From NCBI GenBank assembly GCA_017525245.1, contig JAFXTE010000042.1, positions 1 through 53,037 of the forward strand: a stretch of 53,037 bases of DNA. Direction: 5' to 3'. The translations under genes and the position numbers were made by a program. The notes beneath the pieces were generated by a model, which was not told the origin of the DNA, did not search any database, and saw nothing but the letters and a program-made list of their open reading frames with translations. Positions 1 through 53,037 of the stretch are shown piece after piece (the first letter of the stretch is position 1; the number at the start of each line of letters is the position of its first letter). The stretch comes from Bacteroidales bacterium. GTDB taxonomy: Bacteria; Bacteroidota; Bacteroidia; Bacteroidales; WCHB1-69.

Positions 1-112
1 CGGTGAGGGCGGAATCATCACCCCACCTATCTACACCGACATCGTAGGCATCACCCCCACACTGTTCAAAGCGCAACTGCAGGACTGGACCTCCATGGTG
101 CTGATCGACCAG
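1..112. repeat. Terminal direct repeat, left copy
   Basis: These 112 bases are identical to the last 112 bases of the window (52926-53037). The repeat lies inside the coding sequence of the WG-repeat protein, and reading from the right end into position 113 keeps the frame open to a stop at 143-145. The simplest reading is that the sequence is circular with 52,925 unique bases. A collapsed repeat between two near-identical WG genes would look the same. Confidence 0.95.
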
Positions 113-145
113 AAAGGGAAGGTGCTGTCGAAGGTGACGAGGTAG
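2..145 (+). CDS. WG-repeat protein, C-terminal end (continues from 52027)
   Basis: This open frame enters from the left edge and stops at 143-145. Its first 37 codons equal the last 37 codons of the gene that starts at 52027, so it is the 3' end of that gene if the molecule is circular. Joined, the product is 347 residues and ends in LIDQKGKVLSKVTR. The last repeat unit (I-D-x-x-G-K-V) is typical of WG/KWG beta-repeats. If the molecule is not circular, this would be the tail of a second, near-identical copy. Confidence 0.85.
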   Translation, partial: GEGGIITPPIYTDIVGITPTLFKAQLQDWTSMVLIDQKGKVLSKVTR

Positions 146-205
146 GTACGATGAAGGGCGAGGAAGAGGCGATGAATAAGATGAAATGCCGATTTGAATA
201 AATTG

Positions 206-213
206 TATTTTTG
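206..213 (+). promoter_or_regulatory. -7 box of the LytTR operon
   Basis: TATTTTTG matches the Bacteroidetes -7 consensus TAnnTTTG and lies 17 bases before the LytTR start codon. No clear -33 TTTG is present at the usual distance, so only the -7 box is claimed. Confidence 0.55.
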
Positions 214-230
214 CACTTTAATTTTCGAAT

Positions 231-596
231 ATGTCCGATTTTTTGACCATTACCAATGCTAACGAGCTTATCCGCATTCCTGCGGGGAGTTTGGTGTGTG
301 TTGTCGCGGATGGCAACTATTCGGACATTCGTACCCGCGATGGGGAAAAGCGCACGGTTGCAGTGCAATTAGGAGTGATAGAGGATCTGATTCACAAGCA
401 GTTGGGTGCCCAGGAGGAAGAGTTTGTCCGTATCGGCAAGAGCTTGATCGTGAACTTGCGCTTCCTGACGTATATCAACCCTGGAAAGAAGCAGATTGTC
501 CTCTCCGACCATCATACTTTCAAGCTCAACCTCGAGGCCTCGAAGGAGGCCTTGAGGCAGCTGAAGGACTATATTGAACGAGAATATAAGCTATGA
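231..596 (+). CDS. LytTR-type DNA-binding protein
   Basis: This 121-residue protein is almost entirely a LytTR domain, the ten-stranded DNA-binding fold of AlgR/AgrA-type regulators. The signature runs from VVADGNYSDI (about 25-34), through the central FVRIGKSLIVNLRFL (about 65-79), to the closing helix REALRQL-like segment near 108-114. There is no receiver domain, so it is a free-standing regulator. In Bacteroidetes such short LytTR proteins often sit beside membrane proteins that control them. The next gene starts inside its stop codon (ATGA overlap at 593-596), so the two are translationally coupled. Its targets are unknown. Confidence 0.85.
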   Translation: MSDFLTITNANELIRIPAGSLVCVVADGNYSDIRTRDGEKRTVAVQLGVIEDLIHKQLGAQEEEFVRIGKSLIVNLRFLTYINPGKKQIVLSDHHTFKLNLEASKEALRQLKDYIEREYKL

Positions 597-1450
597 AGCA
601 TTTTGAAGATATAAAAGACGATGAAATCCGCATCATCAGCCGCAAGGAGGTGATTCGCAAGCCGTTGTACCGCCGTTGGTGGTTCTGGACGGCGGTGTCG
701 GCGGCTGTCGTGCTACTCTCCGTGATCCTTGCGTTGGCACTGCGTCCTAAAACCGACAAGCCCGTCGAAGTGACTGAGCCATTGGCCGAATCGGTTCCGG
801 TGGCCCCGACCATCGTGAAAAGCGAACCTGCCACAGTGATTGTCCGCGACACGGTGGTCAACGACGTGCCGCTGCGCATCCATACGCCCGTGAACGCGAT
901 GCCGGAACTTCTCGTCGGTATCCCTGACACGAACGACAAGTCGGTGGTGCTGTGTCTCCAAGCCGCCGACATCCGCGCTGACAACAAGCAGATTGTGGGT
1001 GCTTTCGTCCTTAAGGGCGAGCTGTTGTCACGCGGTGTTGCCAAGAAGGGATTTTGCGCCATCATAGACGGGAAAATCCAGCTCGGCATGGCGGAAAGCA
1101 CTCCGCTGTTCGAGGAGGCGACCAGCAAAGACGGCTATTTCTTCCGTCAGTATCCGTTGGTGAGCAATGGCACGATGGTGGAGAACAAGCCCAAGAACAA
1201 GGCCCTGCGCCACGCCCTGTGCGAGCTGGACGGCCAGATCGTGACGGTGAGCAGTCTCGACAAGGAGTCGTTCCACGATTTCGCCCAAGCGGTTGCGGAC
1301 CTCGGCGTGCAGAACGCCATCGCCCTCACCGGCTGCGATGCCTACGGTTTCTGCCGCGACCAGGAGAACGGATTCCAGCCGTGGGGTGGGGATGTCAAAA
1401 TGTGGAAGCATCTGGAACACGTGAATTTCATTGTCTGGAGAGAATTCTGA
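593..1450 (+). CDS. Membrane-anchored NAGPA-like (phosphodiester glycosidase family) protein
   Basis: The protein has 285 residues. A cytoplasmic N-terminus of about 27 residues precedes one transmembrane segment (about 30-50, WWFWTAVSAAVVLLSVILAL), and the rest should be periplasmic. Residues 120-280 resemble the NAGPA/DUF2233 fold: an early GxxxxKGFCAIIDGK stretch, a repeated 'LRHALCELDGQIVTVSS' strand pair, and 'FAQAVADLGVQNAIALTGC' where family members have the LG(C)xxAxNLDGG active-site loop. Here that loop is changed (LTGCDAYG), so catalysis is doubtful. It overlaps the LytTR gene by four bases, which suggests that it may be a membrane partner of that regulator. The family call is moderately sure; its role is inferred. 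Confidence 0.55.
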   Translation: MKHFEDIKDDEIRIISRKEVIRKPLYRRWWFWTAVSAAVVLLSVILALALRPKTDKPVEVTEPLAESVPVAPTIVKSEPATVIVRDTVVNDVPLRIHTPVNAMPELLVGIPDTNDKSVVLCLQAADIRADNKQIVGAFVLKGELLSRGVAKKGFCAIIDGKIQLGMAESTPLFEEATSKDGYFFRQYPLVSNGTMVENKPKNKALRHALCELDGQIVTVSSLDKESFHDFAQAVADLGVQNAIALTGCDAYGFCRDQENGFQPWGGDVKMWKHLEHVNFIVWREF

Positions 1451-1506
1451 TGCGGCTCTCGCTCTTGTTTTCGTGTTTTCCTTGCGAAAACCCTACCTGA
1501 AAATTT

Positions 1507-1614
1507 AACAATCAGTAACGTCAATTGTTAAAATAAATCACAACCTCCTGTTTGTCAGGGGCAACAAAAATTTTGCTAAACCCTTGACAAGCGGGCGGTT
1601 TTGGTGTATCTTTG
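1507..1614 (+). repeat. ~108-bp promoter-bearing dispersed repeat, copy 1
   Basis: This stretch is about 80 percent identical to 2902-3009 and recognisably related to the reverse strand at 25722-25845. All three contain CCCTTGACAA, 17 bases, then a -7 box. Copy 1 has an intact -35/-33-like TTGACA (1584-1589) and -7 TATCTTTG (1607-1614). The TTTGTCA-type arm at 1551-1560 is partly complementary to the TTGACAA arm, so the -33 region could form or overlap an inverted-repeat operator. Confidence 0.8.
1584..1614 (+). promoter_or_regulatory. Promoter of the DUF1016 fragment gene
   Basis: TTGACA (1584-1589) and TATCTTTG (1607-1614) are separated by 17 bases and form a near-ideal Bacteroidetes promoter. 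Because the -7 box ends at 1614, a TTG start at 1612 is ruled out and the ATG at 1660 is the likely start of the following gene. Confidence 0.75.
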
Positions 1615-1659
1615 TCGGCGGAAACTATTAACGTTTTTAATCATCAAAATAAAATAAAA

Positions 1660-2145
1660 ATGACGAACAGTAATGATATTGAAAACAAGATGACCACTTT
1701 GGAATCTAAAACCAAAGGAATTGTTGACACACGCGTTATAGGAACGGTTAGCGACCACCTATATGACGGCGTGACCGAAATTATTGATAATGCTAGAATG
1801 CAGGTCTCCATCTATGTCAACGCTCATGCCAGCATGACGTTTTGGAAAGTGGGCAAATACATTATCGAGGATATGGATTACCAAACATATTCGGCCTACG
1901 GCAAGAGGATTCTTGCGACACTGTCGCAAAGATTGACAACCCGCTATGGCAAAGGCTACACCTATTCCGCCCTTACAAGAATGATGAAAGTGGCGCGTGT
2001 TTACAACGATCGTGAAATGTTTGCGATGCTGTCGCAAACATTGTCGTGGAGTCATTTTCTCGAACTCGTCACGATAGCGGATGCCTCGAAACGTCTGTTT
2101 TACCAACATTTTTGCCAGATAAACAGTGGTTTGTTGATAAGCTGA
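1660..2145 (+). pseudogene. DUF1016 (YhcG-type) N-terminal fragment
   Basis: The frame encodes 161 residues. Residues about 30-140 match the N-terminal domain of DUF1016/YhcG-type proteins: 'INxAR..V..YVNA...TFWKVGKYI', 'YGKRILATLSQRLTTRYGKGYT', 'LTRMMKVARVY' and 'LSQTLSWSHFLELV'. Full-length family members are about 330-380 residues and end in a PDDEXK nuclease domain; that half is absent and the frame ends in unrelated INSGLLIS. The next frame downstream is a remnant of another nuclease type, so recombination or decay has cut the gene. It may still be expressed, because the promoter in front looks intact. Confidence 0.75.
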
Positions 2146-2477
2146 ACCGGTCCATAATGATTGCCAAAGAGTACGGTGAGAGTGAGAGTAGGAAAAAGCC
2201 TTGGCTACATTGATATTGTCTGGGGTGAAAACAATCCAAAAACTAATAAGGGATTCGGATTGAAACATATTGTGGAAAAACATGGCGCCAGCATTAAGGA
2301 GTTGGGCTTCGAGGTGGAAGATTTCATCCCGATTGTGGTGCAGTTTGGGAATTTGTCAGTGAAAAATCAGATGACAAGAAATTGATACTGGAAAGCAAAA
2401 CCTTTAGGATAGTGATTCAGACCCGATGGGACAATCAGGAGAAAATCTTTTTGTTGACAGCCTTTGACCTAAGAAAA
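2111..2477 (+). pseudogene. Frameshifted PBECR-like (barnase/colicin E5/RelE-type) nuclease domain remnant
   Basis: Three frames hold consecutive pieces of one domain. The frame through 2161-2358 reads GYIDIVWGENN, then GFGLKHIVEKHG and VEDFIPIVVQFG. The next piece, reached by adding one base in the GGG run at 2349-2351, reads EFVSEKSDDKKLILESKTFRI, then WDNQEKIFLLTAFDLRKKPE and stops at 2475-2477. The pattern IDxVWG, GxGLxHIxxKH, RxxIxxxW and LLTAFD is that of the phage Barnase-EndoU-ColicinE5/D-RelE-like nuclease family. Upstream, a third frame (2111-2208, PDKQWFVDKLNRSIMIAKEYG) may be the linker. At least two shifts are needed, so this is a broken gene. Confidence 0.7.
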
Positions 2478-2567
2478 AAGCCCGAATAAATCGGGCTATT
2501 TCTTGGAATCACCAGGACTGCACTCGTTGGTGATTTTACGATAAAGACACTCCCTTTATCAACACTG
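2463..2567 (-). ncRNA. Candidate small RNA with own promoter and terminator
   Basis: On the minus strand, a -7 box TATTTTTG (2568-2575) is followed by three consecutive hairpins. These are GATAAAG/CTTTATC (2540-2546 with 2554-2560), AATCACCA/TGGTGATT (2507-2514 with 2528-2535) and AGCCCGA/TCGGGCT (2479-2485 with 2491-2497). The last is followed on the minus strand by TTTTTTCTT, a good intrinsic terminator. The transcript would be about 90 nucleotides. No open frame of note is inside. The -33 element is not seen. The hairpin at 2479-2497 could also simply terminate the pseudogene on the plus strand. Confidence 0.5.
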
Positions 2568-2584
2568 CAAAAATACATTTTTTT

Positions 2585-2837
2585 ATTTAAGTTTCGCATG
2601 TTTGTTTTCCAATCATAAGTATCTCAGAAAAAAGCTTTTTGCTGCCACTATCGTATTGTTGGCGATATCAACACTCTCGTTCGCACACTATTTCCGGCCA
2701 CGGCACACTGTGCCGGGCGGGCGAATTCCCCTTCTAAAACAGAAGGGGAATTGTGCTTCGACCGCAGCTGACCGCCGTGGCCGGAACATTCTTCACGCAC
2801 TTATTTTTCCTCTTTTTCTAACATGCGAAACTTGAAT
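2585..2837. mobile_element. MITE-like 253-bp element with nested palindromes
   Basis: The ends are 20-bp inverted repeats (2585-2604 and 2818-2837) matching at 18 of 20 positions, with a perfect 13-bp core AAGTTTCGCATGT. Inside are a perfect 13-bp inverted pair TTCCGGCCACGGC (2692-2704) and its complement (2774-2786). A perfect 12-bp hairpin (2724-2735 with 2741-2752, loop AAAAC) lies between them, and the 13-base palindrome GGCACACTGTGCC is at 2702-2714. Both flanks are runs of T. No convincing gene lies within. The layout resembles a non-autonomous transposable element; it could also be a structured RNA. Confidence 0.5.
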
Positions 2838-2901
2838 TTTTTTATATCCAAACATTGTTCCATGATTAAAAAAAAAAAACGAAAACCTTCCCCAATACTT
2901 C

Positions 2902-3009
2902 AACAATCAGCGATCTCAATTGTTAAATTAATACACAACCGCCTGTTTGTCAGGGGCAACAAAAATTTTGCTAAACCCTTGACAAACAGGCTGATTTGGT
3001 GTGTCTTTC
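2902..3009 (+). repeat. Promoter-bearing dispersed repeat, copy 2 (crippled)
   Basis: This is the second direct copy of 1507-1614. TTGACA is kept (2979-2984), but the -7 box has become TGTCTTTC (3002-3009), so it is probably inactive. Here the inverted repeat around the -33 region is clear: 2941-2956 and 2976-2991 are complementary at 15 of 16 positions. It abuts the 3' end of htpG and has no gene of its own downstream. Confidence 0.75.
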
Positions 3010-3036
3010 GTGGAGATTTGGCGCGTGCCGGAACCG

Positions 3037-4959
3037 TTACAGCAACTCGTAACTCCTTTTCACGAACTCGCTCAGCTTCTCACCGGTGAGGATGTTCTGC
3101 GAGAGCATCGCCAAATCGACCATCTGCTGCACCAGTTGTGTGCGTTTTGCCTCGTCTTTTTCGTCGAGGATGCGCGTGGCGAGCGGGTGGTTGCCGTTGA
3201 TCACCAGGTTGTAGTGGTCGAAGCCGCCGTAGAAGCCCTGCTGGCCGGAAACCTTCTCCATGTCCTTGAAACGGCGCATGAACTCGTTCTGCGTGACTAT
3301 CACGGGCAGGTCGGTCTCGCTCAGCGAATCAACCTCCGGGGTGAACAACTTCGCATCGACCTGCTTCTCGAAGAGCTCTTTCAACTGCTTCTGTTGATCC
3401 TCCGACAGTTTCGAGACGTGCGCATCTTCTTCTTTCTCAATGAGTTTGTCAACCACATTGGCATCCACGCGGGTGAAGCGCACCTTCTCGAGCTTCTGCT
3501 CCAGCATGTTGATGAAGTGCGTGTCGAGGAAGCCGGTCATCAGCAAAACGTCGTATCCTTTCTCTTTCGCGTTGGCGATATAGACGTGCTGGTCGTCGGC
3601 GTTGGCAGCGTACAGCATGACAATACTTCCGTTTTTGTCAGTCTGCAGCGCACTCACCTTATTGCGGTATTCTTCAATTGTAAAGTACTTGCCCTCAGTG
3701 TTTTTCAGCAAGTAGAAATCCTTGATTTTGTCGTAGAATTTCTCGTCTGTCAGGGAGCCGTATTCGAGGAAGATGCTCAGGTCGTCCCATTTCTTCTCGA
3801 ACTCCTCGCGGTTTTCCTTGAACATCTCCTCCAGCTTCTCGGCCACCTTCTTGCTGATGTAAGTGGAGATTTTCTTGACGTTGTTGTCGCTTTGGAGGTA
3901 GGAGCGGGAGACGTTCAGCGGGATGTCCGGCGAGTCGATGACGCCGTGCAGGAGGTTCATGAAGTCGGGTACGATGCCTTCCAGCTCGTCGGTGATAAAG
4001 ACCTGGTTACAATAGAGTTGCACGCGGTTCTTCTTGAGGTCGAGCTGGTTTTTGATCTTCGGGAAGTAGAGCACGCCGGTGAGGTTGAAGGGGTAATCGA
4101 CGTTCAGGTGGATGTGGAACATCGGCTCCTCGAAGGACATCGGGTAAAGTTCTCGGTAGAATTTGTTGTAGTCCTCGTCGGTGAGGGAAGAGGGCTGTTT
4201 CTGCCAGATGGGGTCGGTGTCGTTGATGATGCGCGGCACCTGCACCGCCTCCTCCTTCGGTTCTTCCTTCTTCTCGTTGTTATCGTTATTATTGTTGTCT
4301 TGGTTGTCCAAGTTGTCGTCTTTTTTACGCCATTCGGTCTTCATTCCGCAACGGATGGGCACGGGCAGGAAGCGGCAGTATTTGTTGAGCAGCTCCACCA
4401 GCTTGTCCTCGTTGACGAACTCCTGCAGGTCGTCGTCTTCCACGTGGAGGACGATTTCGGTGCCACGGTCCGATTTGTCGATCTCTTCGAGAGTGAAGTC
4501 GGGTGAGCCGTCGCAGCTCCACTTAACTGCTTGAGCGTCTTTTTGATACGATTTGGTGAGGATATCCACGCGGTTGGCGACCATGAAGGATGAGTAGAAG
4601 CCGAGGCCGAAGTGGCCGATGATGTTGGCCGCGTCGTTCCCCTTGTATTTGGCCAGGAAGTCCTCCGCACCGGAGAAGGCAATCTGGTTGATGTAGCGAT
4701 CGACCTCCTCGGCAGTCATGCCGATGCCGCGGTCGGTGACATGGATGGTTTTGTCATCCTTGTTGACCTTCACGTCGATGGTCAGGTCGCCTAACTCGCA
4801 GTCTGCCTTGCCCAAGCTGACGAGCGTTTTGAGCTTCTGCGTGGCATCCACTGCGTTGGAAATCAGTTCTCTAAGGAAAATCTCGTGATCAGAGTACAAA
4901 AACTTCTTGATGACGGGAAAGATATTCTCGGTTTGTACATTAATTTTACCTGTCTGCAT
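3037..4959 (-). CDS. htpG: Molecular chaperone HtpG (Hsp90)
   Basis: HtpG is the cytosolic ATP-dependent Hsp90 chaperone that remodels client proteins as a dimer. The product has 640 residues. The N-terminal GHKL ATPase motifs are plain: ELISNAVDA (about 31-39), DRGIGM (about 75-80) and GHFGLGFYSSFMVA (about 110-123). The middle domain arginine region SRSYLQSD (about 339-346) and the C-terminal dimerisation region follow. An acidic, asparagine-rich linker (KKDDNLDNQDNNNNDNNEKKEE, split here by position near 203-224) separates the N and middle domains. The start ATG follows an AT-rich leader. The gene runs opposite to its left neighbours. Confidence 0.97.
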   Translation of the reverse strand: MQTGKINVQTENIFPVIKKFLYSDHEIFLRELISNAVDATQKLKTLVSLGKADCELGDLTIDVKVNKDDKTIHVTDRGIGMTAEEVDRYINQIAFSGAEDFLAKYKGNDAANIIGHFGLGFYSSFMVANRVDILTKSYQKDAQAVKWSCDGSPDFTLEEIDKSDRGTEIVLHVEDDDLQEFVNEDKLVELLNKYCRFLPVPIRCGMKTEWRKKDDNLDNQDNNNNDNNEKKEEPKEEAVQVPRIINDTDPIWQKQPSSLTDEDYNKFYRELYPMSFEEPMFHIHLNVDYPFNLTGVLYFPKIKNQLDLKKNRVQLYCNQVFITDELEGIVPDFMNLLHGVIDSPDIPLNVSRSYLQSDNNVKKISTYISKKVAEKLEEMFKENREEFEKKWDDLSIFLEYGSLTDEKFYDKIKDFYLLKNTEGKYFTIEEYRNKVSALQTDKNGSIVMLYAANADDQHVYIANAKEKGYDVLLMTGFLDTHFINMLEQKLEKVRFTRVDANVVDKLIEKEEDAHVSKLSEDQQKQLKELFEKQVDAKLFTPEVDSLSETDLPVIVTQNEFMRRFKDMEKVSGQQGFYGGFDHYNLVINGNHPLATRILDEKDEAKRTQLVQQMVDLAMLSQNILTGEKLSEFVKRSYELL

Positions 4960-5052
4960 ATTTTTTTGATTTTAATATTTTCAAATGACAGGCGTGGACT
5001 CTGCAAATATTGTGCCAGTTTTGTAATGGTTATTGGTTCAGAATCAGATCCC

Positions 5053-6411
5053 TTAAATCTTCCTTACAAACAGCTGCGCATTCTCGAACTTGGTGACCTT
5101 CACCTTGTCGCCGGGGTTGGCGAATCCGTGTTCGATGGTGGCGTCCAGCACTTCACCGTCGATGTTGATTTTGCCGGAAGGACGGAGGATGGTCTGCGCA
5201 ACACCCTCTTTACCAACGTACTGCTCGTTGCGCATGTCCTGCGAGGTGAAGCCTTGCTTTGTCTCCAGACCGGTGCGCAACGCCAACGAACCGAAGCGCG
5301 TCTCGGCGAGGATAAGCTTCTTGCCGAGCCACAACGACAGGAAGAATCCCGCCAGAGTGCTGACCAACACCAGGATCGTCATCTTGCTGATATGAGCAGG
5401 GGCGTTGAACTCGGGGTTGAAGGTGAATTTGAAGCCGACATTGAACACCAGGGTGAGGATGAGCGAGGCGATGACGAGCACAATGCCGGAGATGCCCGCG
5501 ACCCCGAAGCCGGGGATGACGAAGAACTCCAGCATCAGCAGGACGATGCCGGCGAGGAAGAGGAGGATTTCCCAGTGGGCGGCGAGACCTTCAAGGTAGT
5601 GCGGGGCGAAGAAGAGCAGGGCGGCGGTGAGGGCGATGATGCTGGGCAGCCCCAGCCCGGGAGCCTGCAACTCGAACCAGATTCCGCCCACGATGCACAT
5701 GATAAGGATTCCGCTCACGGCAGGGCTGACCAGGAAATTGATGATTTTCTCGATAGGGGAGAGCTCCTGCTCATGAATCTCGGGCTGTTCGACACCGGCC
5801 TGAGCCAGAGCCTCCTCGCGACTGTTCACCACTCCCTCGCAGAAGCCGTTGTCCGCAGCCTCTTCGGAGGTGAATGTCAGCACTTTGCCGGAGTCGCTGA
5901 TGCCGGGAATCGTGACATCGGGATCCACCATGGCCTGCGCGATGTTGGGGTTGCGGCCGTTGTGCTCGGCAGTGGTGCGCATGAGCGAGCGCATATACGA
6001 CTGGTACTTGTCGGGCAGCACCTGGCCGGTCTGATCGACCACGGAGGCCGCCCCGATGGAGGCGCCGGGCATCATATAGATGCTGTCGCACGCGATGGAG
6101 ATCAGCGCGCCCGCCGATGCCGCGTTGTTGTTGATGAAGACGATGCTCGGCACCTTGGTGTTCAGCAGAAGCGTGCGGATCTTGTCAGCGGCATCCAGTT
6201 CCCCGCCGAAAGTGTTCAGCTCTAAGAACAAGTAGTCGTACTTCCCGGCTTCCGCCTCTTTCACGGCCTTCTCAGTCAGCCGCAGCGCAGGCTTGGAGAT
6301 GTTGTCATCTATTTTATAATAGTAAACCTGCGTTTTCTGGGCAGTGACGCTGAAACACATGGCAAAAAGGGCAACAACAAGTGTCGTCAATATAAAATAT
6401 GTTTTTTGCAT
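5053..6411 (-). CDS. NfeD-family membrane-bound ClpP-class serine protease
   Basis: The 452-residue protein starts with a signal peptide ending near SVTAQ (about 21-25). A ClpP/SppA-like protease domain follows with the nucleophile in NNNAASAGALIS (Ser99) and a probable lysine partner near LPDKYQ (about 131-136). Four or five membrane segments lie at about 226-385, and a soluble NfeD OB-fold domain closes the protein (about 390-452, EGVAQTILRPSGKI then GDKVKVTKFE). Family members cleave stomatin-like partners and act in membrane quality control. It lies upstream of htpG on the same strand, 93 bases away, so the two may be co-transcribed. Confidence 0.88.
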   Translation of the reverse strand: MQKTYFILTTLVVALFAMCFSVTAQKTQVYYYKIDDNISKPALRLTEKAVKEAEAGKYDYLFLELNTFGGELDAADKIRTLLLNTKVPSIVFINNNAASAGALISIACDSIYMMPGASIGAASVVDQTGQVLPDKYQSYMRSLMRTTAEHNGRNPNIAQAMVDPDVTIPGISDSGKVLTFTSEEAADNGFCEGVVNSREEALAQAGVEQPEIHEQELSPIEKIINFLVSPAVSGILIMCIVGGIWFELQAPGLGLPSIIALTAALLFFAPHYLEGLAAHWEILLFLAGIVLLMLEFFVIPGFGVAGISGIVLVIASLILTLVFNVGFKFTFNPEFNAPAHISKMTILVLVSTLAGFFLSLWLGKKLILAETRFGSLALRTGLETKQGFTSQDMRNEQYVGKEGVAQTILRPSGKINIDGEVLDATIEHGFANPGDKVKVTKFENAQLFVRKI

Positions 6412-6436
6412 ACGTTTTCTTTAAAAAAACAGGCCG

Positions 6437-6444
6437 CAAAAATA
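6437..6444 (-). promoter_or_regulatory. -7 box of the nfeD-type gene
   Basis: On the minus strand this is TATTTTTG, 25 bases before the protease start codon. It lies back to back with the promoter of the heptose kinase (6503-6510), forming a divergent pair. Confidence 0.55.
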
Positions 6445-6502
6445 CATTTTTTCGTTTCATATCCTACGTCAAAAGTCAGAAGTCCTAAGTCCAAAAAAAG
6501 TG

Positions 6503-6510
6503 TATCTTTG
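6503..6510 (+). promoter_or_regulatory. -7 box of the heptose kinase gene
   Basis: TATCTTTG lies 18 bases before the ATG at 6529. It excludes the upstream in-frame start at 6406, which would place the promoter inside the gene. Confidence 0.6.
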
Positions 6511-6528
6511 CCGACTAATTTTTTTGCA

Positions 6529-7530
6529 ATGAAAATAGAGAATGTAGAACAGATTTTTGAAGAGTTCAAGAATGCTAAAATATTGGTAATCGGCGATGTA
6601 ATGATCGACTGTTACCTTACGGGGAAAGTGTCAAGAATCAGTCCGGAAGCGCCGGTTCCCATCGTGAATGTGCAAAGCCGCAGCTACCGTCTGGGTGGCG
6701 CCGCCAACGTCGCGCTCAACCTCAAGTCCCTGGGAGCCGACCCAATTCTTTGCTCCGTCATCGGCAGCGACTCGAAAGCCAAGGTCTTCTACAACCTTAT
6801 GGAGGACTGCGACCTGACCTCCGACGCCATCGTCCCGATGTACGGCCGACGCACCACCATCAAATACCGCATCATCGGCAATAACTGCCATATCGTGCGT
6901 GTGGATGACGAGAAGGTGCAGCAGCTCAAAGATCGCGAGAAAAGGCAGTTCCTGACCACAGTGGAGCAGATCATCGACCATAACGAGATTGACGCCGTTA
7001 TCTTTGAAGATTATGACAAAGGATTGTTTTCCAAGGAGTTGATATCAGAGATTATCAATTTTGCGCATAAGAAGAACATCTATGTCGCAGTGGATCCCAA
7101 GGAAAAGAACTTCAACAACTACGCCAATGTGAACCTCTTCAAACCCAATATGAAGGAGCTTTCGAAAGGTTTGCATGTGGAGGAAGGCGCGGATCTGACC
7201 CTGGACGAGATTCATGAACTGGCCAAGGAGTTCGCTGAAAAACAGAACATAGACAAGGTGATGGTGACCATGTCAGCCAAAGGTATCGCTTTCTATGATA
7301 GACAGAATGACAAGTTCTATCACCAGCCGGCATTCCAACGCCGCGTGAGCGATGTCTCAGGTGCTGGCGACACGGTGATTTCCGTCTCCACCCTTTTCTT
7401 GCTGAAGAACCATACCGTAGAAGAAACATGTCTCGCGTCTAACCTGGCTGGCGGCCTTGTCTGCGAATATGTAGGTGTAGTGCCCATCAACGGTGCCCAG
7501 CTCAAGTCCGAACTGGCGAAAAATATGTAA
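6529..7530 (+). CDS. rfaE1: D-glycero-beta-D-manno-heptose-7-phosphate kinase (RfaE domain I, PfkB family)
   Basis: This 333-residue PfkB/ribokinase-fold enzyme phosphorylates heptose 7-phosphate at C1 in the ADP-heptose pathway for lipopolysaccharide core. Visible motifs are ILVIGDVMIDCYLTG (about 19-33), SPEAPVPIV (about 39-47), the sugar-binding RLGGAANVA (about 54-62) and the catalytic DVSGAGDTV (about 273-281), where GAGD holds the base Asp. Only the kinase half is present; the nucleotidyltransferase half of bifunctional HldE is missing, so this is the single-domain form. gmhB at 22217 supplies the following pathway step. Confidence 0.88.
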   Translation: MKIENVEQIFEEFKNAKILVIGDVMIDCYLTGKVSRISPEAPVPIVNVQSRSYRLGGAANVALNLKSLGADPILCSVIGSDSKAKVFYNLMEDCDLTSDAIVPMYGRRTTIKYRIIGNNCHIVRVDDEKVQQLKDREKRQFLTTVEQIIDHNEIDAVIFEDYDKGLFSKELISEIINFAHKKNIYVAVDPKEKNFNNYANVNLFKPNMKELSKGLHVEEGADLTLDEIHELAKEFAEKQNIDKVMVTMSAKGIAFYDRQNDKFYHQPAFQRRVSDVSGAGDTVISVSTLFLLKNHTVEETCLASNLAGGLVCEYVGVVPINGAQLKSELAKNM

Positions 7531-7603
7531 TCAGGCAGACTTTTGTGACAAACTGCATACTAAATCTTCACCTATCTCGTTAATGCATCTTTGATTACGA
7601 ATC

Positions 7604-8320
7604 ATGGTTAGTAAAAAAAAGATATTACTCACTTTTTTCACGCTCGGCTTGACAGTCAGTTCTTTTGCCCAGTTTGGAGTGCCCAATTTGTTGAAGTACG
7701 ATAAGCGGACGTTCCATTTCGGGTTCCTGCTCGGATATAACCAATTCAACTATAATATTTCCTCGAAACCCGATCTTGCGGAATATGACTCCCTGATGAT
7801 GGTGAACACCCGTTCTCTAAGCGGTTTCAGCCTCGGAATTGTCACCAATCTCCGTTTGGGCAAATATTTCGACCTGCGGTTCATACCGGGTCTGTCTTTC
7901 GGGGACCGCTACGTTAATTACACGATACGCTATGCGTCGGGTTCTGAAATCGTGACATCCAAGAGTGTGGAGTCCGTATATTTGGATTTGCCTTTGCTGG
8001 TCAAATTCAAGTCTTCACGCATGTTGAACAACATTCGCGCATACGTCCTCGCTGGCGGAGAGTACAGTTTTGATATGATTTCGGCCAAAAAGAAGAAATC
8101 TCCGACAAACGGCGATGTGGTTCTGAAGCTTAATCCTCATGATGTTCAGGCCCAGGTGGGGGTCGGCTTGGATTTCTATTGCACCTATTTCAAATTCTCC
8201 ACCGAATTGAAGATGTCTTTCGGATTCCTCAATATGCTAGTTCCGGAAGACAACATGTATGCTACCAGTGTTACTTCTCTGAAAGCGAAGAATATACAGA
8301 TTTCGTTTATCTTTGAGTAG
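7604..8320 (+). CDS. porT: PorT-like outer-membrane beta-barrel protein (type IX secretion)
   Basis: The product has 238 residues with a signal peptide ending near VSSFAQ (about 18-23). The mature part starts YDKRTFHFGFLLGYNQFNY and has alternating strand patterns to the C-terminal aromatic residue (IQISFIFE), as in porin-family barrels. The length and the opening 'HFGFxLGYNxFNF' fit PorT, a barrel needed for type IX secretion and first described in Porphyromonas gingivalis. The C10 peptidase with a sorting domain at 18839 fits a working system. General PorT-family barrels look alike, so the exact orthology is less sure. Confidence 0.72.
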   Translation: MVSKKKILLTFFTLGLTVSSFAQFGVPNLLKYDKRTFHFGFLLGYNQFNYNISSKPDLAEYDSLMMVNTRSLSGFSLGIVTNLRLGKYFDLRFIPGLSFGDRYVNYTIRYASGSEIVTSKSVESVYLDLPLLVKFKSSRMLNNIRAYVLAGGEYSFDMISAKKKKSPTNGDVVLKLNPHDVQAQVGVGLDFYCTYFKFSTELKMSFGFLNMLVPEDNMYATSVTSLKAKNIQISFIFE

Positions 8321-8338
8321 AAAAGCGATGAAAAACGT

Positions 8339-8370
8339 CAATAACCAATAACCCATAACCAATAACCATT
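8339..8370. repeat. Short tandem repeat (AATAACC heptamers)
   Basis: Four units of about seven bases (AATAACC, ATAACCC, ATAACCA, ATAACCA) sit directly in front of the glycyl-tRNA synthetase start codon. Very similar units occur at 22860-22897. Confidence 0.7.
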
Positions 8371-8374
8371 AGAA

Positions 8375-9889
8375 ATGGCAAACAACGAAGACCTTTTCAA
8401 ACAGATTATAGCCCATGCCAAGGAGTATGGCTTCATTTTCCCTTCAAGCGAGATTTACGACGGTTTGAGCGCTGTGTATGACTACGGTCAGAACGGTGTC
8501 GAGCTGAAGAACAATATCAAACAGTATTGGTGGAAGGCCATGGTGCAGTACCACGAGAACATCGTCGGGTTGGACAGTGCCATCTTCATGCATCCCACCA
8601 TCTGGAAAGCTTCCGGACACGTGGATGCGTTCAATGACCCGCTCATCGACAACAAGGATTCCAAGAAGCGTTACCGCGCCGATGTGTTGATTGAGGATCA
8701 TATCCAAAAGATTGAGGATAAGATAGATAAGGAGATCGAGAAGGCGAAGAAGCGTTTCAACAACTTCGACGAATCGCTCTACCGCCAGACGAATACCCGC
8801 GTGGTGCAGTATCAGGCGCAGGTCGATGACATCCGCACCCGTTTCGCGGAGCTGATGAACAACAACGACTTGGCTGGTCTGAAAGCACTCATCGAAGAGT
8901 TAGGCATCGTTTGTCCCATTTCCGGCACGCGCAACTGGACGGATGTACGGCAGTTCAACCTGATGTTCGCCACCAAGCTGGGTTCTGTCTCTGACGGTGC
9001 CGACACCATCTACCTTCGTCCGGAAACGGCACAGGGTATCTTTGTGAACTTCCTCAACATCTACAAAACCGGCCGTATGAAGCTGCCTTTCGGCATCGCA
9101 CAGATAGGCAAGGCTTTCCGTAATGAGATTGTGGCTCGTCAGTTCATCTTCCGTATGCGCGAGTTCGAGCAGATGGAGATGCAGTTCTTCGTGAAACCCG
9201 GAGAGGAAATCAAGTGGTTCGAATATTGGAAACAGACTCGTTTGCAATGGCACAAGGACCTGGGTATCCCTGCCGAGAACTACCGTTTCCACGACCATGA
9301 GAAGCTGGCGCACTATGCCAATGCTGCCACCGACATCGAGTTCAAGTTCCCGTTCGGGTTCAAGGAACTTGAGGGCATCCACTCCCGCACGAACTTCGAC
9401 TTGTCACAGCATGAGAAGTATTCCGGCAAGAAACTACGCTATTTCGACCCCGAAGTCAACGAGAACTATGTACCTTACGTCATTGAGACTTCCATCGGTG
9501 TCGATCGTATGTTCCTTGCTGTGTTCAGTCACGCCTTCACCGAGGAGACCTTGGAGGACGGTTCCACGCGTACGGTGTTGCGCCTGCCCGCGAAACTCGC
9601 ACCCTACAAAGTCGCCGTGCTTCCGTTGGTCAAGAAAGACGGCCTGCCGGAAATCGGCCAGGAGGTCTTCGACATGCTGAAGAAAGATTTCATGGTGCAG
9701 TACGAGGACAAGGATGCCATCGGCCGCCGTTACCGTCGTCAGGACGCTATCGGCACGCCGTTCTGCGTCACTATCGACAACCAGACCAAGGAGGACAATA
9801 CGGTTACCGTCCGCGAGCGCGACACCATGGCGCAATACCGCCTGCCCATCGCTGATTTGACGGTCGAATTGATGAAGAAATTACGGTAA
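8375..9889 (+). CDS. glyS: Glycine--tRNA ligase (class II, dimeric type)
   Basis: The enzyme attaches glycine to tRNA(Gly) in the cytosol. The 504-residue product is the eukaryote-like alpha2 form common in Bacteroidetes. Class II motifs are visible: motif 1 around the start (YGFIFPSSEIYDGLSAVYDYGQNG, described here as residues 15-38), motif 2 with FRNEIVARQFIFRMREFEQMEMQ (about 248-270), and motif 3 with IETSIGVDRMFLAV (about 371-384). The anticodon-binding domain occupies the last 100 residues (PYKVAVLPLVKKDG through TVRERD). A strong terminator follows at 9917. Confidence 0.96.
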   Translation: MANNEDLFKQIIAHAKEYGFIFPSSEIYDGLSAVYDYGQNGVELKNNIKQYWWKAMVQYHENIVGLDSAIFMHPTIWKASGHVDAFNDPLIDNKDSKKRYRADVLIEDHIQKIEDKIDKEIEKAKKRFNNFDESLYRQTNTRVVQYQAQVDDIRTRFAELMNNNDLAGLKALIEELGIVCPISGTRNWTDVRQFNLMFATKLGSVSDGADTIYLRPETAQGIFVNFLNIYKTGRMKLPFGIAQIGKAFRNEIVARQFIFRMREFEQMEMQFFVKPGEEIKWFEYWKQTRLQWHKDLGIPAENYRFHDHEKLAHYANAATDIEFKFPFGFKELEGIHSRTNFDLSQHEKYSGKKLRYFDPEVNENYVPYVIETSIGVDRMFLAVFSHAFTEETLEDGSTRTVLRLPAKLAPYKVAVLPLVKKDGLPEIGQEVFDMLKKDFMVQYEDKDAIGRRYRRQDAIGTPFCVTIDNQTKEDNTVTVRERDTMAQYRLPIADLTVELMKKLR

Positions 9890-9916
9890 TACGAGACGTT
9901 TTCGAACATATTTTCC

Positions 9917-9953
9917 TGTAGGGCTGCCGCGAGGGGACAGCCCTACATTTTTA
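9917..9953 (+). terminator. Intrinsic terminator after the glycyl-tRNA synthetase gene
   Basis: A perfect 10-bp stem TGTAGGGCTG (9917-9926) pairs with 9938-9947, with an 11-base loop, followed by TTTTT. Confidence 0.85.
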
Positions 9954-9995
9954 AACAAAATGAGGAGGAGGGCTGCTGCATATTGCAGAAAATCG

Positions 9996-10003
9996 TATTT
10001 TTG
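9996..10003 (+). promoter_or_regulatory. -7 box of the GWxTD gene
   Basis: TATTTTTG lies 26 bases before the ATG at 10030. Confidence 0.55.
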
Positions 10004-10029
10004 CCGTGTATAATTAATGACAAGTAACG

Positions 10030-11493
10030 ATGAAAAAATACACCTTACTGATTCTCTTTATCTTGGTTGCGGTTTCCACTTTTGCGCAGGGGCTGAAGAC
10101 ATTCATAAGCCATAAGGCTTACTGTGCCAACAACATGCAGCCCTATATTGAATTCACGTTCATCGTGGGCGGCAACACGGTGCAATATGCCCAGAATGAC
10201 CAAAAGAAATTCGAGGCCGATGTGGAAATCCAAGTCGATATGATGCAGAATGACACGCTGGTGAAACAGCTGCATTATATCCTTAGCAGCGACCAGTTTG
10301 ATGACACCATCCGTGCTGGAAAACCCGACTTCGCTGACATCCAGAATGTTCCGATGCCCCAAGGGGAATATTTCCTCTATTTCTATATGAAAGACCTTCA
10401 CAGCAATGATACGAATGGACTGAAATACATTGATAAAATCTCTCTTGACTTCCCTGAAGGCAAAATTTCCACCTCGAAGATTTCGCTCTACAAGTCAATG
10501 GCGGTGGCTAAATCCCAGGGGTTGTTCGTGAAATACGGATACGAACTTCCGCCGCTGTATTCCGGTTTTGTGCCGGAGTCACAATACACGCTGCCGTTTG
10601 CGCTGGAGGTGTATAACTCCCGTAACATTTTAGGCGACTCCAAGCTGAAGGCCAAATGCTACATTGAGGACATGGAGACCCACCTCTCTGTCAACCCCGG
10701 CAACATCATATCGATGGAAAAGCCCACAAAGGATGTGGTACTTTTCTTCAACGAATTCAATGTTTTCAACCTCCCGTCTGGCAACTATTTCGCCGTCGTC
10801 AACCTATTTGATGAGAAGGACAGCCTGCTTCTGGTTGACAAGGTGTTCTTCCAAAAGAGCAATCCGTCCGTGCAGCTGAACATTGATGATTATTCACAAT
10901 GGGAAATCAAGGGCACGTTCGTGGAATTTGACACGAACAGGAAAGAGCTAATTGACAACGTGAAATGCCTTTTCCCGATTTCCAGTATGGTGGAGCGGGA
11001 TTTTTACGATAACAGGCTTAAGGGTGTCTCTACCGACCAATTGCAGCGTTTCTTTTACAATTTTTGGTTAAGGCGCAATCCTTCCAATCCGGAAGAGGCT
11101 TGGTTGAATTATAAGAAGCAGGTTGATAAAGTGCAAGTCATGTTCGGCAGCCGGCAGGTGAAAGGCTATCTCACCGACCGCGGACGCGTCTATCTGCAAT
11201 ACGGTGCCCCCAACGATGTCAAATCTGTGCCTTCCGATCCTGTTACGCTGCCTTACGAGATTTGGGATTACTATTACTTGAACAACCAGACCAACGTCAA
11301 GTTTGTGTTCTATGACCCCGTCCTGACCGGCAACGACTATGAGCTGCTGCATTCCAACCTTTACGGTGAAGTACAGAATCCGAACTGGCGGATGATTCTT
11401 GTGCGCAAGATTCAGACCCAGCAGGACATTTATAACCCGACCCCCGTGGATTACTGGGGCAATGACATGGATGACTATTGGAAATACCATTGA
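10030..11493 (+). CDS. GWxTD-domain protein
   Basis: The 487-residue protein has a signal peptide ending at about residue 19 (VSTFAQ) and is presumably periplasmic. The C-terminal ~150 residues carry the GWxTD-domain pattern: QLQRFFYNFWLRRNP (about 336-350), RQVKGYLTDRGRVYLQYGAPNDV (about 376-398) and YEIWDYYYL (about 410-418). GWxTD proteins are widespread in Bacteroidetes and their role is not established. The sugar transferase gene follows 12 bases later, so the two probably share a transcript. Confidence 0.85.
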   Translation: MKKYTLLILFILVAVSTFAQGLKTFISHKAYCANNMQPYIEFTFIVGGNTVQYAQNDQKKFEADVEIQVDMMQNDTLVKQLHYILSSDQFDDTIRAGKPDFADIQNVPMPQGEYFLYFYMKDLHSNDTNGLKYIDKISLDFPEGKISTSKISLYKSMAVAKSQGLFVKYGYELPPLYSGFVPESQYTLPFALEVYNSRNILGDSKLKAKCYIEDMETHLSVNPGNIISMEKPTKDVVLFFNEFNVFNLPSGNYFAVVNLFDEKDSLLLVDKVFFQKSNPSVQLNIDDYSQWEIKGTFVEFDTNRKELIDNVKCLFPISSMVERDFYDNRLKGVSTDQLQRFFYNFWLRRNPSNPEEAWLNYKKQVDKVQVMFGSRQVKGYLTDRGRVYLQYGAPNDVKSVPSDPVTLPYEIWDYYYLNNQTNVKFVFYDPVLTGNDYELLHSNLYGEVQNPNWRMILVRKIQTQQDIYNPTPVDYWGNDMDDYWKYH

Positions 11494-11505
11494 TGGATTG
11501 GTAAA

Positions 11506-12102
11506 ATGAAGCGCCTGTTTGACATAATCATTTCGTTGATAGTTCTTGCCGTCGGATTGCCTTTCGGTATTCTGATTGCATTGGTGATTGTGATTGATTC
11601 CAAAGGCAAAATCTTTTACAAGCAGACGAGAGTGGGGCGCAACAATGTGGATTTCCCGCTCTATAAGTTCAGAACCATGTATTCGGAATCAGACCGAGGG
11701 AGTTTGATTACAATTGGCGAAAATGATACGCGAATCACCAAAACGGGACAGTTCCTCAGGAAGTACAAAATCGACGAATTTCCGCAGTTTCTGAATATCC
11801 TGAAGGGGGAGATGAGTATAGTGGGACCCCGTCCCGAGGTGCGCAAATATGTGGATATGTACACACCTGAGCAGATGAAGGTGCTCTCCGTTCGCCCAGG
11901 ACTTACCGATTACGCGTCCATCCGCTATGTGAACGAGAATGCCCAGCTGGCCGCCTCCGATGATCCGGAACAAACCTATATCCATGAAATCATGCCCGAC
12001 AAATTGGCACTGAACCTTAAATATATTCAGGAACAGTCGTTATGGGTCGATATGAAAATCATATTTCAAACATTCGCAGCTATCATCCATAGAAGCAAAT
12101 AA
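11506..12102 (+). CDS. Bacterial sugar transferase (initiating phosphoglycosyltransferase)
   Basis: This 198-residue protein is a minimal PglC/WcaJ-C-type monotopic enzyme that loads a sugar phosphate on undecaprenyl phosphate to start capsule, O-antigen or glycan synthesis. A re-entrant N-terminal membrane helix (about 6-30) is followed by QTRVGRNNVDFPLYKFRTM (about 39-57), the DE pair in KIDEFPQFLNILKGEMSIVGPRPE (Asp/Glu near 86-87) and VRPGLTDYASI (about 127-137). There is no large N-terminal transmembrane domain, so it is the short form. No glycosyltransferase cluster surrounds it here. Confidence 0.92.
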   Translation: MKRLFDIIISLIVLAVGLPFGILIALVIVIDSKGKIFYKQTRVGRNNVDFPLYKFRTMYSESDRGSLITIGENDTRITKTGQFLRKYKIDEFPQFLNILKGEMSIVGPRPEVRKYVDMYTPEQMKVLSVRPGLTDYASIRYVNENAQLAASDDPEQTYIHEIMPDKLALNLKYIQEQSLWVDMKIIFQTFAAIIHRSK

Positions 12103-12133
12103 ACCGCTTCAAGTCAAAAAAGCCCCTCTAAAC

Positions 12134-12502
12134 CTATTTCTTGAAAATAAAATAGACCGCCAGCACCAGAAAACAGAATCCAATGATGTGGTTGAGTCTC
12201 AGTGTTTCACTTTTGAAAATGAAGATGGTAATCAGAGTGAAGACCGTAAGCGAGACGAACTCCTGGATGACTTTGAGCTGCCACAAATTAAACGGACCGC
12301 CATTGTCTATGTAACCGATTCGGTTTGCCGGAACCATAAAGCAATATTCAAACAGGGCAATACCCCAGCTAAACAAAATAACCATGGGAAGGGTGAACTT
12401 GCTAAACCAAGCCGTGTGTTGCAATCTCAAATGGCTATACCATGCAAATGTCATGAAAACATTGGAACAGATCAACAACAATATAGTATATAAACCTTTC
12501 AT
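12134..12502 (-). CDS. DUF486 / DMT-like small membrane protein
   Basis: The 122-residue protein has four hydrophobic helices (about 3-22, 36-56, 80-98 and 103-119). The layout, with 'FMTFAWYSHL' early, 'LFEYCFMVPANRIGY' in the second helix region and 'FNLWQLKVIQEFVSL' before the third, is that of DUF486 proteins, relatives of the drug/metabolite transporter superfamily. The substrate is unknown. It faces the sugar transferase gene and has its own promoter. Confidence 0.85.
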   Translation of the reverse strand: MKGLYTILLLICSNVFMTFAWYSHLRLQHTAWFSKFTLPMVILFSWGIALFEYCFMVPANRIGYIDNGGPFNLWQLKVIQEFVSLTVFTLITIFIFKSETLRLNHIIGFCFLVLAVYFIFKK

Positions 12503-12557
12503 ATTTCCATTATTTTAATTAAAAAGGGTAGGGGATAACCCACTCGGAATTTGGCGG

Positions 12558-12565
12558 CAAAAATA
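12558..12565 (-). promoter_or_regulatory. -7 box of the DUF486 gene
   Basis: On the minus strand TATTTTTG, 55 bases before the start codon. Confidence 0.5.
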
Positions 12566-13220
12566 GTTTTTTATCGCGTTCAGAATGCCGTATTCCAAAT
12601 CTTTTTTTATATCAGTCCGAAAGACAAGATAGAAATGTGGATGATTCACGATGTTCTAGTAGTTGTTTACATACGGAATTGATTTACAAACGGAAATATA
12701 TGTTGGTTTGGAAAATATCCCGCGTACATACGTAAATAAACCAAATCAAACAAAAATACACAAATGTATCAAACCAACATCGTTTGGAATTATTACGATT
12801 ACATGTCTTATACAAATGTTAATTATTTCAAGAGAGGTTAATATACAAATGTAAACCATAGGATTAAGCGATAGCGGTTAAAATAACGATTCAACTCGAC
12901 TTTTTCTTTGAACACAAATTGTTGACAACATTTGATGATATATATAATTCGTAAAACTCTGATTACCACATGATATATGTTGTTTATTTAATGTTTTTAC
13001 TTAAAAAAACAAGGTATTTTATTAACAATATTTCGTGATTTAGATATAAACAAATTAATATATTAAATATCAATTAATTACACAAGTTATTTAAGATAAA
13101 AGACAAAGTGTTTATTAACATTTATCAAGAAGTATCAAAAACGATAGTTTTGTAACAATGTTGATTTCTTTTTGTGAATAATGATTTGGAATATTAAACA
13201 ATCGTATCTATTGTATTGAT
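12566..13220. other. Very AT-rich non-coding spacer
   Basis: About 650 bases of strongly AT-rich DNA with no convincing gene; a 63-codon frame inside has no family signature. An 11-bp inverted repeat ATGTTGGTTTG (12700-12710 with 12770-12780) is the clearest structure. No DnaA box TTATCCACA was found on either strand by eye, so an origin is not supported. The spacer may be a long regulatory region of the XRE gene. Confidence 0.5.
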
Positions 13221-13236
13221 TATTTTTGTATTTTTG
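13221..13236 (+). promoter_or_regulatory. Two tandem -7 boxes before the XRE gene
   Basis: TATTTTTG occurs twice in a row (13221-13228 and 13229-13236), giving two possible start sites 8 bases apart, 44 to 52 bases before the ATG at 13281. Confidence 0.55.
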
Positions 13237-13280
13237 CACATTATTTAGTATTGTTGATTAATTATATATAAATGTGAATT

Positions 13281-13922
13281 ATGATCGAAAGGATTAAGCA
13301 GGTAATTGAGTATTCACAATTGTCATCGTCAGCTTTTGCAGATACAATTGGAATTAGTCGCTCGGGGTTGACACATTTGTTAACCGGAAGAAACCAACCA
13401 AGTTTGGATGTGGCCAGAAAGATACTGGCTAAATTTCCAGATGTATCAACAGAGTGGTTAATAATGGGGATGGGTGAGATGTTACGGCCTGATGAACAAG
13501 CGGATGCGATTTCCGAGGCTGTTCAGTCTGAAGCATCGTCAACAGCATATCCCGCTGAGAATTTAAAATCCGATCGTCAAACCAATCTGTTTGGCGAATT
13601 TGAAAATCCGGCGAATTCAGAAGCGGATATGACGGAAGATGTTGAAATTGTCGCAGAGCTGGAGAAGGGTGTCTTAGAGCAGGGTGCCAAAGACCCGAGG
13701 GAGACTTTTGAACCTGTTTCTCTGTCTCGTCCAATTGTGGCGGACACTCTCTCCGAAGTTACTACTCCAGCACAACCGAGCGTCCGTAAGTCAACGGAGT
13801 ATCGCCAGACAACACCTGTGAAACGCGACCGCCGCCAACCGAATAACATTTCAGAGAGAAAATTGCAGAAAATCGTCTTCTTTTATGATGACCACTCCTT
13901 TGAGGTGTATAACAATTTATAA
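13281..13922 (+). CDS. XRE-family helix-turn-helix regulator
   Basis: The 213-residue protein has an N-terminal Cro/CI helix-turn-helix (about 1-65). Recognisable parts are 'RIKQVIEYSQLSSSAFADTIGIS' (helices 1-2), 'RSGLTHLLTGRNQPSLDVARKIL' (recognition helix and helix 4), and 'FPDVSTEWLIMGMGEM'. The middle (about 75-170) is acidic and low in structure, and the C-terminus is basic with a short hydrophobic end (KLQKIVFFYDDHSFEVYNNL). This type is common in Bacteroidales outside phages. Its targets are not evident; the AT-rich region before it may contain its operators. Confidence 0.8.
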   Translation: MIERIKQVIEYSQLSSSAFADTIGISRSGLTHLLTGRNQPSLDVARKILAKFPDVSTEWLIMGMGEMLRPDEQADAISEAVQSEASSTAYPAENLKSDRQTNLFGEFENPANSEADMTEDVEIVAELEKGVLEQGAKDPRETFEPVSLSRPIVADTLSEVTTPAQPSVRKSTEYRQTTPVKRDRRQPNNISERKLQKIVFFYDDHSFEVYNNL

Positions 13923-13924
13923 TT

Positions 13925-14009
13925 CAAGGGTCAAGGGTTAAGGTTCAAGGGAATCACATCCTGACCTCAAAACCTTGTACTTTGAACTTTGAACTTTGAA
14001 CCTTGAACC
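13925..14009. repeat. Short tandem repeats (TTTGAAC / CAAGGGT units)
   Basis: Units of seven to eight bases such as TCAAGGGT and TTTGAAC are repeated four or more times between the convergent XRE and rsgA genes. The two blocks (13925-13951 and 13979-14009) are partly complementary, so a hairpin terminator is possible. Confidence 0.6.
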
Positions 14010-14020
14010 AACTTGAGCTC

Positions 14021-14956
14021 CTACCTCAGCTCCCAGTCTGCTAACTTCATGTCGTCAGCTTCGAGGATGGCGAGATAGTTGAGGTAACGGGACATGGCGA
14101 TTTCACCGTTCTCCACGGCTTTCTGCACCAAGCATCCAGGCTCATGGGTGTGGCTGCAGTCGTCGAACTTGCAGCGATTGTTGTACGCCCGGAGTTCCGG
14201 AAAGTAGTCGCGGACTTCCTCTTTGGAGTACTGGATTAGTCCGAATTCCTTAATACCGGGTGTGTCCACCATGTAACCATCAGCCAGCTGGAACATCTCT
14301 GCGAAGGTGGTGGTGTGCTTGCCCTTGTTGTGGACTTTGGATATGTCGCCCGTACGCAGGTTCAGTGTCGGGTCTATTGCGGTGATTATCGCGGACTTGC
14401 CCGTGCCGGAATGTCCGCTGAAAAGGCAGACGTTGCCACTGATTTTTCCCCTTAGCTCGTCAACGCCCATGCCCGTAATCACGGAGGTGTGCATCACTTC
14501 GTAGCCAATATGCGTGTACAGGTTAGACAGCTCGTCCACCACGGCCAACTCCGCTTCGTTGTAAAGATCCATCTTGTTGAAAACCAGACAGACAGGGATT
14601 CGGAATCCTTCCGCTGCCACCAAGAACCGATCGATAAAGCCCAAGGAGGTGCGCGGTTCCCGTAACGTGACTACCAGAAAGGCTAAGTCGATGTTGGAAG
14701 CAATCAAATGGCTGATTTTCGACAAGTTGGTGGATTTCCGTTCGATGTAATTCTTCCTCGGCTCTATGTTGGTGATGATACCCGTACCGTCTTTCTCGAT
14801 CTCGTAGTTCACGCGATCGCCTACCACCACGGGGTTGGTATTCTTGATGCCATGGATGCGGAACTGTCCGCGTAACCGGCACTCCAGTCGCCCACCCGTG
14901 GCCTCGTCTAACACCGAGTACCAGCTTCCTGTTGATTTAGTGACAAGTCCGTGCAT
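14021..14956 (-). CDS. rsgA: Ribosome small-subunit-dependent GTPase RsgA
   Basis: RsgA is a circularly permuted GTPase that checks late maturation of the 30S subunit. The 311-residue protein has an N-terminal OB-fold (about 1-70), then the GTPase with G4 NKMDL (about 126-130) placed before G1 GHSGTGKS (about 181-188) and G3 DTPG (about 231-234). A C-terminal zinc site follows (CKFDDCSHTHEPGC, about 263-276). The P-loop has Thr where most family members have Val. The gene is 12 bases after the acyl-CoA synthetase gene on the same strand. Confidence 0.96.
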   Translation of the reverse strand: MHGLVTKSTGSWYSVLDEATGGRLECRLRGQFRIHGIKNTNPVVVGDRVNYEIEKDGTGIITNIEPRKNYIERKSTNLSKISHLIASNIDLAFLVVTLREPRTSLGFIDRFLVAAEGFRIPVCLVFNKMDLYNEAELAVVDELSNLYTHIGYEVMHTSVITGMGVDELRGKISGNVCLFSGHSGTGKSAIITAIDPTLNLRTGDISKVHNKGKHTTTFAEMFQLADGYMVDTPGIKEFGLIQYSKEEVRDYFPELRAYNNRCKFDDCSHTHEPGCLVQKAVENGEIAMSRYLNYLAILEADDMKLADWELR

Positions 14957-14968
14957 TGTAGAAAACTT

Positions 14969-16624
14969 CTACTTGTACAAAAACCGTCTGATCGACCGTT
15001 TCGGGGTCTTTTCGAACTCCTTTTCCACTATCTCAAAGATGGAGATGTGCTCATATTTGGCCACCATTGTGTTGAAGGTTTCCAGATTTTTCTGCATCTG
15101 CTCCTCCACCGTGATTTTTGACCAGTCGAAAGCGGGGTCGGGATAGACCAAAGCCACCAGTTTGCCCTTTCTGCTCAAGACCAGGGCTTCGGAAACACCG
15201 GGCAGGTTGTTAAATTTGGCCTCCAGCTCTTCAGGGTAGATGTTTTGTCCGGCAGAACCGAGAATCAGCGCCTTGCTCCGGCCTTTGATGTAAAGGTTCC
15301 CCAGTTTGTCCATCAAACCGAGGTCGCCGGTGTGAAGCCAACCGTCACTGTCAATAGCAGCGCGAGTGGCCGCTTCATTCTTGTAGTAGCCCATCATAAC
15401 GTGTTCGCCCCGGAACAGGATTTCCCCCACTTCATTCTCAGGGTCGGGCGAGTTGATGATGACTTCGTTACGGGTCACCACCTTGCCGCAGGAACCAATC
15501 TTCTGCTTGTACCAGTGTTCGTAACTGACCAGAGGACCTGCTTCTGTCATGCCATAGCCGACCACCAAGGGGAATTTGATGCGCCGCAGCACACGTTCCA
15601 CATCCTTGTTCAGCGCCGCTCCACCCGTGATCAGCCAAATCAGGTTGCCACCGAAGGCATTCATCAACTGGCTGTAAATCTTCTTTTCCACAATTTTACA
15701 CAGTACGGGTGTGTTCCAGAGCATCTTCACTCCCGGCTTTTCCAATGCGGGGAATATCTTTCCTTTGAAAATCTTCTCAATCACCAAGGGCACCGTAAGA
15801 ATCATGTACGGTTTTGTTTCGGAGTAGCATTTCAGCAGTGTGGCGGGATTGGGGGTTTTGCCGAGAAAATAGACGTGGCAGCCACCCGCCACTTGGTACA
15901 GGAACTCAATGGTCATGCCGAACATGTGGGCCAGCGGAAGCATACAGACCTCCGTCCAGCCGGCATGGTTGGGAATCTCCTCCTGGCTGTATTGAACGTT
16001 GGCGGAGATGTTGCGGTAACTCAGCATTGCGCCGCGCGGTTCGCCCGTTGTGCCGGAAGTGTAGTTGATGATCATCAGGTCGTCAAGATTGTCCGTCGGG
16101 AGATCAATGTCCTCTCGACTGAGTCCTCGCGGATAACGTTCGCGATACAACGTTTTATAGTTCTCGAAAGCAGTCTCTTGCTCTTTGCCACGGGCGTATA
16201 ACAATTGAAAATCATCGGTGTCCAAAACCAGTGTGATATTCTCAAGATGCTGTATATCAATGCTTTTCCAGACATTTTGGCTCACAAACATCGCTTTGGC
16301 ATCCGAATGGTTGGTAAGTCTTTCAATGTCAGCGGGTGCAAAAGCGTCCATGATAGAGACGATGACCCCTCGGTTTGTGGCGATAGCCAACAGCGCCACA
16401 GCCCAGTTGGAGCAGTTGCGGCTGCAAATCACCACTTTGTCGCCACGACCGATTCCGGCATGTTCCAACAGTATTTGTAACTTGAACATCTGCGCGGCCA
16501 TCTCGCCGTAAGTGTAACTCGTGGTGCCGTTGTAGTCGGTTAACGCAGGCGCATTCCAATTTTCGGGAATCGTCCGGTTGTAATATGTGAAAAAGTGTCG
16601 TGTGGGTTCTCCGTTTCTTTTCAT
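14969..16624 (-). CDS. AMP-dependent acyl-CoA synthetase (long-chain fatty acid--CoA ligase type)
   Basis: The 551-residue ANL-superfamily enzyme activates a carboxylic acid as an acyl-AMP and passes it to CoA. Motifs are INYTSGTTGEPRGAMLSY (about 186-203, P-loop), VGYGMTEAGPLVSYE (about 361-375), WLHTGDLG (about 429-436) and IKGRSKALILGSAGQNIYPEELE (about 447-469). This short form, without a long N-terminal extension, is common in Bacteroidetes. The exact acid is unknown. The gene lies just upstream of rsgA. Confidence 0.9.
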   Translation of the reverse strand: MKRNGEPTRHFFTYYNRTIPENWNAPALTDYNGTTSYTYGEMAAQMFKLQILLEHAGIGRGDKVVICSRNCSNWAVALLAIATNRGVIVSIMDAFAPADIERLTNHSDAKAMFVSQNVWKSIDIQHLENITLVLDTDDFQLLYARGKEQETAFENYKTLYRERYPRGLSREDIDLPTDNLDDLMIINYTSGTTGEPRGAMLSYRNISANVQYSQEEIPNHAGWTEVCMLPLAHMFGMTIEFLYQVAGGCHVYFLGKTPNPATLLKCYSETKPYMILTVPLVIEKIFKGKIFPALEKPGVKMLWNTPVLCKIVEKKIYSQLMNAFGGNLIWLITGGAALNKDVERVLRRIKFPLVVGYGMTEAGPLVSYEHWYKQKIGSCGKVVTRNEVIINSPDPENEVGEILFRGEHVMMGYYKNEAATRAAIDSDGWLHTGDLGLMDKLGNLYIKGRSKALILGSAGQNIYPEELEAKFNNLPGVSEALVLSRKGKLVALVYPDPAFDWSKITVEEQMQKNLETFNTMVAKYEHISIFEIVEKEFEKTPKRSIRRFLYK

Positions 16625-16738
16625 AATATTTTCGATTTGTTAACTTTCAATGAATAATTGGATAGGGGGATTGTGAGCCAATCCTTGTATATCAACATTA
16701 TAATTTTCCAAGTATTTCATCCCTTTTATTTCAAACGG

Positions 16739-16746
16739 CAAATATA
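16739..16746 (-). promoter_or_regulatory. -7 box of the acyl-CoA synthetase gene
   Basis: On the minus strand TATATTTG (fits TAnnTTTG), about 115 bases upstream of the start codon, leaving a fairly long leader. Confidence 0.4.
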
Positions 16747-16819
16747 TAAAATATTCATTAAGGAATGCCGAAAAGCAACATTCGTTAATGCAGTCCTCTG
16801 CGTGTATTCGTAATTTGTG

Positions 16820-16827
16820 TACATTTG
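16820..16827 (+). promoter_or_regulatory. -7 box of the metallophosphatase gene
   Basis: TACATTTG fits TAnnTTTG and lies 18 bases before the ATG at 16845, which argues against an upstream in-frame start at 16788. Confidence 0.5.
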
Positions 16828-16844
16828 CAAACAATTTTTTCGAT

Positions 16845-17654
16845 ATGATTAACATAGGAAAGCCATTTGTTAGCTATTTGGTAATCAGTCTGTTGTCGGT
16901 GTTTTCAATGCTGGGCCAGCCGTTGGTGATTATGCATACGAATGACACACATAGCCAGATTGATCCATATACCTACAAAACGGATGTCAATATGGGTGGT
17001 TTTCTCCGTCGGGAGGCGGCCATTCGGGAGGTGCGTGCTGAAAATCCATACACGCTGCTTCTTGACGCAGGGGATTTCTCGCAGGGAACCCCTTACTTCA
17101 ATGTATTCAAGGGTTACGTGGAGGTGCGGCTGATGAACGCCATGGGCTATGATGCCGCCACGCTCGGAAACCACGAGTTTGATAACGGTTGCTCCGCACT
17201 TGCCGCCCGCCTCAAAACAGCGGACTTTCCTGTGGTGTGCGCCAACTACCAGTTCGCCAACAAGAAATTGGCGAAGGTGATAAAACCCTACGTCATCATA
17301 GAACGCGGCGGCATGAAAGTCGGCATTTTCGGTCTCGGTGTGAACCTAAATGGTTACGTCGCTCCGCAGATTGCCAGTGAAGTCACCTATCTTGACCCCG
17401 TCAAGTGCGCCCGCCAGATGGTGGATCTGCTCAAAGCCCAAAAGTGCGACTTAATTGTCTGTCTCTCTCATCTCGGTTTGAGTACAGACGAAGACAATGA
17501 TAACTTGATAGCCCTGCAAGTTCCTGAAATAGACGTGATTATCGGCGGTCATACCCATCAGGAGCTGAGTGAACCTGTAATCATCGGCAACACACGCATC
17601 TGCCAGATGACGAACAGGGGGAAGTGTTTCGGGGTGTTGACAGTGGAACGATGA
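16845..17654 (+). CDS. Exported metallophosphatase (5'-nucleotidase N-terminal domain)
   Basis: The 269-residue protein has a signal peptide (about 1-25, VISLLSVFSMLGQ) and a calcineurin-like phosphoesterase domain. The metal-binding motifs are in order: HTNDTHSQ (about 30-37), LLDAGDFSQGTPYFN (about 67-81), LGNHEFDNG (about 104-112) and GGHTHQ (about 243-248). It stops soon after the last motif and lacks the C-terminal 5'-nucleotidase domain. In Bacteroidetes the two domains are often encoded by neighbouring genes; here no partner gene follows. Confidence 0.88.
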   Translation: MINIGKPFVSYLVISLLSVFSMLGQPLVIMHTNDTHSQIDPYTYKTDVNMGGFLRREAAIREVRAENPYTLLLDAGDFSQGTPYFNVFKGYVEVRLMNAMGYDAATLGNHEFDNGCSALAARLKTADFPVVCANYQFANKKLAKVIKPYVIIERGGMKVGIFGLGVNLNGYVAPQIASEVTYLDPVKCARQMVDLLKAQKCDLIVCLSHLGLSTDEDNDNLIALQVPEIDVIIGGHTHQELSEPVIIGNTRICQMTNRGKCFGVLTVER

Positions 17655-17730
17655 TTTTACGATGATGCGATGAGACGATGAAGCGATGAAAAAAATGATA
17701 GAAAGGTGTTTGTATAAACTTGAATTCCAT

Positions 17731-17763
17731 TCACAAATCACAAATCACTAATTACAAATCAAA
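17731..17763. repeat. Short tandem repeat (CACAAAT units)
   Basis: Units TCACAAA, TCACAAA, TCACTAA and TTACAAA form a short array ending right at the galE start codon. A related array of GCGATGA-like units lies at 17655-17695. Confidence 0.6.
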
Positions 17764-18789
17764 ATGAAACAGAAAATAATGGTTACGGGTGGATGCGGAT
17801 ATTTGGGTTCGCATACGATTATCGCCCTGATAGAAAGCGGAAAATACGAAGTGATTTCTGTCGATAGTTGTGTGCGGAGTACACCGGAGACAATGGGTAG
17901 GGTGAAGGCGATAACCGGTGTGAACGTCAAAAACTATCGGGTGGATGTTTGTGATAGAGAGTCGTTCTTCAAGGTGTTCGAGGAGAATCCCGGAATAACC
18001 GGCATTATCCATTTCGCCGCCTACAAGGCCGTGGGCGAGTCGGTGGAGCAACCGCTGATGTATTACCGCAACAACCTCGGCACGATGATGAATGTGTTGG
18101 AGGCGTGCGAGAAGTTCAGAGTCAAGCACCTGCTGTTCTCTTCCTCCGCCGCCGTGTATGGTGACATCAAGAAACTGCCGGTCAATGAACAGACCCCGAT
18201 GGGGGTTGCCAATTGTCCGTATGCGCACACGAAGCAGATTTGCGAGGGGATGATTCAGAGTGAGTTAGTGGCCAACACGGAAATGAACGCCCTGATTCTG
18301 CGCTATTTCAACCCCGTGGGAGCCCATCCGACAGGACTCAACGGGGAACTTTCGCCCGACAAGCCCAACAACCTGATCCCGGTCATCATGCATGTGGCCT
18401 CCGGTGTTTTGCCTCAGATGACTGTTTTCGGCACGGATTATGATACCCGCGACGGTTCCTGCATCCGCGACTACCTGCATGTTTGCGACATCGCCGACGC
18501 GCATGTGAAAGCCATGGACTACCTTGTGGAATCCAGGAACACAGAGCGTTGCGAGATCTTCAACTTGGGCAGTGGCAACGGTCTTTCCGTGTTGGAGATG
18601 CTTGCCGCCGCCGAGAAGGTAATCGGGAAAAAGCTGAACTATGTGCTCGGCGACCGCCGCCCCGGTGACATCCCGGCGATTTATTCCGACAGCACCCGCG
18701 CAAACGAACTCCTCGGCTGGCACTGCCGCTATGACGTTACGGCCATGATGGAGAGCGCGTGGAAATGGGAACGTTTTATTAATTCATGA
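17764..18789 (+). CDS. galE: UDP-glucose 4-epimerase
   Basis: GalE interconverts UDP-glucose and UDP-galactose with bound NAD. The 341-residue protein begins with the Rossmann motif VTGGCGYLGSH (about 7-17), has HFAAYKAVGESV (about 81-92), the catalytic Ser in LFSSSAAVYG (about 120-129) and the YxxxK pair in PYAHTK (about 149-154), and NYRPGD-like DRRPGD (about 296-301). It fits the full family length. It can feed galactose into envelope glycans. Confidence 0.95.
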   Translation: MKQKIMVTGGCGYLGSHTIIALIESGKYEVISVDSCVRSTPETMGRVKAITGVNVKNYRVDVCDRESFFKVFEENPGITGIIHFAAYKAVGESVEQPLMYYRNNLGTMMNVLEACEKFRVKHLLFSSSAAVYGDIKKLPVNEQTPMGVANCPYAHTKQICEGMIQSELVANTEMNALILRYFNPVGAHPTGLNGELSPDKPNNLIPVIMHVASGVLPQMTVFGTDYDTRDGSCIRDYLHVCDIADAHVKAMDYLVESRNTERCEIFNLGSGNGLSVLEMLAAAEKVIGKKLNYVLGDRRPGDIPAIYSDSTRANELLGWHCRYDVTAMMESAWKWERFINS

Positions 18790-18838
18790 TTCATAATGCT
18801 TAATGCATAATTGTGGTGCTTTTCGGAGCTGTCGAATC

Positions 18839-20260
18839 CTAAAATTTGACGATTTTGACAGTTTCGATGCCATTGTCGGATATTATCCGAAGCATGTAAG
18901 TTCCAACCTTGTAATCCGATAAATCCACAAAAAACTCATTCTCTTTCACGTTTTTGCGGGAAAGCATTTTTCCGAATATATCAAACACCTGTACTTCTGT
19001 TACCTGTTGCGATTCAGTGTACACATACACTTTGTTTTGGGTGGGGTTGGGAAAGACTTTCACATTGTTTTCTTTATACTCTCCGATGGCAGCAGGCAAT
19101 TCCGGACCTCGGATACCTATAATGATGGCGTGGTTGCTGTTGAATCCGTATGTGCTACAGTTGTTCAGCGCGTAGAATCCATTTTGCTGTCCGCCCCATC
19201 CCCAGTTGAAATGGAAATAGTTATCGTCTTGGTAACCGTCGCAGATCCAGACATGCCCGCCGTAGTTCCCGCTTCCCCCGTACATGAAGGGTGCGCCTTC
19301 GTCGAGTTCGTTTTTCAAGTAATTGAGCCAGACAGCGGAGGAGAGATTTCCGCGCTCAATGTATTGAATGGTAGTGGGGAAACGGAAATATTGCGAGAGT
19401 GCGGACACAATGCGGTTGGAGTTGGCCACACTCGCGGCTGGACCATAATTCATGTTGACGGCGACACCGCAATGGTACAGCAAAGTGGCGACAGCTTCCA
19501 CACAACTGTCAGGATGATTTGCGGATGTGAGTTTGTCTGGCATATTTTCATAATGGTATGTGGTCGCACCGAAATTGGCGGAGAGGGTGCCATAGTTGCT
19601 GCTATAGGAATGGCTTCCTGTGCCAGTGGTGGGGAATCGCCAATAGCGCATCACTTGGCCCATGACAAGAGCCCCGCATCCAACAGCCGCATGGCCGCCG
19701 TATGCAGGATTGCCTGTCGCATCGGCAGGACAGAGGTTGTTATAGTACTTGGTCTGGTTCCATTGGTTGTCACCCAGCAACGGGGAAACTACCACCTCAC
19801 CTTCTCCATCTTTTGGGGCAGGAGTGGCATCTGATAGCAATACCTCCCACTTTAGCCGTGTAATATCGTCAGTTACTTCTTGGTTGTCAATCAGATATTG
19901 AATTTCTTCGGCATACCCATCCAAGAAAAAGCGGATATGATCGGGAATGTTTTCTGTGATAAAAGCACCTTCATCGGAGAATGCTAATATTGGTTGTACC
20001 CTGTCGTCGCCTGCCACGATGACAAATCCTTCAGATTCAAAATTCACGATAAAGTAACTTGGCACTGAGCTGTTTTCGCCACGTGGCAAAGTGGCGGTGC
20101 AAGCGACTACCGGATTTAGAGATTCTGGGGCGCGGTTATATTTTTGGGCAAAAAAGCGGGTTGCAACTCTGCAAGCTGTGGTCACATCTACCGGTTTGGC
20201 AGATATGGAGCATGAAAACATCCCAGCCAAAATGAGTAAAATAGTGGATTTCAATTTCAT
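18839..20260 (-). CDS. C10-family cysteine peptidase with type IX sorting domain
   Basis: The 473-residue secreted protease resembles streptopain/PrtT. A signal peptide (about 1-20) precedes a propeptide with YFIVNFESEGFVIVAGDDR (about 69-87). The catalytic cysteine is in HAAVGCGALVMGQVM (Cys195) and the histidine in YGGHVWICDGY (His336), followed by FHFNWGWGG (about 348-356). The C-terminal ~75 residues (VFPNPTQNKVYV, then VFDIFGKML and GTYMLRI) are a type A type IX secretion sorting domain. The mature enzyme is expected outside the cell or on its surface. Cys-Gly-Ala replaces the more usual Cys-Val-Ala. Confidence 0.93.
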   Translation of the reverse strand: MKLKSTILLILAGMFSCSISAKPVDVTTACRVATRFFAQKYNRAPESLNPVVACTATLPRGENSSVPSYFIVNFESEGFVIVAGDDRVQPILAFSDEGAFITENIPDHIRFFLDGYAEEIQYLIDNQEVTDDITRLKWEVLLSDATPAPKDGEGEVVVSPLLGDNQWNQTKYYNNLCPADATGNPAYGGHAAVGCGALVMGQVMRYWRFPTTGTGSHSYSSNYGTLSANFGATTYHYENMPDKLTSANHPDSCVEAVATLLYHCGVAVNMNYGPAASVANSNRIVSALSQYFRFPTTIQYIERGNLSSAVWLNYLKNELDEGAPFMYGGSGNYGGHVWICDGYQDDNYFHFNWGWGGQQNGFYALNNCSTYGFNSNHAIIIGIRGPELPAAIGEYKENNVKVFPNPTQNKVYVYTESQQVTEVQVFDIFGKMLSRKNVKENEFFVDLSDYKVGTYMLRIISDNGIETVKIVKF

Positions 20261-20280
20261 AATTTGATTGTATAAGGCCG

Positions 20281-20288
20281 CAAAAATA
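20281..20288 (-). promoter_or_regulatory. -7 box of the C10 peptidase gene
   Basis: TATTTTTG on the minus strand, 20 bases before the start codon. Confidence 0.55.
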
Positions 20289-20393
20289 CAAAAAAAATGA
20301 AAAGAAATAACAAAATATAAGACTATATGGTTTTGATATGGGCACTGTTGATGTTTTTTTTCAAAATGAAGCTCGGTGTGTCGGATTATTGGT

Positions 20394-20401
20394 TATTTTT
20401 G
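20394..20401 (+). promoter_or_regulatory. -7 box of the antiporter gene
   Basis: TATTTTTG, 63 bases upstream of the antiporter start codon. Confidence 0.5.
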
Positions 20402-20464
20402 CAGTCTCTCTTCAATAGAAGAATTAAAACATAAGAAATATAAATTTTTCATATTCAGGAATAG

Positions 20465-22189
20465 ATGTCTGAGAATTTACGATTGGTTGCGGATTTGGCA
20501 CTGATATTGACTTCAGCGGGTGTCGTGACCGTTATTTTCAAATTGTTGAAGCAGCCCCTTGTGTTGGGCTATTTAGTAGCTGGTTTCCTCGTGGGACCGC
20601 ATTTGCACATTTTCCCCACCGTGGCTGACACCACCGATGTGGAGGTCTGGTCCGAGATAGGCATCATCTTCATGATGTTCGGGGTCGGGCTGGAGTTCAG
20701 TTTCAAGAAACTGATGTCGGTGGGTAGCAAGGCTTTCATCACCGCTTTTATCGGGATTATCGGCATGATTGGCGTGGGTGCACTGCTCGGTCTCATCATG
20801 GGGTGGGGCGCGATGGAGAGCATTTTCCTCGGCGGCATGCTGTCGATGTCCTCCACCGCCATTATCGTCAAAGCTTTTGACGACATGAAGCTCAAGGACC
20901 AGCCGTTTGCGAGCCTCACCACTGTGGTGCTGATCATCCAGGACATAGTGGCCGTGGTGATGATGGTGTTGATTTCCACTGTTGCCGCCAGCAAGAACTC
21001 CGCGCCCGGCAAGGAGATGCTGATGAGCATCGTGAAACTCGTCTTCTTCCTGATTCTATGGTTTGTTGTCGGTATCTACTTGATACCAACGCTTTTGCGG
21101 AAGTTCAAAAAGTATATCAACGATGAAAACCTTCTGATTATTTCCATCGGTCTTTGTTTCGCCATGGTGATTATCGCCAACAGCGTGGGCTTCTCATCCG
21201 CTTTGGGGGCGTTCGTCATCGGGTCTATTCTGGCGGAGACTGCGGAAAGCCAACGCATTGAACATCTTACCGAGAGTATAAAGAACCTCTTCTCCGCCAT
21301 CTTCTTCGTCTCTGTGGGTATGATGATTGACCCGCAGATTTTAGCGCAATATTGGAAACTGATTCTTTCGTTAGTGATCATCACATTGGTAGTCAAGGCT
21401 TTTGTATGCTCTGCTTCGGCCGTGGTGGCGGGAGCCAATTTGGAGGATTCCATCAAGTCCGGTTTCACGCTGTCGCAGATCGGAGAGTTCGCGTTCATCA
21501 TCGCTTCCGTGGCTGTGGCGCAGCACGTGATGCCGTCGTATATCTATCCGGTTATCATCGCTTCTTCCGTAATCACCACGTTTACAACTCCTTACTGGAT
21601 CAAGCTCGCCACGCCCGTTTATAACGGACTGGAGAAAAGAATGTCGCCTAAGACAAAGAGTACACTTGATGAGTATGCGTTGTTCGGTTCCAGTAACGAG
21701 GGTAAAAAGAACTGGAGCAGTATCATTAAGAGCACCATCTCTAACGTACTGGTTTTCTCGGTGTTGTCATTTGCCACGCTGGCTTTGTTGTTTGAAATCC
21801 TCATTCCGTTCGTGAAAAAGTTGCCCTACATTGAGATGATTCCTAAATGGGGCTTCAACACGCTGGCTGCTATCGGGTCGTTGCTCGCCATTTCGCCATT
21901 TTTGTTCGGCATCGTGCGCAACAGCCCCAAAGTCCACGAATTGTATCGCAACCTGGTGAAAGAGAACCGCGCCAACATGTTGGCGGTCATCGTCTGGACG
22001 TTGGTCCGGTTCGTGATTGTCTTCTATTTCGTTTTTTCCATTCTGGTCAAGTTCTTCAAGTTCACCAAATGGGTGATTGTGTTGATTGCTTTGGCGGTGA
22101 TTTTCCTGATAGTGCTGTCGCGCCGCAACCTGAACCGATTCGCCAGTATGGAACGAAAGTTCAAAACGAACCTGAACGGGGAATCTTAA
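20465..22189 (+). CDS. CPA2-family cation:proton antiporter (Kef-type)
   Basis: The 574-residue membrane protein belongs to the monovalent cation:proton antiporter-2 family. About 12 to 13 membrane helices are visible. Signature parts are LKQPLVLGYLVAGFLVGPH (about 28-46), IIFMMFGVGLEFSFKKL (about 69-85) and ALGAFVIGSILAET (about 247-260). After the usual transporter core (about 1-400), it lacks the TrkA-N nucleotide-binding domain of KefB/KefC and instead has a linker and three to four extra helices (about 425-545). That C-terminal membrane part is the odd feature. The ion is not predictable from sequence. Confidence 0.88.
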   Translation: MSENLRLVADLALILTSAGVVTVIFKLLKQPLVLGYLVAGFLVGPHLHIFPTVADTTDVEVWSEIGIIFMMFGVGLEFSFKKLMSVGSKAFITAFIGIIGMIGVGALLGLIMGWGAMESIFLGGMLSMSSTAIIVKAFDDMKLKDQPFASLTTVVLIIQDIVAVVMMVLISTVAASKNSAPGKEMLMSIVKLVFFLILWFVVGIYLIPTLLRKFKKYINDENLLIISIGLCFAMVIIANSVGFSSALGAFVIGSILAETAESQRIEHLTESIKNLFSAIFFVSVGMMIDPQILAQYWKLILSLVIITLVVKAFVCSASAVVAGANLEDSIKSGFTLSQIGEFAFIIASVAVAQHVMPSYIYPVIIASSVITTFTTPYWIKLATPVYNGLEKRMSPKTKSTLDEYALFGSSNEGKKNWSSIIKSTISNVLVFSVLSFATLALLFEILIPFVKKLPYIEMIPKWGFNTLAAIGSLLAISPFLFGIVRNSPKVHELYRNLVKENRANMLAVIVWTLVRFVIVFYFVFSILVKFFKFTKWVIVLIALAVIFLIVLSRRNLNRFASMERKFKTNLNGES

Positions 22190-22213
22190 TTCATAATTCA
22201 TAATTCATAATTA
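22188..22213. repeat. Short tandem repeat (AATTCAT units)
   Basis: TAATTCA is repeated three to four times between the antiporter stop codon and the gmhB start. Confidence 0.7.
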
Positions 22214-22216
22214 AAA

Positions 22217-22768
22217 ATGAACACGTTATTTCTGGATAGGGACGGCATTATTAATGTGCAGATTGTGGGCGGGTACGTGCGCAAACCGGAGGAGTTTGAG
22301 CTAATACCCGGGGTGCTGACGGCGATGCAGTGGTTGCGGCCGAAATTCCGCCACATCATCGTGGTCACCAATCAGCAGTGCGTGGCCAAGCGTATCTGCA
22401 AGATGGCTGACATCGAGGAAATCCACCGCCAGATGCGGGTCACCTTCGAGGAGAACCTCACCCCATTGGATGCCATCTATTGCTGTCCGCATTTGGCTGG
22501 GTCGGGTTGTGGTTGCCGCAAGCCCGAAATCGGTATGGCGCTGCAAGCCAAGGCCGATTTCCCCGATATCGACTTCGCTGAATCCGTGATGGTCGGTGAC
22601 AGTCTCTCGGACATGCAATTCGCCATCAACGCAGGCATTAAACCCGTACACGTTGGTGCGAAACACCCCGGCGAATACGAAGAAATCGCGAAAATAACCT
22701 CGTCGCATTATAACAATTTGCTGGATTTTGCGAAAAACTACCCGTTTAATGTTGATAATCAATCATAA
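22217..22768 (+). CDS. gmhB: D-glycero-beta-D-manno-heptose 1,7-bisphosphate 7-phosphatase
   Basis: GmhB removes the 7-phosphate of heptose bisphosphate, the step after the RfaE1 kinase at 6529. The 183-residue HAD-IIIA protein has LFLDRDGIIN (nucleophile Asp7 and acid Asp9), VVTNQQ (about 49-54), the zinc loop CPHLAGSGCGCRKP (about 92-105) and MVGDSLSDM (about 127-135). Together with the kinase it suggests that ADP-heptose is made. It lies 27 bases after the antiporter gene. Confidence 0.87.
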   Translation: MNTLFLDRDGIINVQIVGGYVRKPEEFELIPGVLTAMQWLRPKFRHIIVVTNQQCVAKRICKMADIEEIHRQMRVTFEENLTPLDAIYCCPHLAGSGCGCRKPEIGMALQAKADFPDIDFAESVMVGDSLSDMQFAINAGIKPVHVGAKHPGEYEEIAKITSSHYNNLLDFAKNYPFNVDNQS

Positions 22769-22859
22769 CAATCAATGTGCTCTACCAAGCTCTTGCCCCT
22801 GCGGGGCCGTTCAAGGAAATAGTTATAAAAAATAACCTTTTAACCTCTTAACCCAGCTT

Positions 22860-22897
22860 CAATAACCCATAACCTATAACCTATAACCTATAACCAT
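22860..22897. repeat. Short tandem repeat (CTATAAC units)
   Basis: Five to six units of ATAACC(C/T) directly precede the acyltransferase start, closely like the array before the glycyl-tRNA synthetase gene. A small GCCCC/GGGGC hairpin lies upstream at 22795-22807. Confidence 0.7.
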
Positions 22898-22903
22898 TCA
22901 AGA

Positions 22904-23770
22904 ATGACTTTTTTCTTCATCTTCTTCCTCTGTTACCCCCTCGCCGCATTGCCATTGGCCGTGCTGTATCTGCTGTTGCCGGTGGTGTATGTGGTGGTGA
23001 ACCACGTGGTGCGGTATCGGCGTAAAGTGGTGGATGATAATTTATTGCACTCATTTCCTGAACTATCACTTAAAGAGCGGAGGCGTATCCGCAACCGTTA
23101 CTATTGGCATCTCTCGCAGATTGCCATCGAGATGATCAAGATGTTGCTGATTCCTCGTTGTGCGTTGCGTTACCGCTACCGTTGCGTGGATACGGAGCTG
23201 GTGAACCGGTTTTACAGGGAGGGTAGGAGCGTGATTCTGATGTCGAGCCACTACAACAATTGGGAGTGGATGATTGTGGCGTTGGACGAGATGTTCCTGC
23301 ATCACGGCATCGGGGTTGGGAAGGCCAACAGCGACAAGGTGTTCGAGAAGTGGGTGAACCGCGCGCGCACCCGCAGAGGCACGGAGGTCTGTTTCGCTGA
23401 CACCGCCCGCGAAGTGTTCGCGCATTACGAAGAAAGCCATATCCCCGCAGCCTACATGATGCTCGCCGACCAGTCGCCCAGCCACAAAAACAAGTGTTAC
23501 GTCACACAGTTCCTCAACCAGACCACCGGCGTGATCTATGGTCCCGAATATTTCGCCCGCAAATACGACATTCCGGTGCTATACTATCAGGTCATCAAAG
23601 AGCGGATAGGCAAGTACCGTATTGAGGTGCAGGTGATTACGGAGCATCCAAACGACGAAAAACCTTACGCCATCACTCAGAAGTACTCGGAGTTGTTGGA
23701 GCAGACCATCCGCCGGAAACCGGAGTATTGGATCTGGAGTCACAGGCGGTGGAAATTGAAATTTGATTAG
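22904..23770 (+). CDS. LpxL/HtrB-type lipid A acyltransferase
   Basis: The 288-residue protein has an N-terminal membrane anchor (about 3-30) and the lysophospholipid acyltransferase domain of the LpxL family. The catalytic box appears as SSHYNNWEWM (about 109-118), the Bacteroidetes form H-x4-E of the HX4D motif, and LADQSPS (about 184-190) is the second motif. Family members add secondary acyl chains to lipid A at the inner membrane. With the heptose genes nearby it supports lipopolysaccharide synthesis. Confidence 0.9.
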   Translation: MTFFFIFFLCYPLAALPLAVLYLLLPVVYVVVNHVVRYRRKVVDDNLLHSFPELSLKERRRIRNRYYWHLSQIAIEMIKMLLIPRCALRYRYRCVDTELVNRFYREGRSVILMSSHYNNWEWMIVALDEMFLHHGIGVGKANSDKVFEKWVNRARTRRGTEVCFADTAREVFAHYEESHIPAAYMMLADQSPSHKNKCYVTQFLNQTTGVIYGPEYFARKYDIPVLYYQVIKERIGKYRIEVQVITEHPNDEKPYAITQKYSELLEQTIRRKPEYWIWSHRRWKLKFD

Positions 23771-23798
23771 GAGCCAACTGCGTCTCTACTTTTTTATC

Positions 23799-24428
23799 CT
23801 ATTTGTCTCTCATTTTGAAGCGTATGTTCTCGGCAAGGAACGAGGCCACTTTTTCAGGGAGCATTCCAGTGACATTGATGACAAAGTCATAGTTTCGGGC
23901 ATCATAGCGGGAGATGCCGGTCACGTTGTTCACGAAGTTGTTGCGGGTCTCATCTATGCGCTCCACGATGTCGGCAGCCTCTTTAAGGCTGACATTCTGC
24001 TTGTTGGCGATACGGGCGACGCGCGCGTCGCGGTCCGCCCGGATAAACAGGTGGATGGCGTTGGGGGCGTCGCGGAAGATGTGGAAGCCGGCGCGCCCGA
24101 CGATGATGCAGCTTTCCTTCTCGGCCAGTTCTTGTAGCACTTTCGCCTCGGCATAATAGATGCTCTTTGGAGTAACTTCCGTGCTTGATCCGATTTCGTA
24201 GCCAACGGCGCCGAACTGCTTATAGAAGTTGCAGAATTCGCCCCACCAGTTGGGCTTCTTCGCTTTCACGCGCTCCAGATTCTCGCGGGTCATGTCAAAC
24301 TGTTTTTCAATGCATTCCAGCATTGCGCGGCCATACACTTTGAATCCCAGGTTCTCGCCCAGCAGTCGTGCTATTTCGCCGCCGCCACTACCGCATTCGC
24401 GGTTGATCGTGATGATAATGTCGTCCAT
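23799..24428 (-). CDS. Cytidylate kinase-like family protein
   Basis: The 209-residue P-loop kinase starts IITINRECGSGGGEIARLLG (about 5-24), with the P-loop GSGGGE shaped as in the cytidylate kinase-like family rather than true Cmk. Other parts are SCIIVGRAGFHIF (about 105-117), the Lid-like FIRADRDARVARI (about 127-139) and Y.ARNYDFVINV (about 174-185). The substrate is unproven. It ends convergent to the acyltransferase gene. It is the last core gene before the accessory island. Confidence 0.82.
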   Translation of the reverse strand: MDDIIITINRECGSGGGEIARLLGENLGFKVYGRAMLECIEKQFDMTRENLERVKAKKPNWWGEFCNFYKQFGAVGYEIGSSTEVTPKSIYYAEAKVLQELAEKESCIIVGRAGFHIFRDAPNAIHLFIRADRDARVARIANKQNVSLKEAADIVERIDETRNNFVNNVTGISRYDARNYDFVINVTGMLPEKVASFLAENIRFKMRDK

Positions 24429-24466
24429 TATTGTTGACTTATTGATACTTTCTTTATTTCTGGCAG

Positions 24467-24474
24467 CAAAAATA
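24467..24474 (-). promoter_or_regulatory. -7 box of the cytidylate kinase-like gene
   Basis: TATTTTTG on the minus strand, 38 bases before the start codon. Confidence 0.5.
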
Positions 24475-24512
24475 AATATTTTACGGATATGTTTTTTCTT
24501 TTTCTATTTTAT

Positions 24513-24725
24513 TCATTCATGATTTTGCATTGAAGTTCTTAATTCCTCAACACTCATCTCCATCCTGCTGAACGCGAACAGCTTCTTTCCCAAGTCTTTG
24601 AGGGACGCGCCGAGGTGATAGACAGTATCGTCGATAATGAGGAAGCGGTCGTGGTAGCGGTCGCACTCCCGAATAGTGACGGGCGGATACTGCCGGTTGT
24701 GGCGTTCGAGGTCGCATGATGCAGA
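24513..24725 (-). pseudogene. Orphan C-terminal domain of an ORF6N/PLD-like protein
   Basis: Directly after the stop codon of the intact ORF6N gene, and in the same frame, about 70 further codons read a second version of its C-terminus. HNRQYPPVTIRECDRYHDRF matches HNAQYPYIKF then RNHDRF, and FLIIDDTVYHLGASLKDLG matches FLIIDGKAYLLGASLKDMG. It ends at a stop on 24513-24515 and has no start of its own. It looks like the former C-terminus displaced by recombination. Confidence 0.8.
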
Positions 24726-25700
24726 TTATTGCGATGTCACCAATTCTAGAATGGATTCTGGGGTTGCGTTCATCTCCGTGATGGCGCATAAACCGACACC
24801 CATGTCCTTCAGACTTGCACCTAACAGATAGGCCTTGCCATCGATAATCAGAAACCTGTCGTGGTTTCGGAGAGGGAGTTGGACGAACTTGATATAGGGA
24901 TATTGTGCATTGTGTTTATTCAGGTCGGTCAGGAAATGCTCGTTATAGCGTGTGTGTATGGTGGCAGAAACACCTTCGGCCCGTTTGTCAAGCATGGAGA
25001 GCACACGGTCGTCAACATAGTTGTCGATCAAAACGATACGGCTTTTGGCGCTTCGTACAAGATCGGAAACGTATGTCCATGCATCCCATACGCAACCAGT
25101 GGGGAAGATTTGTTCGGGGAGCATTTTAGGAGCTGCTTGATCCATCCGGTCAAGAATAGCGTCAATCTTTTCATCAGTCTCAATTTGATGCCTTTCTATG
25201 TGGGCAATTCGTGAAAGAATGCTTAAATTCTGTATCATAAACCGACGCATAGCCACGAAAGCATTCATGATTTTGATGCTAGTGTCAATCGCCTTTTTGC
25301 TATGAAGAACCGAAGACAGCTGTCCAATGCCCTGCTCTGTAAACGCGTATGGCAGCGTTGGGCGATACTTTAGGGATTGGAGGTGGTCACATTTTGCAAC
25401 CACCTCGTCGCATTCTGCCTTGGTCAAAACGAAACGGAAGTTATGTGGGAACCGTGCTGAATTGCGATTCGCTTGTTGATTCAACCGCTTTGTCGTTACA
25501 TTGTATAAGCGGGCAACATCTTGGTCTATAATTACTTGCTCTCCTCTAATGGTAAGGATCAGCTTTTCGATTTCGGATTGGCTGATGTTGTTCTCTTCTT
25601 TTTCGATGTGGTCGCAATTTGCGACCACATCCAGCGACCGGTCGCAATTTGCGACCAGTTCCCTGCTTCTTTCATCGTTATTAGATTTCATCTTCGCCAT
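24726..25700 (-). CDS. ORF6N-domain protein with PLD-like C-terminus
   Basis: The start is the ATG at 25700, because the -7 box at 25722-25729 excludes the upstream one at 25742. The 324-residue protein has an unusual N-terminus with VANCD twice (about 16-20 and 26-30). An ORF6N (phage-type DNA-binding) domain follows at about 40-125, with EQVIIDQDVARLYNV, NRFPHNFRFVLT and LPYAFTEQG. The C-terminal domain (about 215-305) has VLIDNYVDDR and HDRFLIIDG, then LGASLKDMG, like a minimal phospholipase D-type site. ORF6N proteins are common in Bacteroidetes mobile regions; the function is unproven. Confidence 0.85.
   Translation of the reverse strand: MAKMKSNNDERSRELVANCDRSLDVVANCDHIEKEENNISQSEIEKLILTIRGEQVIIDQDVARLYNVTTKRLNQQANRNSARFPHNFRFVLTKAECDEVVAKCDHLQSLKYRPTLPYAFTEQGIGQLSSVLHSKKAIDTSIKIMNAFVAMRRFMIQNLSILSRIAHIERHQIETDEKIDAILDRMDQAAPKMLPEQIFPTGCVWDAWTYVSDLVRSAKSRIVLIDNYVDDRVLSMLDKRAEGVSATIHTRYNEHFLTDLNKHNAQYPYIKFVQLPLRNHDRFLIIDGKAYLLGASLKDMGVGLCAITEMNATPESILELVTSQ
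25380..25406. promoter_or_regulatory. Imperfect palindrome related to the GGTCGCAA operator-like motif
   Basis: Outer arms GAGGTGGT and ACCACCTC are perfectly complementary, and the centre (CACATTTTGCA) is a degenerate version of the two perfect palindromes at 25605-25656. It encodes the VVAKCDHL stretch of the ORF6N protein. Confidence 0.35.
25605..25656. promoter_or_regulatory. Two perfect GGTCGCAA-T-TTGCGACC palindromes inside the ORF6N gene
   Basis: A perfect 27-base palindrome (arms 25605-25617 and 25619-25631) and a perfect 17-base palindrome (25640-25656) share the core GGTCGCAATTTGCGACC. Their centres are 30 bases apart, close to three helical turns. They lie 45 to 95 bases inside the coding region and encode VANCD twice. 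They could be operators for the ORF6N DNA-binding protein itself. Confidence 0.45.
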
Positions 25701-25721
25701 AATGGTTGTTTTTTTGAAATG

Positions 25722-25845
25722 CAAAGATACCACAAAAACCACTGCTTGTCAAGGGTTTTGCGTGATTTTTATTGCTGTTGAAAACCAGAAAGTTGTAATT
25801 TTTATTTACAATTTGTTTTGTTGATTGTTAAAATTCAGGTTCGGG
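25722..25845 (-). repeat. Promoter-bearing dispersed repeat, copy 3 (inverted)
   Basis: The minus strand matches copies 1 and 2 over about 115 bases: TAACAATCA, then ACAAC, GCAA and AAAAAT, then AAACCCTTGACAAGC. The TTGACA (25747-25752) and the -7 box TATCTTTG (25722-25729) are both intact and separated by the same 17 bases as in copy 1. It drives the ORF6N gene. Confidence 0.75.
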
Positions 25846-25850
25846 ATTTC

Positions 25851-26462
25851 GCTGATTTTTGACCCTTGCGAGTCTGAGGTTCCGTTTGGCCGAGGCCTGA
25901 TTCCATGTATTGAAGCTCCGAAGCCATCTTCCGTTAAAAACAAGTGATTTTTTCAATTAAGAATGCAGGGGGAAACGGGATTGGTGTCGGTTGACTTGAT
26001 AAAGTCCGGTCCCCCGTTTTGTACATTGTACATTGTTCATTGTACATTGATCAGTTTCCGGTAGGGGAAGGTGGCAAAACGGAATCCCGTACCCGCAAGG
26101 GCGTGCGCTGGCGGGTGGCTCATATCGCTCCTATCCTAACGTTTCAGCAGCCAATCGGTGACCGGCACACAGTGCACAGTATATTCACCCACCTGAATAT
26201 CATGCTGCTCTCCTTGCATCATGACGAGGGTGAGATTGCGGCTGCGCGTAGCGGCGGCACCTTTCAGAAGGCCACCGACATTGATTTGCCTCAAAAATAC
26301 ACTTTTTCAATGAAATACAATTTCTAATTGCACTAAACGGTAATTTTTCGATTTTCTAAACTGCACTAAATGGTAGGTTTTTGGTGGGATGGATTGCACT
26401 AAAGGCATAAGCGATTTCTGGATTTGACATTGTACTATCAGAGAAAAGCCAACTGCCAAAGT
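25851..26462. other. Spacer with remnants and repeats
   Basis: No complete gene is supported. A TACATTG tandem array lies at 26021-26048. At 26136-26294 a minus-strand frame behind a TATTTTTG box (26292-26299) encodes up to 52 residues ending EYTVHCVPVTDWLLKR; the plus strand is also open there for 102 codons, so the coding strand is uncertain and it may be a gene remnant. Three copies of TGCACTAAA at 26329, 26362 and 26395 are exactly 33 bases apart. Confidence 0.5.
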
Positions 26463-26496
26463 AAAAAAAAGCCCGCCAGCATACGCTAACAGGCTT
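26463..26496 (-). terminator. Intrinsic terminator of the AlbA_2/AAA_4 gene
   Basis: On the minus strand a 12-bp stem with some G-U pairs (26485-26496 with 26469-26480, loop GTAT) is followed by eight T residues. Confidence 0.85.
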
Positions 26497-26599
26497 GTGT
26501 GATAACAGTCTTCTCTATGTTTTATTGTAAAGGTTGCTCCTCTTTTCTTTCCGTTTCAGGCACATTTGCAGTCAAATCCACAAAAGAACCTACCACCCC

Positions 26600-28021
26600 C
26601 TATCCAATAATTTCCCATTCGCCTGAAGCACCGCCTTTGCGTCTGATTCTCTTGTCTCGTAAAGCATCTATGGCCTTTCTCACCTGACGTTCACTGGTTC
26701 CTAGCGCTTTAGCCAGTGCTGCTCGAGATATAGAATGGTTTTCATTTATCAAATCATAGACAGCCTGCACCAACTCTGGATCACTCTGGACCAACTCTGG
26801 ATCACTCTGGATCAGATTTGGATCAGTCTGGGCCATACCTGGATTACTTCTCTTGAAAACAATCCTCACAAATCCTCCCGACACCTCATATTCCGGCTCA
26901 GGCACTCCCTGCTCATGGCAAGCATCCACCATTCTCCCTACACCTGAGCCCCAGTTTTCCAAGAAAGAAGATTTAAACAGCACCTCAGCAATCAGTGGAT
27001 TATACGGATACGATGCATGAGCCTGTTTGATAGTCTCGGGCGTTAGGTCAAACGGTAAACGCCCCGGATTCTCTATCTCCAGACGGTCGTCATACACGGC
27101 AATACTTGGTGTCAGATTATACTTCTCCAATTGTCTATGACAAAGAGCATTCGTTAGAGCTTCACGCAGTGCCTCAGCCGGAATCTCCAATTGTTCCTCC
27201 TTTTGGAATCCCACTATCTTGCCACTCTGCGAAAGATGTTTAAAAAGGAACGACATACCTGCATCCAGCAAGTCGAAGAAATTGCCATCTGCCCGGCCGC
27301 TATCCAAAAACTCATTCTTATCCGTGCCGCGAAAACGAGCCAGCCTCAGAGACATCTGCGTATATCCACTCAAGTTCCTACCAAACAGAGCGACAGCACC
27401 GTTCAGCACCTTCCCGTCACGCATCAGATTCCACTTATTCAAAAGCGACTCCAAACTTTCCGTTTCAGCTGTTGCAGGCATACGACCACGTTCCACACCA
27501 AGACGAACCGCACCTTGAATACGTTTTTCATCCAAATCAGCCAACGATATCCCGTCAGCCGCTTGTCTCTCCCATGCAAACTTCTCTGGTTTTGCGGCAC
27601 GTAGGCGCTCCTCGTACATCTCCTGCGGCATTATCTGCGTAGTGCTCTCATTCTTGTAATAAGGACATCCACGATATGTGTAAGGCATCTGCCCCCACTT
27701 CCACCCATCGAAATGCATGACGATTAGCTGGTCACCCGGTCTCCCAGGCACATCAATATATTCAGGCTTCACCTCAACCGCAGGATAGAGACTAGCCAAA
27801 GCTTGGGCTATCTCCCGTTGCGTATTGTCCGTCACCTGTTGACCCAGTATCTTCAGCAATGTCGGAGCAACGCCAAAAATCAGCCATCCGCCATCCGTGT
27901 TCAAAAACGCACAGGCGGAGTGCATACCATTTTGCAACTCACCCGTCGTTTTCTTCAATTCCAGACAGCGGTGTTCATCCTTCGCTATAAGTTCTTGTAT
28001 ATTTTCAAATGTCATAACCAT
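26600..28021 (-). CDS. AlbA_2 / AAA_4 putative ATP-binding DNA-binding protein
   Basis: The 473-residue protein has an N-terminal Schlafen AlbA_2 domain (about 5-130): CLELKKTTGEL, then AFLNTDGGWLIFGV. A C-terminal ATPase-like part follows with REALTNALCHRQL (about 286-298), VYDDRLEIENPGRLP (about 306-320) and FLENWGSGVGRM (about 351-362). The end is a winged helix (about 425-473), preceded by a tandem peptide repeat QSDPELVQ (about 400-420). Such proteins are frequent next to defence genes and may act as regulators. It lies 104 bases downstream of herA on the same strand. Confidence 0.85.
   Translation of the reverse strand: MVMTFENIQELIAKDEHRCLELKKTTGELQNGMHSACAFLNTDGGWLIFGVAPTLLKILGQQVTDNTQREIAQALASLYPAVEVKPEYIDVPGRPGDQLIVMHFDGWKWGQMPYTYRGCPYYKNESTTQIMPQEMYEERLRAAKPEKFAWERQAADGISLADLDEKRIQGAVRLGVERGRMPATAETESLESLLNKWNLMRDGKVLNGAVALFGRNLSGYTQMSLRLARFRGTDKNEFLDSGRADGNFFDLLDAGMSFLFKHLSQSGKIVGFQKEEQLEIPAEALREALTNALCHRQLEKYNLTPSIAVYDDRLEIENPGRLPFDLTPETIKQAHASYPYNPLIAEVLFKSSFLENWGSGVGRMVDACHEQGVPEPEYEVSGGFVRIVFKRSNPGMAQTDPNLIQSDPELVQSDPELVQAVYDLINENHSISRAALAKALGTSERQVRKAIDALRDKRIRRKGGASGEWEIIG
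26768..26832. repeat. In-frame tandem repeat in the AlbA_2 gene
   Basis: A unit of about 18 bases (AACTCTGGATCACTCTGG type) is repeated three to four times in frame and encodes the (Q)SDPELVQ/TDPNLIQ repeats before the winged helix. Unit number could vary between strains. Confidence 0.75.
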
Positions 28022-28125
28022 TAATTATTCGTTCGGCTCTGCCGCATGGCTCGTCAAAGAATTATAGGTTTTCCCAATGGTCGCCCGTCTCTCTTTCCAG
28101 CACGCGCAACAAAAAAAATTAAAGT

Positions 28126-30183
28126 TTATTCCTTCGCAGACTCCTCATTCTTCTTATTCTGCCATTCATCTGCAATCTTACCCCAATCTATTTCTCGTTT
28201 ATTTTTTCCAGTCCATACATCCCAATAATCGGGATCTTCTGACCGCGGACATTGATTCTTAGGTAACGTTCTCATCTTAACAAGGACTGGTAATTCCGAA
28301 GCCCAGCCAAGTAAGACCGCATACTGCGAAGGTAATGATGGCATTTCTTTAAGAATTCCTCTCATGTTGTCTGGCAATAAGCGATGAACCAAGTCCTGGT
28401 CTCGGTCATTGGATATACGATGCAAAAGGAATGAATTACACTGAGACAGTACAGTGGGTGATAATTCAGATGGTCTTTGTGAAGAAAGCACTAATCCCAA
28501 TCCAAATTTTCTGCCTTCACGGGCTATTTTCTCGAACACCTTGCAACATTGCGTTGTAGGTCCAGTATTCTCAGCATCGTCATTGTAACGCTTAACGAAG
28601 TAGTGAGCCTCCTCCATTACCAGAACAGTTGGCAAACACTGCTTGTTTAGCTTTAGATAACGTTGCTGTGCCTCAAATACCATACGTGCTATAACCGCTG
28701 TCACAATACTGGTTACATCAGACGGCAGTAATGATAAATTAATGATTGTCAACGACTCCTTGTTGTCTGCTCCAATATAGTTACTCAACCAGTCACTAAG
28801 ACCTAATTCTTTATCATCTATAACCTTCTTGACACGAACATCAGAAAGTAACGCCTTGATGCGAGGCATCAGTGTAACAATATAATCAGTTGTACTCAGT
28901 ATTTCTGCATTAGCCTCAATTGAGCGCACAAAGTTTTCGCCTGTAAACGGGATTGGGCTATCCTCATCAGTCGGTAAAAACTCATCTTCTTTGCCTCCAG
29001 CCTTCAGAAAAACATCCTTCAACAATGCTATCAGACTATCAACCTCAGCCTTTGTATAGTCGTAATGAGGGTAGGAACCACTACGAGCAGCAATAAACTC
29101 CTGGACCTTTGCCGAGAAAGCTTGAATGGCATTATTTAGCTCTTCAGAATAATCTTCATCGCTTTTTATATCACTCGCCCATTTCTCAACGGATTGGTGA
29201 AAGCTCTTCGGGAAAGGAAATTTGCCCCAAGGATTACCAGATGCCTTGTTTACTTCTATAGTGTCAATAACCGTTCGCACATAACTTGCAAAGTCACTTT
29301 GCTTGGAAACTTCTTCAAAAACATTTCCACTCCTCACAGACTTCAAAGCATGTACAATAGTTGTCCTATGCGTTTTGGGCGAAGCCTTGGTGAATCCGCA
29401 CCATTCATCAGTATTCCAGAACCATAGAGGAACTTGCAATTGATTCCTTTTGTCACCTCCCTCAACATTCACGGAATAGATATTCGCATCTCTTTTGTCT
29501 GCGAAAGCTTTGCTGTATTCACCATTAGGGTCTAAAACAATGAAACGACTGTTTACAGGAACATCCTTGTTTGTTTTTTGTTGTTCAGCACTTTCAAGCG
29601 ACCAACGTATCAAACCAGCAACAGAACAAGATTTTCCACTACCAGTATTACCAAGCACCGCCAGATGGCGGCCAAAGAGCCTGTCAGGGTCAATCATTAC
29701 TTTGGCATTACCCACCAACGGGCTATTACCAATATATACCCTACGGTTTTCGCCTGATTCAATGATAGACTTTAACTGCTCTTCCATAGGAAGAATAACA
29801 ATATCACCCACAGAGGGAAAAGTTTCAAGACCTCTCTTGAACTTATATCCACCTTCTGTTGCCACAAGAGTTCCAACTGGTTGCAGCTCCATTTTACGCA
29901 GCGGGAATGGCAGGTCAATCAATCCAAAATCTTGGAAGCCGCTACGTTTAGGATACGGAGAACGCTGGATGGTAATCCATGACACTTGCCCAACGACAAA
30001 TCCCAGATCAACGGGTATCATCACATAGCCATTGATTCGGGGGAAACTCCGTGGAGTACCCGTATTAAGGGCTACACTATCTGGTGATTCTATATCCAAT
30101 TGTACCTCTATGCGGTCGGGTGAAATATACTCAACCGTTCCAACACGAAGCGACGCGAGCCGTTCAATAGGTGTTGTTATCAT
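28126..30183 (-). CDS. herA: HerA-type ATPase of a SIR2-HerA defence system
   Basis: The 685-residue FtsK/HerA-superfamily ATPase has an N-terminal HAS-barrel (about 1-130, RVGTVEYISPDRIEVQL), Walker A GNTGSGKS (about 178-185), Walker B with VLVMEEAHYFVKRY (near 528-541) and a conserved SSQRPSELSPTVLSQ (near 579-593). HerA forms a hexameric ring. Paired with SIR2 proteins it is an established antiphage module in which the complex depletes NAD or cuts nucleic acid. The SIR2 gene ends three bases before this start codon, so they are translationally linked. Confidence 0.92.
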   Translation of the reverse strand: MITTPIERLASLRVGTVEYISPDRIEVQLDIESPDSVALNTGTPRSFPRINGYVMIPVDLGFVVGQVSWITIQRSPYPKRSGFQDFGLIDLPFPLRKMELQPVGTLVATEGGYKFKRGLETFPSVGDIVILPMEEQLKSIIESGENRRVYIGNSPLVGNAKVMIDPDRLFGRHLAVLGNTGSGKSCSVAGLIRWSLESAEQQKTNKDVPVNSRFIVLDPNGEYSKAFADKRDANIYSVNVEGGDKRNQLQVPLWFWNTDEWCGFTKASPKTHRTTIVHALKSVRSGNVFEEVSKQSDFASYVRTVIDTIEVNKASGNPWGKFPFPKSFHQSVEKWASDIKSDEDYSEELNNAIQAFSAKVQEFIAARSGSYPHYDYTKAEVDSLIALLKDVFLKAGGKEDEFLPTDEDSPIPFTGENFVRSIEANAEILSTTDYIVTLMPRIKALLSDVRVKKVIDDKELGLSDWLSNYIGADNKESLTIINLSLLPSDVTSIVTAVIARMVFEAQQRYLKLNKQCLPTVLVMEEAHYFVKRYNDDAENTGPTTQCCKVFEKIAREGRKFGLGLVLSSQRPSELSPTVLSQCNSFLLHRISNDRDQDLVHRLLPDNMRGILKEMPSLPSQYAVLLGWASELPVLVKMRTLPKNQCPRSEDPDYWDVWTGKNKREIDWGKIADEWQNKKNEESAKE

Positions 30184-30186
30184 AAC

Positions 30187-31635
30187 TTATACCGTTAGTG
30201 TGGAAGGTGTTGAAGAAGGAGCAGGAGGTATAACGGGAGGTACAGTAGTGCCAGTAGTTGTTGTGCTACTAGATGATGAAGGTGTAGTAGGACTTGAAGA
30301 GGCTCCTAAACGATGTTGTAACAGTTCTGCCATTCTAATAGTTGCTCTGTCAATTGCAGACTTAGGTAGGTAGTCATTTGCCAAGTTCGAAATGTCACCA
30401 AGATTACTTCCCATCAAAACAGACATCTGTGCATAATGAGCAGAATCATTATAGAACTGCAAGATTCTTCCTATCGGGTCATTGTATGAGATTACCACAA
30501 GATGTGTGGAAGGAATGGTAAGCATATCATGGATGATCCTATTGATGTGCTCATCACCAAACCCGTATCCGTATGTCACCAGAGTGCTATTGGGTCTGCA
30601 AATAGCAGCGGCAAAATCTCGGAACAACTCCACATATGGGTATTCTGCCGTCTCACGGTCTTTTGCTGAGTTTGGATATATCATCACTTTCAATGTATCA
30701 GCCCCTTTAAGACCAGGAGCATTCAGATAAGGTGCAATATCACTTGCGCCAAATGGAAGCCCCAACCGTCTTATTTCGTTTTCATTCTGTATCCAGTCAA
30801 CAGAACCGTGAAGTTTGGTCAATCGTGCCACACCCTCCAAATACCGTGGTTCACCACGGATTCCAGGCGGGTTATAATGAATATCCAAATTTAACCTTGA
30901 GGAACGGAAGATCGGCATCATTGTTCCCACAAATCTATCCATCAGATGAACACCTGCTAACTCTGCACCAACTTCTATCAAACGGTCATAGTTAGTGGTG
31001 AAGACATTCAGTCTTTCCCTGTTTCCTGTTCGACTGGCAAAGCTAAGAAGGAAATTAACGAGTACCGAAAAAGCATTCTCACGTTTGTCATCCTTTGCTG
31101 TTGCAATGGCATTCTCTGTAGTGAGGATAGACTTAGCAAACTCAGATATTATCTTATTCAAGTCCGTTTCCAAAGCCGCCGCCTCAGTGTCTTTCTTGAG
31201 AATCTTAAGGCCACGAAGTAAATCATTAGCAGTTCTTATCTGGTCTTCTATATTTCCTTTATCACGGCCACTCGCTTTCGCAGTAGCTTCTGCAGCTTTT
31301 TCTATCTCATCCTTGAATTGAGTAAATGAGGCTGCCCCCATTGTTGTACCACCGCCAGCTTCTGCCAAATAACTGATAGCATTGGTGATACCAGAGCCAC
31401 ATAGCAGTGAAAGATGTTCTGACTGGAAGAGCGATGTTAGCCAAGGTTCAATACGTGAACGTAAGATTGCTATGTCAACTTCCTTGCCACCATCTGGCAA
31501 CCAACTACAATCTTCCTCATTCTGAACCTTGCCGTCTTTATCAATGAGTATCAACTCGCGGTCATCCCGTGTTTTGATAACATTGCCACCAGCTTCCAAT
31601 GCTTCTTGGATTTCCTTAATCTTTTTTGTATCCAT
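30187..31635 (-). CDS. SIR2-family NAD-hydrolase-like protein of a SIR2-HerA system
   Basis: The 482-residue protein carries the SIR2 Rossmann signature: LLCGSGITNAISYL (about 77-90), FTTNYDRLIE (about 220-229), the catalytic-type His in TKLHGSVDW (about 279-287) and TYGYGFGDEHINRI (about 358-371). It is coupled to herA. In known SIR2-HerA pairs the SIR2 subunit is the NADase or nuclease effector. Unusually, the last ~40 residues are a Ser/Thr/Pro-rich tail (SSSPTTPSSSSSTTTTG and onward) that looks disordered. The first ~60 residues are also extra compared with a minimal SIR2 domain. Confidence 0.92.
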   Translation of the reverse strand: MDTKKIKEIQEALEAGGNVIKTRDDRELILIDKDGKVQNEEDCSWLPDGGKEVDIAILRSRIEPWLTSLFQSEHLSLLCGSGITNAISYLAEAGGGTTMGAASFTQFKDEIEKAAEATAKASGRDKGNIEDQIRTANDLLRGLKILKKDTEAAALETDLNKIISEFAKSILTTENAIATAKDDKRENAFSVLVNFLLSFASRTGNRERLNVFTTNYDRLIEVGAELAGVHLMDRFVGTMMPIFRSSRLNLDIHYNPPGIRGEPRYLEGVARLTKLHGSVDWIQNENEIRRLGLPFGASDIAPYLNAPGLKGADTLKVMIYPNSAKDRETAEYPYVELFRDFAAAICRPNSTLVTYGYGFGDEHINRIIHDMLTIPSTHLVVISYNDPIGRILQFYNDSAHYAQMSVLMGSNLGDISNLANDYLPKSAIDRATIRMAELLQHRLGASSSPTTPSSSSSTTTTGTTVPPVIPPAPSSTPSTLTV

Positions 31636-32250
31636 AATAAATGGTTTTGATTTGCTAATCTGTTAACCTCTTCCATTCTTTCAGCCTTTAAAACTATCAT
31701 AACTTCTTCTTTGCGGACTTTTTCAGCAGACGATAGATTATGCTGATATATTTGGGGCATAAGTTTAGTTCATGACACAATTTTCAAATTTTCTTTATCT
31801 TATTGACATTTAGAAGGTTATTAACATTTGAGCGATTGGCAGCTTTTTCGATATTCTTTATGCAAAATGATTGTTATTCGATCTGTTAGGTTCCACACAC
31901 GCTCTATCCTACATGAACACCAATCATGGCCGCAAAAATAATTAATTTTTCGAAGCTCTCAACAAGTTCTTCTCCAAAAAGATCAACAAGGCGCACATCT
32001 GCCCGATATGCCTGTTTACAACAGCAACATGCTAGTATATTAGCATTACGAATGCAATAAATCAACTAAAACGAAACTGTTCAACCGCGTTTTCTCTCTT
32101 TAGGACCACAAAATAACCGCGACTTATCATTTTTCTTTGACAAAAAGTCTATTTGATTATTTGGGTTTTATTTTTGGGGAGATTGGGCAATAAGTCTATG
32201 CTTAAATAACCACATCAAAAAACATTAAGCTTTTTTCACGATGTGATATG
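31636..32250. other. Spacer upstream of the SIR2-HerA operon
   Basis: About 600 bases without a supported gene. A minus-strand TATTTTTG lies at 31933-31940 and could be the distant promoter of the SIR2-HerA operon. A minus-strand frame 31551-31760 overlaps the start of the SIR2 gene and has no family signature. The GC-richer plus-strand stretch 31955-32034 reads FFEALNKFFSKKINKAHICP and then stops, and may be a gene remnant. Confidence 0.4.
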
Positions 32251-32259
32251 TTATTTTTG

Positions 32260-32267
32260 TACTTTTG
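32260..32267 (+). promoter_or_regulatory. -7 box of the rod-shaped RNA / channel unit
   Basis: TACTTTTG fits TAnnTTTG. A second possible box, TATTTTTG, lies at 32252-32259. Start of transcription would be near 32274. Confidence 0.5.
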
Positions 32268-32273
32268 CATCGT

Positions 32274-32585
32274 CAATCTTCCGTGGCCCGTTGACGGGTT
32301 TGCGGGCGGGCGACAGACATAAAAGGCGTTGAGTCAACGTCTTATCTGCGGCTATCTGAATCTCGCAAATTCAATGAGCATCCGCACGATAAGGCAATGT
32401 TCAATGCCCATGGGATTGTATATTCTCGGCAGGGACACGATTTTCTCATCCTCGCCAAACGGATTGTCAATAATTCGTTCAATATACAACAGCGTGGGCT
32501 TCGGCATTGCTTATCCTCGGATGCAAGGCAATGCGAGAGCCTAGATAGCGGGATGAGCGATGAACTCAGATTCCCGCGCTTTTTT
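32274..32585 (+). ncRNA. Candidate long rod-shaped structured RNA
   Basis: Between a -7 box and an intrinsic terminator lie about 310 bases that fold back on themselves. Successive arms pair in order: 32351-32357 with 32543-32549, 32361-32367 with 32532-32538, 32378-32384 with 32518-32524, GATAA 32388-32392 with 32511-32515, GCAATG 32394-32399 with 32505-32510, 32406-32410 with 32495-32499 and the 9-bp 32416-32424 with 32481-32489. The 5' part has hairpin CCCG/CGGG (32287-32298) and palindrome 32327-32339. The long bulged rod recalls 6S RNA but is longer. No RNase P, tmRNA or SRP signature is present. Confidence 0.65.
32548..32585 (+). terminator. Intrinsic terminator of the candidate RNA
   Basis: GCGGGA (32548-32553) pairs with TCCCGC (32572-32577), with inner TGAG/CTCA support, followed by GC and six T residues. 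Confidence 0.65.
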
Positions 32586-32666
32586 ATGTGGTTTAGTTGA
32601 GTAATTGTTTCTGTCCGGAATCGGGAGTCGCCGGAGGGTGAAAATGGGGATGGTAGTCCCCGTGAG

Positions 32667-33428
32667 ATGAAGATGGACCGACAAAGGTTGTTTTCTATTA
32701 TTGAAAAGGACACAGACTGTTCAACTGCAAGCATAGCATACGATTGCTTTATGCTCACCATGATAGTCATCAGTCTTATACCACTGATGTTCAAAACGCA
32801 GTTGGAACTTTTCGTTTGGTTTGACCGAATATCCGTCATAGCATTCATCTTTGACTATTTTGCAAGATGGATTACCGCTGATCTTCGACATCCAGAGAGG
32901 AAGCCGGCCTTTGCATTTGCCACGTATCCGTTCACTTTCATGGCAATCATAGATCTGCTGTCTATTTTACCTTCTTTAAACCTGATTGGGCGGACTTACA
33001 AGATTCTGAGGACCATACGCTTGCTGAAACTGCTTCGCTTGCTCAAAGTTTTGCGATATTCCACTCGGATACAGATGCTGTTTCGCGTCTTCAAAAAAGA
33101 ACGTTATGTCTTATTGACTGTTTTGGCGATTGCCCTTTTCTACATTTTCACCACAGCTCTTATCATGTTTAATGTGGAACTTAATAAACCCGATGCAGAT
33201 GGTGTTGTGGTTTTTGAATCATTCTTTGATGCATTGTATTGGGCGACCACCTCTTTGACCACGGTGGGTTACGGCGATGTGTATCCCGTTTCGGATTTTG
33301 GAAGAGTGGTCAGCATGATGTCATCCCTCTTTGGCATTGCTATCATTGCACTGCCATCAGGTGTTATCACAGCTAGTTATTTGGACGAGTTGAAACAACT
33401 GAAAAAAGACGGGAATGAAGATAATTGA
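32667..33428 (+). CDS. Voltage-gated-type potassium channel
   Basis: The 253-residue protein has six membrane segments. The S4-like helix is rich in arginine and lysine (about 109-134, with RTYKILRTIRLLKLLRLLKV), and the pore holds the selectivity filter TTVGYGD (198-204) followed by the inner helix (about 213-240). It should form a tetrameric potassium channel in the inner membrane. There is no C-terminal RCK or cyclic nucleotide domain. The kinase gene of the TerY cluster starts 27 bases later in the same direction, so the channel may belong to that operon. Confidence 0.9.
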   Translation: MKMDRQRLFSIIEKDTDCSTASIAYDCFMLTMIVISLIPLMFKTQLELFVWFDRISVIAFIFDYFARWITADLRHPERKPAFAFATYPFTFMAIIDLLSILPSLNLIGRTYKILRTIRLLKLLRLLKVLRYSTRIQMLFRVFKKERYVLLTVLAIALFYIFTTALIMFNVELNKPDADGVVVFESFFDALYWATTSLTTVGYGDVYPVSDFGRVVSMMSSLFGIAIIALPSGVITASYLDELKQLKKDGNEDN

Positions 33429-33455
33429 TTGTTTTTACAAGTAATATAACGTTTT

Positions 33456-34721
33456 ATGATAGAATTATCCAAAGGAACGAGAATAACATTGTCGAACGGC
33501 GGTTATGTGACCATTAAGAAGGAACTTGGACGCGGTGGTCAGGGAATTGTCTATTTGGTGGATTACAACGGCAAGGATATGGCGTTGAAATGGTATCTGA
33601 ACGCTCCGGACAGCTGTTTTTACAACAATCTCAACAACAATATTCTGAATGGAGCACCGAGTGATGCTTTTCTTTGGCCAAAGGCACTTGCCGAACGTCA
33701 ACAAGGTAGTTTCGGATACCTTATGGATTTACGACCTGGCAACTATTTCGAGTTTGGAAACTTCTTGATGGCGAAAGTCAAGTTTGCCAGTTTCGACGCG
33801 ATGCTGAACGCTGCTATGAAGATATGCAATGGCTTCATGATGCTCCACCGTTTCGGTTACAGCTATCAGGACTTGAACGATGGCAACTTCTTCATCGATC
33901 CGAAAACAGGAGACGTTCTCATCTGCGACAATGACAATGTGATGCCCCAGGGCGAGAAGTCCGGCATCATGGGTAAAGCCCGCTATATGGCACCCGAAGT
34001 AGTGGCCGGGGGCATACCCGACAAGTACAGCGACCGCTATTCGTTGTCCGTCATCCTCTTCATGCTCTTCTATGTCAACCATCCGCTCGAAGGTGCAAAG
34101 GTTGTTGCCTGTCCCTGTATGACTGAGACTTACGAGAAGAAGTTTTACGGAAGTGAGGCGGTATTTATCTATAACCCCAACGACAAAAGCAACCTCCCTG
34201 TTCGCGGGATCCATCAAAATGTCATTCGCCGCTGGCCGGCTTTGCCTGCAATTCTGCGGAATACGTTCACTCGTGAGTTTAGCGAAGAAATGCTCCGAAA
34301 TCCGCAGAAACGTATGCTTGAGCAGAATTGGGAGAAGTTGATAGCAACCCTGCGCGATAGCCTTGTTATCTGTCCCCATTGCAAAGGAGAAACCTTTATC
34401 GAAGAGGGCAAGAGCATGTGTATGAACTGTGGAAAGGATGTAGAAGTTCCTCTATCGCTTAAAATAGGCAATCGAAATGTCTTTCTAACAGGAGGTACCA
34501 AACTCTATATTGACCACGACAACAATGCCGATGTGCTGGTGTTAAAGGATGCAAAAGCAGGATTATTGCTCTTAAAGAATCTTTCATCGGATACTACATG
34601 GACGGCTGAAACTCCTAGCGGAAAGTTGAAAACAGTTGCACCTGGAGAGTGTGTGCCAGTGAAGGAGGGAATCAAAGTCTCTTTCAATCAAACGACCAAA
34701 GGAGAAATAATATCAAGATAA
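33456..34721 (+). CDS. Serine/threonine protein kinase of a TerY-P-type triad
   Basis: The 421-residue protein has an N-terminal kinase domain (about 15-310). Glycine loop GRGGQG (25-30), Lys45 in ALKWY, catalytic loop YQDLNDGNFF (Asp139, Asn144), metal site CDND in place of DFG (158-160) and MAPE (178-181) are visible. A CPHC...CMNC zinc ribbon (about 302-323) follows, then a beta-rich end (about 335-421) resembling the FHA-like tail of such kinases. With a vWA protein and a PP2C phosphatase next to it, it forms the TerY-phosphorylation triad described for tellurite-resistance-linked stress loci. HRD is replaced by YQD, but the catalytic Asp is kept. Confidence 0.9.
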   Translation: MIELSKGTRITLSNGGYVTIKKELGRGGQGIVYLVDYNGKDMALKWYLNAPDSCFYNNLNNNILNGAPSDAFLWPKALAERQQGSFGYLMDLRPGNYFEFGNFLMAKVKFASFDAMLNAAMKICNGFMMLHRFGYSYQDLNDGNFFIDPKTGDVLICDNDNVMPQGEKSGIMGKARYMAPEVVAGGIPDKYSDRYSLSVILFMLFYVNHPLEGAKVVACPCMTETYEKKFYGSEAVFIYNPNDKSNLPVRGIHQNVIRRWPALPAILRNTFTREFSEEMLRNPQKRMLEQNWEKLIATLRDSLVICPHCKGETFIEEGKSMCMNCGKDVEVPLSLKIGNRNVFLTGGTKLYIDHDNNADVLVLKDAKAGLLLLKNLSSDTTWTAETPSGKLKTVAPGECVPVKEGIKVSFNQTTKGEIISR

Positions 34722-34723
34722 CT

Positions 34724-35095
34724 ATGCCTGAAATTACACCTTTAAGCGAAGCTGCGTTTGTCACACTGGCGATGTGTGAAAAAACAAAGAAGCCCTATGG
34801 AATTACCGTAGATAAGGGGGGATTTGGTTTGTATAAGATGGTGTGGTCTTTCAAAATCGATTATGAAAAGGCTCAAAGAGAAGGGTATGATCGCATCAAG
34901 GTGTCTGGAAGAATCGTCGAAGATGCAAACTTTCCTGGGTGTCCTTATTGTGAATCTAAACACTGGTATAGTTGTAATAATTGCCATACAATTATATGTT
35001 ACCATGGTCAAAGTCATGTTACTTGTCCAAAATGTGGTTGTAAAGGGGAAATAACCCAAGTTGAAAAGATTAATATTGAAGGAAGTGCATATTAG
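34724..35095 (+). CDS. Stand-alone TerY-C-like zinc-binding protein
   Basis: The start is the ATG at 34724, two bases after the kinase stop; the longer frame from 34649 overlaps the kinase. The 123-residue protein has a C-terminal cysteine/histidine cluster at about 70-107 (CPYCESKHWYSC, then CHTIICYHGQSH and CPKCGC). This pattern is like the TerY-C metal-binding domain that usually ends TerY vWA proteins. The vWA protein next door lacks that domain, so here it seems to be split off into its own gene. The first 65 residues have no clear family. Confidence 0.65.
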   Translation: MPEITPLSEAAFVTLAMCEKTKKPYGITVDKGGFGLYKMVWSFKIDYEKAQREGYDRIKVSGRIVEDANFPGCPYCESKHWYSCNNCHTIICYHGQSHVTCPKCGCKGEITQVEKINIEGSAY

Positions 35096-35153
35096 TAGCA
35101 TTGAAACTATATAGAAAAAAGAAATTTTAATAATAACGTAAAAACATATCATT

Positions 35154-35894
35154 ATGTCACTTTTAGACGAAACCGTAGAAATTCCGCGTCGCACGATGAC
35201 GCTTTTCTTCATGATTGACACCTCCGGCAGCATGGCCGGCAGTAAGATTGGTGCCGTAAATGACGCCGTGGTCAATGTTCTTCCCATGTTGGAGGAAATT
35301 TCCGCAGAAAACCCCGATGCAGAAATCAAAGTGGCTGCATTGGAATTCTCCACCACCTGCCATTGGCTCTATAACGAGCCCAAACCCGCTAATGAGTTTG
35401 TCTGGCAAGATGTTCAAGCATCAGCACTTACTTCTCTCGGTGCTGCTTGCAAAGAATTGTCAGGCAAACTGTCCAGAAGTGGATTTATGAAATCCGCCAG
35501 CGGCTCTTTCGCACCTGCTATCATATTGCTTTCTGACGGAGCTCCAACGGATGATTTTGAATCAGGACTTGCTGTGTTGAAAAACAACAATTGGTTCAAG
35601 GCCGCCATCAAGGTGGCTGTGGCGATTGGAGAAGATGCAGATAAAGAAGTGCTGGCACAGTTCACCGGGACTAACGAAGCCGTTTTCACTGTCCACAATA
35701 TTGAAGCCCTGAAGCAAGTGATTCGTGTTGTGGCCGTTACTTCCTCACAGATCGGCAGCAAGAGCAGTACGGCTGGCGATACAACCAAGCAGGAACAAGT
35801 AATCGCAGAAGTGAAGTCAGCGGTTGACAATATCGGCGGCGCTGAAGTGGCTTCCGCTCCATCTTCAACCGTTTCCTACGATGATTGGGATTAA
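35154..35894 (+). CDS. TerY-like von Willebrand factor A protein
   Basis: The 246-residue protein is a single vWA domain. The MIDAS motif is FMIDTSGSMAGSKIGAVNDAV (Asp22, Ser24, Ser26), with later LTSLGAAC (Thr near 95) and LLSDGAPTDD (about 124-133). It fits TerY-type vWA proteins, which bind metal and protein partners in the TerY-P triad. It ends with a low-complexity tail (about 205-246). The phosphatase gene starts 14 bases before its stop, so translation is coupled. Confidence 0.88.
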   Translation: MSLLDETVEIPRRTMTLFFMIDTSGSMAGSKIGAVNDAVVNVLPMLEEISAENPDAEIKVAALEFSTTCHWLYNEPKPANEFVWQDVQASALTSLGAACKELSGKLSRSGFMKSASGSFAPAIILLSDGAPTDDFESGLAVLKNNNWFKAAIKVAVAIGEDADKEVLAQFTGTNEAVFTVHNIEALKQVIRVVAVTSSQIGSKSSTAGDTTKQEQVIAEVKSAVDNIGGAEVASAPSSTVSYDDWD

Positions 35895-36939
35895 GTGCTT
35901 TAACAGCCATTGTCAGGGAGAAAGCCACAAAGCAACGGACAAGCCCTGCCAAGACTTTTCGTTCAGTATCAAAACGGAAGGTTATGCTATCGCTATGGTC
36001 AGTGATGGCCATGGCGGGGAACGTTATTTTCGTAGTGATGTGGGATCGAAGATAGCAGTGGAAGTGGCTCACCGATGTTTAGTGGAGTTTGCAGAGGGCA
36101 TTTCCCCGTCCTTGTTTGCTGATTTGCCGAGCACACCAGTTGGCATTGGCGACACCTATCATCCTGAACTACAGCGATTAGTGGAAGCAATTGTGGTAGG
36201 GTGGCGGAATGCCGTCTTGGAACATGCAACGGCAAATCCCTTAACCGAGACAGAACAACTCATATCAAATCCGAAAGATGATCATGAGTGGGAGAAGACG
36301 TATGGTTGCACGCTCATTGCGACACTCCTTACCCCTAAGTTTTGGCTGGCGTTTCAGATAGGCGACGGAAAATGTGTGGTCATTGACAAAGAGGGAGTCC
36401 CTTACGAACCGATTCCATGGGATGACAAATGCTTTCTAAACAAAACCACCTCTATTTGCGACACGGATGCAGCAAGAGAGTTCCGATATTGCATTGGGGG
36501 CAAAGAGTCTTTCCCGATCGCAGTGTTTATGGGCAGCGATGGCATTGACGACTCGTTTGGCGAAGAAGAAAACCTGTACAATTTCTATATTCAATTGGCC
36601 AAAGGTTTTGCCAAGGATGGATATGAAGCCACCATTGCTGATTTGATAGCGACATTGCCCGTCCTCAGCAAGCGGGGAAGTCAAGATGACATGTCTGTGG
36701 CGGGGTGGTATGATGAGCGATTGGAAGGTATGACAACTCAATTGTCAGCTTGGCAGGTGCAACGCTTGATGACCAAACAGAAGACTCTTGCTAGTAAGAT
36801 TGCTTCAGCCTGGCATCAAATTATTTATGATCATCCACCAGTGCCGACAAAAGACTCCTTGTTCTCTGAATTATTACATTTTGGGAACGAAAAGATGTTA
36901 ATTGATAAAAAGATAGCACACATAAAAGAAGACAAGTAA
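35881..36939 (+). CDS. PP2C-type protein phosphatase of the triad
   Basis: The 352-residue protein has the metal-dependent PP2C fold: CQDFSF (Asp25), MVSDGHGGERYF (Asp42, Gly43), MGSDGIDDSF (near 220) and SQDDMSVAGW (near 270). The start at 35881 overlaps the vWA gene by 14 bases. It should reverse the action of the kinase at 33456. Residues 280-352 form a helical extension with no recognised domain. Confidence 0.9.
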   Translation: MIGIKCFNSHCQGESHKATDKPCQDFSFSIKTEGYAIAMVSDGHGGERYFRSDVGSKIAVEVAHRCLVEFAEGISPSLFADLPSTPVGIGDTYHPELQRLVEAIVVGWRNAVLEHATANPLTETEQLISNPKDDHEWEKTYGCTLIATLLTPKFWLAFQIGDGKCVVIDKEGVPYEPIPWDDKCFLNKTTSICDTDAAREFRYCIGGKESFPIAVFMGSDGIDDSFGEEENLYNFYIQLAKGFAKDGYEATIADLIATLPVLSKRGSQDDMSVAGWYDERLEGMTTQLSAWQVQRLMTKQKTLASKIASAWHQIIYDHPPVPTKDSLFSELLHFGNEKMLIDKKIAHIKEDK

Positions 36940-37004
36940 TAACTTGGTGCGGTGTTGTTAATGAGATTATCATAATAACGAAATCCTAGTTTACTCAAGA
37001 ATAA

Positions 37005-38261
37005 ATGGCACAAAACGAATTACATATTGCTGTTAAACAGGCTATTTTCGATCTAGGGAAAAAAGCTATCAAAGAGGATACCTTTTACGGTGTTTTGTTG
37101 GATTATAACGCATATCCTCAGAATCCGATTGTAAGTTCAAACCTAAAGAGTGTTATGAAAGACATCCTCAATGAAGGCTATGGAAGAAAGGTGTATTATT
37201 GGTCAACTCATCCAAGTGTTGGTTGGAAAACCCTAAACGATAAGTTTATAGATGGTTTTATTAGGAAAACCCAACATGATTCCGCGTCTGTTAACACAGT
37301 ATCCGAAGCTCTTTTATATGGAATAGGATTGATCAACGATATTACAATTACTTGGCAGAATATAAATGTAACCAGTGAAAATCCGGATTCGTTGTCCAAG
37401 CTAAAGGATGCTTATTTGAAATTACTCATCAATTCAATAACAATAGAAGAGGATTCTTCAGGCCTTCAATCGGCCTATTATACACCCGAATCTAATGCTG
37501 AATTGTTTGCGTTGGAAGAAAAGATAAGAAACGCTTATGAGATTCTTTCTTCTAAATATGATAATTGGTGTGACATCAAAAAGAATAGTTTTTTGAAAAA
37601 AGTTCAACAAGATATTGATTCTAAAAATGCGATAATTAAAAATAAAATCCGAAAACAAAAACGCAGACGCAACCGAAGAATAATTTTGGCTGTTTTGATA
37701 GGCTTTGTTGTTTTTGTGATAGTTATTTCAAACCATGAATATAATAAAGCCAAACCTTATATAGCAGCCTTTGAATCTTCAATCGCATTGGGAGATAGTG
37801 CTGCAGAACAACATGATTATCTTTCCGCATTGAATCACTACCGGCAAGCCGCTGATAATTATACATGCATTTGGGCTACTGATCAGTATAGAGAAGAAGC
37901 AATGCAAAAACGATTGGAACTTATCCTTGGTTTATGCGACAAATGTGTGCAGAAGAGTAAAGATTATTTATCAAATAGCACCTTACCTTCTCCGAGTGAT
38001 TGCTATATGGTAAAAAATTTGTTGGACAGCATACCATCAGATGAGATATTAACAAACGAAGAAACAGAAGCGAAAAACGCCCGTCTTGTCGAAGTTGATT
38101 CGATCCTTAATGATGCAATTGAAAAAAATATAGTAGAACTGTTAAATGGTATTTCAAATAATCGTGGAGAACGCACAACAGCTATACTATCAAAAATAGA
38201 CACACTCTTGTTGTGTGATAAAGACAATTATTGGTTACACATCATCAAAGAAAAAAAGTAA
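37005..38261 (+). CDS. Unrecognised membrane protein with island-specific N-terminal domain
   Basis: The 418-residue protein is not recognised as a whole. Its first ~70 residues (LHIAVKQAIFDLGKKAIKED, then LLDYNAYPQNP and ILNEGYG) match the N-terminus of the protein at 42552 (LQIALKHAVDDLGFDVLKSP, then LADYHALDVHDP and LVAENYY). A very basic stretch (KIRKQKRRRNRR) precedes one transmembrane helix (about 226-243). The C-terminal half is helical with a TPR-like unit (LSALNHYRQAADNY, about 270-283). It overlaps the HxsA start by one base (TAATG). Confidence 0.7.
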   Translation: MAQNELHIAVKQAIFDLGKKAIKEDTFYGVLLDYNAYPQNPIVSSNLKSVMKDILNEGYGRKVYYWSTHPSVGWKTLNDKFIDGFIRKTQHDSASVNTVSEALLYGIGLINDITITWQNINVTSENPDSLSKLKDAYLKLLINSITIEEDSSGLQSAYYTPESNAELFALEEKIRNAYEILSSKYDNWCDIKKNSFLKKVQQDIDSKNAIIKNKIRKQKRRRNRRIILAVLIGFVVFVIVISNHEYNKAKPYIAAFESSIALGDSAAEQHDYLSALNHYRQAADNYTCIWATDQYREEAMQKRLELILGLCDKCVQKSKDYLSNSTLPSPSDCYMVKNLLDSIPSDEILTNEETEAKNARLVEVDSILNDAIEKNIVELLNGISNNRGERTTAILSKIDTLLLCDKDNYWLHIIKEKK

Positions 38262-39151
38262 TGAAAAGGCATCAGAAAAAATTGATAAAAGCCCTGTTGA
38301 TTTCTGCAGCATATTCTTTGGTAAACACTACAGCAAAAGCTGAAATAATAATTCCGGAGTTGTTGGATAGCGATGACAAGAATTGCTCTGTGGATCAGCT
38401 TGTTAAAACAAAAACATACCATAATGTCATTAAAATGGGGCCTTCTGGCAATCTCTATGGTGTAAATGACCATCGATCACACAGTTCTCACCGATCTCAT
38501 AGTTCTCACCGATCGAGTAGAAGTGGTCACAGCTCTCATTATTCAAGTTCTCATTATTCGAGCAGTAGCAGTTATAGGTCTTCAAGCAGTAGTTCAGGAT
38601 TAACCAGTGGAGCTACAAGTCTGTACTCTACTCCTAAAAAGACATTTGAAACATATTCATTAGGGGATCGGACATTGAAAAAAGGTCTTTATGGAGCAGA
38701 TGTTGATGTATTGGTTCGCAAGTTGATAAATTATCAATACTTGCGATCCGATGGTCTAAAGCGACAATCAGGGTATTACTTGTTTGATAATCAGGTGGAA
38801 CAAGCTGTAAAGTATTTTCAAGAAGATGCTTCGCTTACAGTTAATGGTGTTGTTGATAGCAGTACTGAAAATGCCCTATTAGTTTGGTCTTCATCTAAAA
38901 CTCATCTGCGATTAGGGGTGCGCGATTTATATGTGGGTTGCTCTGGAGAAGATGTGGAAACATTAATACAATTGCTAAACAAGGCAAATTGTCCGCCCAA
39001 TCCTGAAAAATTCAAAATAGATAATGATATGTATATCTACACGGATGATATTGCTACCGCTGTTCGTGTGTTTCAAGCATTTGCAGGATTAACGGTAACA
39101 GGACGCGCTGATTTAACGACTATCAATAAACTTAAAGCTTCAACCAAATAG
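38261..39151 (+). CDS. hxsA: His-Xaa-Ser repeat protein HxsA
   Basis: The 296-residue protein is the presumed substrate of the His-Xaa-Ser system. A signal peptide (about 1-24, ending NTTAKA) is followed by an acidic stretch and the repeat region at about 74-115, with HRS, HSS, HRS, HSS, HRS, HSS, HYS and HYS triplets in a serine-rich context. The C-terminal ~165 residues hold two peptidoglycan-binding (PG_binding_1-type) units: VEQAVKYFQEDASLTVNGVVD and IATAVRVFQAFAGLTVTGRAD. The start is the ATG overlapping the upstream stop. The His-Xaa-Ser side chains are probably modified by HxsB and HxsC; the modification is not known. Confidence 0.9.
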   Translation: MKRHQKKLIKALLISAAYSLVNTTAKAEIIIPELLDSDDKNCSVDQLVKTKTYHNVIKMGPSGNLYGVNDHRSHSSHRSHSSHRSSRSGHSSHYSSSHYSSSSSYRSSSSSSGLTSGATSLYSTPKKTFETYSLGDRTLKKGLYGADVDVLVRKLINYQYLRSDGLKRQSGYYLFDNQVEQAVKYFQEDASLTVNGVVDSSTENALLVWSSSKTHLRLGVRDLYVGCSGEDVETLIQLLNKANCPPNPEKFKIDNDMYIYTDDIATAVRVFQAFAGLTVTGRADLTTINKLKASTK

Positions 39152-39158
39152 AAAGCAA

Positions 39159-39458
39159 ATGATAGAATTCATAATAGATAGAACAATTTATTCCGACGCT
39201 TGTATCACCAAGAGCATCTACGCATTGTCGAAGGATTACGACTGCCAACGTTCTATGAGTGGTACAAAAGAATCTGTCAAGATGACTCCACGTGACACAT
39301 CAGTTTCCGAGGAGGGTGCCCGACATGCTTTTCTTCAGATGCTGAACGACTATAAGGCGCGTGAAATCATTGCTTCTGAGACAAAAGATATTCGCACAAT
39401 ACTGTATGCAAAAGCGTTTGCCGATTGTGACGATTTTGATGAGGAGGTTGAGCAATGA
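39159..39458 (+). CDS. hxsD: His-Xaa-Ser system protein HxsD
   Basis: The 99-residue protein sits between HxsA and the radical SAM enzymes, the expected place and size for HxsD. It begins IEFIIDRTIYSDACITKSIYALS, which has the strand-then-helix look of the family, and has a C-terminal helical part. It may bind the substrate as a recognition element, as small proteins in other radical SAM peptide systems do. It overlaps hxsB by four bases (ATGA). The call relies mainly on context. Confidence 0.8.
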   Translation: MIEFIIDRTIYSDACITKSIYALSKDYDCQRSMSGTKESVKMTPRDTSVSEEGARHAFLQMLNDYKAREIIASETKDIRTILYAKAFADCDDFDEEVEQ

Positions 39459-40855
39459 AAAACTATTATCTTCTTCCATTCGATTTTACCCGCATTGCCA
39501 ATCATGAGGTATTGGTGAATGAGTTTGGCGACATGTTGGTGTTGCCCGATGGTAGTGTGGATAAGATTGTAAACCACCAGCTGGAAGAAGATGATACCTA
39601 CAAAGACCTTGTAGCAAACTATTTCATCAGCGAGAATAGGATTCCTACCAATCTCGATATCTATGCTTCCCGACTGCGTGAGAAGAAACGTTTTCTGGAT
39701 GATTTTACGGCTCTGCATATTTTTGTTGTCACCCTCCAATGCAATCAAAACTGCGTCTATTGTCAGGCATCAAGCCGGACGGAACAAAGTGTTCATTGCA
39801 CCATGTCGTTCGACACGATGGAGAGTGCCGTCAAACTGATGTTCCGTTCTCCAGCACCCGTGCTGACAATGGAATTCCAAGGAGGCGAACCGAGTTTGCA
39901 TCCAGAACTGATACGATTTGGTATAGAGACAGCAGAACGTATCAATGAAAGTGAGAATCGCAAGATGCGATATGTTCTTTGCACCAACAGTGTCCATTTA
40001 ACCGATGAGATGCTGGATATTTGCAAGCAGTATCAGGTTATGATTTCCACTTCGCTGGATGGTCCGTCATTTTTGCATAATGCGAATCGAGGAAAAACCG
40101 ACAGCTACGAGAAAGTGGTGGCCGGTATAGAGAAGGCTCGTCAAGCTTTGGGCTTTGATATGGTTTCCCCATTGCAGACGACTTCGATAATGGCGTTGGA
40201 TTACCCAATAGAGATTGTGGACGAGTATGTGAGAATGGGATTCAATGGGATTTTCCTCAGAGCTTTGAATCCGTACGGATTGGCTGCGTATAACCAAAAC
40301 TGGTGTCAGTACACCGAGCGTTTCATCGAGTTCTACAGAACCGCTTTCGAGCATGTTCTGGAGATAAACAAACAGGGAACCTTCTTTATGGAGGAGTTTG
40401 CCGTGATTGTCCTCCGCAAGATACTGACTCCTTTCTGCACAGGGTTTGTTGACCTTCAATCGCCAGCCGGTATCATCAATTCGGTGTTGGTGTATAACTA
40501 CGACGGATATGTATATGCATCCGACGAGTCGCGTATGTTGGCCGAAAACGGCGACAACACCTTCCGATTGGGTAGTGTCCACGATCGGTACGAAGATATT
40601 GTTTTTGGTCCAAAGGTGCAAAGGATAGCACAAATATGGGCTAACGAAACTCTCGCCGGTTGTTCCGACTGTGCTTTGAGAAACTATTGTGGAGCCGACC
40701 CTGTGCGCAACTATTCCACTCAGGGCGATATGTACGGGCATCGCCCCACCTCTTTGCTTTGCAAGAAGAACAAAGCCATTATTGAGTATTTGATTACGCT
40801 GATTATTGAGCGTAAAGAAGAAGTACTTCCCATCTTTAAACGCTGGCTGCTATGA
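39455..40855 (+). CDS. hxsB: His-Xaa-Ser system radical SAM maturase HxsB
   Basis: The 466-residue enzyme has an N-terminal extension (about 1-85), then the radical SAM cluster motif CNQNCVYC (Cys96, Cys100, Cys103) and the GGEP-type SAM motif FQGGEPSLH (about 140-148). The C-terminal SPASM-like cluster region contains GCSDCALRNYCGAD (near 408-421) and a late Cys (LLCKKN), enough for auxiliary iron-sulfur clusters. It should modify HxsA in the cytosol before export. It overlaps both neighbours by four bases. Confidence 0.92.
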   Translation: MKNYYLLPFDFTRIANHEVLVNEFGDMLVLPDGSVDKIVNHQLEEDDTYKDLVANYFISENRIPTNLDIYASRLREKKRFLDDFTALHIFVVTLQCNQNCVYCQASSRTEQSVHCTMSFDTMESAVKLMFRSPAPVLTMEFQGGEPSLHPELIRFGIETAERINESENRKMRYVLCTNSVHLTDEMLDICKQYQVMISTSLDGPSFLHNANRGKTDSYEKVVAGIEKARQALGFDMVSPLQTTSIMALDYPIEIVDEYVRMGFNGIFLRALNPYGLAAYNQNWCQYTERFIEFYRTAFEHVLEINKQGTFFMEEFAVIVLRKILTPFCTGFVDLQSPAGIINSVLVYNYDGYVYASDESRMLAENGDNTFRLGSVHDRYEDIVFGPKVQRIAQIWANETLAGCSDCALRNYCGADPVRNYSTQGDMYGHRPTSLLCKKNKAIIEYLITLIIERKEEVLPIFKRWLL

Positions 40856-41724
40856 GGACGGAATTTGACATCAACTCTAACGACAATGCTTTGTTCGTAA
40901 CAGCTCAATGCAACAACCATTGTTTGATGTGCTGCCAACCACCTGGTAAGGTGGATGATATTGAGTCTTTGTATGAGCACAACATACAGTTGTTGTATTC
41001 AGCCCCAAAAGAATTGAAGGTGCTGGGTATTACCGGAGGCGAACCTACTTTGCTTGGAGGCAAATTGATTACTCTTTTGCAAGAAGTTCGTAAATGCCTG
41101 CCAGAAACTGCCATTCAATTATTGAGCAATGGACGTGCTTTCAAGGATACTGCTTTTACACGAGAAGTATGTCAAGCTGCGGGAGAGAACTTTTTTGTTG
41201 GAATTCCATTCCACTCGGATTATTCCGGGGACCACAACTTGATAGCAGGCAGTAAACACGCCTATGATGAGACGATGACAGGATTGTACAATCTTGCTGA
41301 TGCTGGTGTTGAGATTGAACTGAGAGTGGTCGTCAATAAACTCAACTATACTAGATTACCAAGAATGGCTGAATACATTTTCAAAAATCTGCCGTTTGTT
41401 GCATGGACCGCTTTTATGGGAATGGAAAGAGTTGGTTTGTCTGTTAAAAATGCAGAGAAAATTTGGGTGGAACCCAATGAGTACGCTCCCATATTGCGAG
41501 AGGCTGTAATGGCAATGGACGATTGGCGAATGGATGTGGCCATCTACAATATCCCTTTGTGTCTGTTGCCGCACGATTGCTGGCCGTTTGCAAAACAAAG
41601 CATTTCCGATTGGAAAGTGAAGTTCCTTGCAATCTGCAATGATTGTGATGTGAAAGAGATGTGCTGTGGCTTATTCAGCACTTCTAAATGTAAATTTCAG
41701 GGAATAAAACCAATGAACCTCTAA
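40852..41724 (+). CDS. hxsC: His-Xaa-Ser system radical SAM maturase HxsC
   Basis: The 290-residue radical SAM protein has CNNHCLMC (Cys20, Cys24, Cys27) near its start, GITGGEPTLLG (about 60-70) as the SAM-binding motif, and a C-terminal cysteine group (CNDCDVKEMCCG and CKF, near 261-284). It lacks the long N-terminal extension of HxsB. The gene overlaps hxsB by four bases, so the two are made together. With HxsA, HxsB and HxsD the system is complete. Confidence 0.92.
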   Translation: MRTEFDINSNDNALFVTAQCNNHCLMCCQPPGKVDDIESLYEHNIQLLYSAPKELKVLGITGGEPTLLGGKLITLLQEVRKCLPETAIQLLSNGRAFKDTAFTREVCQAAGENFFVGIPFHSDYSGDHNLIAGSKHAYDETMTGLYNLADAGVEIELRVVVNKLNYTRLPRMAEYIFKNLPFVAWTAFMGMERVGLSVKNAEKIWVEPNEYAPILREAVMAMDDWRMDVAIYNIPLCLLPHDCWPFAKQSISDWKVKFLAICNDCDVKEMCCGLFSTSKCKFQGIKPMNL

Positions 41725-41755
41725 AAGAGTATTAAAGAAAAAACTATCTGTTATC

Positions 41756-42523
41756 ATGGAAAAAACGAATCAGGATCAATATTTCAAAAAAGGGCTAAGC
41801 TTTTACGAACAAGAGGATTATCTCACCGCCATTGAGTTTTTTCAGGCGGAAATTGAAAATAGTCCCCGTAATGAAACTGCATACTTGTATCTGTCCAAGT
41901 GTTATAAGAACACTGGAAAAGAACTGGTACATAGAAAAACTTTGCATAGATTACTCTCTATCAATCCAAACAATCAAGATGCTTTGAAAGAACTATCCAT
42001 AAACTTTGGGGGTGAGAATATGTTGTACAATAAGGGAGCGTCTCTCAACACGCCAATCTATTACGGATGCGTTGATGAAAACAAACAACCCCATAAGTAT
42101 GGAACATTCATCCGACCCGATGGCACATTTTATAGCGGCTGTATGCGACATGGTACAATGTATGGTGAGGGTATCATGAAAAGTTCAAATGGAGCCGTTG
42201 TCATCTCACATTTTAACGATGATGTTGTTGAGAACGGGCTAATACTTTTGCCATGCGGCACAAAAATAGAGGGATATTTGAAAAACTCATTGCCTTGCGG
42301 GCGGTGTACGATTACTTTATCCAACGGGATAATAATAGAGGGAACGTTTCATGGATCAGAATTAGATTCCAAAGAGGAATGTACTGTAATAGATAATACA
42401 GGAAATGCTCTGACGGGGCATTTTATAAATAAGGTGTTTGTCCCGACCAATAAAGATGCCGACAGAATTGATGCCGAGCTTGTGGCAAGCATTATCAAAT
42501 GTTGGCCAAATATAAAATTCTAA
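41756..42523 (+). CDS. TPR protein with MORN-like repeats
   Basis: The 255-residue protein has two TPR units at the N-terminus (about 8-75: YFKKGLSFYEQEDYLTAIEFF, then AYLYLSKCYKNTGKE and HRLLSINPNN). MORN-like beta-repeats follow (about 110-215), such as KYGTFIRPDGTFYSG, YGEGIMKSSNG and CGTKIEGYLKN. Its TPR part is paralogous to that of the protein at 46541 (RLLSINPNN against RLLSINPDN). No signal peptide is seen, so it is probably a cytoplasmic scaffold. Confidence 0.78.
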   Translation: MEKTNQDQYFKKGLSFYEQEDYLTAIEFFQAEIENSPRNETAYLYLSKCYKNTGKELVHRKTLHRLLSINPNNQDALKELSINFGGENMLYNKGASLNTPIYYGCVDENKQPHKYGTFIRPDGTFYSGCMRHGTMYGEGIMKSSNGAVVISHFNDDVVENGLILLPCGTKIEGYLKNSLPCGRCTITLSNGIIIEGTFHGSELDSKEECTVIDNTGNALTGHFINKVFVPTNKDADRIDAELVASIIKCWPNIKF

Positions 42524-42551
42524 TTATATTGTATCTTTTATAGATCCATCA

Positions 42552-43109
42552 ATGAGTTCCGAGACCTTACAAATTGCCCTTAAACATGCCGTTGACGACC
42601 TCGGTTTTGATGTGCTTAAATCGCCGAACCTTGTAAACATTTTGGCGGATTATCACGCTTTAGATGTGCATGACCCCGTGTTGAAAGAGAAGAAGGGTGT
42701 CATCAAATCTTTGGTGGCGGAAAATTATTATGATAAGATTTCAGAATGGCGAAATAAAGCTGATACATATTGGGAAAGTAAGGACAGCGATTGGTTGAAT
42801 AGATTTTGTAATAAAACGAGTCTGAAAAGGACTGTGGTGGAGCCGATTGCTGATTCTATGAAAATTGTGGCTGGTCTCAAACAATCAATCTGTAATCAAG
42901 AAGACATCGAGGAAGAACAGAACAAAAAAGTAGATTCAGATAAACGAATCTCCGAAAAAACAATCGATCGGAAAAAAGCAATGAATCAAGAAGAAAAGGC
43001 TGTGTTTTCAGTCATTATAATTGTGTGTGTTATTTTTATAGGAGTATTGATTTCACTTATAGGGCTTCTTGCTGTTTTGGGCATTTTTTTACGGAATTAT
43101 CCCTTTTAG
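42552..43109 (+). CDS. Small membrane protein sharing the island-specific N-terminal domain; 3' end altered by an IS
   Basis: The 185-residue protein has the same ~70-residue N-terminal domain as the protein at 37005, a charged linker and a C-terminal transmembrane helix (about 150-178). The transposon at 43092 is inserted within its last codons: the final residues RNYPF and the stop (43107-43109) are read from the transposon end. Removing the transposon and one copy of the 8-bp duplication puts a TGA directly after IFL, so the original protein was probably 180 residues long. The insertion is therefore nearly neutral for this gene but may separate the downstream genes from their promoter. Confidence 0.75.
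   Translation: MSSETLQIALKHAVDDLGFDVLKSPNLVNILADYHALDVHDPVLKEKKGVIKSLVAENYYDKISEWRNKADTYWESKDSDWLNRFCNKTSLKRTVVEPIADSMKIVAGLKQSICNQEDIEEEQNKKVDSDKRISEKTIDRKKAMNQEEKAVFSVIIIVCVIFIGVLISLIGLLAVLGIFLRNYPF
43084..43091. repeat. Target-site duplication, left
   Basis: TTTTTTTA, identical to 45488-45495. Eight bases is the duplication length expected for IS1595-family elements. Confidence 0.85.
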
Positions 43110-43162
43110 TCTTGTAAACCAAATTCACAATAAGTTGAATTGAGAAATACGTAGCAAACACT

Positions 43163-44020
43163 TTACCTTTGTGGTGGCAATGGTTTTGCTTTCATTGTGC
43201 GTAGATATGATATAGCAGATGGAGGTATTTCGGTTGTCGTATATATACCTTTCGGTTCGTTTATATCATAATAAAAGTGTGTCAATTCATTCAGTTTTTT
43301 CAAATCTACGACAAATATCGCATAAATATCCGTTAAATTTGGTATGTTCTTTTTTGCTGCTTGACCATAAAGAGAATCCACCAATGCTTGCAAGTCTTCT
43401 TCGGTCGCTGTACCTTCAGACAAGAAAACACGTTCTTCTGAATATTGATATTCGGGATTGTCATTTGATGGTTTCAATCCATTCTTTAGGATTTTCTCTT
43501 TGAAAATGACGGGGGCTGCGTGATAAACAATATCAGATTCGGCATAAATTGTCTCCGTCACATCATCTGGTTTACTTGGTTCAAAACGCATATCAATCCA
43601 CTTTCTTTTCTTACGGTCAACAAGTAAATTTTTGTCAGTTGGTTTGCTTCTGAAAAAACCAAGTGTTCTCATAGATTCTTCTATTATCTCAATGTTGTTG
43701 TCGGTTACTGCGATAAGCAATGCCGCATACAAACCGTGATTTCCCTCTACAATAACAAACTGTTCTTCACTTATCGGAAATGTTGATGTGATTATATCTT
43801 TTACTTTGGTTATCTGTTCCAAATAATCTGTACCTTCACAAACACGCCTCGTTGACAACGGATGTCTGTGGTCTATTTTGAGTAAATACGGATTATACCG
43901 TTTCCATCCTTTGTCAAGTATTGACATAGGAATCTTTTCCAAATCAAAAATATCATCTTTTGTGTTTTCCTTTCCGATATATGATTCTTTAATAAATTCT
44001 TCAGAGGTTTTTATTTTCAT
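43163..44020 (-). CDS. Transposon passenger gene, possibly ADP-ribosyltransferase-like
   Basis: The 285-residue protein is not firmly recognised. The C-terminal part reads YHAAPVIFKEKILKNGLKPS (about 170-189), then YSEERVFLSEG (about 197-207) and IFVVDLKKL (about 234-242), then GIYTTTEIPPSAI (about 258-270). The order H-x-A, I-xx-GL-x-P, R-V-F/Y-L and a late E/P-rich strand resembles KptA/ART-type ADP-ribosyltransferase folds. The N-terminal half has a WKRYNPYLLKIDHRHPLS stretch and EGNHGLYAALLIA. It could be a toxin-like cargo. The fold call is an inference from motif order only. Confidence 0.4.
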   Translation of the reverse strand: MKIKTSEEFIKESYIGKENTKDDIFDLEKIPMSILDKGWKRYNPYLLKIDHRHPLSTRRVCEGTDYLEQITKVKDIITSTFPISEEQFVIVEGNHGLYAALLIAVTDNNIEIIEESMRTLGFFRSKPTDKNLLVDRKKRKWIDMRFEPSKPDDVTETIYAESDIVYHAAPVIFKEKILKNGLKPSNDNPEYQYSEERVFLSEGTATEEDLQALVDSLYGQAAKKNIPNLTDIYAIFVVDLKKLNELTHFYYDINEPKGIYTTTEIPPSAISYLRTMKAKPLPPQR

Positions 44021-44114
44021 AAATCACGCTTTTCCTATATTTATAAACCGATTTAGCACGCAGCAAAATACAAAAAATCACTCGTATAAATATTGAAAAT
44101 ATAAATTTGAAACT

Positions 44115-44447
44115 ATGACACACATTAAGAGAATTGACGAAATGGCAAATACACAGCAAAACAACTTGTTTGATGCGGTGAAAAACGAATTGACAATAGG
44201 TATGCCATATAACGATGCTGCAAATATATTAAGAAAACACGGTTTATTGTTATCCGAATACGGCAATGTACAATATAACAAACAAGACCATTGTTATGCG
44301 GAATATAATTTGACTGGTGAACGTGGACAATGCCCCAAAATTGTTTTGTATTACACATTTGTGAAAGTACCAAATAAACGTGATTCTTGGGTTGCTGGTG
44401 ATACTTATGACATCGAATTTTATGCGGAAGACGGTGTTATTGAATAA
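44115..44447 (+). CDS. Transposon passenger gene, unrecognised small protein
   Basis: The 110-residue protein (or 101 residues if the second ATG at 44142 is used) has no recognised family. Its first half is helical (GMPYNDAANILRKHGLLL) and its second half is beta-rich (KIVLYYTFVKVPNK, TYDIEFYAED). It is divergent from the ART-like gene, with 94 bases between them, and sits inside the transposon, so it may be a partner or immunity factor. Its stop is three bases from the transposase stop (convergent). Confidence 0.55.
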   Translation: MTHIKRIDEMANTQQNNLFDAVKNELTIGMPYNDAANILRKHGLLLSEYGNVQYNKQDHCYAEYNLTGERGQCPKIVLYYTFVKVPNKRDSWVAGDTYDIEFYAEDGVIE

Positions 44448-44450
44448 TAT

Positions 44451-45383
44451 CTATGCTGCAATACCTTTAATTCCCAACCCGACCAAGTGCGTCCAAGCAC
44501 TTTCAATGTCACGGTGGTTGAGGCGATAGCAAAACTCGTCAACATACTCTTGCAGGTGCTTAACCGAAACGTGGTGGTATATCCCGTACACACCACGTTT
44601 TAATATTGCCCAACAACTCTCAATGCCGTTGGTATGCTTGCCGTCACCGAGCGAATAGGTCATACTGTGGTCAACCTTGATGTGGACATATTTCTTCTCG
44701 GTATTGCCGTCCAATATACCATAACTGCTTAATTGGTCGGTCATAACGGTTGTGTCCTTCTTACAAACCTCATCCAAAATGCTTAACAACTGTTTGCCGC
44801 TCAACTTCTTGCCCTCCTTGTTAGGCATAGCAATAACGGCGTGAATCCTGCCGCTGCTGCGCTCAAGAACCCCGACAACGGGTGTTTTGTTTGTTCCCCT
44901 GCCACGCTTGCTTTTCTTGGTCTTCTTTCCCTTGTGGGTGTTTTCTTTACGAGGTTTGCCACCCACATAGGTTTCGTCAATCTCCACAATCGCCTCAAAA
45001 GCGTTCTTGTGGGTTTCAGTACCCATTGCCGTTCTAATCAACCGCAACATCCTAAACGCACCCTTGTAGGACTTCATACCCAACTCCCTTTGCAGTTGCA
45101 GTCCGCTTATGCCTTTGCGGGCGATAAGCACGAGGTTTATGGCGAACAACCACATACGAATATCAAGGTGTGTATGCTCAAAGATAGTCCCCGTAAGGGC
45201 GGAGAACTCGCTTTTGCAGTTATTGCAGTAAAGGTTGCGGTGGTTGTAGCGTTGGTGGTAGATTTTGCGGTGTACGCACCCGCATTTCGGGCATACATAC
45301 CCGTCCTTGTACTTGGTCTCAACGATGAAATCTATCGCATCGTTCTCGGTCGGAAATCTCTTGAAAAAATCGAACTGGTTCAT
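44451..45383 (-). CDS. IS1595-family transposase
   Basis: The 310-residue transposase has an N-terminal zinc ribbon (CPKCGC and CNNCKSEF, about 30-61) and a DDE-type ISXO2-like catalytic domain with EIDETYVGG (about 132-140), TDQLSSYG (near 213-220) and NGIESCWAILKRGVYG (near 250-265), where Asn/Glu completes the acid triad. The frame is uninterrupted and both ends of the element are present, so it may be active. Confidence 0.95.
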   Translation of the reverse strand: MNQFDFFKRFPTENDAIDFIVETKYKDGYVCPKCGCVHRKIYHQRYNHRNLYCNNCKSEFSALTGTIFEHTHLDIRMWLFAINLVLIARKGISGLQLQRELGMKSYKGAFRMLRLIRTAMGTETHKNAFEAIVEIDETYVGGKPRKENTHKGKKTKKSKRGRGTNKTPVVGVLERSSGRIHAVIAMPNKEGKKLSGKQLLSILDEVCKKDTTVMTDQLSSYGILDGNTEKKYVHIKVDHSMTYSLGDGKHTNGIESCWAILKRGVYGIYHHVSVKHLQEYVDEFCYRLNHRDIESAWTHLVGLGIKGIAA

Positions 45384-45487
45384 ACTCTTTGATTTTGAAT
45401 ACGTTGCAAAGGTACGAACTCTTTAGACACGACTATGATTTTTGCTATTAGCAGAAATCCGTTACAAGACTAAAAGGGATAATTCCG

Positions 45488-45495
45488 TTTTTTTA
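45488..45495. repeat. Target-site duplication, right
   Basis: TTTTTTTA, matching 43084-43091. The next three bases (TGA) restore the original stop codon of the gene at 42552. Confidence 0.85.
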
Positions 45496-45541
45496 TGATT
45501 AGTTAGGTGGTAAACGTTAAAAATTCAGATTTAGATTTGTT

Positions 45542-46498
45542 ATGAAAAAGAAAAACATCGTGATTTTAGGAAATGGCTTTGACCTTGATTTAGGATTGAG
45601 AACATCCTTTAGAGATTATCTTAGTTCCAGCATTCATGCGGAATTTAGCGTAAACACTGCCACCTTTCAAAAGATAGAGGACAAAGACAAGTGGGGTGAC
45701 ATCGAAGGTGTTTTAAGGGAATCAATATTGGACGCTTTAAAAAGTAACGTTGATGATATAGATAAGGATATTAATGTGACATGGAACATGATCCGAAAAG
45801 GATGGGGTGTTTATTTGCCCAAATATATCGAAACTGTTCAGAATATATTAAAAATCGAACACGACTATTTAGTTAAAGAAAAATTTTTTGACGACTTTCC
45901 AATTAGGAAGAAATCATGTGCCTATTTGTTGGCAAGAAAAATTAAGAATTGGGATTCCGTATATTCTTTTAATTATACAAATCCAACAGATATTCTATTT
46001 GGAGAACGATCCAGTGATATTAACTTTATTCATGGGGAACTTACTCTTCGCAAACAAACACAATTTGAAGCTCATTTGATAGATAAATATCTTGCTTTAG
46101 GAGTTGATTACAAAAGAATGAATGAAGAAATACGAAAGAGAGAACTTCTTTCTCCAATAATGAAGTTAGCTTTTATGGAAACAGATTCTTTTCGCGATGG
46201 CTTGAACAAAGCTATGAAGAGCGCAAAGAATATCATTTTTTTCGGTCATTCTATGTCAATCACTGATTCCGATTATTTTGAGGACTTTTTTCATGGAGTC
46301 ATAGAAGGCTTGATTGTGGACAAGAGCTTTTTCTTTATCACAAAGGATTCTAATGGCTTGTCTGATATAAAAGAACACATGAGTGAATGGGAAATAGATT
46401 TTGACAAACTAAACAATTCTGGCAATCAGGTTTTTGAAATTTTTACAGATAATGGCGTTGAGGATGAGGACTTCAAAAGATGTCTTGATATGTTATGA
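45542..46498 (+). CDS. AbiH-family protein
   Basis: The 318-residue protein starts with IVILGNGFDLDLGLRTSFRDYL (about 6-27), the AbiH nucleotide-binding-like opening GNGFD. It continues with YSFNYTNPTDIL (about 141-152), INFIHGEL (about 160-167) and IIFFGHSMSITDSDYF (about 233-248). This is the full motif set of AbiH, an abortive phage-infection protein distantly shaped like SIR2. Before the transposon arrived, it followed the gene at 42552 by about 45 bases, so it was part of the same operon. Its biochemical activity is not known. Confidence 0.88.
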   Translation: MKKKNIVILGNGFDLDLGLRTSFRDYLSSSIHAEFSVNTATFQKIEDKDKWGDIEGVLRESILDALKSNVDDIDKDINVTWNMIRKGWGVYLPKYIETVQNILKIEHDYLVKEKFFDDFPIRKKSCAYLLARKIKNWDSVYSFNYTNPTDILFGERSSDINFIHGELTLRKQTQFEAHLIDKYLALGVDYKRMNEEIRKRELLSPIMKLAFMETDSFRDGLNKAMKSAKNIIFFGHSMSITDSDYFEDFFHGVIEGLIVDKSFFFITKDSNGLSDIKEHMSEWEIDFDKLNNSGNQVFEIFTDNGVEDEDFKRCLDML

Positions 46499-46540
46499 TA
46501 TAGAGTCATTATTTATGAGTGAAACGTCTAATTTTAAAAT

Positions 46541-47374
46541 ATGGACAAATTGAAACAAATTGATGGATGCCCCGGTGAAGACTATTTCGCCATGGGTGTT
46601 GACGATTTCGAGAATGGGGATTTCAAACGAGCTATGGAATTTTTCCAAGCTGCTATTGAACAGAATCCGTATTTGGAGCAAGCCTATCTGAAGCTTGCAG
46701 AGGTCTATTTTTCTCTTAACGACGAAAGGAATGCAAAGAAAACACTTTATAGGTTGTTGAGCATAAATCCAGACAATAGTCATGCACAAAAACTGTTGCG
46801 CCCATCCCCAAAAGGTTCAAATCTCTGTGTAGACAAAGTAGAGACCGTCAATTCAGAAATCACCTCTACCAAAAGTAAAGCTCCACTTACAGCTGTGATA
46901 GCTAAAGCTGGCAGTTTGTCTGACACACGGCTTGACATTAATAAAACATATTTGATAGACCTTCCCGATGGAAACAAAATATACTTGGATGTTTTTACTT
47001 CGTATCGTGATAAAAATAAACGTTATTTTGGTAAAATTGTAAGATATTATCAAAGACCCCAAGGTGATTTGAGCATACCATCGTCGGTCCTCATCAAGGG
47101 CAACCACATAACCATTACTCAAATCAGCTCACATGCTTTTAGTTTTTGTGACAAATTAATAAGTGTTGAGATTCCTCCGACTGTAACGATAATTGGAGAT
47201 TATGCTTTTCCAGATTCTGCACTTCAAAAGGTTACGTTTTTGGGTGAATGGCCTCCCAAAATTGAACTATTTACATTCGGTGGTCATCAAACTATTATTC
47301 AATTCTTCGTTCCCGAACCATATATTCAAAATTACCAAAAATATCTTCCTCGTTATACATTAATTCCTTTTTAA
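46541..47374 (+). CDS. TPR protein with BspA-type leucine-rich repeat end
   Basis: The 277-residue protein has an N-terminal pair of TPR units (about 12-85) paralogous to the protein at 41756. After a linker, there is a beta-rich segment (about 145-200) and BspA/LRR_5-type repeats: ITQISSHAFSFCDKLISVEIP and VTIIGDYAFPDSALQKVTFLG (about 195-240), ending EPYIQNYQKYLPRYTLIPF. No signal peptide is seen. The two TPR paralogues bracket the transposon and AbiH gene. It ends two bases before the next gene. Confidence 0.8.
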   Translation: MDKLKQIDGCPGEDYFAMGVDDFENGDFKRAMEFFQAAIEQNPYLEQAYLKLAEVYFSLNDERNAKKTLYRLLSINPDNSHAQKLLRPSPKGSNLCVDKVETVNSEITSTKSKAPLTAVIAKAGSLSDTRLDINKTYLIDLPDGNKIYLDVFTSYRDKNKRYFGKIVRYYQRPQGDLSIPSSVLIKGNHITITQISSHAFSFCDKLISVEIPPTVTIIGDYAFPDSALQKVTFLGEWPPKIELFTFGGHQTIIQFFVPEPYIQNYQKYLPRYTLIPF

Positions 47375-47376
47375 TT

Positions 47377-48471
47377 ATGAGTACCTGTAAATACTGTGGA
47401 CAAAAAGCCGGACTCTTTTCCGACTGTCATAACGAATGCGAAGCGAAACATGCCCAAGGGCTTGTGCGGTTACGTACGCTCATGGACGATTATTTCCGTA
47501 ATCCCAACGGGGTCACAACTATTCTCCAAGAATACCAACAGTTGGTTAAGGAACATTACCTGAACAGAGAGGATATTGCAAATATTGCGGGAGCGGCTAT
47601 CGACCGATACGCTGATTCGCTGCACAGACCGTTCTCCGCGTCAATCTTGCAAATAGTCTCGCAGTTCCTGATCCAGTTCAAAGTGTCTTATTCCGACGCA
47701 AACCAATCAGGGGCAATAACACGGTTGTCGCAGAAAATCATCAAGGGACATATCGCCGACTATTTCACTGGTGCCATTGACATTGCCCAAATGCAAGGAC
47801 GTATTCACAAAGTCATCAGTTCGTTTCCCATTTTGCCAGACGACATCAACGAGACCTATCAGTATATGCTCAACAAGGCTGCCGACAACTTTTTGAAAGA
47901 TGGTCAATTGTCTGGACAAGAGGAACATCTTTTGAACCAGTACATGGCTGCACTGAATATTCAAGTCCAGAATCTGCCAGTTAAGTATCAGAGCGGAAGC
48001 ATCACTAGAATTGCACAAAACAGCATCTTAAACAATATACAAGCCGGCAATCTACCAAATCAACCTTCAATGCTGCCTATCGTGTTGGGTAAAGGTGAGT
48101 CCTTGCTTTGGACATATAACAATGTGACATTGTATCAGGAAAAGATAGAAAAAGAGTATGTTGGCCGTCATAATGGTGTCAGTGTTCGCGTAATCAAAGG
48201 AGTAACTTTGCGCACGGGTAAAATGAAAGGGAAGCCAGTAGAACATAGTTACATGAACAACATGGGAACAGGGGAGCTTTATGTGACCAACAAGCATCTG
48301 ATTTTCCAATCCCCAACAAAAGCCGTCAAAGTGCCCTTCGCAAAACTGATAGGCATCACTCCTTATACAGATGGGATTGAGGTTCACAAAGAAGGCGATG
48401 CAAAACGGTTGGTGTTGCAAGGCTTCGACAGTTGGTTTGTGATGTGTCTGCTCCAAATTGTCAATCAATAG
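47377..48471 (+). CDS. Zinc-ribbon protein with PH-like C-terminal domain
   Basis: The 364-residue protein opens with a zinc ribbon (CKYCGQKAGLFSDCHNEC, about 4-21). A long all-helical middle (about 25-225) contains two similar segments of about 60-70 residues each (SGAITRLSQKIIKG and SGSITRIAQNSILNN), suggesting an internal duplication reminiscent of TerB-like helical domains. The C-terminal ~110 residues (TGELYVTNKHLIFQSP, VPFAKLIGITPYTDGIEVH) look like a bacterial PH/GRAM-like domain. It ends the one-direction cluster. Confidence 0.65.
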   Translation: MSTCKYCGQKAGLFSDCHNECEAKHAQGLVRLRTLMDDYFRNPNGVTTILQEYQQLVKEHYLNREDIANIAGAAIDRYADSLHRPFSASILQIVSQFLIQFKVSYSDANQSGAITRLSQKIIKGHIADYFTGAIDIAQMQGRIHKVISSFPILPDDINETYQYMLNKAADNFLKDGQLSGQEEHLLNQYMAALNIQVQNLPVKYQSGSITRIAQNSILNNIQAGNLPNQPSMLPIVLGKGESLLWTYNNVTLYQEKIEKEYVGRHNGVSVRVIKGVTLRTGKMKGKPVEHSYMNNMGTGELYVTNKHLIFQSPTKAVKVPFAKLIGITPYTDGIEVHKEGDAKRLVLQGFDSWFVMCLLQIVNQ

Positions 48472-48502
48472 GTGTTTTAACACTGTGAAACTATTCGTCA
48501 AT

Positions 48503-49297
48503 ATGTTAACAATCATCCAAAGAAGTAATCTATACTTGCTCTTGATTACGTCGTTATTCATTACTTGTGCGCCACCTAATCGGCCACATCCGTTAATGGA
48601 CATGCAACAGCCCGGGAATCGAAATGAAAGATGGCAATCCTCAACTATTATTCATTATACAGGATACACCGTCTCTTACAACCCCGAAACTCTCCAACCT
48701 GATTGGGTATCCTATACCTTGACGGCGGAGCAGGTTGAGCAGACAAAACACACTCCCAAAATCCCACGATATTTCATGCCAGACCCGAACCTGGATCTTC
48801 CCCAAGCCACTAATGAAGATTACAGTGGTTCAGGTTGGGTGAGAGGACACATGGCACGCCGGCAGGATATGAAATGGTCTGAACAGGCGGTAAAAGAAAG
48901 CGACTATTTCACCAATATCTGCCCGCAGAACAAGGAGATGAATAATGGTATTTGGCATCAGATTGAGAATATGGCTCGGAGATTGGCCGTCAGCTACGAT
49001 TCTGTACAGATTGTTTGCGGGCCAATATTCGTTTCCAAAACACCTGAAACTATAGGCCCAAATCGAGTTCAGATTCCCGACAGCTTCTTCAAAGCCTTCC
49101 TCATCAAACACCAAGACGCCTATCATACCATAGCCTTTATCTGCCCCAACAATCCCGATTCCGTAACCGTCGTTGGAACTGCCCGGTCAGTGAACACTGT
49201 GGAATCTTTCACGGGTTACGATTTCTTTGGTTTCTTGGATGATGACGTGGAAGAAACCGTCGAAAATGAGGTTGAGGTCGGGCTTTGGGTGCATTGA
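48503..49297 (+). CDS. Exported DNA/RNA non-specific endonuclease (NUC1 family)
   Basis: The ATG at 48503 was chosen over a TTG at 48458 that overlaps the previous gene. The 264-residue protein has a hydrophobic N-terminus (YLLLITSLFITC) with a weak lipobox at Cys22. The endonuclease core reads VRGHMARRQDMKW (His in place of the family DRGH, about 113-125), FTNICPQNKEMNNGIW (about 138-153, metal-binding Asn) and ENMARRLA. Enzymes of this type degrade nucleic acid outside the cytoplasm. An internally deleted copy lies at 51247. Confidence 0.82.
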   Translation: MLTIIQRSNLYLLLITSLFITCAPPNRPHPLMDMQQPGNRNERWQSSTIIHYTGYTVSYNPETLQPDWVSYTLTAEQVEQTKHTPKIPRYFMPDPNLDLPQATNEDYSGSGWVRGHMARRQDMKWSEQAVKESDYFTNICPQNKEMNNGIWHQIENMARRLAVSYDSVQIVCGPIFVSKTPETIGPNRVQIPDSFFKAFLIKHQDAYHTIAFICPNNPDSVTVVGTARSVNTVESFTGYDFFGFLDDDVEETVENEVEVGLWVH

Positions 49298-49508
49298 TTG
49301 TCGTGCCAATTTCGAACTGTTGCCGGATTGCCCGGATATGAATGATGAGAGTGTCTTTGATGAAGATTGACGGTTTTTATCTGTACATCAGAAATAACGA
49401 TGAGTTTTGCGCTATTTGTGCATCATAAAAGTTCTCCAAATACATTGTCATTCAAAATGTTTTATGTATTTTTGCAGTGTTCTCAGTATATGTGAAAATG
49501 ATGCAAAA
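49298..49508. other. Spacer with coding remnant and promoter
   Basis: The frame after the endonuclease stop reads DCRANFELLPDCPDMNDESV and then stops, and may be a fragment of a lost gene. A TTG at 49445 and a -7 box TATTTTTG at 49467-49474 have correct spacing and precede the small frame at 49509. Confidence 0.4.
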
Positions 49509-49653
49509 ATGAATAAAACAATCGTCATCGCAGGCAAGGATTATCCTTTGGAAAGCATTGGTTGGACAACAGTGGGACATTGGAGAAAACGACGTGAACA
49601 ACGATCCTAATGTTTTGCGTGATGAGATCTTTGAACAAGAGTTGCTTACGTAA
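49509..49653 (+). pseudogene. Short broken gene
   Basis: The frame MNKTIVIAGKDYPLESIGWT runs for 33 codons and stops at 49608-49610. The +1 frame over the second half reads LVGQQWDIGENDVNNDPNVL and on to EQELLT with a stop at 49651-49653. Both pieces look protein-like, so a frameshifted gene of about 48 residues or a larger decayed gene is likely. No family is recognised. Confidence 0.4.
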
Positions 49654-49670
49654 AAAATCGTTTTTTTTTG

Positions 49671-49707
49671 AATTTGTCGCAAAAATATTGTATTTTTGCG
49701 ACAAATT
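49671..49707. promoter_or_regulatory. Perfect 17-bp inverted repeat overlapping the abiEi promoter
   Basis: Arms 49671-49687 and 49691-49707 are perfectly complementary around TTG. The right arm contains the -7 box TATTTTTG (49691-49698), 24 bases before the abiEi start codon. A repressor bound here would block transcription, which fits negative autoregulation by AbiEi-type antitoxins. Confidence 0.75.
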
Positions 49708-49722
49708 TTTAATGTAAATAAT

Positions 49723-50328
49723 ATGCAATCTATTGACGATAAGATACTTGACTCTGTTAGAAAATGCGGAAGAGGGACTGTGTTCACCCCTTCACGCTTT
49801 TCGCAGTATGGGACAGCTGTCGCGGTGCAAAAAGCACTTGAAAGACTGACAGACGAGGGCCGCATCATTCGCGTGGCAAGGGGCATCTATTGCTACCCGA
49901 AAACAGACACTGACTTGGGACTGGGTGTAATCTATCCCGGTTTTGATGAGATTGCCCAAGCTATTGCCAAACGCGACAAGGCACAGATTGTTCCTGCGGG
50001 CGCATACGCCGTGAACAAATTGGGACTCAGCACACAGGTGCCTATGAATGTCGTTTTCCTCACCAGCGGAGAAAGCCGCAAAGTTGTGATACGTAACGGC
50101 AGAGGCATCCTCTTCAAACATGCCGCGCCGAGAAATTTCGCGTTTGAGAATTCTTTCGCCCAACTCCTTTCGGTAGCACTCAAAGAAATCGGGAAAGACA
50201 ATCTCGATTCCGAGCAAAAAAACACGCTCAAGCACATTCTCCATGAGCAACCGCGCATATCGGAAAAGGACTTAAGCCTAATGACTGTCTGGATTAGAAA
50301 ACTTATAAACGAATTGTATGATGAATGA
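49723..50328 (+). CDS. abiEi: AbiEi-type antitoxin (DUF6088 family)
   Basis: The 201-residue protein begins with a winged helix (about 1-60: ILDSVRKCGRGTVFTPSRFSQ, then LERLTDEGRIIRVARGIYCYP). The C-terminal AbiEi-like domain follows: IVPAGAYAVNKLGLSTQVP (about 95-113), VVFLTSG and FKHAAPRNF. AbiEi proteins repress their own promoter and neutralise AbiEii toxins without direct binding (type IV). The start at 49723 follows the -7 box; the ATG at 49696 is too close to it. Its toxin gene overlaps downstream but is broken. Confidence 0.87.
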   Translation: MQSIDDKILDSVRKCGRGTVFTPSRFSQYGTAVAVQKALERLTDEGRIIRVARGIYCYPKTDTDLGLGVIYPGFDEIAQAIAKRDKAQIVPAGAYAVNKLGLSTQVPMNVVFLTSGESRKVVIRNGRGILFKHAAPRNFAFENSFAQLLSVALKEIGKDNLDSEQKNTLKHILHEQPRISEKDLSLMTVWIRKLINELYDE

Positions 50329-51006
50329 TTTTTACACACTTCCGTTGGAACGGAAACGCCTCATTCTGTCTTCCGCAGAAACCAAAATCGGCCTGCCTGT
50401 GATGCCACCTATCTGGAACCAAGACGCATATTTGTACGTTATCCGTCAATCGTGTCGCAGCAATATGATTATTTGAAAGACACGGTTGTACTCGAAATTG
50501 GGGCACGGTCGCTGATGGAGCCCGTCCATTTGCTGCATGTGAAGAGCCTTGTAGAATCCAATTTCCAGAATATCCGAACTTCCGTCCAAGACCCGGCGAT
50601 TGCCACTTCAACACCCGCAAAAACATTCTTGGAAAAGGCATTCCTGCTTCACGAGCTGTTTTCGGTAAACGAACACGCAGGAAAAGCCAACCACCGGTCA
50701 CGACATCTTTACGATTTGGAACGCATGATGGACATGCCTTTTGCCGTCGCTGCCATCAACGACAACGATTTGTGGGAGAGCATCCAACACCATCGAAGCA
50801 TTTATACCGCGGTACAAAACGTGGACTACGCCAAAGATTTGCGCAAAGAGATAGTGCTGGTTCCGCCTGCCAATGTGATAGCAGCATGGGAGACGGACTA
50901 CAACGACATGTGCCAAACAATGATTTATGGCGAAAAGTTGCCATTTGGTCAGTTGTTGGAGCGAATCCAAGAACTGGAGGCGCGTTTCCACACCTTACGG
51001 CATTAG
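50321..51006 (+). pseudogene. abiEii: AbiEii-type nucleotidyltransferase toxin, internally deleted
   Basis: The ATG at 50321 overlaps the antitoxin and opens a typical AbiEii N-terminus (MNDFYTLPLERKRLI, then TKIGLP, about 1-26) that runs off into a stop at 50474-50476. The usual C-terminal half resumes in another frame from about 50437 (RYPSIVSQQYDYLK, then LEIGARSLMEP) and continues to 51006. The catalytic core between them, with the GGTSLSK and SEDIDL motifs, is missing. The toxin must be inactive, leaving an orphan antitoxin. The C-terminal frame is intact for 185 codons. Confidence 0.85.
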
Positions 51007-51082
51007 AACCTTGGTGTCTCGCACTCGTAAGCTCAGCACGACCGATTTTTTCTTATCTTATCATATTATCATTTTCTTTTAT

Positions 51083-51122
51083 CCCTATACCCACCCCCTT
51101 ATATCGGGGTGGTGGGTATGGG
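51083..51122 (+). terminator. Strong hairpin after the AbiE locus
   Basis: ATACCCA (51087-51093) pairs with 51113-51119, CCCC (51094-51097) with GGGG (51106-51109), and CCC (51083-51085) with GGG (51120-51122). There is no T-run on the plus strand, but TTTTCTTTT precedes it (relevant only as an A-run on the minus strand). It may be a transcription barrier or an RNA processing signal. Confidence 0.4.
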
Positions 51123-51246
51123 TATGAATATGAATGTCTCTTTCTCTCTTTCTATATAATGAGAGAGAAAATGGCAAAATATTGACAACCAGCAGATTGA
51201 AGGTTTTCGGGGGCTTTGCTTTGTCTGTTTGCTTGGCGTTTGGCAC

Positions 51247-51577
51247 GCGAGGACACATGGCACGCCGGCAGGATATGAAATGGTCGGAACAAGCAGTGAA
51301 AGAGAGCGACTACTTTACCAACATCTTCCACCAAAACAAGGAGATGAACAACGGGGTCTGGCACCACTTCAAGGCCTTTCTCATCAAACACCAAGACGCC
51401 TACCACACCATAGCCTTTATCTGCCCCAACTCTCCCGATTCCGTCATCATTGTTGGAACTGCCCGGTCAGTGAACACTGTCGAATCTCTCACGGGTTACG
51501 ATTTTTTCGGTTTTTTGGATGATGGCGTGGAAGAAACCATTGAAAATGAAGTTGAAGTCGGGCGTTGGGTGCGTTGA
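51247..51577 (+). pseudogene. Internally deleted duplicate of the NUC1 endonuclease
   Basis: RGHMARRQDMKWSEQAVKES and onward repeats the product of 48503-49297 almost exactly, up to NNGVWHH. It then jumps to FKAFLIKHQDAYHTIAF and matches to the end. About 43 residues are lost between them without a frameshift, and the N-terminal ~110 residues are absent. The frame is open from 51134 with an unrelated hydrophobic leader (VFGGFALSVCLAFG). The DNA identity is high, so the duplication is recent; it brackets the AbiE locus with the intact gene. Confidence 0.85.
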
Positions 51578-52026
51578 GTCTTACATTTAGTGTTTTCTAT
51601 AAATAGGATAACAGACTTCTCGCTTTCTATCACCTTTTTTGATTATTAATCGTTTATAGCGGCTTTCAATATATTTGGTATGGTTTGGCGAAGTACACAA
51701 AAAAATGCTGACACTTCATCAGACTACAAGGAAAAAGTCGGCCGTCTGGCAGAAAACTCTGCCTATTTCACAATCTTTTTCAGTTACAGAATCAAAAATT
51801 GAAAATCATGGGAATTTTAAATTGAAAATCATGGGAATTTGTACATTGTACATTGTAAATTTTACATTGTCCATTGTGAATCCCCCCTCGTCCCGCCATT
51901 TCATACAACACCCACGCCATTTCATACAATAGCCGCCCTGACCGTGCGCGCGGAATTGCCGGATGAACTATTTTTGCCGCGAAATTTTAATCAAAAACAG
52001 TTCAAAACAGCAAAAAACCATTCATC
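51578..52026. other. Spacer with tandem repeats
   Basis: No supported gene. AAATTGAAAATCATGGGAAT is present twice (about 51795 and 51820), TACATTG-type heptamers follow at 51840-51878, and CGCCATTTCATACAA is present twice (51894 and 51913). A -7 box TATTTTTG lies at 51969-51976, 51 bases before the WG-repeat gene. Confidence 0.6.
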
Positions 52027-53037
52027 ATGGAAGAAGAAATGAAAAACACGGGCGCATTCAATGAGAGTGCGGAGGAAATGCAACAACAGGAGACCTTCAA
52101 TGAGAACACGGCTCCTGATAACACCGGGGAACAGCCGGAAAATAGAAGACCCTTAAAATGGCTTATCTTCTTTTTGTTCCTCGCAGTGGCAGCAAGTGTG
52201 ACGACGATGTTGGTCGTCAAGTCGTGCCATAACAAAGACGAGTACGCCTACGAGTACGGATATGAACCATCAGACGGTCCCGTTTCCTACAACAACGGCA
52301 AAAGCAACATTGTCAATCCAGTCACCCGGGAGGTCATTGTCAAGGATATCGACTGGTGCCACTACTCCAGCAGCAACGACGAGGATCCCATCGTCCTATT
52401 CGCCAAAAACGGGAAACGGGGCTTCTGCAACATCGTGACCAACGAGGTCATCGTGGAGCCCACCACCTACACCAAAGCTTGGGTTTTCTCGGAAGGGCTG
52501 GCCGCCGTGGAGAAGAACGGCTACATCGGCTTCGTGAACACCAACGGCAAGGTGGCCATCGGCTTCAAATTCTCCTACCGTGGCAACCCGCTCTGCGATT
52601 TCGTCTTCCACAACGGGCACTGCGTGGTGGCGGATTCCTCCAACAAAATCGGGGTGATCGACCAGAGAGGTCGCTGGGTCATCAAACCGCTCTACGACAA
52701 CATCGAACTGGCCAAGGATTACGCCATCGTCTATAAGGACGGCGACTTCAAGAAACAGATTGATTTCGAAGGAAATGTCCTGCAAGACGGAATCATTGAC
52801 TATATCAACAATCTCTACTATGAGGTTAATTATGCCGACCTGCAAACCGGCGAGCAAAAGGTGGGGCAGACCAAAAACAACGATTATTACGAATATCGTG
52901 TCGGCGGTTATTCCGGCCTGATTGACGGTGAGGGCGGAATCATCACCCCACCTATCTACACCGACATCGTAGGCATCACCCCCACACTGTTCAAAGCGCA
53001 ACTGCAGGACTGGACCTCCATGGTGCTGATCGACCAG
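52027..53037 (+). CDS. WG-repeat membrane-anchored protein (continues at position 2)
   Basis: The frame runs off the right edge at codon 337 and, if the molecule is circular, ends at 143-145 (347 residues). A Glu/Asn-rich cytoplasmic start (about 1-43) precedes one membrane helix (about 44-65, LKWLIFFLFLAVAASV). Repeats with the WG/KWG pattern follow: LFAKNGKRGFCNIVTNEVI, VEKNGYIGFVNTNGKVAI, IGVIDQRGRWVIKPLYD and LIDGEGGIITPPIYTDI. WG repeats form beta-propeller-like binding surfaces; the ligand is unknown. It precedes the LytTR operon by 85 bases across the joint. Confidence 0.88.
   Translation, partial: MEEEMKNTGAFNESAEEMQQQETFNENTAPDNTGEQPENRRPLKWLIFFLFLAVAASVTTMLVVKSCHNKDEYAYEYGYEPSDGPVSYNNGKSNIVNPVTREVIVKDIDWCHYSSSNDEDPIVLFAKNGKRGFCNIVTNEVIVEPTTYTKAWVFSEGLAAVEKNGYIGFVNTNGKVAIGFKFSYRGNPLCDFVFHNGHCVVADSSNKIGVIDQRGRWVIKPLYDNIELAKDYAIVYKDGDFKKQIDFEGNVLQDGIIDYINNLYYEVNYADLQTGEQKVGQTKNNDYYEYRVGGYSGLIDGEGGIITPPIYTDIVGITPTLFKAQLQDWTSMVLIDQ
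52926..53037. repeat. Terminal direct repeat, right copy
   Basis: Identical to bases 1-112. See the left copy for the meaning. Confidence 0.95.

Follow-up and report, generated by a model that had tools for sequence, protein, structure and literature searches.

The TerY-P triad, a set of a protein kinase, a TerY-like vWA protein and a PP2C phosphatase, occurs elsewhere as an add-on beside other systems, for example CoCoNuTs, in the passages of PMC11090510 that describe it, and protection against phages by TerY-P in P. aeruginosa is described in part of PMC10889362. Linked kinase, PP2C, and vWA genes are also described for GAP1-N2 GTPase systems in PMC7159879, along with FtsH ternary systems, which pair a radical SAM protein with a peptide effector. 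As precedents, the former show the kinase-PP2C-vWA set serving as an optional partner, and the latter show a vWA conflict system whose peptide is modified by a radical SAM protein, although their cores (GTPase/GAP1, and MoxR-FtsH-vWA, respectively) differ from the one presented here. The His-Xaa-Ser (HXS) system is not named in the descriptions of these two systems in that source. HXS gene names appear in PMC8446631 and PMC9062424, and both TerY and radical SAM in PMC11291487; no union of TerY-P with HXS was found among the matches listed from the open-licence literature searched.

Such a union is encoded in the window, by which we mean the whole stretch of DNA analysed: 53,037 nt of a Bacteroidales bacterium (WCHB1-69; GCA_017525245.1, contig JAFXTE010000042.1). 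Its relevant features are the following:

32667..33428, + strand: ion channel (PF00520), a common HXS neighbour
33456..34721, + strand: Ser/Thr kinase with C-terminal zinc ribbon (PF00069; motifs LKW, DLNDGN, CDND)
34724..35095, + strand: TerY_C metal-binding protein, as a small gene of its own (PF15616 over cut-off)
35154..35894, + strand: TerY-like vWA protein (PF00092; MIDAS DTSGS)
35881..36939, + strand: PP2C phosphatase (PF13672; motifs DGHGG, SDG)
37005..38261, + strand: memTPR (NTD and MEMC profiles)
38261..39151, + strand: HxsA (8 HxS motifs, two peptidoglycan-binding stretches)
39159..39458, + strand: HxsD (TIGR03976 over cut-off)
39455..40855, + strand: HxsB radical SAM maturase (TIGR03978, 564.5 bits; CNQNCVYC)
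40852..41724, + strand: HxsC radical SAM maturase (TIGR03977, 324.5 bits; CNNHCLMC)
41756..42523, + strand: TPR-N protein with MORN-like tail (TPRN profile; Pfam matches below cut-off)
42552..43109, + strand: memS (NTD profile, 5e-27; one TM segment)
43091..45488, no strand: IS1595-family transposon with two passenger ORFs and perfect inverted repeats of 27 bp, outside the system
44451-45383, - strand: IS1595-family transposase
45542..46498, + strand: AbiH, an optional accessory (PF14253, 3e-24)
46541..47374, + strand: TPR-N protein with BspA-like LRR (PF14559, PF13306; TPRN profile)
47377..48471, + strand: ZnPH (zinc-knuckle-like N-terminal part, then a helical region and a PH-like domain at the C-terminus)
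48503..49297, + strand: NUC, a DNA/RNA non-specific endonuclease (PF01223), a common HXS neighbour

The preliminary description had placed a TerY-P set and HxsA-D-B-C on one strand, and this was confirmed. PF00092, PF13672, and PF00069 all scored over their cut-offs in contiguous genes, together with the TerY_C gene, which our simple ORF caller had missed (the same caller merged HxsC with its neighbour in locus L022). The PP2C gene starts with ATG and overlaps the vWA gene by 14 nt. As in the triad of PMC11090510, where described, the same three folds are present and the kinase carries zinc-ribbon-like cysteines, in pairs past the kinase domain (CPHC 306 and CMNC 322, by motif only), followed by a tail that looks beta-rich by eye. 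What differs are the partners, which here are HXS and the proteins bearing the N-terminal domains described below. Among the PADLOC models, the kinase matched PD-T4-6 and mad6 weakly, while vWA and PP2C had no match at E<=5.

HxsB, HxsC, and HxsD scored over the NCBIfam cut-offs, with the repeat protein adjacent, as in the HXS system. HxsA itself remained below the cut-offs of both models (26.7 bits against 121.65 for HxsA and 26.3 against 48 for HxsA2, at E about 1e-5); its 8 HxS motifs compare with a maximum of 6 in 2000 shuffles, and its start resembles a signal peptide by eye. Compared with the known system, HXS is here partnered by memTPR, and the triad joins it within a single HxsB clade. 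SIR2-HerA genes end 1.8 kb upstream of the window's kinase.

The triad was present in 19 of the 86 HXS loci in the HxsB tree, all of them within a single clade of 36 rows (support 100/99); the remaining 50 rows lacked it. In 17 of these 19 loci, the order kinase-vWA-PP2C-memTPR-HxsA-D-B-C was kept on a single strand, across HxsB identities to the window of 65-94%; in the other two (L028 and L116), the triad and HXS blocks were swapped. Co-occurrence and kept order, which the preliminary description proposed to look for in other genomes, were thus found, and the possibility that HXS and TerY genes never occur together fails, since TerY-P with HXS is a recurrent, ordered unit. The link recurs in gut and rumen Bacteroidales. 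Some carriers are named isolates: in Segatella baroniae B14 and in Bacteroides faecichinchillae JCM 17102, the triad is followed by memTPR and HxsA-D-B-C in the same arrangement, with ZnPH absent from the stretches retrieved. Relatives of TerY_C were called as ORFs in 12 of the 19 loci and were detected by tblastn in L022, L028, and L043 as well, and ZnPH occurred in 19 of the 27 triad loci. The HxsB-seeded loci were selected with two HxsB peptide patterns, which retained 80 of 136 and favour near relatives and loci with HXS; no inference is therefore drawn on the frequency of each output. Among 392 genomes of the order, with the window's genome removed, HxsB was found in 13, vWA in 5, and both in 2, a modest association (p 0.0096). 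Taken together, we consider TerY-P and HXS very probably to be a coupled unit.

The two could also be independent neighbours, that is, two defence-type cassettes on one island, co-transcribed without functional contact. Defence genes do cluster in the window (SIR2-HerA, AbiH), and triads and HXS each also occur alone. However, the order has held over the range of HxsB identities given above, and the gene at the junction, memTPR, bears a domain linked to the triad, which itself tracks vWA across genomes. We therefore regard mere neighbourhood as improbable.

This domain, which we refer to as NTD, is an all-helical domain of ~105 residues at the N-terminus of memTPR (AF2 model pLDDT 96.4). In the window's memTPR, the NTD (37014-37343) is followed by a linker, one TM segment (residues 222-246, by hydropathy) and a C-terminal region ending in YWLHIIK; from hydropathy and charge, the NTD and linker are predicted to be cytosolic and the C-terminal domain periplasmic. 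Among 25 memTPR proteins, no TM segment scored over threshold in L042, L045, L054, and L071, and two did in L039 and L043. The memTPR gene abuts hxsA, with a 4 bp overlap in 16 of 25 loci and 1-11 bp in 6 more. Among HXS loci with memTPR, the NTD was present on memTPR in 19/19 with the triad and in 0/3 without it (Fisher 6e-4), setting aside L031, L034, and L110, which have the NTD on cut or split contigs. When L054, whose contig ends 5.2 kb upstream, is left out too, all 19 with the triad have the NTD and both without it lack it (p 0.005). The NTD also tracks vWA across genomes: in 393 genomes of the order, the NTD was found in 6, vWA in 6, and both in 4 (5, 5, and 3 of 392 with the window's genome removed; p 1e-5). 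The remaining two NTD genomes (G425 and G485) had no vWA match and no triad at the loci where the NTD lies. Coupling probably runs through the NTD and memTPR.

With duplicates removed, 53 NTD proteins were found across 29 loci, memS being the second copy in the window (42561-42887; the 3' end of its gene enters the transposon repeat). No Pfam family was named on the NTD across ten proteins. Like the EADs described in PMC7159879, the NTD is a small, helical, non-enzymatic domain that heads many adjacent putative effectors; unlike in that description, no copy was found on a core component, as kinase, vWA, and ZnPH had none (hmmsearch --max, E<=10) and a single PP2C match at E 5 was considered noise. 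The NTD points to candidate effectors in loci where memTPR, vWA, PP2C, and ZnPH went unflagged by the PADLOC models.

Besides memTPR and memS, the NTD heads FtsK, LRR, PEGA, and FGE proteins, as well as an anti-phage Hhe-type helicase-nuclease of 2302 aa. A second such plug, TPR-N, whose profile was built from the window's TPR-MORN-like and TPR-LRR proteins, likewise carries FtsK and LRR proteins. The same tails are found behind either domain: FtsK follows the NTD in L033, L031, and L121 and TPR-N in L104, and BspA LRRs follow the NTD in L043 and TPR-N in the window, L105, L115, L116, and L025. In L104, the NTD is fused to DUF4011-helicase-REase (PADLOC PDC-S37 and Hhe) beside a triad without HXS; this protein has the same DUF4011, helicase, and REase parts as Hhe, and differs from it by the added NTD and the adjoining triad. 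L104/L120 and L115 have both flanks and the core in common at 85-94% DNA identity, and between the shared flanks the cassette has been swapped, a 7.4-kb segment with the NTD-Hhe gene in L104/L120 standing against 121 bp in L115.

The presence of HXS was scattered on the triad tree, requiring 7 changes against 7.1 when shuffled, and at least 3 are forced by well-supported branches. The vWA proteins of triads with HXS (L116, L028) and without it (L104, L105, L115) are 97-99% identical. The reading in the preliminary description is supported in part: TerY-P and HXS do form a recurrent ordered unit, but HXS is optional, being absent from the latter three loci. L105 and L115 have the triad and TPR-N with no NTD found, and L106, L118, and L109 (a 3.7-kb contig) have a triad with neither domain by the thresholds used. 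Conversely, HXS can stand alone, since seven rows of the HxsB clade (L026, L027, L044, L046, L049, L059, and L108) show HXS with no triad within the 7-10 kb upstream; L044 and L046 end 1-2 kb downstream.

These observations point to a modular Bacteroidales TerY-P hub with plug-in outputs, of which HXS is the envelope output, a reading to which we assign a probability of roughly 0.6. Judged from sequence, the hub core consists of kinase, vWA, and PP2C, to which ZnPH is added in most cases and TerY_C in many; outputs near it bear the NTD or TPR-N, and HXS with memTPR appears as one of them, which others replace or join.

The preliminary description instead had the kinase/phosphatase state govern maturation or export of HxsA through HxsB and HxsC, with AbiH and the channel as stress effectors. 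The genes do lie in one run, with HxsD-B-C directly after HxsA, but the triad-linked change was found in memTPR, beside HxsA, as the extra NTD, and no result, including the HxsB tree, points to control of HxsB/HxsC maturation by the triad. The proposed effectors are accessories rather than core, because AbiH, whose activity is predicted from its domain, occurs in 2 of 27 triad loci (the window and one relative, in L115), and 12 of the 67 HXS loci without a visible triad also have the channel gene nearby. The channel cluster was found in 24 of 82 loci, and that of NUC in 26 of 82. Control of maturation or export thus seems quite unlikely.

For the modular hub, the following mechanism could be envisaged. 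An infection or stress signal, perhaps metal or nucleic acid sensed by the zinc domains, would tip the kinase/phosphatase balance, and the phosphorylated state, with the vWA protein as scaffold, would bind or release NTD and TPR-N proteins. Through its cytosolic NTD and linker, single TM helix, and periplasmic C-terminal domain, memTPR may relay the signal across the membrane, where the periplasmic domain would act on exported, peptidoglycan-bound HxsA, its His-Xaa-Ser repeat having been matured by HxsB/HxsC with HxsD. The end effect would be a change in the envelope, by which, for example, phage DNA entry is blocked or a doomed cell is stopped.

A defence role for such a hub is plausible, if slightly less likely than not. 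An envelope-stress or contact-dependent role, in which the hub would control a modified protein bound to peptidoglycan and serve envelope repair or competition instead of acting against phages, would fit the peptidoglycan-binding stretches in HxsA, the fact that HXS in some loci has neighbours coding for a GDSL hydrolase, an MBOAT protein, and a carbamoyltransferase (names from Pfam on L042 only), and NUC as a non-specific endonuclease. On the other hand, alternative outputs of the same hub include the Hhe-type helicase-nuclease and AbiH, and TerY-P guards P. aeruginosa from phages, as described in part of PMC10889362; we consider the envelope-stress or contact-dependent role rather unlikely. 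The most far-reaching proposal, a phosphorylation-switched immune hub to which outputs dock by either of two N-terminal adaptors, and which acts across the inner membrane to trigger, against infection, a His-Xaa-Ser protein that is radical-SAM-modified and bound to peptidoglycan, is put forward tentatively, as less likely than not. If true, it would be the first HXS function known from the literature searched, and the NTD would be a new adaptor family. The function of HXS becomes testable through its ordered position next to a TerY-P hub, where the protein at the junction bears a hub-linked domain.

Along a single strand at 33.4-49.3 kb of the window lie genes for a kinase, a TerY_C protein, a TerY-like vWA protein, a PP2C phosphatase, a membrane-TPR protein (memTPR), HxsA, HxsD, HxsB and HxsC, followed by a TPR protein with a MORN-like tail, a small membrane protein (memS), a transposon, AbiH, a TPR-LRR protein, a zinc-knuckle/PH-like protein (ZnPH) and a non-specific endonuclease (NUC). 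The catalytic or metal motifs of the kinase, vWA protein, PP2C, HxsB and HxsC are all intact. The genome, a 3.68-Mb draft, consists of 111 contigs and has a completeness of 94 and a contamination of 6. Two elements next to or within this run are:

28126-31635, minus strand (opposite to the kinase): SIR2-HerA defence pair, 1.8 kb before the kinase (PADLOC: SIR2 549 bits, HerA 817 bits)
43091-45488: IS1595-family transposon whose 27-bp inverted repeats are perfect

The transposon sits in a run of T at the 3' end of memS, and its cargo comprises a minus-strand gene of 285 aa and a 110-aa ORF without a Pfam match. NUC (48503-49297) has a truncated second copy at 51134-51577; the two are direct repeats, 85-90% alike and 2.3-2.4 kb apart.

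The TerY-P triad (kinase, vWA, PP2C) and the HXS system (HxsA-D-B-C) are each already known separately. Other systems are described as having TerY-P for an add-on (PMC11090510), and GAP1-N2 systems as having a kinase-PP2C-vWA set beside them (PMC7159879); in the available text of the open-licence literature, no description of a union with HXS was found. The preliminary description had proposed such a union, to be looked for in other genomes, and this was borne out: at least 2 triad genes were present at 19 of the 86 loci in our HxsB tree, and 17 of these 19 shared the order kinase-vWA-PP2C-memTPR-HxsA-HxsD-HxsB-HxsC. The tree combines loci from a reference-genome scan (136 HxsB relatives, 80 retained) with those of further genomes, less three duplicate records. 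Within the shared order, L022 and L025 have one extra intervening ORF and L041 a second protein with the helical head described below, while L028 and L116 have HXS ahead of the triad; L025, L036, L042 and L071 contain two HxsA-like ORFs. The kinase and vWA motifs are conserved in 27/27 triad loci, as is the DGHGG motif of PP2C (DD, 26/27), and the radical SAM cysteines are conserved in all called genes of triad loci (HxsB 19/19, HxsC 18/18).

All 19 triad loci fall inside one 36-row HxsB clade (support 100/99), with none among the 50 rows outside it. Ten of the 17 clade rows without a triad are split, or cut at most 5.2 kb upstream of HxsB (L024, L030, L031, L034, L037, L048, L050, L052, L054 and L110); a PP2C is visible at the contig edge of L031, and the genome of L110 (G469) carries a triad on a different contig. 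The other seven (L026 and L027, from the same isolate, L044, L046, L049, L059 and L108) have no triad in the 7-10 kb upstream. For L044 and L046, whose contigs stop 1-2 kb downstream, the swapped order is possible; in G157, the source of L108, such a vWA is absent from the whole genome.

In the window's own family, HxsB exceeded the cut-off in only 3 of 104 genomes, and the two others (G086 and G008) carry kinase, vWA, PP2C, memTPR, HxsA-D-B-C and ZnPH in the window's order. Another locus of this family, L023 (G050:C251), encodes a distant radical SAM pair, 22-24% identical to HxsB/HxsC and under the HXS cut-off. In the order as a whole, sampled evenly with 393 genomes, HxsB (E<=1e-90) occurred in 14, vWA (E<=1e-20) in 6 and both in 3 (p 7e-4; p 0.0096 without the window's own genome). 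The set was absent from 276 other genomes of a phylum sample and thus, among the genomes sampled, was seen only in Bacteroidales. Two Bacteroidales-type HXS loci, L063 and L048, lie on contigs labelled Treponema and proteobacterium, reflecting either transfer or mis-binning.

The N-terminal heads of memTPR and memS, from which we built a profile, represent a domain common to both proteins and roughly 105 residues long (NTD), modelled by AlphaFold2 as all-helical (pLDDT 96.4). No related solved structure was found, and Pfam named no family on the NTD of ten proteins, with memS giving a sub-cut-off DUF6548 match that partially overlaps it. The first profile search yielded 49 proteins; with later loci added and duplicates removed, there were 53 at 29 loci, of which 22 have a triad, 5 are cut or split and 2 (L113 and L114) lack one. 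In the first set of 82 loci, NTD occurred in 18/18 with at least 2 triad genes, at L031, the sole locus with a single triad gene, and in 4/63 without triad genes, all 4 cut. L113 and L114, from two genomes of one genus without a vWA match, possibly represent stand-alone use. We regard NTD as a new candidate adaptor domain. It behaves like an EAD, but was not classed as one because the copy on the core component, a defining feature, is missing.

The TM-and-tail part of memTPR, whose gene overlaps hxsA by 4 bp in 16/25 loci, was found at 25 distinct loci. NTD is present in 19/19 with a triad; among the 6 without, it occurs in L031, L034 and L110 (cut or split), while L044, L054 and L108 lack it, their memTPR beginning at the linker (by eye). 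With L054 set aside along with the cut or split loci, as its contig ends 5.2 kb upstream, NTD is present in 19/19 with and absent in 2/2 without a triad. The HxsA partner thus exists with and without NTD, and NTD accompanies the triad.

Other proteins carry the same head: FtsK ATPases (L033, L031, L121), BspA-type LRR (L043), TPR (L033), PEGA (L041), FGE (L119, L121) and multi-TM (L032, L043) proteins, the names for L121 being those of the record's annotation. At L104, which has ZnPH and NUC and lacks HXS, NTD heads a 2302-residue DUF4011-helicase-REase protein adjoining the triad (PADLOC: PDC-S37 1255 bits, Hhe 555 bits). A second head, TPR-N, begins both the TPR-MORN and the TPR-LRR protein of the window, and elsewhere FtsK (L104) and LRR proteins (L105, L115, L116, L025); the same kinds of tail on both heads would be expected from interchangeable adaptors.

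Of five genomes of one genus that carry this vWA, four have it at 97-99% mutual identity beside differing outputs: NTD-Hhe and TPR-N-FtsK (G302), two TPR-N-LRR proteins (G448), AbiH and TPR-N proteins (G568), or full HXS (G590). In the fifth (G593, L117; vWA 74-75%) the triad is accompanied by an NTD protein and, by eye, a MotA/MotB-like pair. Two of the genus's loci occupy a common site in the chromosome, with a DNA identity of 85-94% over flanks and core, where a 7.4-kb segment with the NTD-Hhe gene in one faces 121 bp in the other. On the triad tree, HXS presence requires 7 changes, equal to shuffled labels. Judging from these sequences, HXS is one of several outputs of the hub; the loci were seeded with HxsB, so output counts say nothing on how common each is.

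MotA/MotB-like pairs (by eye) adjoin triads in L106, L117, L118 and L121, an arrangement resembling Zorya; L118 has an additional DnaK-like protein (by eye). L121 and L124 lie on Prevotella plasmid pE2-28 (NZ_CP091789.1), which encodes TerY_C-kinase-vWA-PP2C, ZnPH and four proteins with NTD, FGE and FtsK among them, with two radical SAM proteins not annotated as HXS and three ADP-ribosylglycohydrolases nearby. Near HXS in L042 (13414-18295; Pfam on this locus only) are GDSL hydrolase, MBOAT acyltransferase and carbamoyltransferase genes, and the same clusters occur at L045, L066, L071, L075, L078 and L088, both with and without a triad, which suggests that acylation or carbamoylation is connected with some HXS loci.

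The sequences show domain content, gene order, output swapping and the linkage of NTD to the triad. In the most likely mode of action, a phosphorylation state would be set by kinase and PP2C, the vWA protein would act as scaffold and the zinc domains as sensors, with NTD or TPR-N proteins as presumed clients. memTPR would pass the signal to periplasmic HxsA, whose maturation by HxsB/HxsC with HxsD would proceed independently. According to PMC10889362, a TerY-P system shields P. aeruginosa against phages, with most cells surviving and some dying, and PMC7159879 proposes a radical SAM protein and peptide effector for another vWA conflict system. By analogy with these two, it is plausible that HXS would serve such hubs as an envelope output against phage.

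What the first reader, a model, noticed from the sequence alone, without database searches (positions are those of the whole stretch)
33456..48471. TerY-P phosphosignalling triad combined with a complete His-Xaa-Ser radical SAM system and AbiH in one probable operon
Fourteen plus-strand genes (excluding the transposon) lie with overlaps or short gaps: kinase, TerY-C-like protein, vWA, PP2C, membrane/TPR protein, HxsA, HxsD, HxsB, HxsC, TPR-MORN, small membrane protein, AbiH, TPR-LRR and zinc-ribbon/PH-like protein. The triad and the HXS system are each known; I know of no described system uniting them. A testable model: kinase/phosphatase state and the vWA chaperone-like protein control maturation or export of the modified, peptidoglycan-binding HxsA, with AbiH and channel as stress effectors. 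The model is inference.
Basis: partly seen in the sequence, partly recalled or inferred. Interest (0 to 1): 0.9.

Follow-up and report, generated by a model that had tools for sequence, protein, structure and literature searches.

The report
Kinase-switch immune-like operon with modified envelope protein
A gut-type bacterium carries a conserved gene cluster in which a kinase/phosphatase switch is joined, probably through a membrane protein, to enzymes thought to modify a cell-envelope protein; some relatives carry the same switch beside DNA-processing enzymes instead, so this looks like one version of a swappable, possibly anti-virus, stress system.

Summary
In detail: 14 plus-strand genes, 33456-48471, gaps of 65 bp or less except one 2.4-kb IS1595-type element. 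A TerY-P-type triad (kinase, vWA, PP2C) is really united with HxsADBC, and the union is conserved: on one contig in 6 other loci and, split over two contig ends, in a seventh. Triad and HXS trees agree except for one locus, where the HXS cassette was exchanged inside a nearly unchanged scaffold. The unit is larger than stated: a K+ channel (32667-33428) and an endonuclease with an export signal (48458-49297) belong; AbiH was found in no relative. The probable link is MemTPR (37005-38261): helical adaptor domain, one TM helix, outer part, directly before hxsA in 8 of 8 loci. The same adaptor is fused elsewhere to FGE and to a DUF4011-helicase-nuclease; 4 of 6 triad loci without HXS carry helicase, nuclease or restriction genes. 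So HXS looks like one interchangeable arm of a multi-effector phosphoswitch system, here beside SIR2-HerA. Function is inferred, not shown. Side finding: a covarying leader RNA of about 320 nt without an Rfam match precedes this and other operons.

The parts
32252..32590 (+). Candidate structured leader RNA: TAnnTTTG boxes (recalled consensus) at 32252/32260, terminator-like stem and T-run at the 3' end, 83 nt before the first ATG
   Evidence: Conserved upstream of the kinase in L042 and L064; folding z -4.67; covariation over 20 chosen copies; no Rfam match; spacing. Against: the two-box promoter pattern was not found there
32667..33428 (+). Voltage-gated-type K+ channel (TTVGYGD filter, recalled motif); lies between leader and kinase, absent there in G008
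   Evidence: PF00520 E 4e-26; filter; also in L025, L026, L027, L028, L054; L042 lacks it at this place
33456..34721 (+). Ser/Thr kinase with C-terminal zinc ribbon and beta-rich-looking tail (triad member)
   Evidence: PF00069; invariant C306, C309, C322, C325, D139, N144, D158 in A4
34649..35095 (+). TerY-C metal-binding protein
   Evidence: PF15616 30.8 bits, cut-off 28.4; also L027 (partial), L042, L054, L065, L072, L073
35154..35894 (+). vWA protein with DxSGS motif (triad member)
   Evidence: PF00092 E 3.5e-10; 79-100% identical in the seven other HXS+triad loci
35824..36939 (+). PP2C phosphatase (triad member)
   Evidence: PF13672 E 5.5e-33
37005..38261 (+). MemTPR: N-terminal adaptor domain (1 to about 115), one TM helix (226-244), C-terminal outer part; directly before hxsA
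   Evidence: Adaptor alignments A1/A5, AF2 model pLDDT 87, TM and flanking charges, position in 8 of 8 HXS+triad loci, window included; no Pfam match
38231..39151 (+). HxsA-like: signal-peptide-like N terminus (by eye), HxS run, two peptidoglycan-binding stretches
   Evidence: PF01471 E 3e-19, TIGR03979 below cut-off, alignment A3
39159..39458 (+). HxsD
   Evidence: TIGR03976 72.9 bits, cut-off 50
39455..40855 (+). HxsB radical SAM maturase
   Evidence: TIGR03978 564.5 bits, cut-off 370
40852..41724 (+). HxsC radical SAM maturase
   Evidence: TIGR03977 324.5 bits, cut-off 267.9
41756..42523 (+). TPR protein with MORN-like repeat
   Evidence: Weak TPR/MORN matches below Pfam cut-offs; TPR part similar to P0016 relatives and to TPR-FtsK of L058
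42552..43109 (+). Second adaptor-domain protein with C-terminal TM helix; its 3' end lies in the IS repeat
   Evidence: A1, TM 154-172, repeat position
43091..45488 (.). IS1595-type element with passenger ORF (43163-44020, -) and transposase (44451-45383, -); insertion, not part of the system
   Evidence: 27-bp perfect inverted repeats, PF12762
45542..46498 (+). AbiH-domain gene; probably a hitch-hiker
   Evidence: PF14253 E 3e-24; no match in relatives compared
46541..47374 (+). TPR + LRR_5 protein
   Evidence: PF14559, PF13306; relatives in L026, L028, L057
47377..48471 (+). Zinc-ribbon/helical/PH-GRAM-like protein (ZnPH), in 8 of 8 HXS+triad loci
48458..49297 (+). DNA/RNA non-specific endonuclease with hydrophobic N-terminal, export-signal-like stretch
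   Evidence: PF01223 E 4e-48; N terminus and VRGH where DRGH is usual (recalled motif)

Best explanation
This is a modular, multi-effector TerY-P-type phosphoswitch system of Bacteroidales, most likely for defence against phages or other mobile DNA, in which the His-Xaa-Ser (HXS) module is one interchangeable arm placed at the envelope. Proposed working. (1) HxsB/HxsC, with HxsD, modify the HxS run of HxsA, which is exported and binds peptidoglycan (families shown; modification and export inferred). (2) MemTPR couples this outer protein to the cytoplasm through one TM helix and a cytoplasmic adaptor domain (domain, TM helix and gene position shown; contact inferred). (3) Kinase, vWA and PP2C set the phosphorylation state of adaptor-bearing complexes; a change in envelope state, such as phage entry, switches it (inferred). 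(4) Outputs are a K+ channel (depolarisation) and an exported nuclease; in several loci without HXS the same switch sits with helicase, nuclease or restriction genes, some of them carrying the same adaptor domain (genes shown, action inferred).
For: Linkage of triad and HXS in 6 other loci on one contig (L026, L027, L028, L031, L042, L054), plus G469 with the two halves at contig ends in the order seen in L054. Co-occurrence tests. Without L042 the STK+vWA and HxsB+HxsC trees have the same shape; L042 has 96% identical triad DNA and an 86% identical 3' end but 67% identical HXS pieces, and each data set rejects the other's grouping (AU p 0.0003 and 0.009): cassette exchange. Adaptor domain in 6 of 393 order genomes, 4 of them kinase-positive: in G000, G279 and G302 within the triad locus, in G469 on its HXS contig. 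Adaptor fused to FGE (L064, L073) and to DUF4011-helicase-MTES nuclease (L058, PADLOC PDC-S37 1255 bits). The MemTPR homologue of an HXS locus without triad (L051, G157) lacks the adaptor domain (one case). Neighbours: SIR2 (549 bits) and HerA (817 bits) at 28126-31635, AbiEi/DUF6088 downstream. A passage of PMC11090510 reports TerY-P-like modules acting as stand-alone antiphage systems.
Against: No functional data. HXS is not obligatory: 3 of 6 kinase-positive order genomes and 1 of 4 kinase-positive family genomes lack HxsB, and 12 of 15 HxsB-positive order genomes lack the kinase. The adaptor is missing from 2 of 6 kinase-positive order genomes (G312, G448) and present in two without the kinase (G425, G485). 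L025 has HxsB 92% identical to the window's without a triad in 3.8 kb upstream (contig end) and 10 kb downstream. PADLOC gives no match for vWA or PP2C. In known EAD systems a core protein carries the adaptor; here no triad protein does. The nuclease motif is VRGH in the window and no RGH was found in three relatives; in L054 the nuclease gene is divergent. A defence-island address can be hitch-hiking.
Confidence: 0.55

Rival explanations
1. Envelope or metal stress-response operon, not immunity: the TerY-P switch senses a metal or oxidant and HXS makes an envelope repair or metal-binding protein; channel and nuclease serve homeostasis.
For: TerY-C protein and zinc ribbons in kinase and ZnPH; His-rich HxsA; the same leader RNA precedes a TerD-type operon with two vWA genes in G063.
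Against: Loci where the triad sits with helicase/nuclease, Type ISP R-M and PDC-S37 genes and the SIR2-HerA neighbour fit conflict better; patchy distribution (6 of 393).
Confidence: 0.25
2. Two independent systems (triad and HXS) that sit side by side in a defence island by accumulation.
For: Each occurs without the other; block order varies: ZnPH-HXS-triad in L027/L028, triad-HXS-ZnPH in the window.
Against: Seven other linked loci, matching trees, MemTPR with the triad-associated adaptor domain directly before hxsA, near-continuous gene overlaps.
Confidence: 0.12
3. Offensive arm: HxsA and the exported nuclease act on other bacteria, with triad and channel as regulators.
For: HxsA diverges fast where the maturase is conserved (window against L026: HxsB 94%, HxsA 54%); nuclease N termini look like export signals.
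Against: No secretion-system or immunity gene among the operon proteins scanned; HxsA has peptidoglycan-binding domains; a lipobox pattern (recalled motif) was found in 2 of 10 nuclease N termini (L042, L052), others only resemble one by eye.
Confidence: 0.08

Closest known systems
TerY-P triad (passages of PMC11090510; Anantharaman et al. 2012 recalled only)
   Same: Ser/Thr kinase with C-terminal zinc ribbon, vWA, PP2C, TerY-C; association with varied DNA-processing and restriction modules
   Different: TerY-C is a separate gene and missing from some loci; kinase about 26-28% identical to one from a ter operon; coupled to HXS and to adaptor-domain proteins
His-Xaa-Ser system HxsABCD (NCBIfam models; passages of PMC9062424)
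   Same: HxsB, HxsC, HxsD over cut-offs; HxS-repeat precursor
   Different: HxsA below its cut-off and with peptidoglycan-binding domains; a TonB_C variant in L026 and, by similarity, L025; MemTPR upstream; linked to the triad
EAD-coupled conflict systems (PMC7159879: passages, sections 29 and 30)
   Same: Small helical domain shared by varied proteins (FGE, helicase-nuclease, membrane proteins) in one operon; kinase-zinc ribbon, PP2C and vWA neighbours are described there for some GAP1-N2 systems
   Different: Adaptor copy not fused to a triad protein; no MoxR, VMAP or GAP1 component named among the window proteins scanned (not searched for by dedicated models)
Type II/III-A CoCoNuT systems with TerY-P (PMC11090510 passages)
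   Same: TerY-P as accessory switch beside nucleic-acid-targeting machinery
   Different: No McrBC-like or CnuH/CnuE-like gene named among the window proteins scanned (not searched for by dedicated models)

Membership tests
TerY-P triad | vWA, PP2C and kinase encoded together | tested here: met
TerY-P triad | Kinase with C-terminal zinc ribbon | tested here: met
   Invariant C306, C309, C322, C325 behind the kinase domain in the 12 sequences of A4
TerY-P triad | TerY-C domain in the system | tested here: met
   PF15616 above cut-off, as a separate gene
TerY-P triad | Match to defence-database models | tested here: inconclusive
   PADLOC-DB: no match for P0004 or P0005; kinase matches kinase models only; not checked that a TerY-P model is held
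His-Xaa-Ser system | HxsB, HxsC, HxsD | tested here: met
   All over curated cut-offs
His-Xaa-Ser system | HxsA precursor with HxS repeats | tested here: inconclusive
   Repeats present; TIGR03979 26.5 bits, cut-off 121.65
His-Xaa-Ser system | HxS run is chemically modified by HxsB/HxsC | not testable with these tools
   Needs mass spectrometry
EAD-coupled conflict system | Same small domain on several proteins of an operon | tested here: met
   Two copies in the window; further copies on FGE and helicase-nuclease proteins elsewhere
EAD-coupled conflict system | One copy fused to a core component | tested here: not met
   Own genome has two matches, on P0006 and P0012, none on kinase, vWA or PP2C
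Anti-phage defence system | Protects against phage | not testable with these tools
   Only genomic context: SIR2-HerA and AbiEi-type neighbours

The most novel reading that the evidence does not exclude
HXS radical-SAM maturation builds an envelope-anchored sensor for a kinase-switched immune system: a modified, peptidoglycan-bound HxsA reports envelope breach by phage through a transmembrane adaptor to a TerY-P switch that can be wired to any adaptor-tagged effector. This would be the first role for HXS known to me and a new way of coupling a post-translationally modified envelope protein to phosphosignalling.
Probability: 0.35. Interest if true: 0.88.

Novelty: new variant of a known kind. 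Interest (0 to 1): 0.72.

Why it matters
My searches for HxsB and His-Xaa-Ser (listings, and passages of one paper) turned up no paper that assigns HXS a function; most subscription papers are not held. A recurrent, swappable link to a TerY-P switch gives HXS a testable context and suggests that such triads act as a hub for both envelope and DNA-directed arms. The adaptor domain is a handle for finding further effectors.
Full report
OBSERVATION. The ORFs are as described. Pfam and NCBIfam support kinase, TerY-C, vWA, PP2C, peptidoglycan-binding HxsA, HxsD, HxsB, HxsC, AbiH, TPR and LRR proteins; HxsB, HxsC and HxsD pass their curated cut-offs, HxsA does not (26.5 against 121.65 bits) although it carries an in-register HxS run. 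Neighbours overlap or lie at most 65 bp apart, apart from a 2432-bp gap that holds an IS1595-type element with perfect 27-bp terminal repeats. The same-strand run begins with a K+ channel 27 bp before the kinase and ends with an endonuclease overlapping the ZnPH gene by 14 bp. The window is contig C38 of a genome of 94.3% completeness and 6.5% contamination, so the source is a draft assembly. The order is taken to be Bacteroidales because the family genome G086 shares a contig (same length and gene map) with the named record L031.

HOW COMMON. HxsB over its cut-off: 3 of 104 family genomes and 15 of 393 order genomes. The window's kinase (E <= 1e-30): 4 of 104, 6 of 393, and 1 of 395 phylum genomes, that one being the window's own. 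Both: 3 of 104 (G000, G008, G086) and 3 of 393 (G000, G279, G469). Fisher p values are 2e-5 and 8e-4, or 6e-4 and 0.011 without the window's genome; genomes are related, so these are guides only.

LINKAGE. A genome-contig scan with HxsB gave 10 loci; with those fetched from the sampled genomes I mapped genes by BLAST against the window proteins. Of 12 distinct loci other than the window with HxsB at least 60% identical to the window's (L025, L026, L027, L028, L031 [same contig as L041], L033 [same contig as L053], L034, L042, L051, L052/L060, L054, L055), 6 have the triad on the same contig, 1 (G469) has it on a second short contig with both halves at contig ends in the order of L054, 4 lack it in the sequence held (L025, L033, L051, L055) and 1 (L034) begins inside HxsB. 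L027 and L028 are close relatives (96-97% identical in these proteins). The other HxsB loci (about 40-53% identical: L029, L030, L032, L043-L050, L056) have no triad in the sequence held. In the seven linked loci MemTPR is directly before hxsA in 7 of 7, ZnPH present in 7 of 7, the endonuclease in 6 of 7 (divergent in L054; the L031 contig ends in ZnPH), the K+ channel in 4 of 7, TerY-C in 3 of 7 (one cut by a contig end), AbiH in 0 of 7. A further family lies near HxsC in 6 of 7 and has no counterpart in the window at the thresholds used. Block order varies.

CO-DIVERGENCE AND SWAPPING. STK+vWA and HxsB+HxsC trees of the eight loci have the same unrooted shape once L042 is set aside, though some inner branches have support below 95. 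L042 is the exception: its kinase and vWA are 98% and 100% identical to the window's, yet HxsB is 68% and HxsA 46% identical, while the window's HXS groups with L026. AU tests reject the opposite grouping in each data set (p 0.0003 and 0.009). DNA identity is 96% over 33415-36826, 67% in two aligned pieces between 38471 and 41427, and 86% over 47371-49305. The K+ channel sits between the conserved leader and the kinase in the window and is missing there in L042. These are signs of cassette exchange inside a fixed scaffold.

THE ADAPTOR. The N-terminal part, about 115 residues, of MemTPR and of the second small membrane protein is one domain (invariant L31, D33; nearly invariant A9, G18, A36, G108 in A5), predicted all-helical (pLDDT 87). 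It occurs in 6 of 393 order genomes: G000, G279 and G302 in the triad locus, G469 on its HXS contig, and G425 and G485, which have no kinase match and no triad match in the fetched stretch; in G425 it is on a protein with a metallo-beta-lactamase-like region that Pfam supports only weakly. Two kinase-positive order genomes (G312, G448) have no adaptor match. The domain is fused to FGE in L064 and L073 and to a DUF4011-helicase-MTES nuclease in L058 (PADLOC PDC-S37, 1255 bits). Six close triad loci lack HXS in the sequence held (L057, L058, L059, L064, L072, L073; the four G genomes among them also lack HxsB over the cut-off genome-wide). Of these 4 of 6 carry helicase, nuclease or restriction genes in or directly beside the cluster: PDC-S37-like plus TPR-FtsK (L058), Pif1 (L064), Type ISP R-M (L072, IMG/VR contig), UvrD-exonuclease and FtsK (L073, Prevotella plasmid). 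L059 has a ZorA-like match and a MotB-plug match below cut-off. MemTPR has one TM helix with 10 K/R in the 14 residues before it and 2 in the 14 after; in the homologues the count before is higher or, in L054, equal, so the adaptor is probably cytoplasmic. The MemTPR homologue next to hxsA in L051, a locus without triad, lacks the adaptor domain and its genome G157 is not among the six adaptor-positive genomes: one case only. By its pattern the domain resembles the effector-associated domains of PMC7159879 (section 30), but the defining copy on a core protein was not found.

CONTEXT. Directly upstream on the other strand lie HerA (817 bits) and SIR2 (549 bits), a PADLOC-type SIR2-HerA pair, and an AlbA/ATPase-like gene; downstream a DUF6088/AbiEi-type gene. 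I read this as a defence island.

READING. I commit to a modular phosphoswitch system with an envelope arm, function probably immunity. Shown: recurrent linkage, shared adaptor domain, swapping, domain make-up, address. Inferred: phosphorylation of adaptor proteins, HxsA modification and export, sensing, killing or protection. Novelty: triads with varied partners and HXS systems are each known; searches for TerY-P with radical SAM (0 papers), TerY-P triad (3 listed), HxsB (3 listed) and His-Xaa-Ser (3 listed) brought up no report of the union, but I saw only passages of PMC9062424 and PMC11090510, passages plus sections 29 and 30 of PMC7159879, and listings of the rest.

LEADER RNA. From about 32268 to 32590 lies a conserved stretch, 85% identical upstream of the kinase in G008 and 74% in G069. 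Matches occur in 37 of 103 family genomes (E <= 1e-8), up to six per genome, some partial, and in 5 of 109 order genomes, the window's own included, where the four others give mostly partial 3' matches. An alignment of 20 of the 25 copies held (L118, L122, L130, L132 and L137 left out) folds into a long rod with 17 covarying pairs; 97.9% of cells pair, against 41-47% when slid, and 0 of 500 shuffles reach the covariation score, while the number of further pair types does not exceed shuffles (134 of 500). No Rfam family matches at E <= 10. The 5' block can pair with the 3' terminator half, which suggests attenuation; most of those pairs never vary, so covariation is silent there. Of 23 copies (24 stretches searched for an exact terminator string) 17 have the next ORF on the same strand, 12 of them with ATG 57-94 nt after the T-run, and 6 on the other strand, against 5 of 22 same-strand ORFs upstream (mechanical ORF calls). 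Downstream genes include this operon, a TerD-type operon with two vWA genes (TerD by Pfam, vWA by eye) and a helicase plus methylase pair.

Noticed in passing
window 32268-32590 (+); L042:1844-2189, L064:6535-6842, L117:9780-10160, L119-L138: Multi-copy, covarying leader RNA of about 320 nt with terminator, no Rfam match, upstream of varied operons (ter-type, R-M, this system), often at a near-fixed distance to the start codon; possibly a new RNA family acting by attenuation.
   Followed up: partly
window 28126-31635 (-): SIR2-HerA pair (PADLOC 549 and 817 bits) next to the operon.
   Followed up: yes
window 51134-51598: Shortened second endonuclease-like ORF similar to the 3' part of the EndoNS gene of L042.
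   Followed up: partly
window 49696-50328 (+): DUF6088/AbiEi-type gene downstream of the system.
   Followed up: no
L026:8957-9706 and L025:2758-3552: HxS-repeat proteins with a TonB C-terminal domain (L026 by Pfam, L025 by similarity) in place of peptidoglycan-binding domains, beside HxsDBC.
   Followed up: partly
L026:12270, L027:7298, L028:12278, L042:10929, L052:233, L054:4339: Protein family near HxsC in 6 of 7 other HXS+triad loci, without counterpart in the window; no Pfam match for the L026, L027 and L054 copies.
   Followed up: no
L118:4145-5819 (own genome C52): Partial leader-RNA copy upstream of an ORF with reverse-transcriptase-like motifs (by motif only).
   Followed up: no
L026:15169-15951, L028:19376-20086: Homologous proteins that look by eye like nucleotide cyclases in two HXS+triad loci; Pfam gives no support for the L026 copy.
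   Followed up: partly
L059:3646-6492 (-): Second vWA with ZorA-like and weakly MotB-plug-like proteins beside a triad without HXS.
   Followed up: partly
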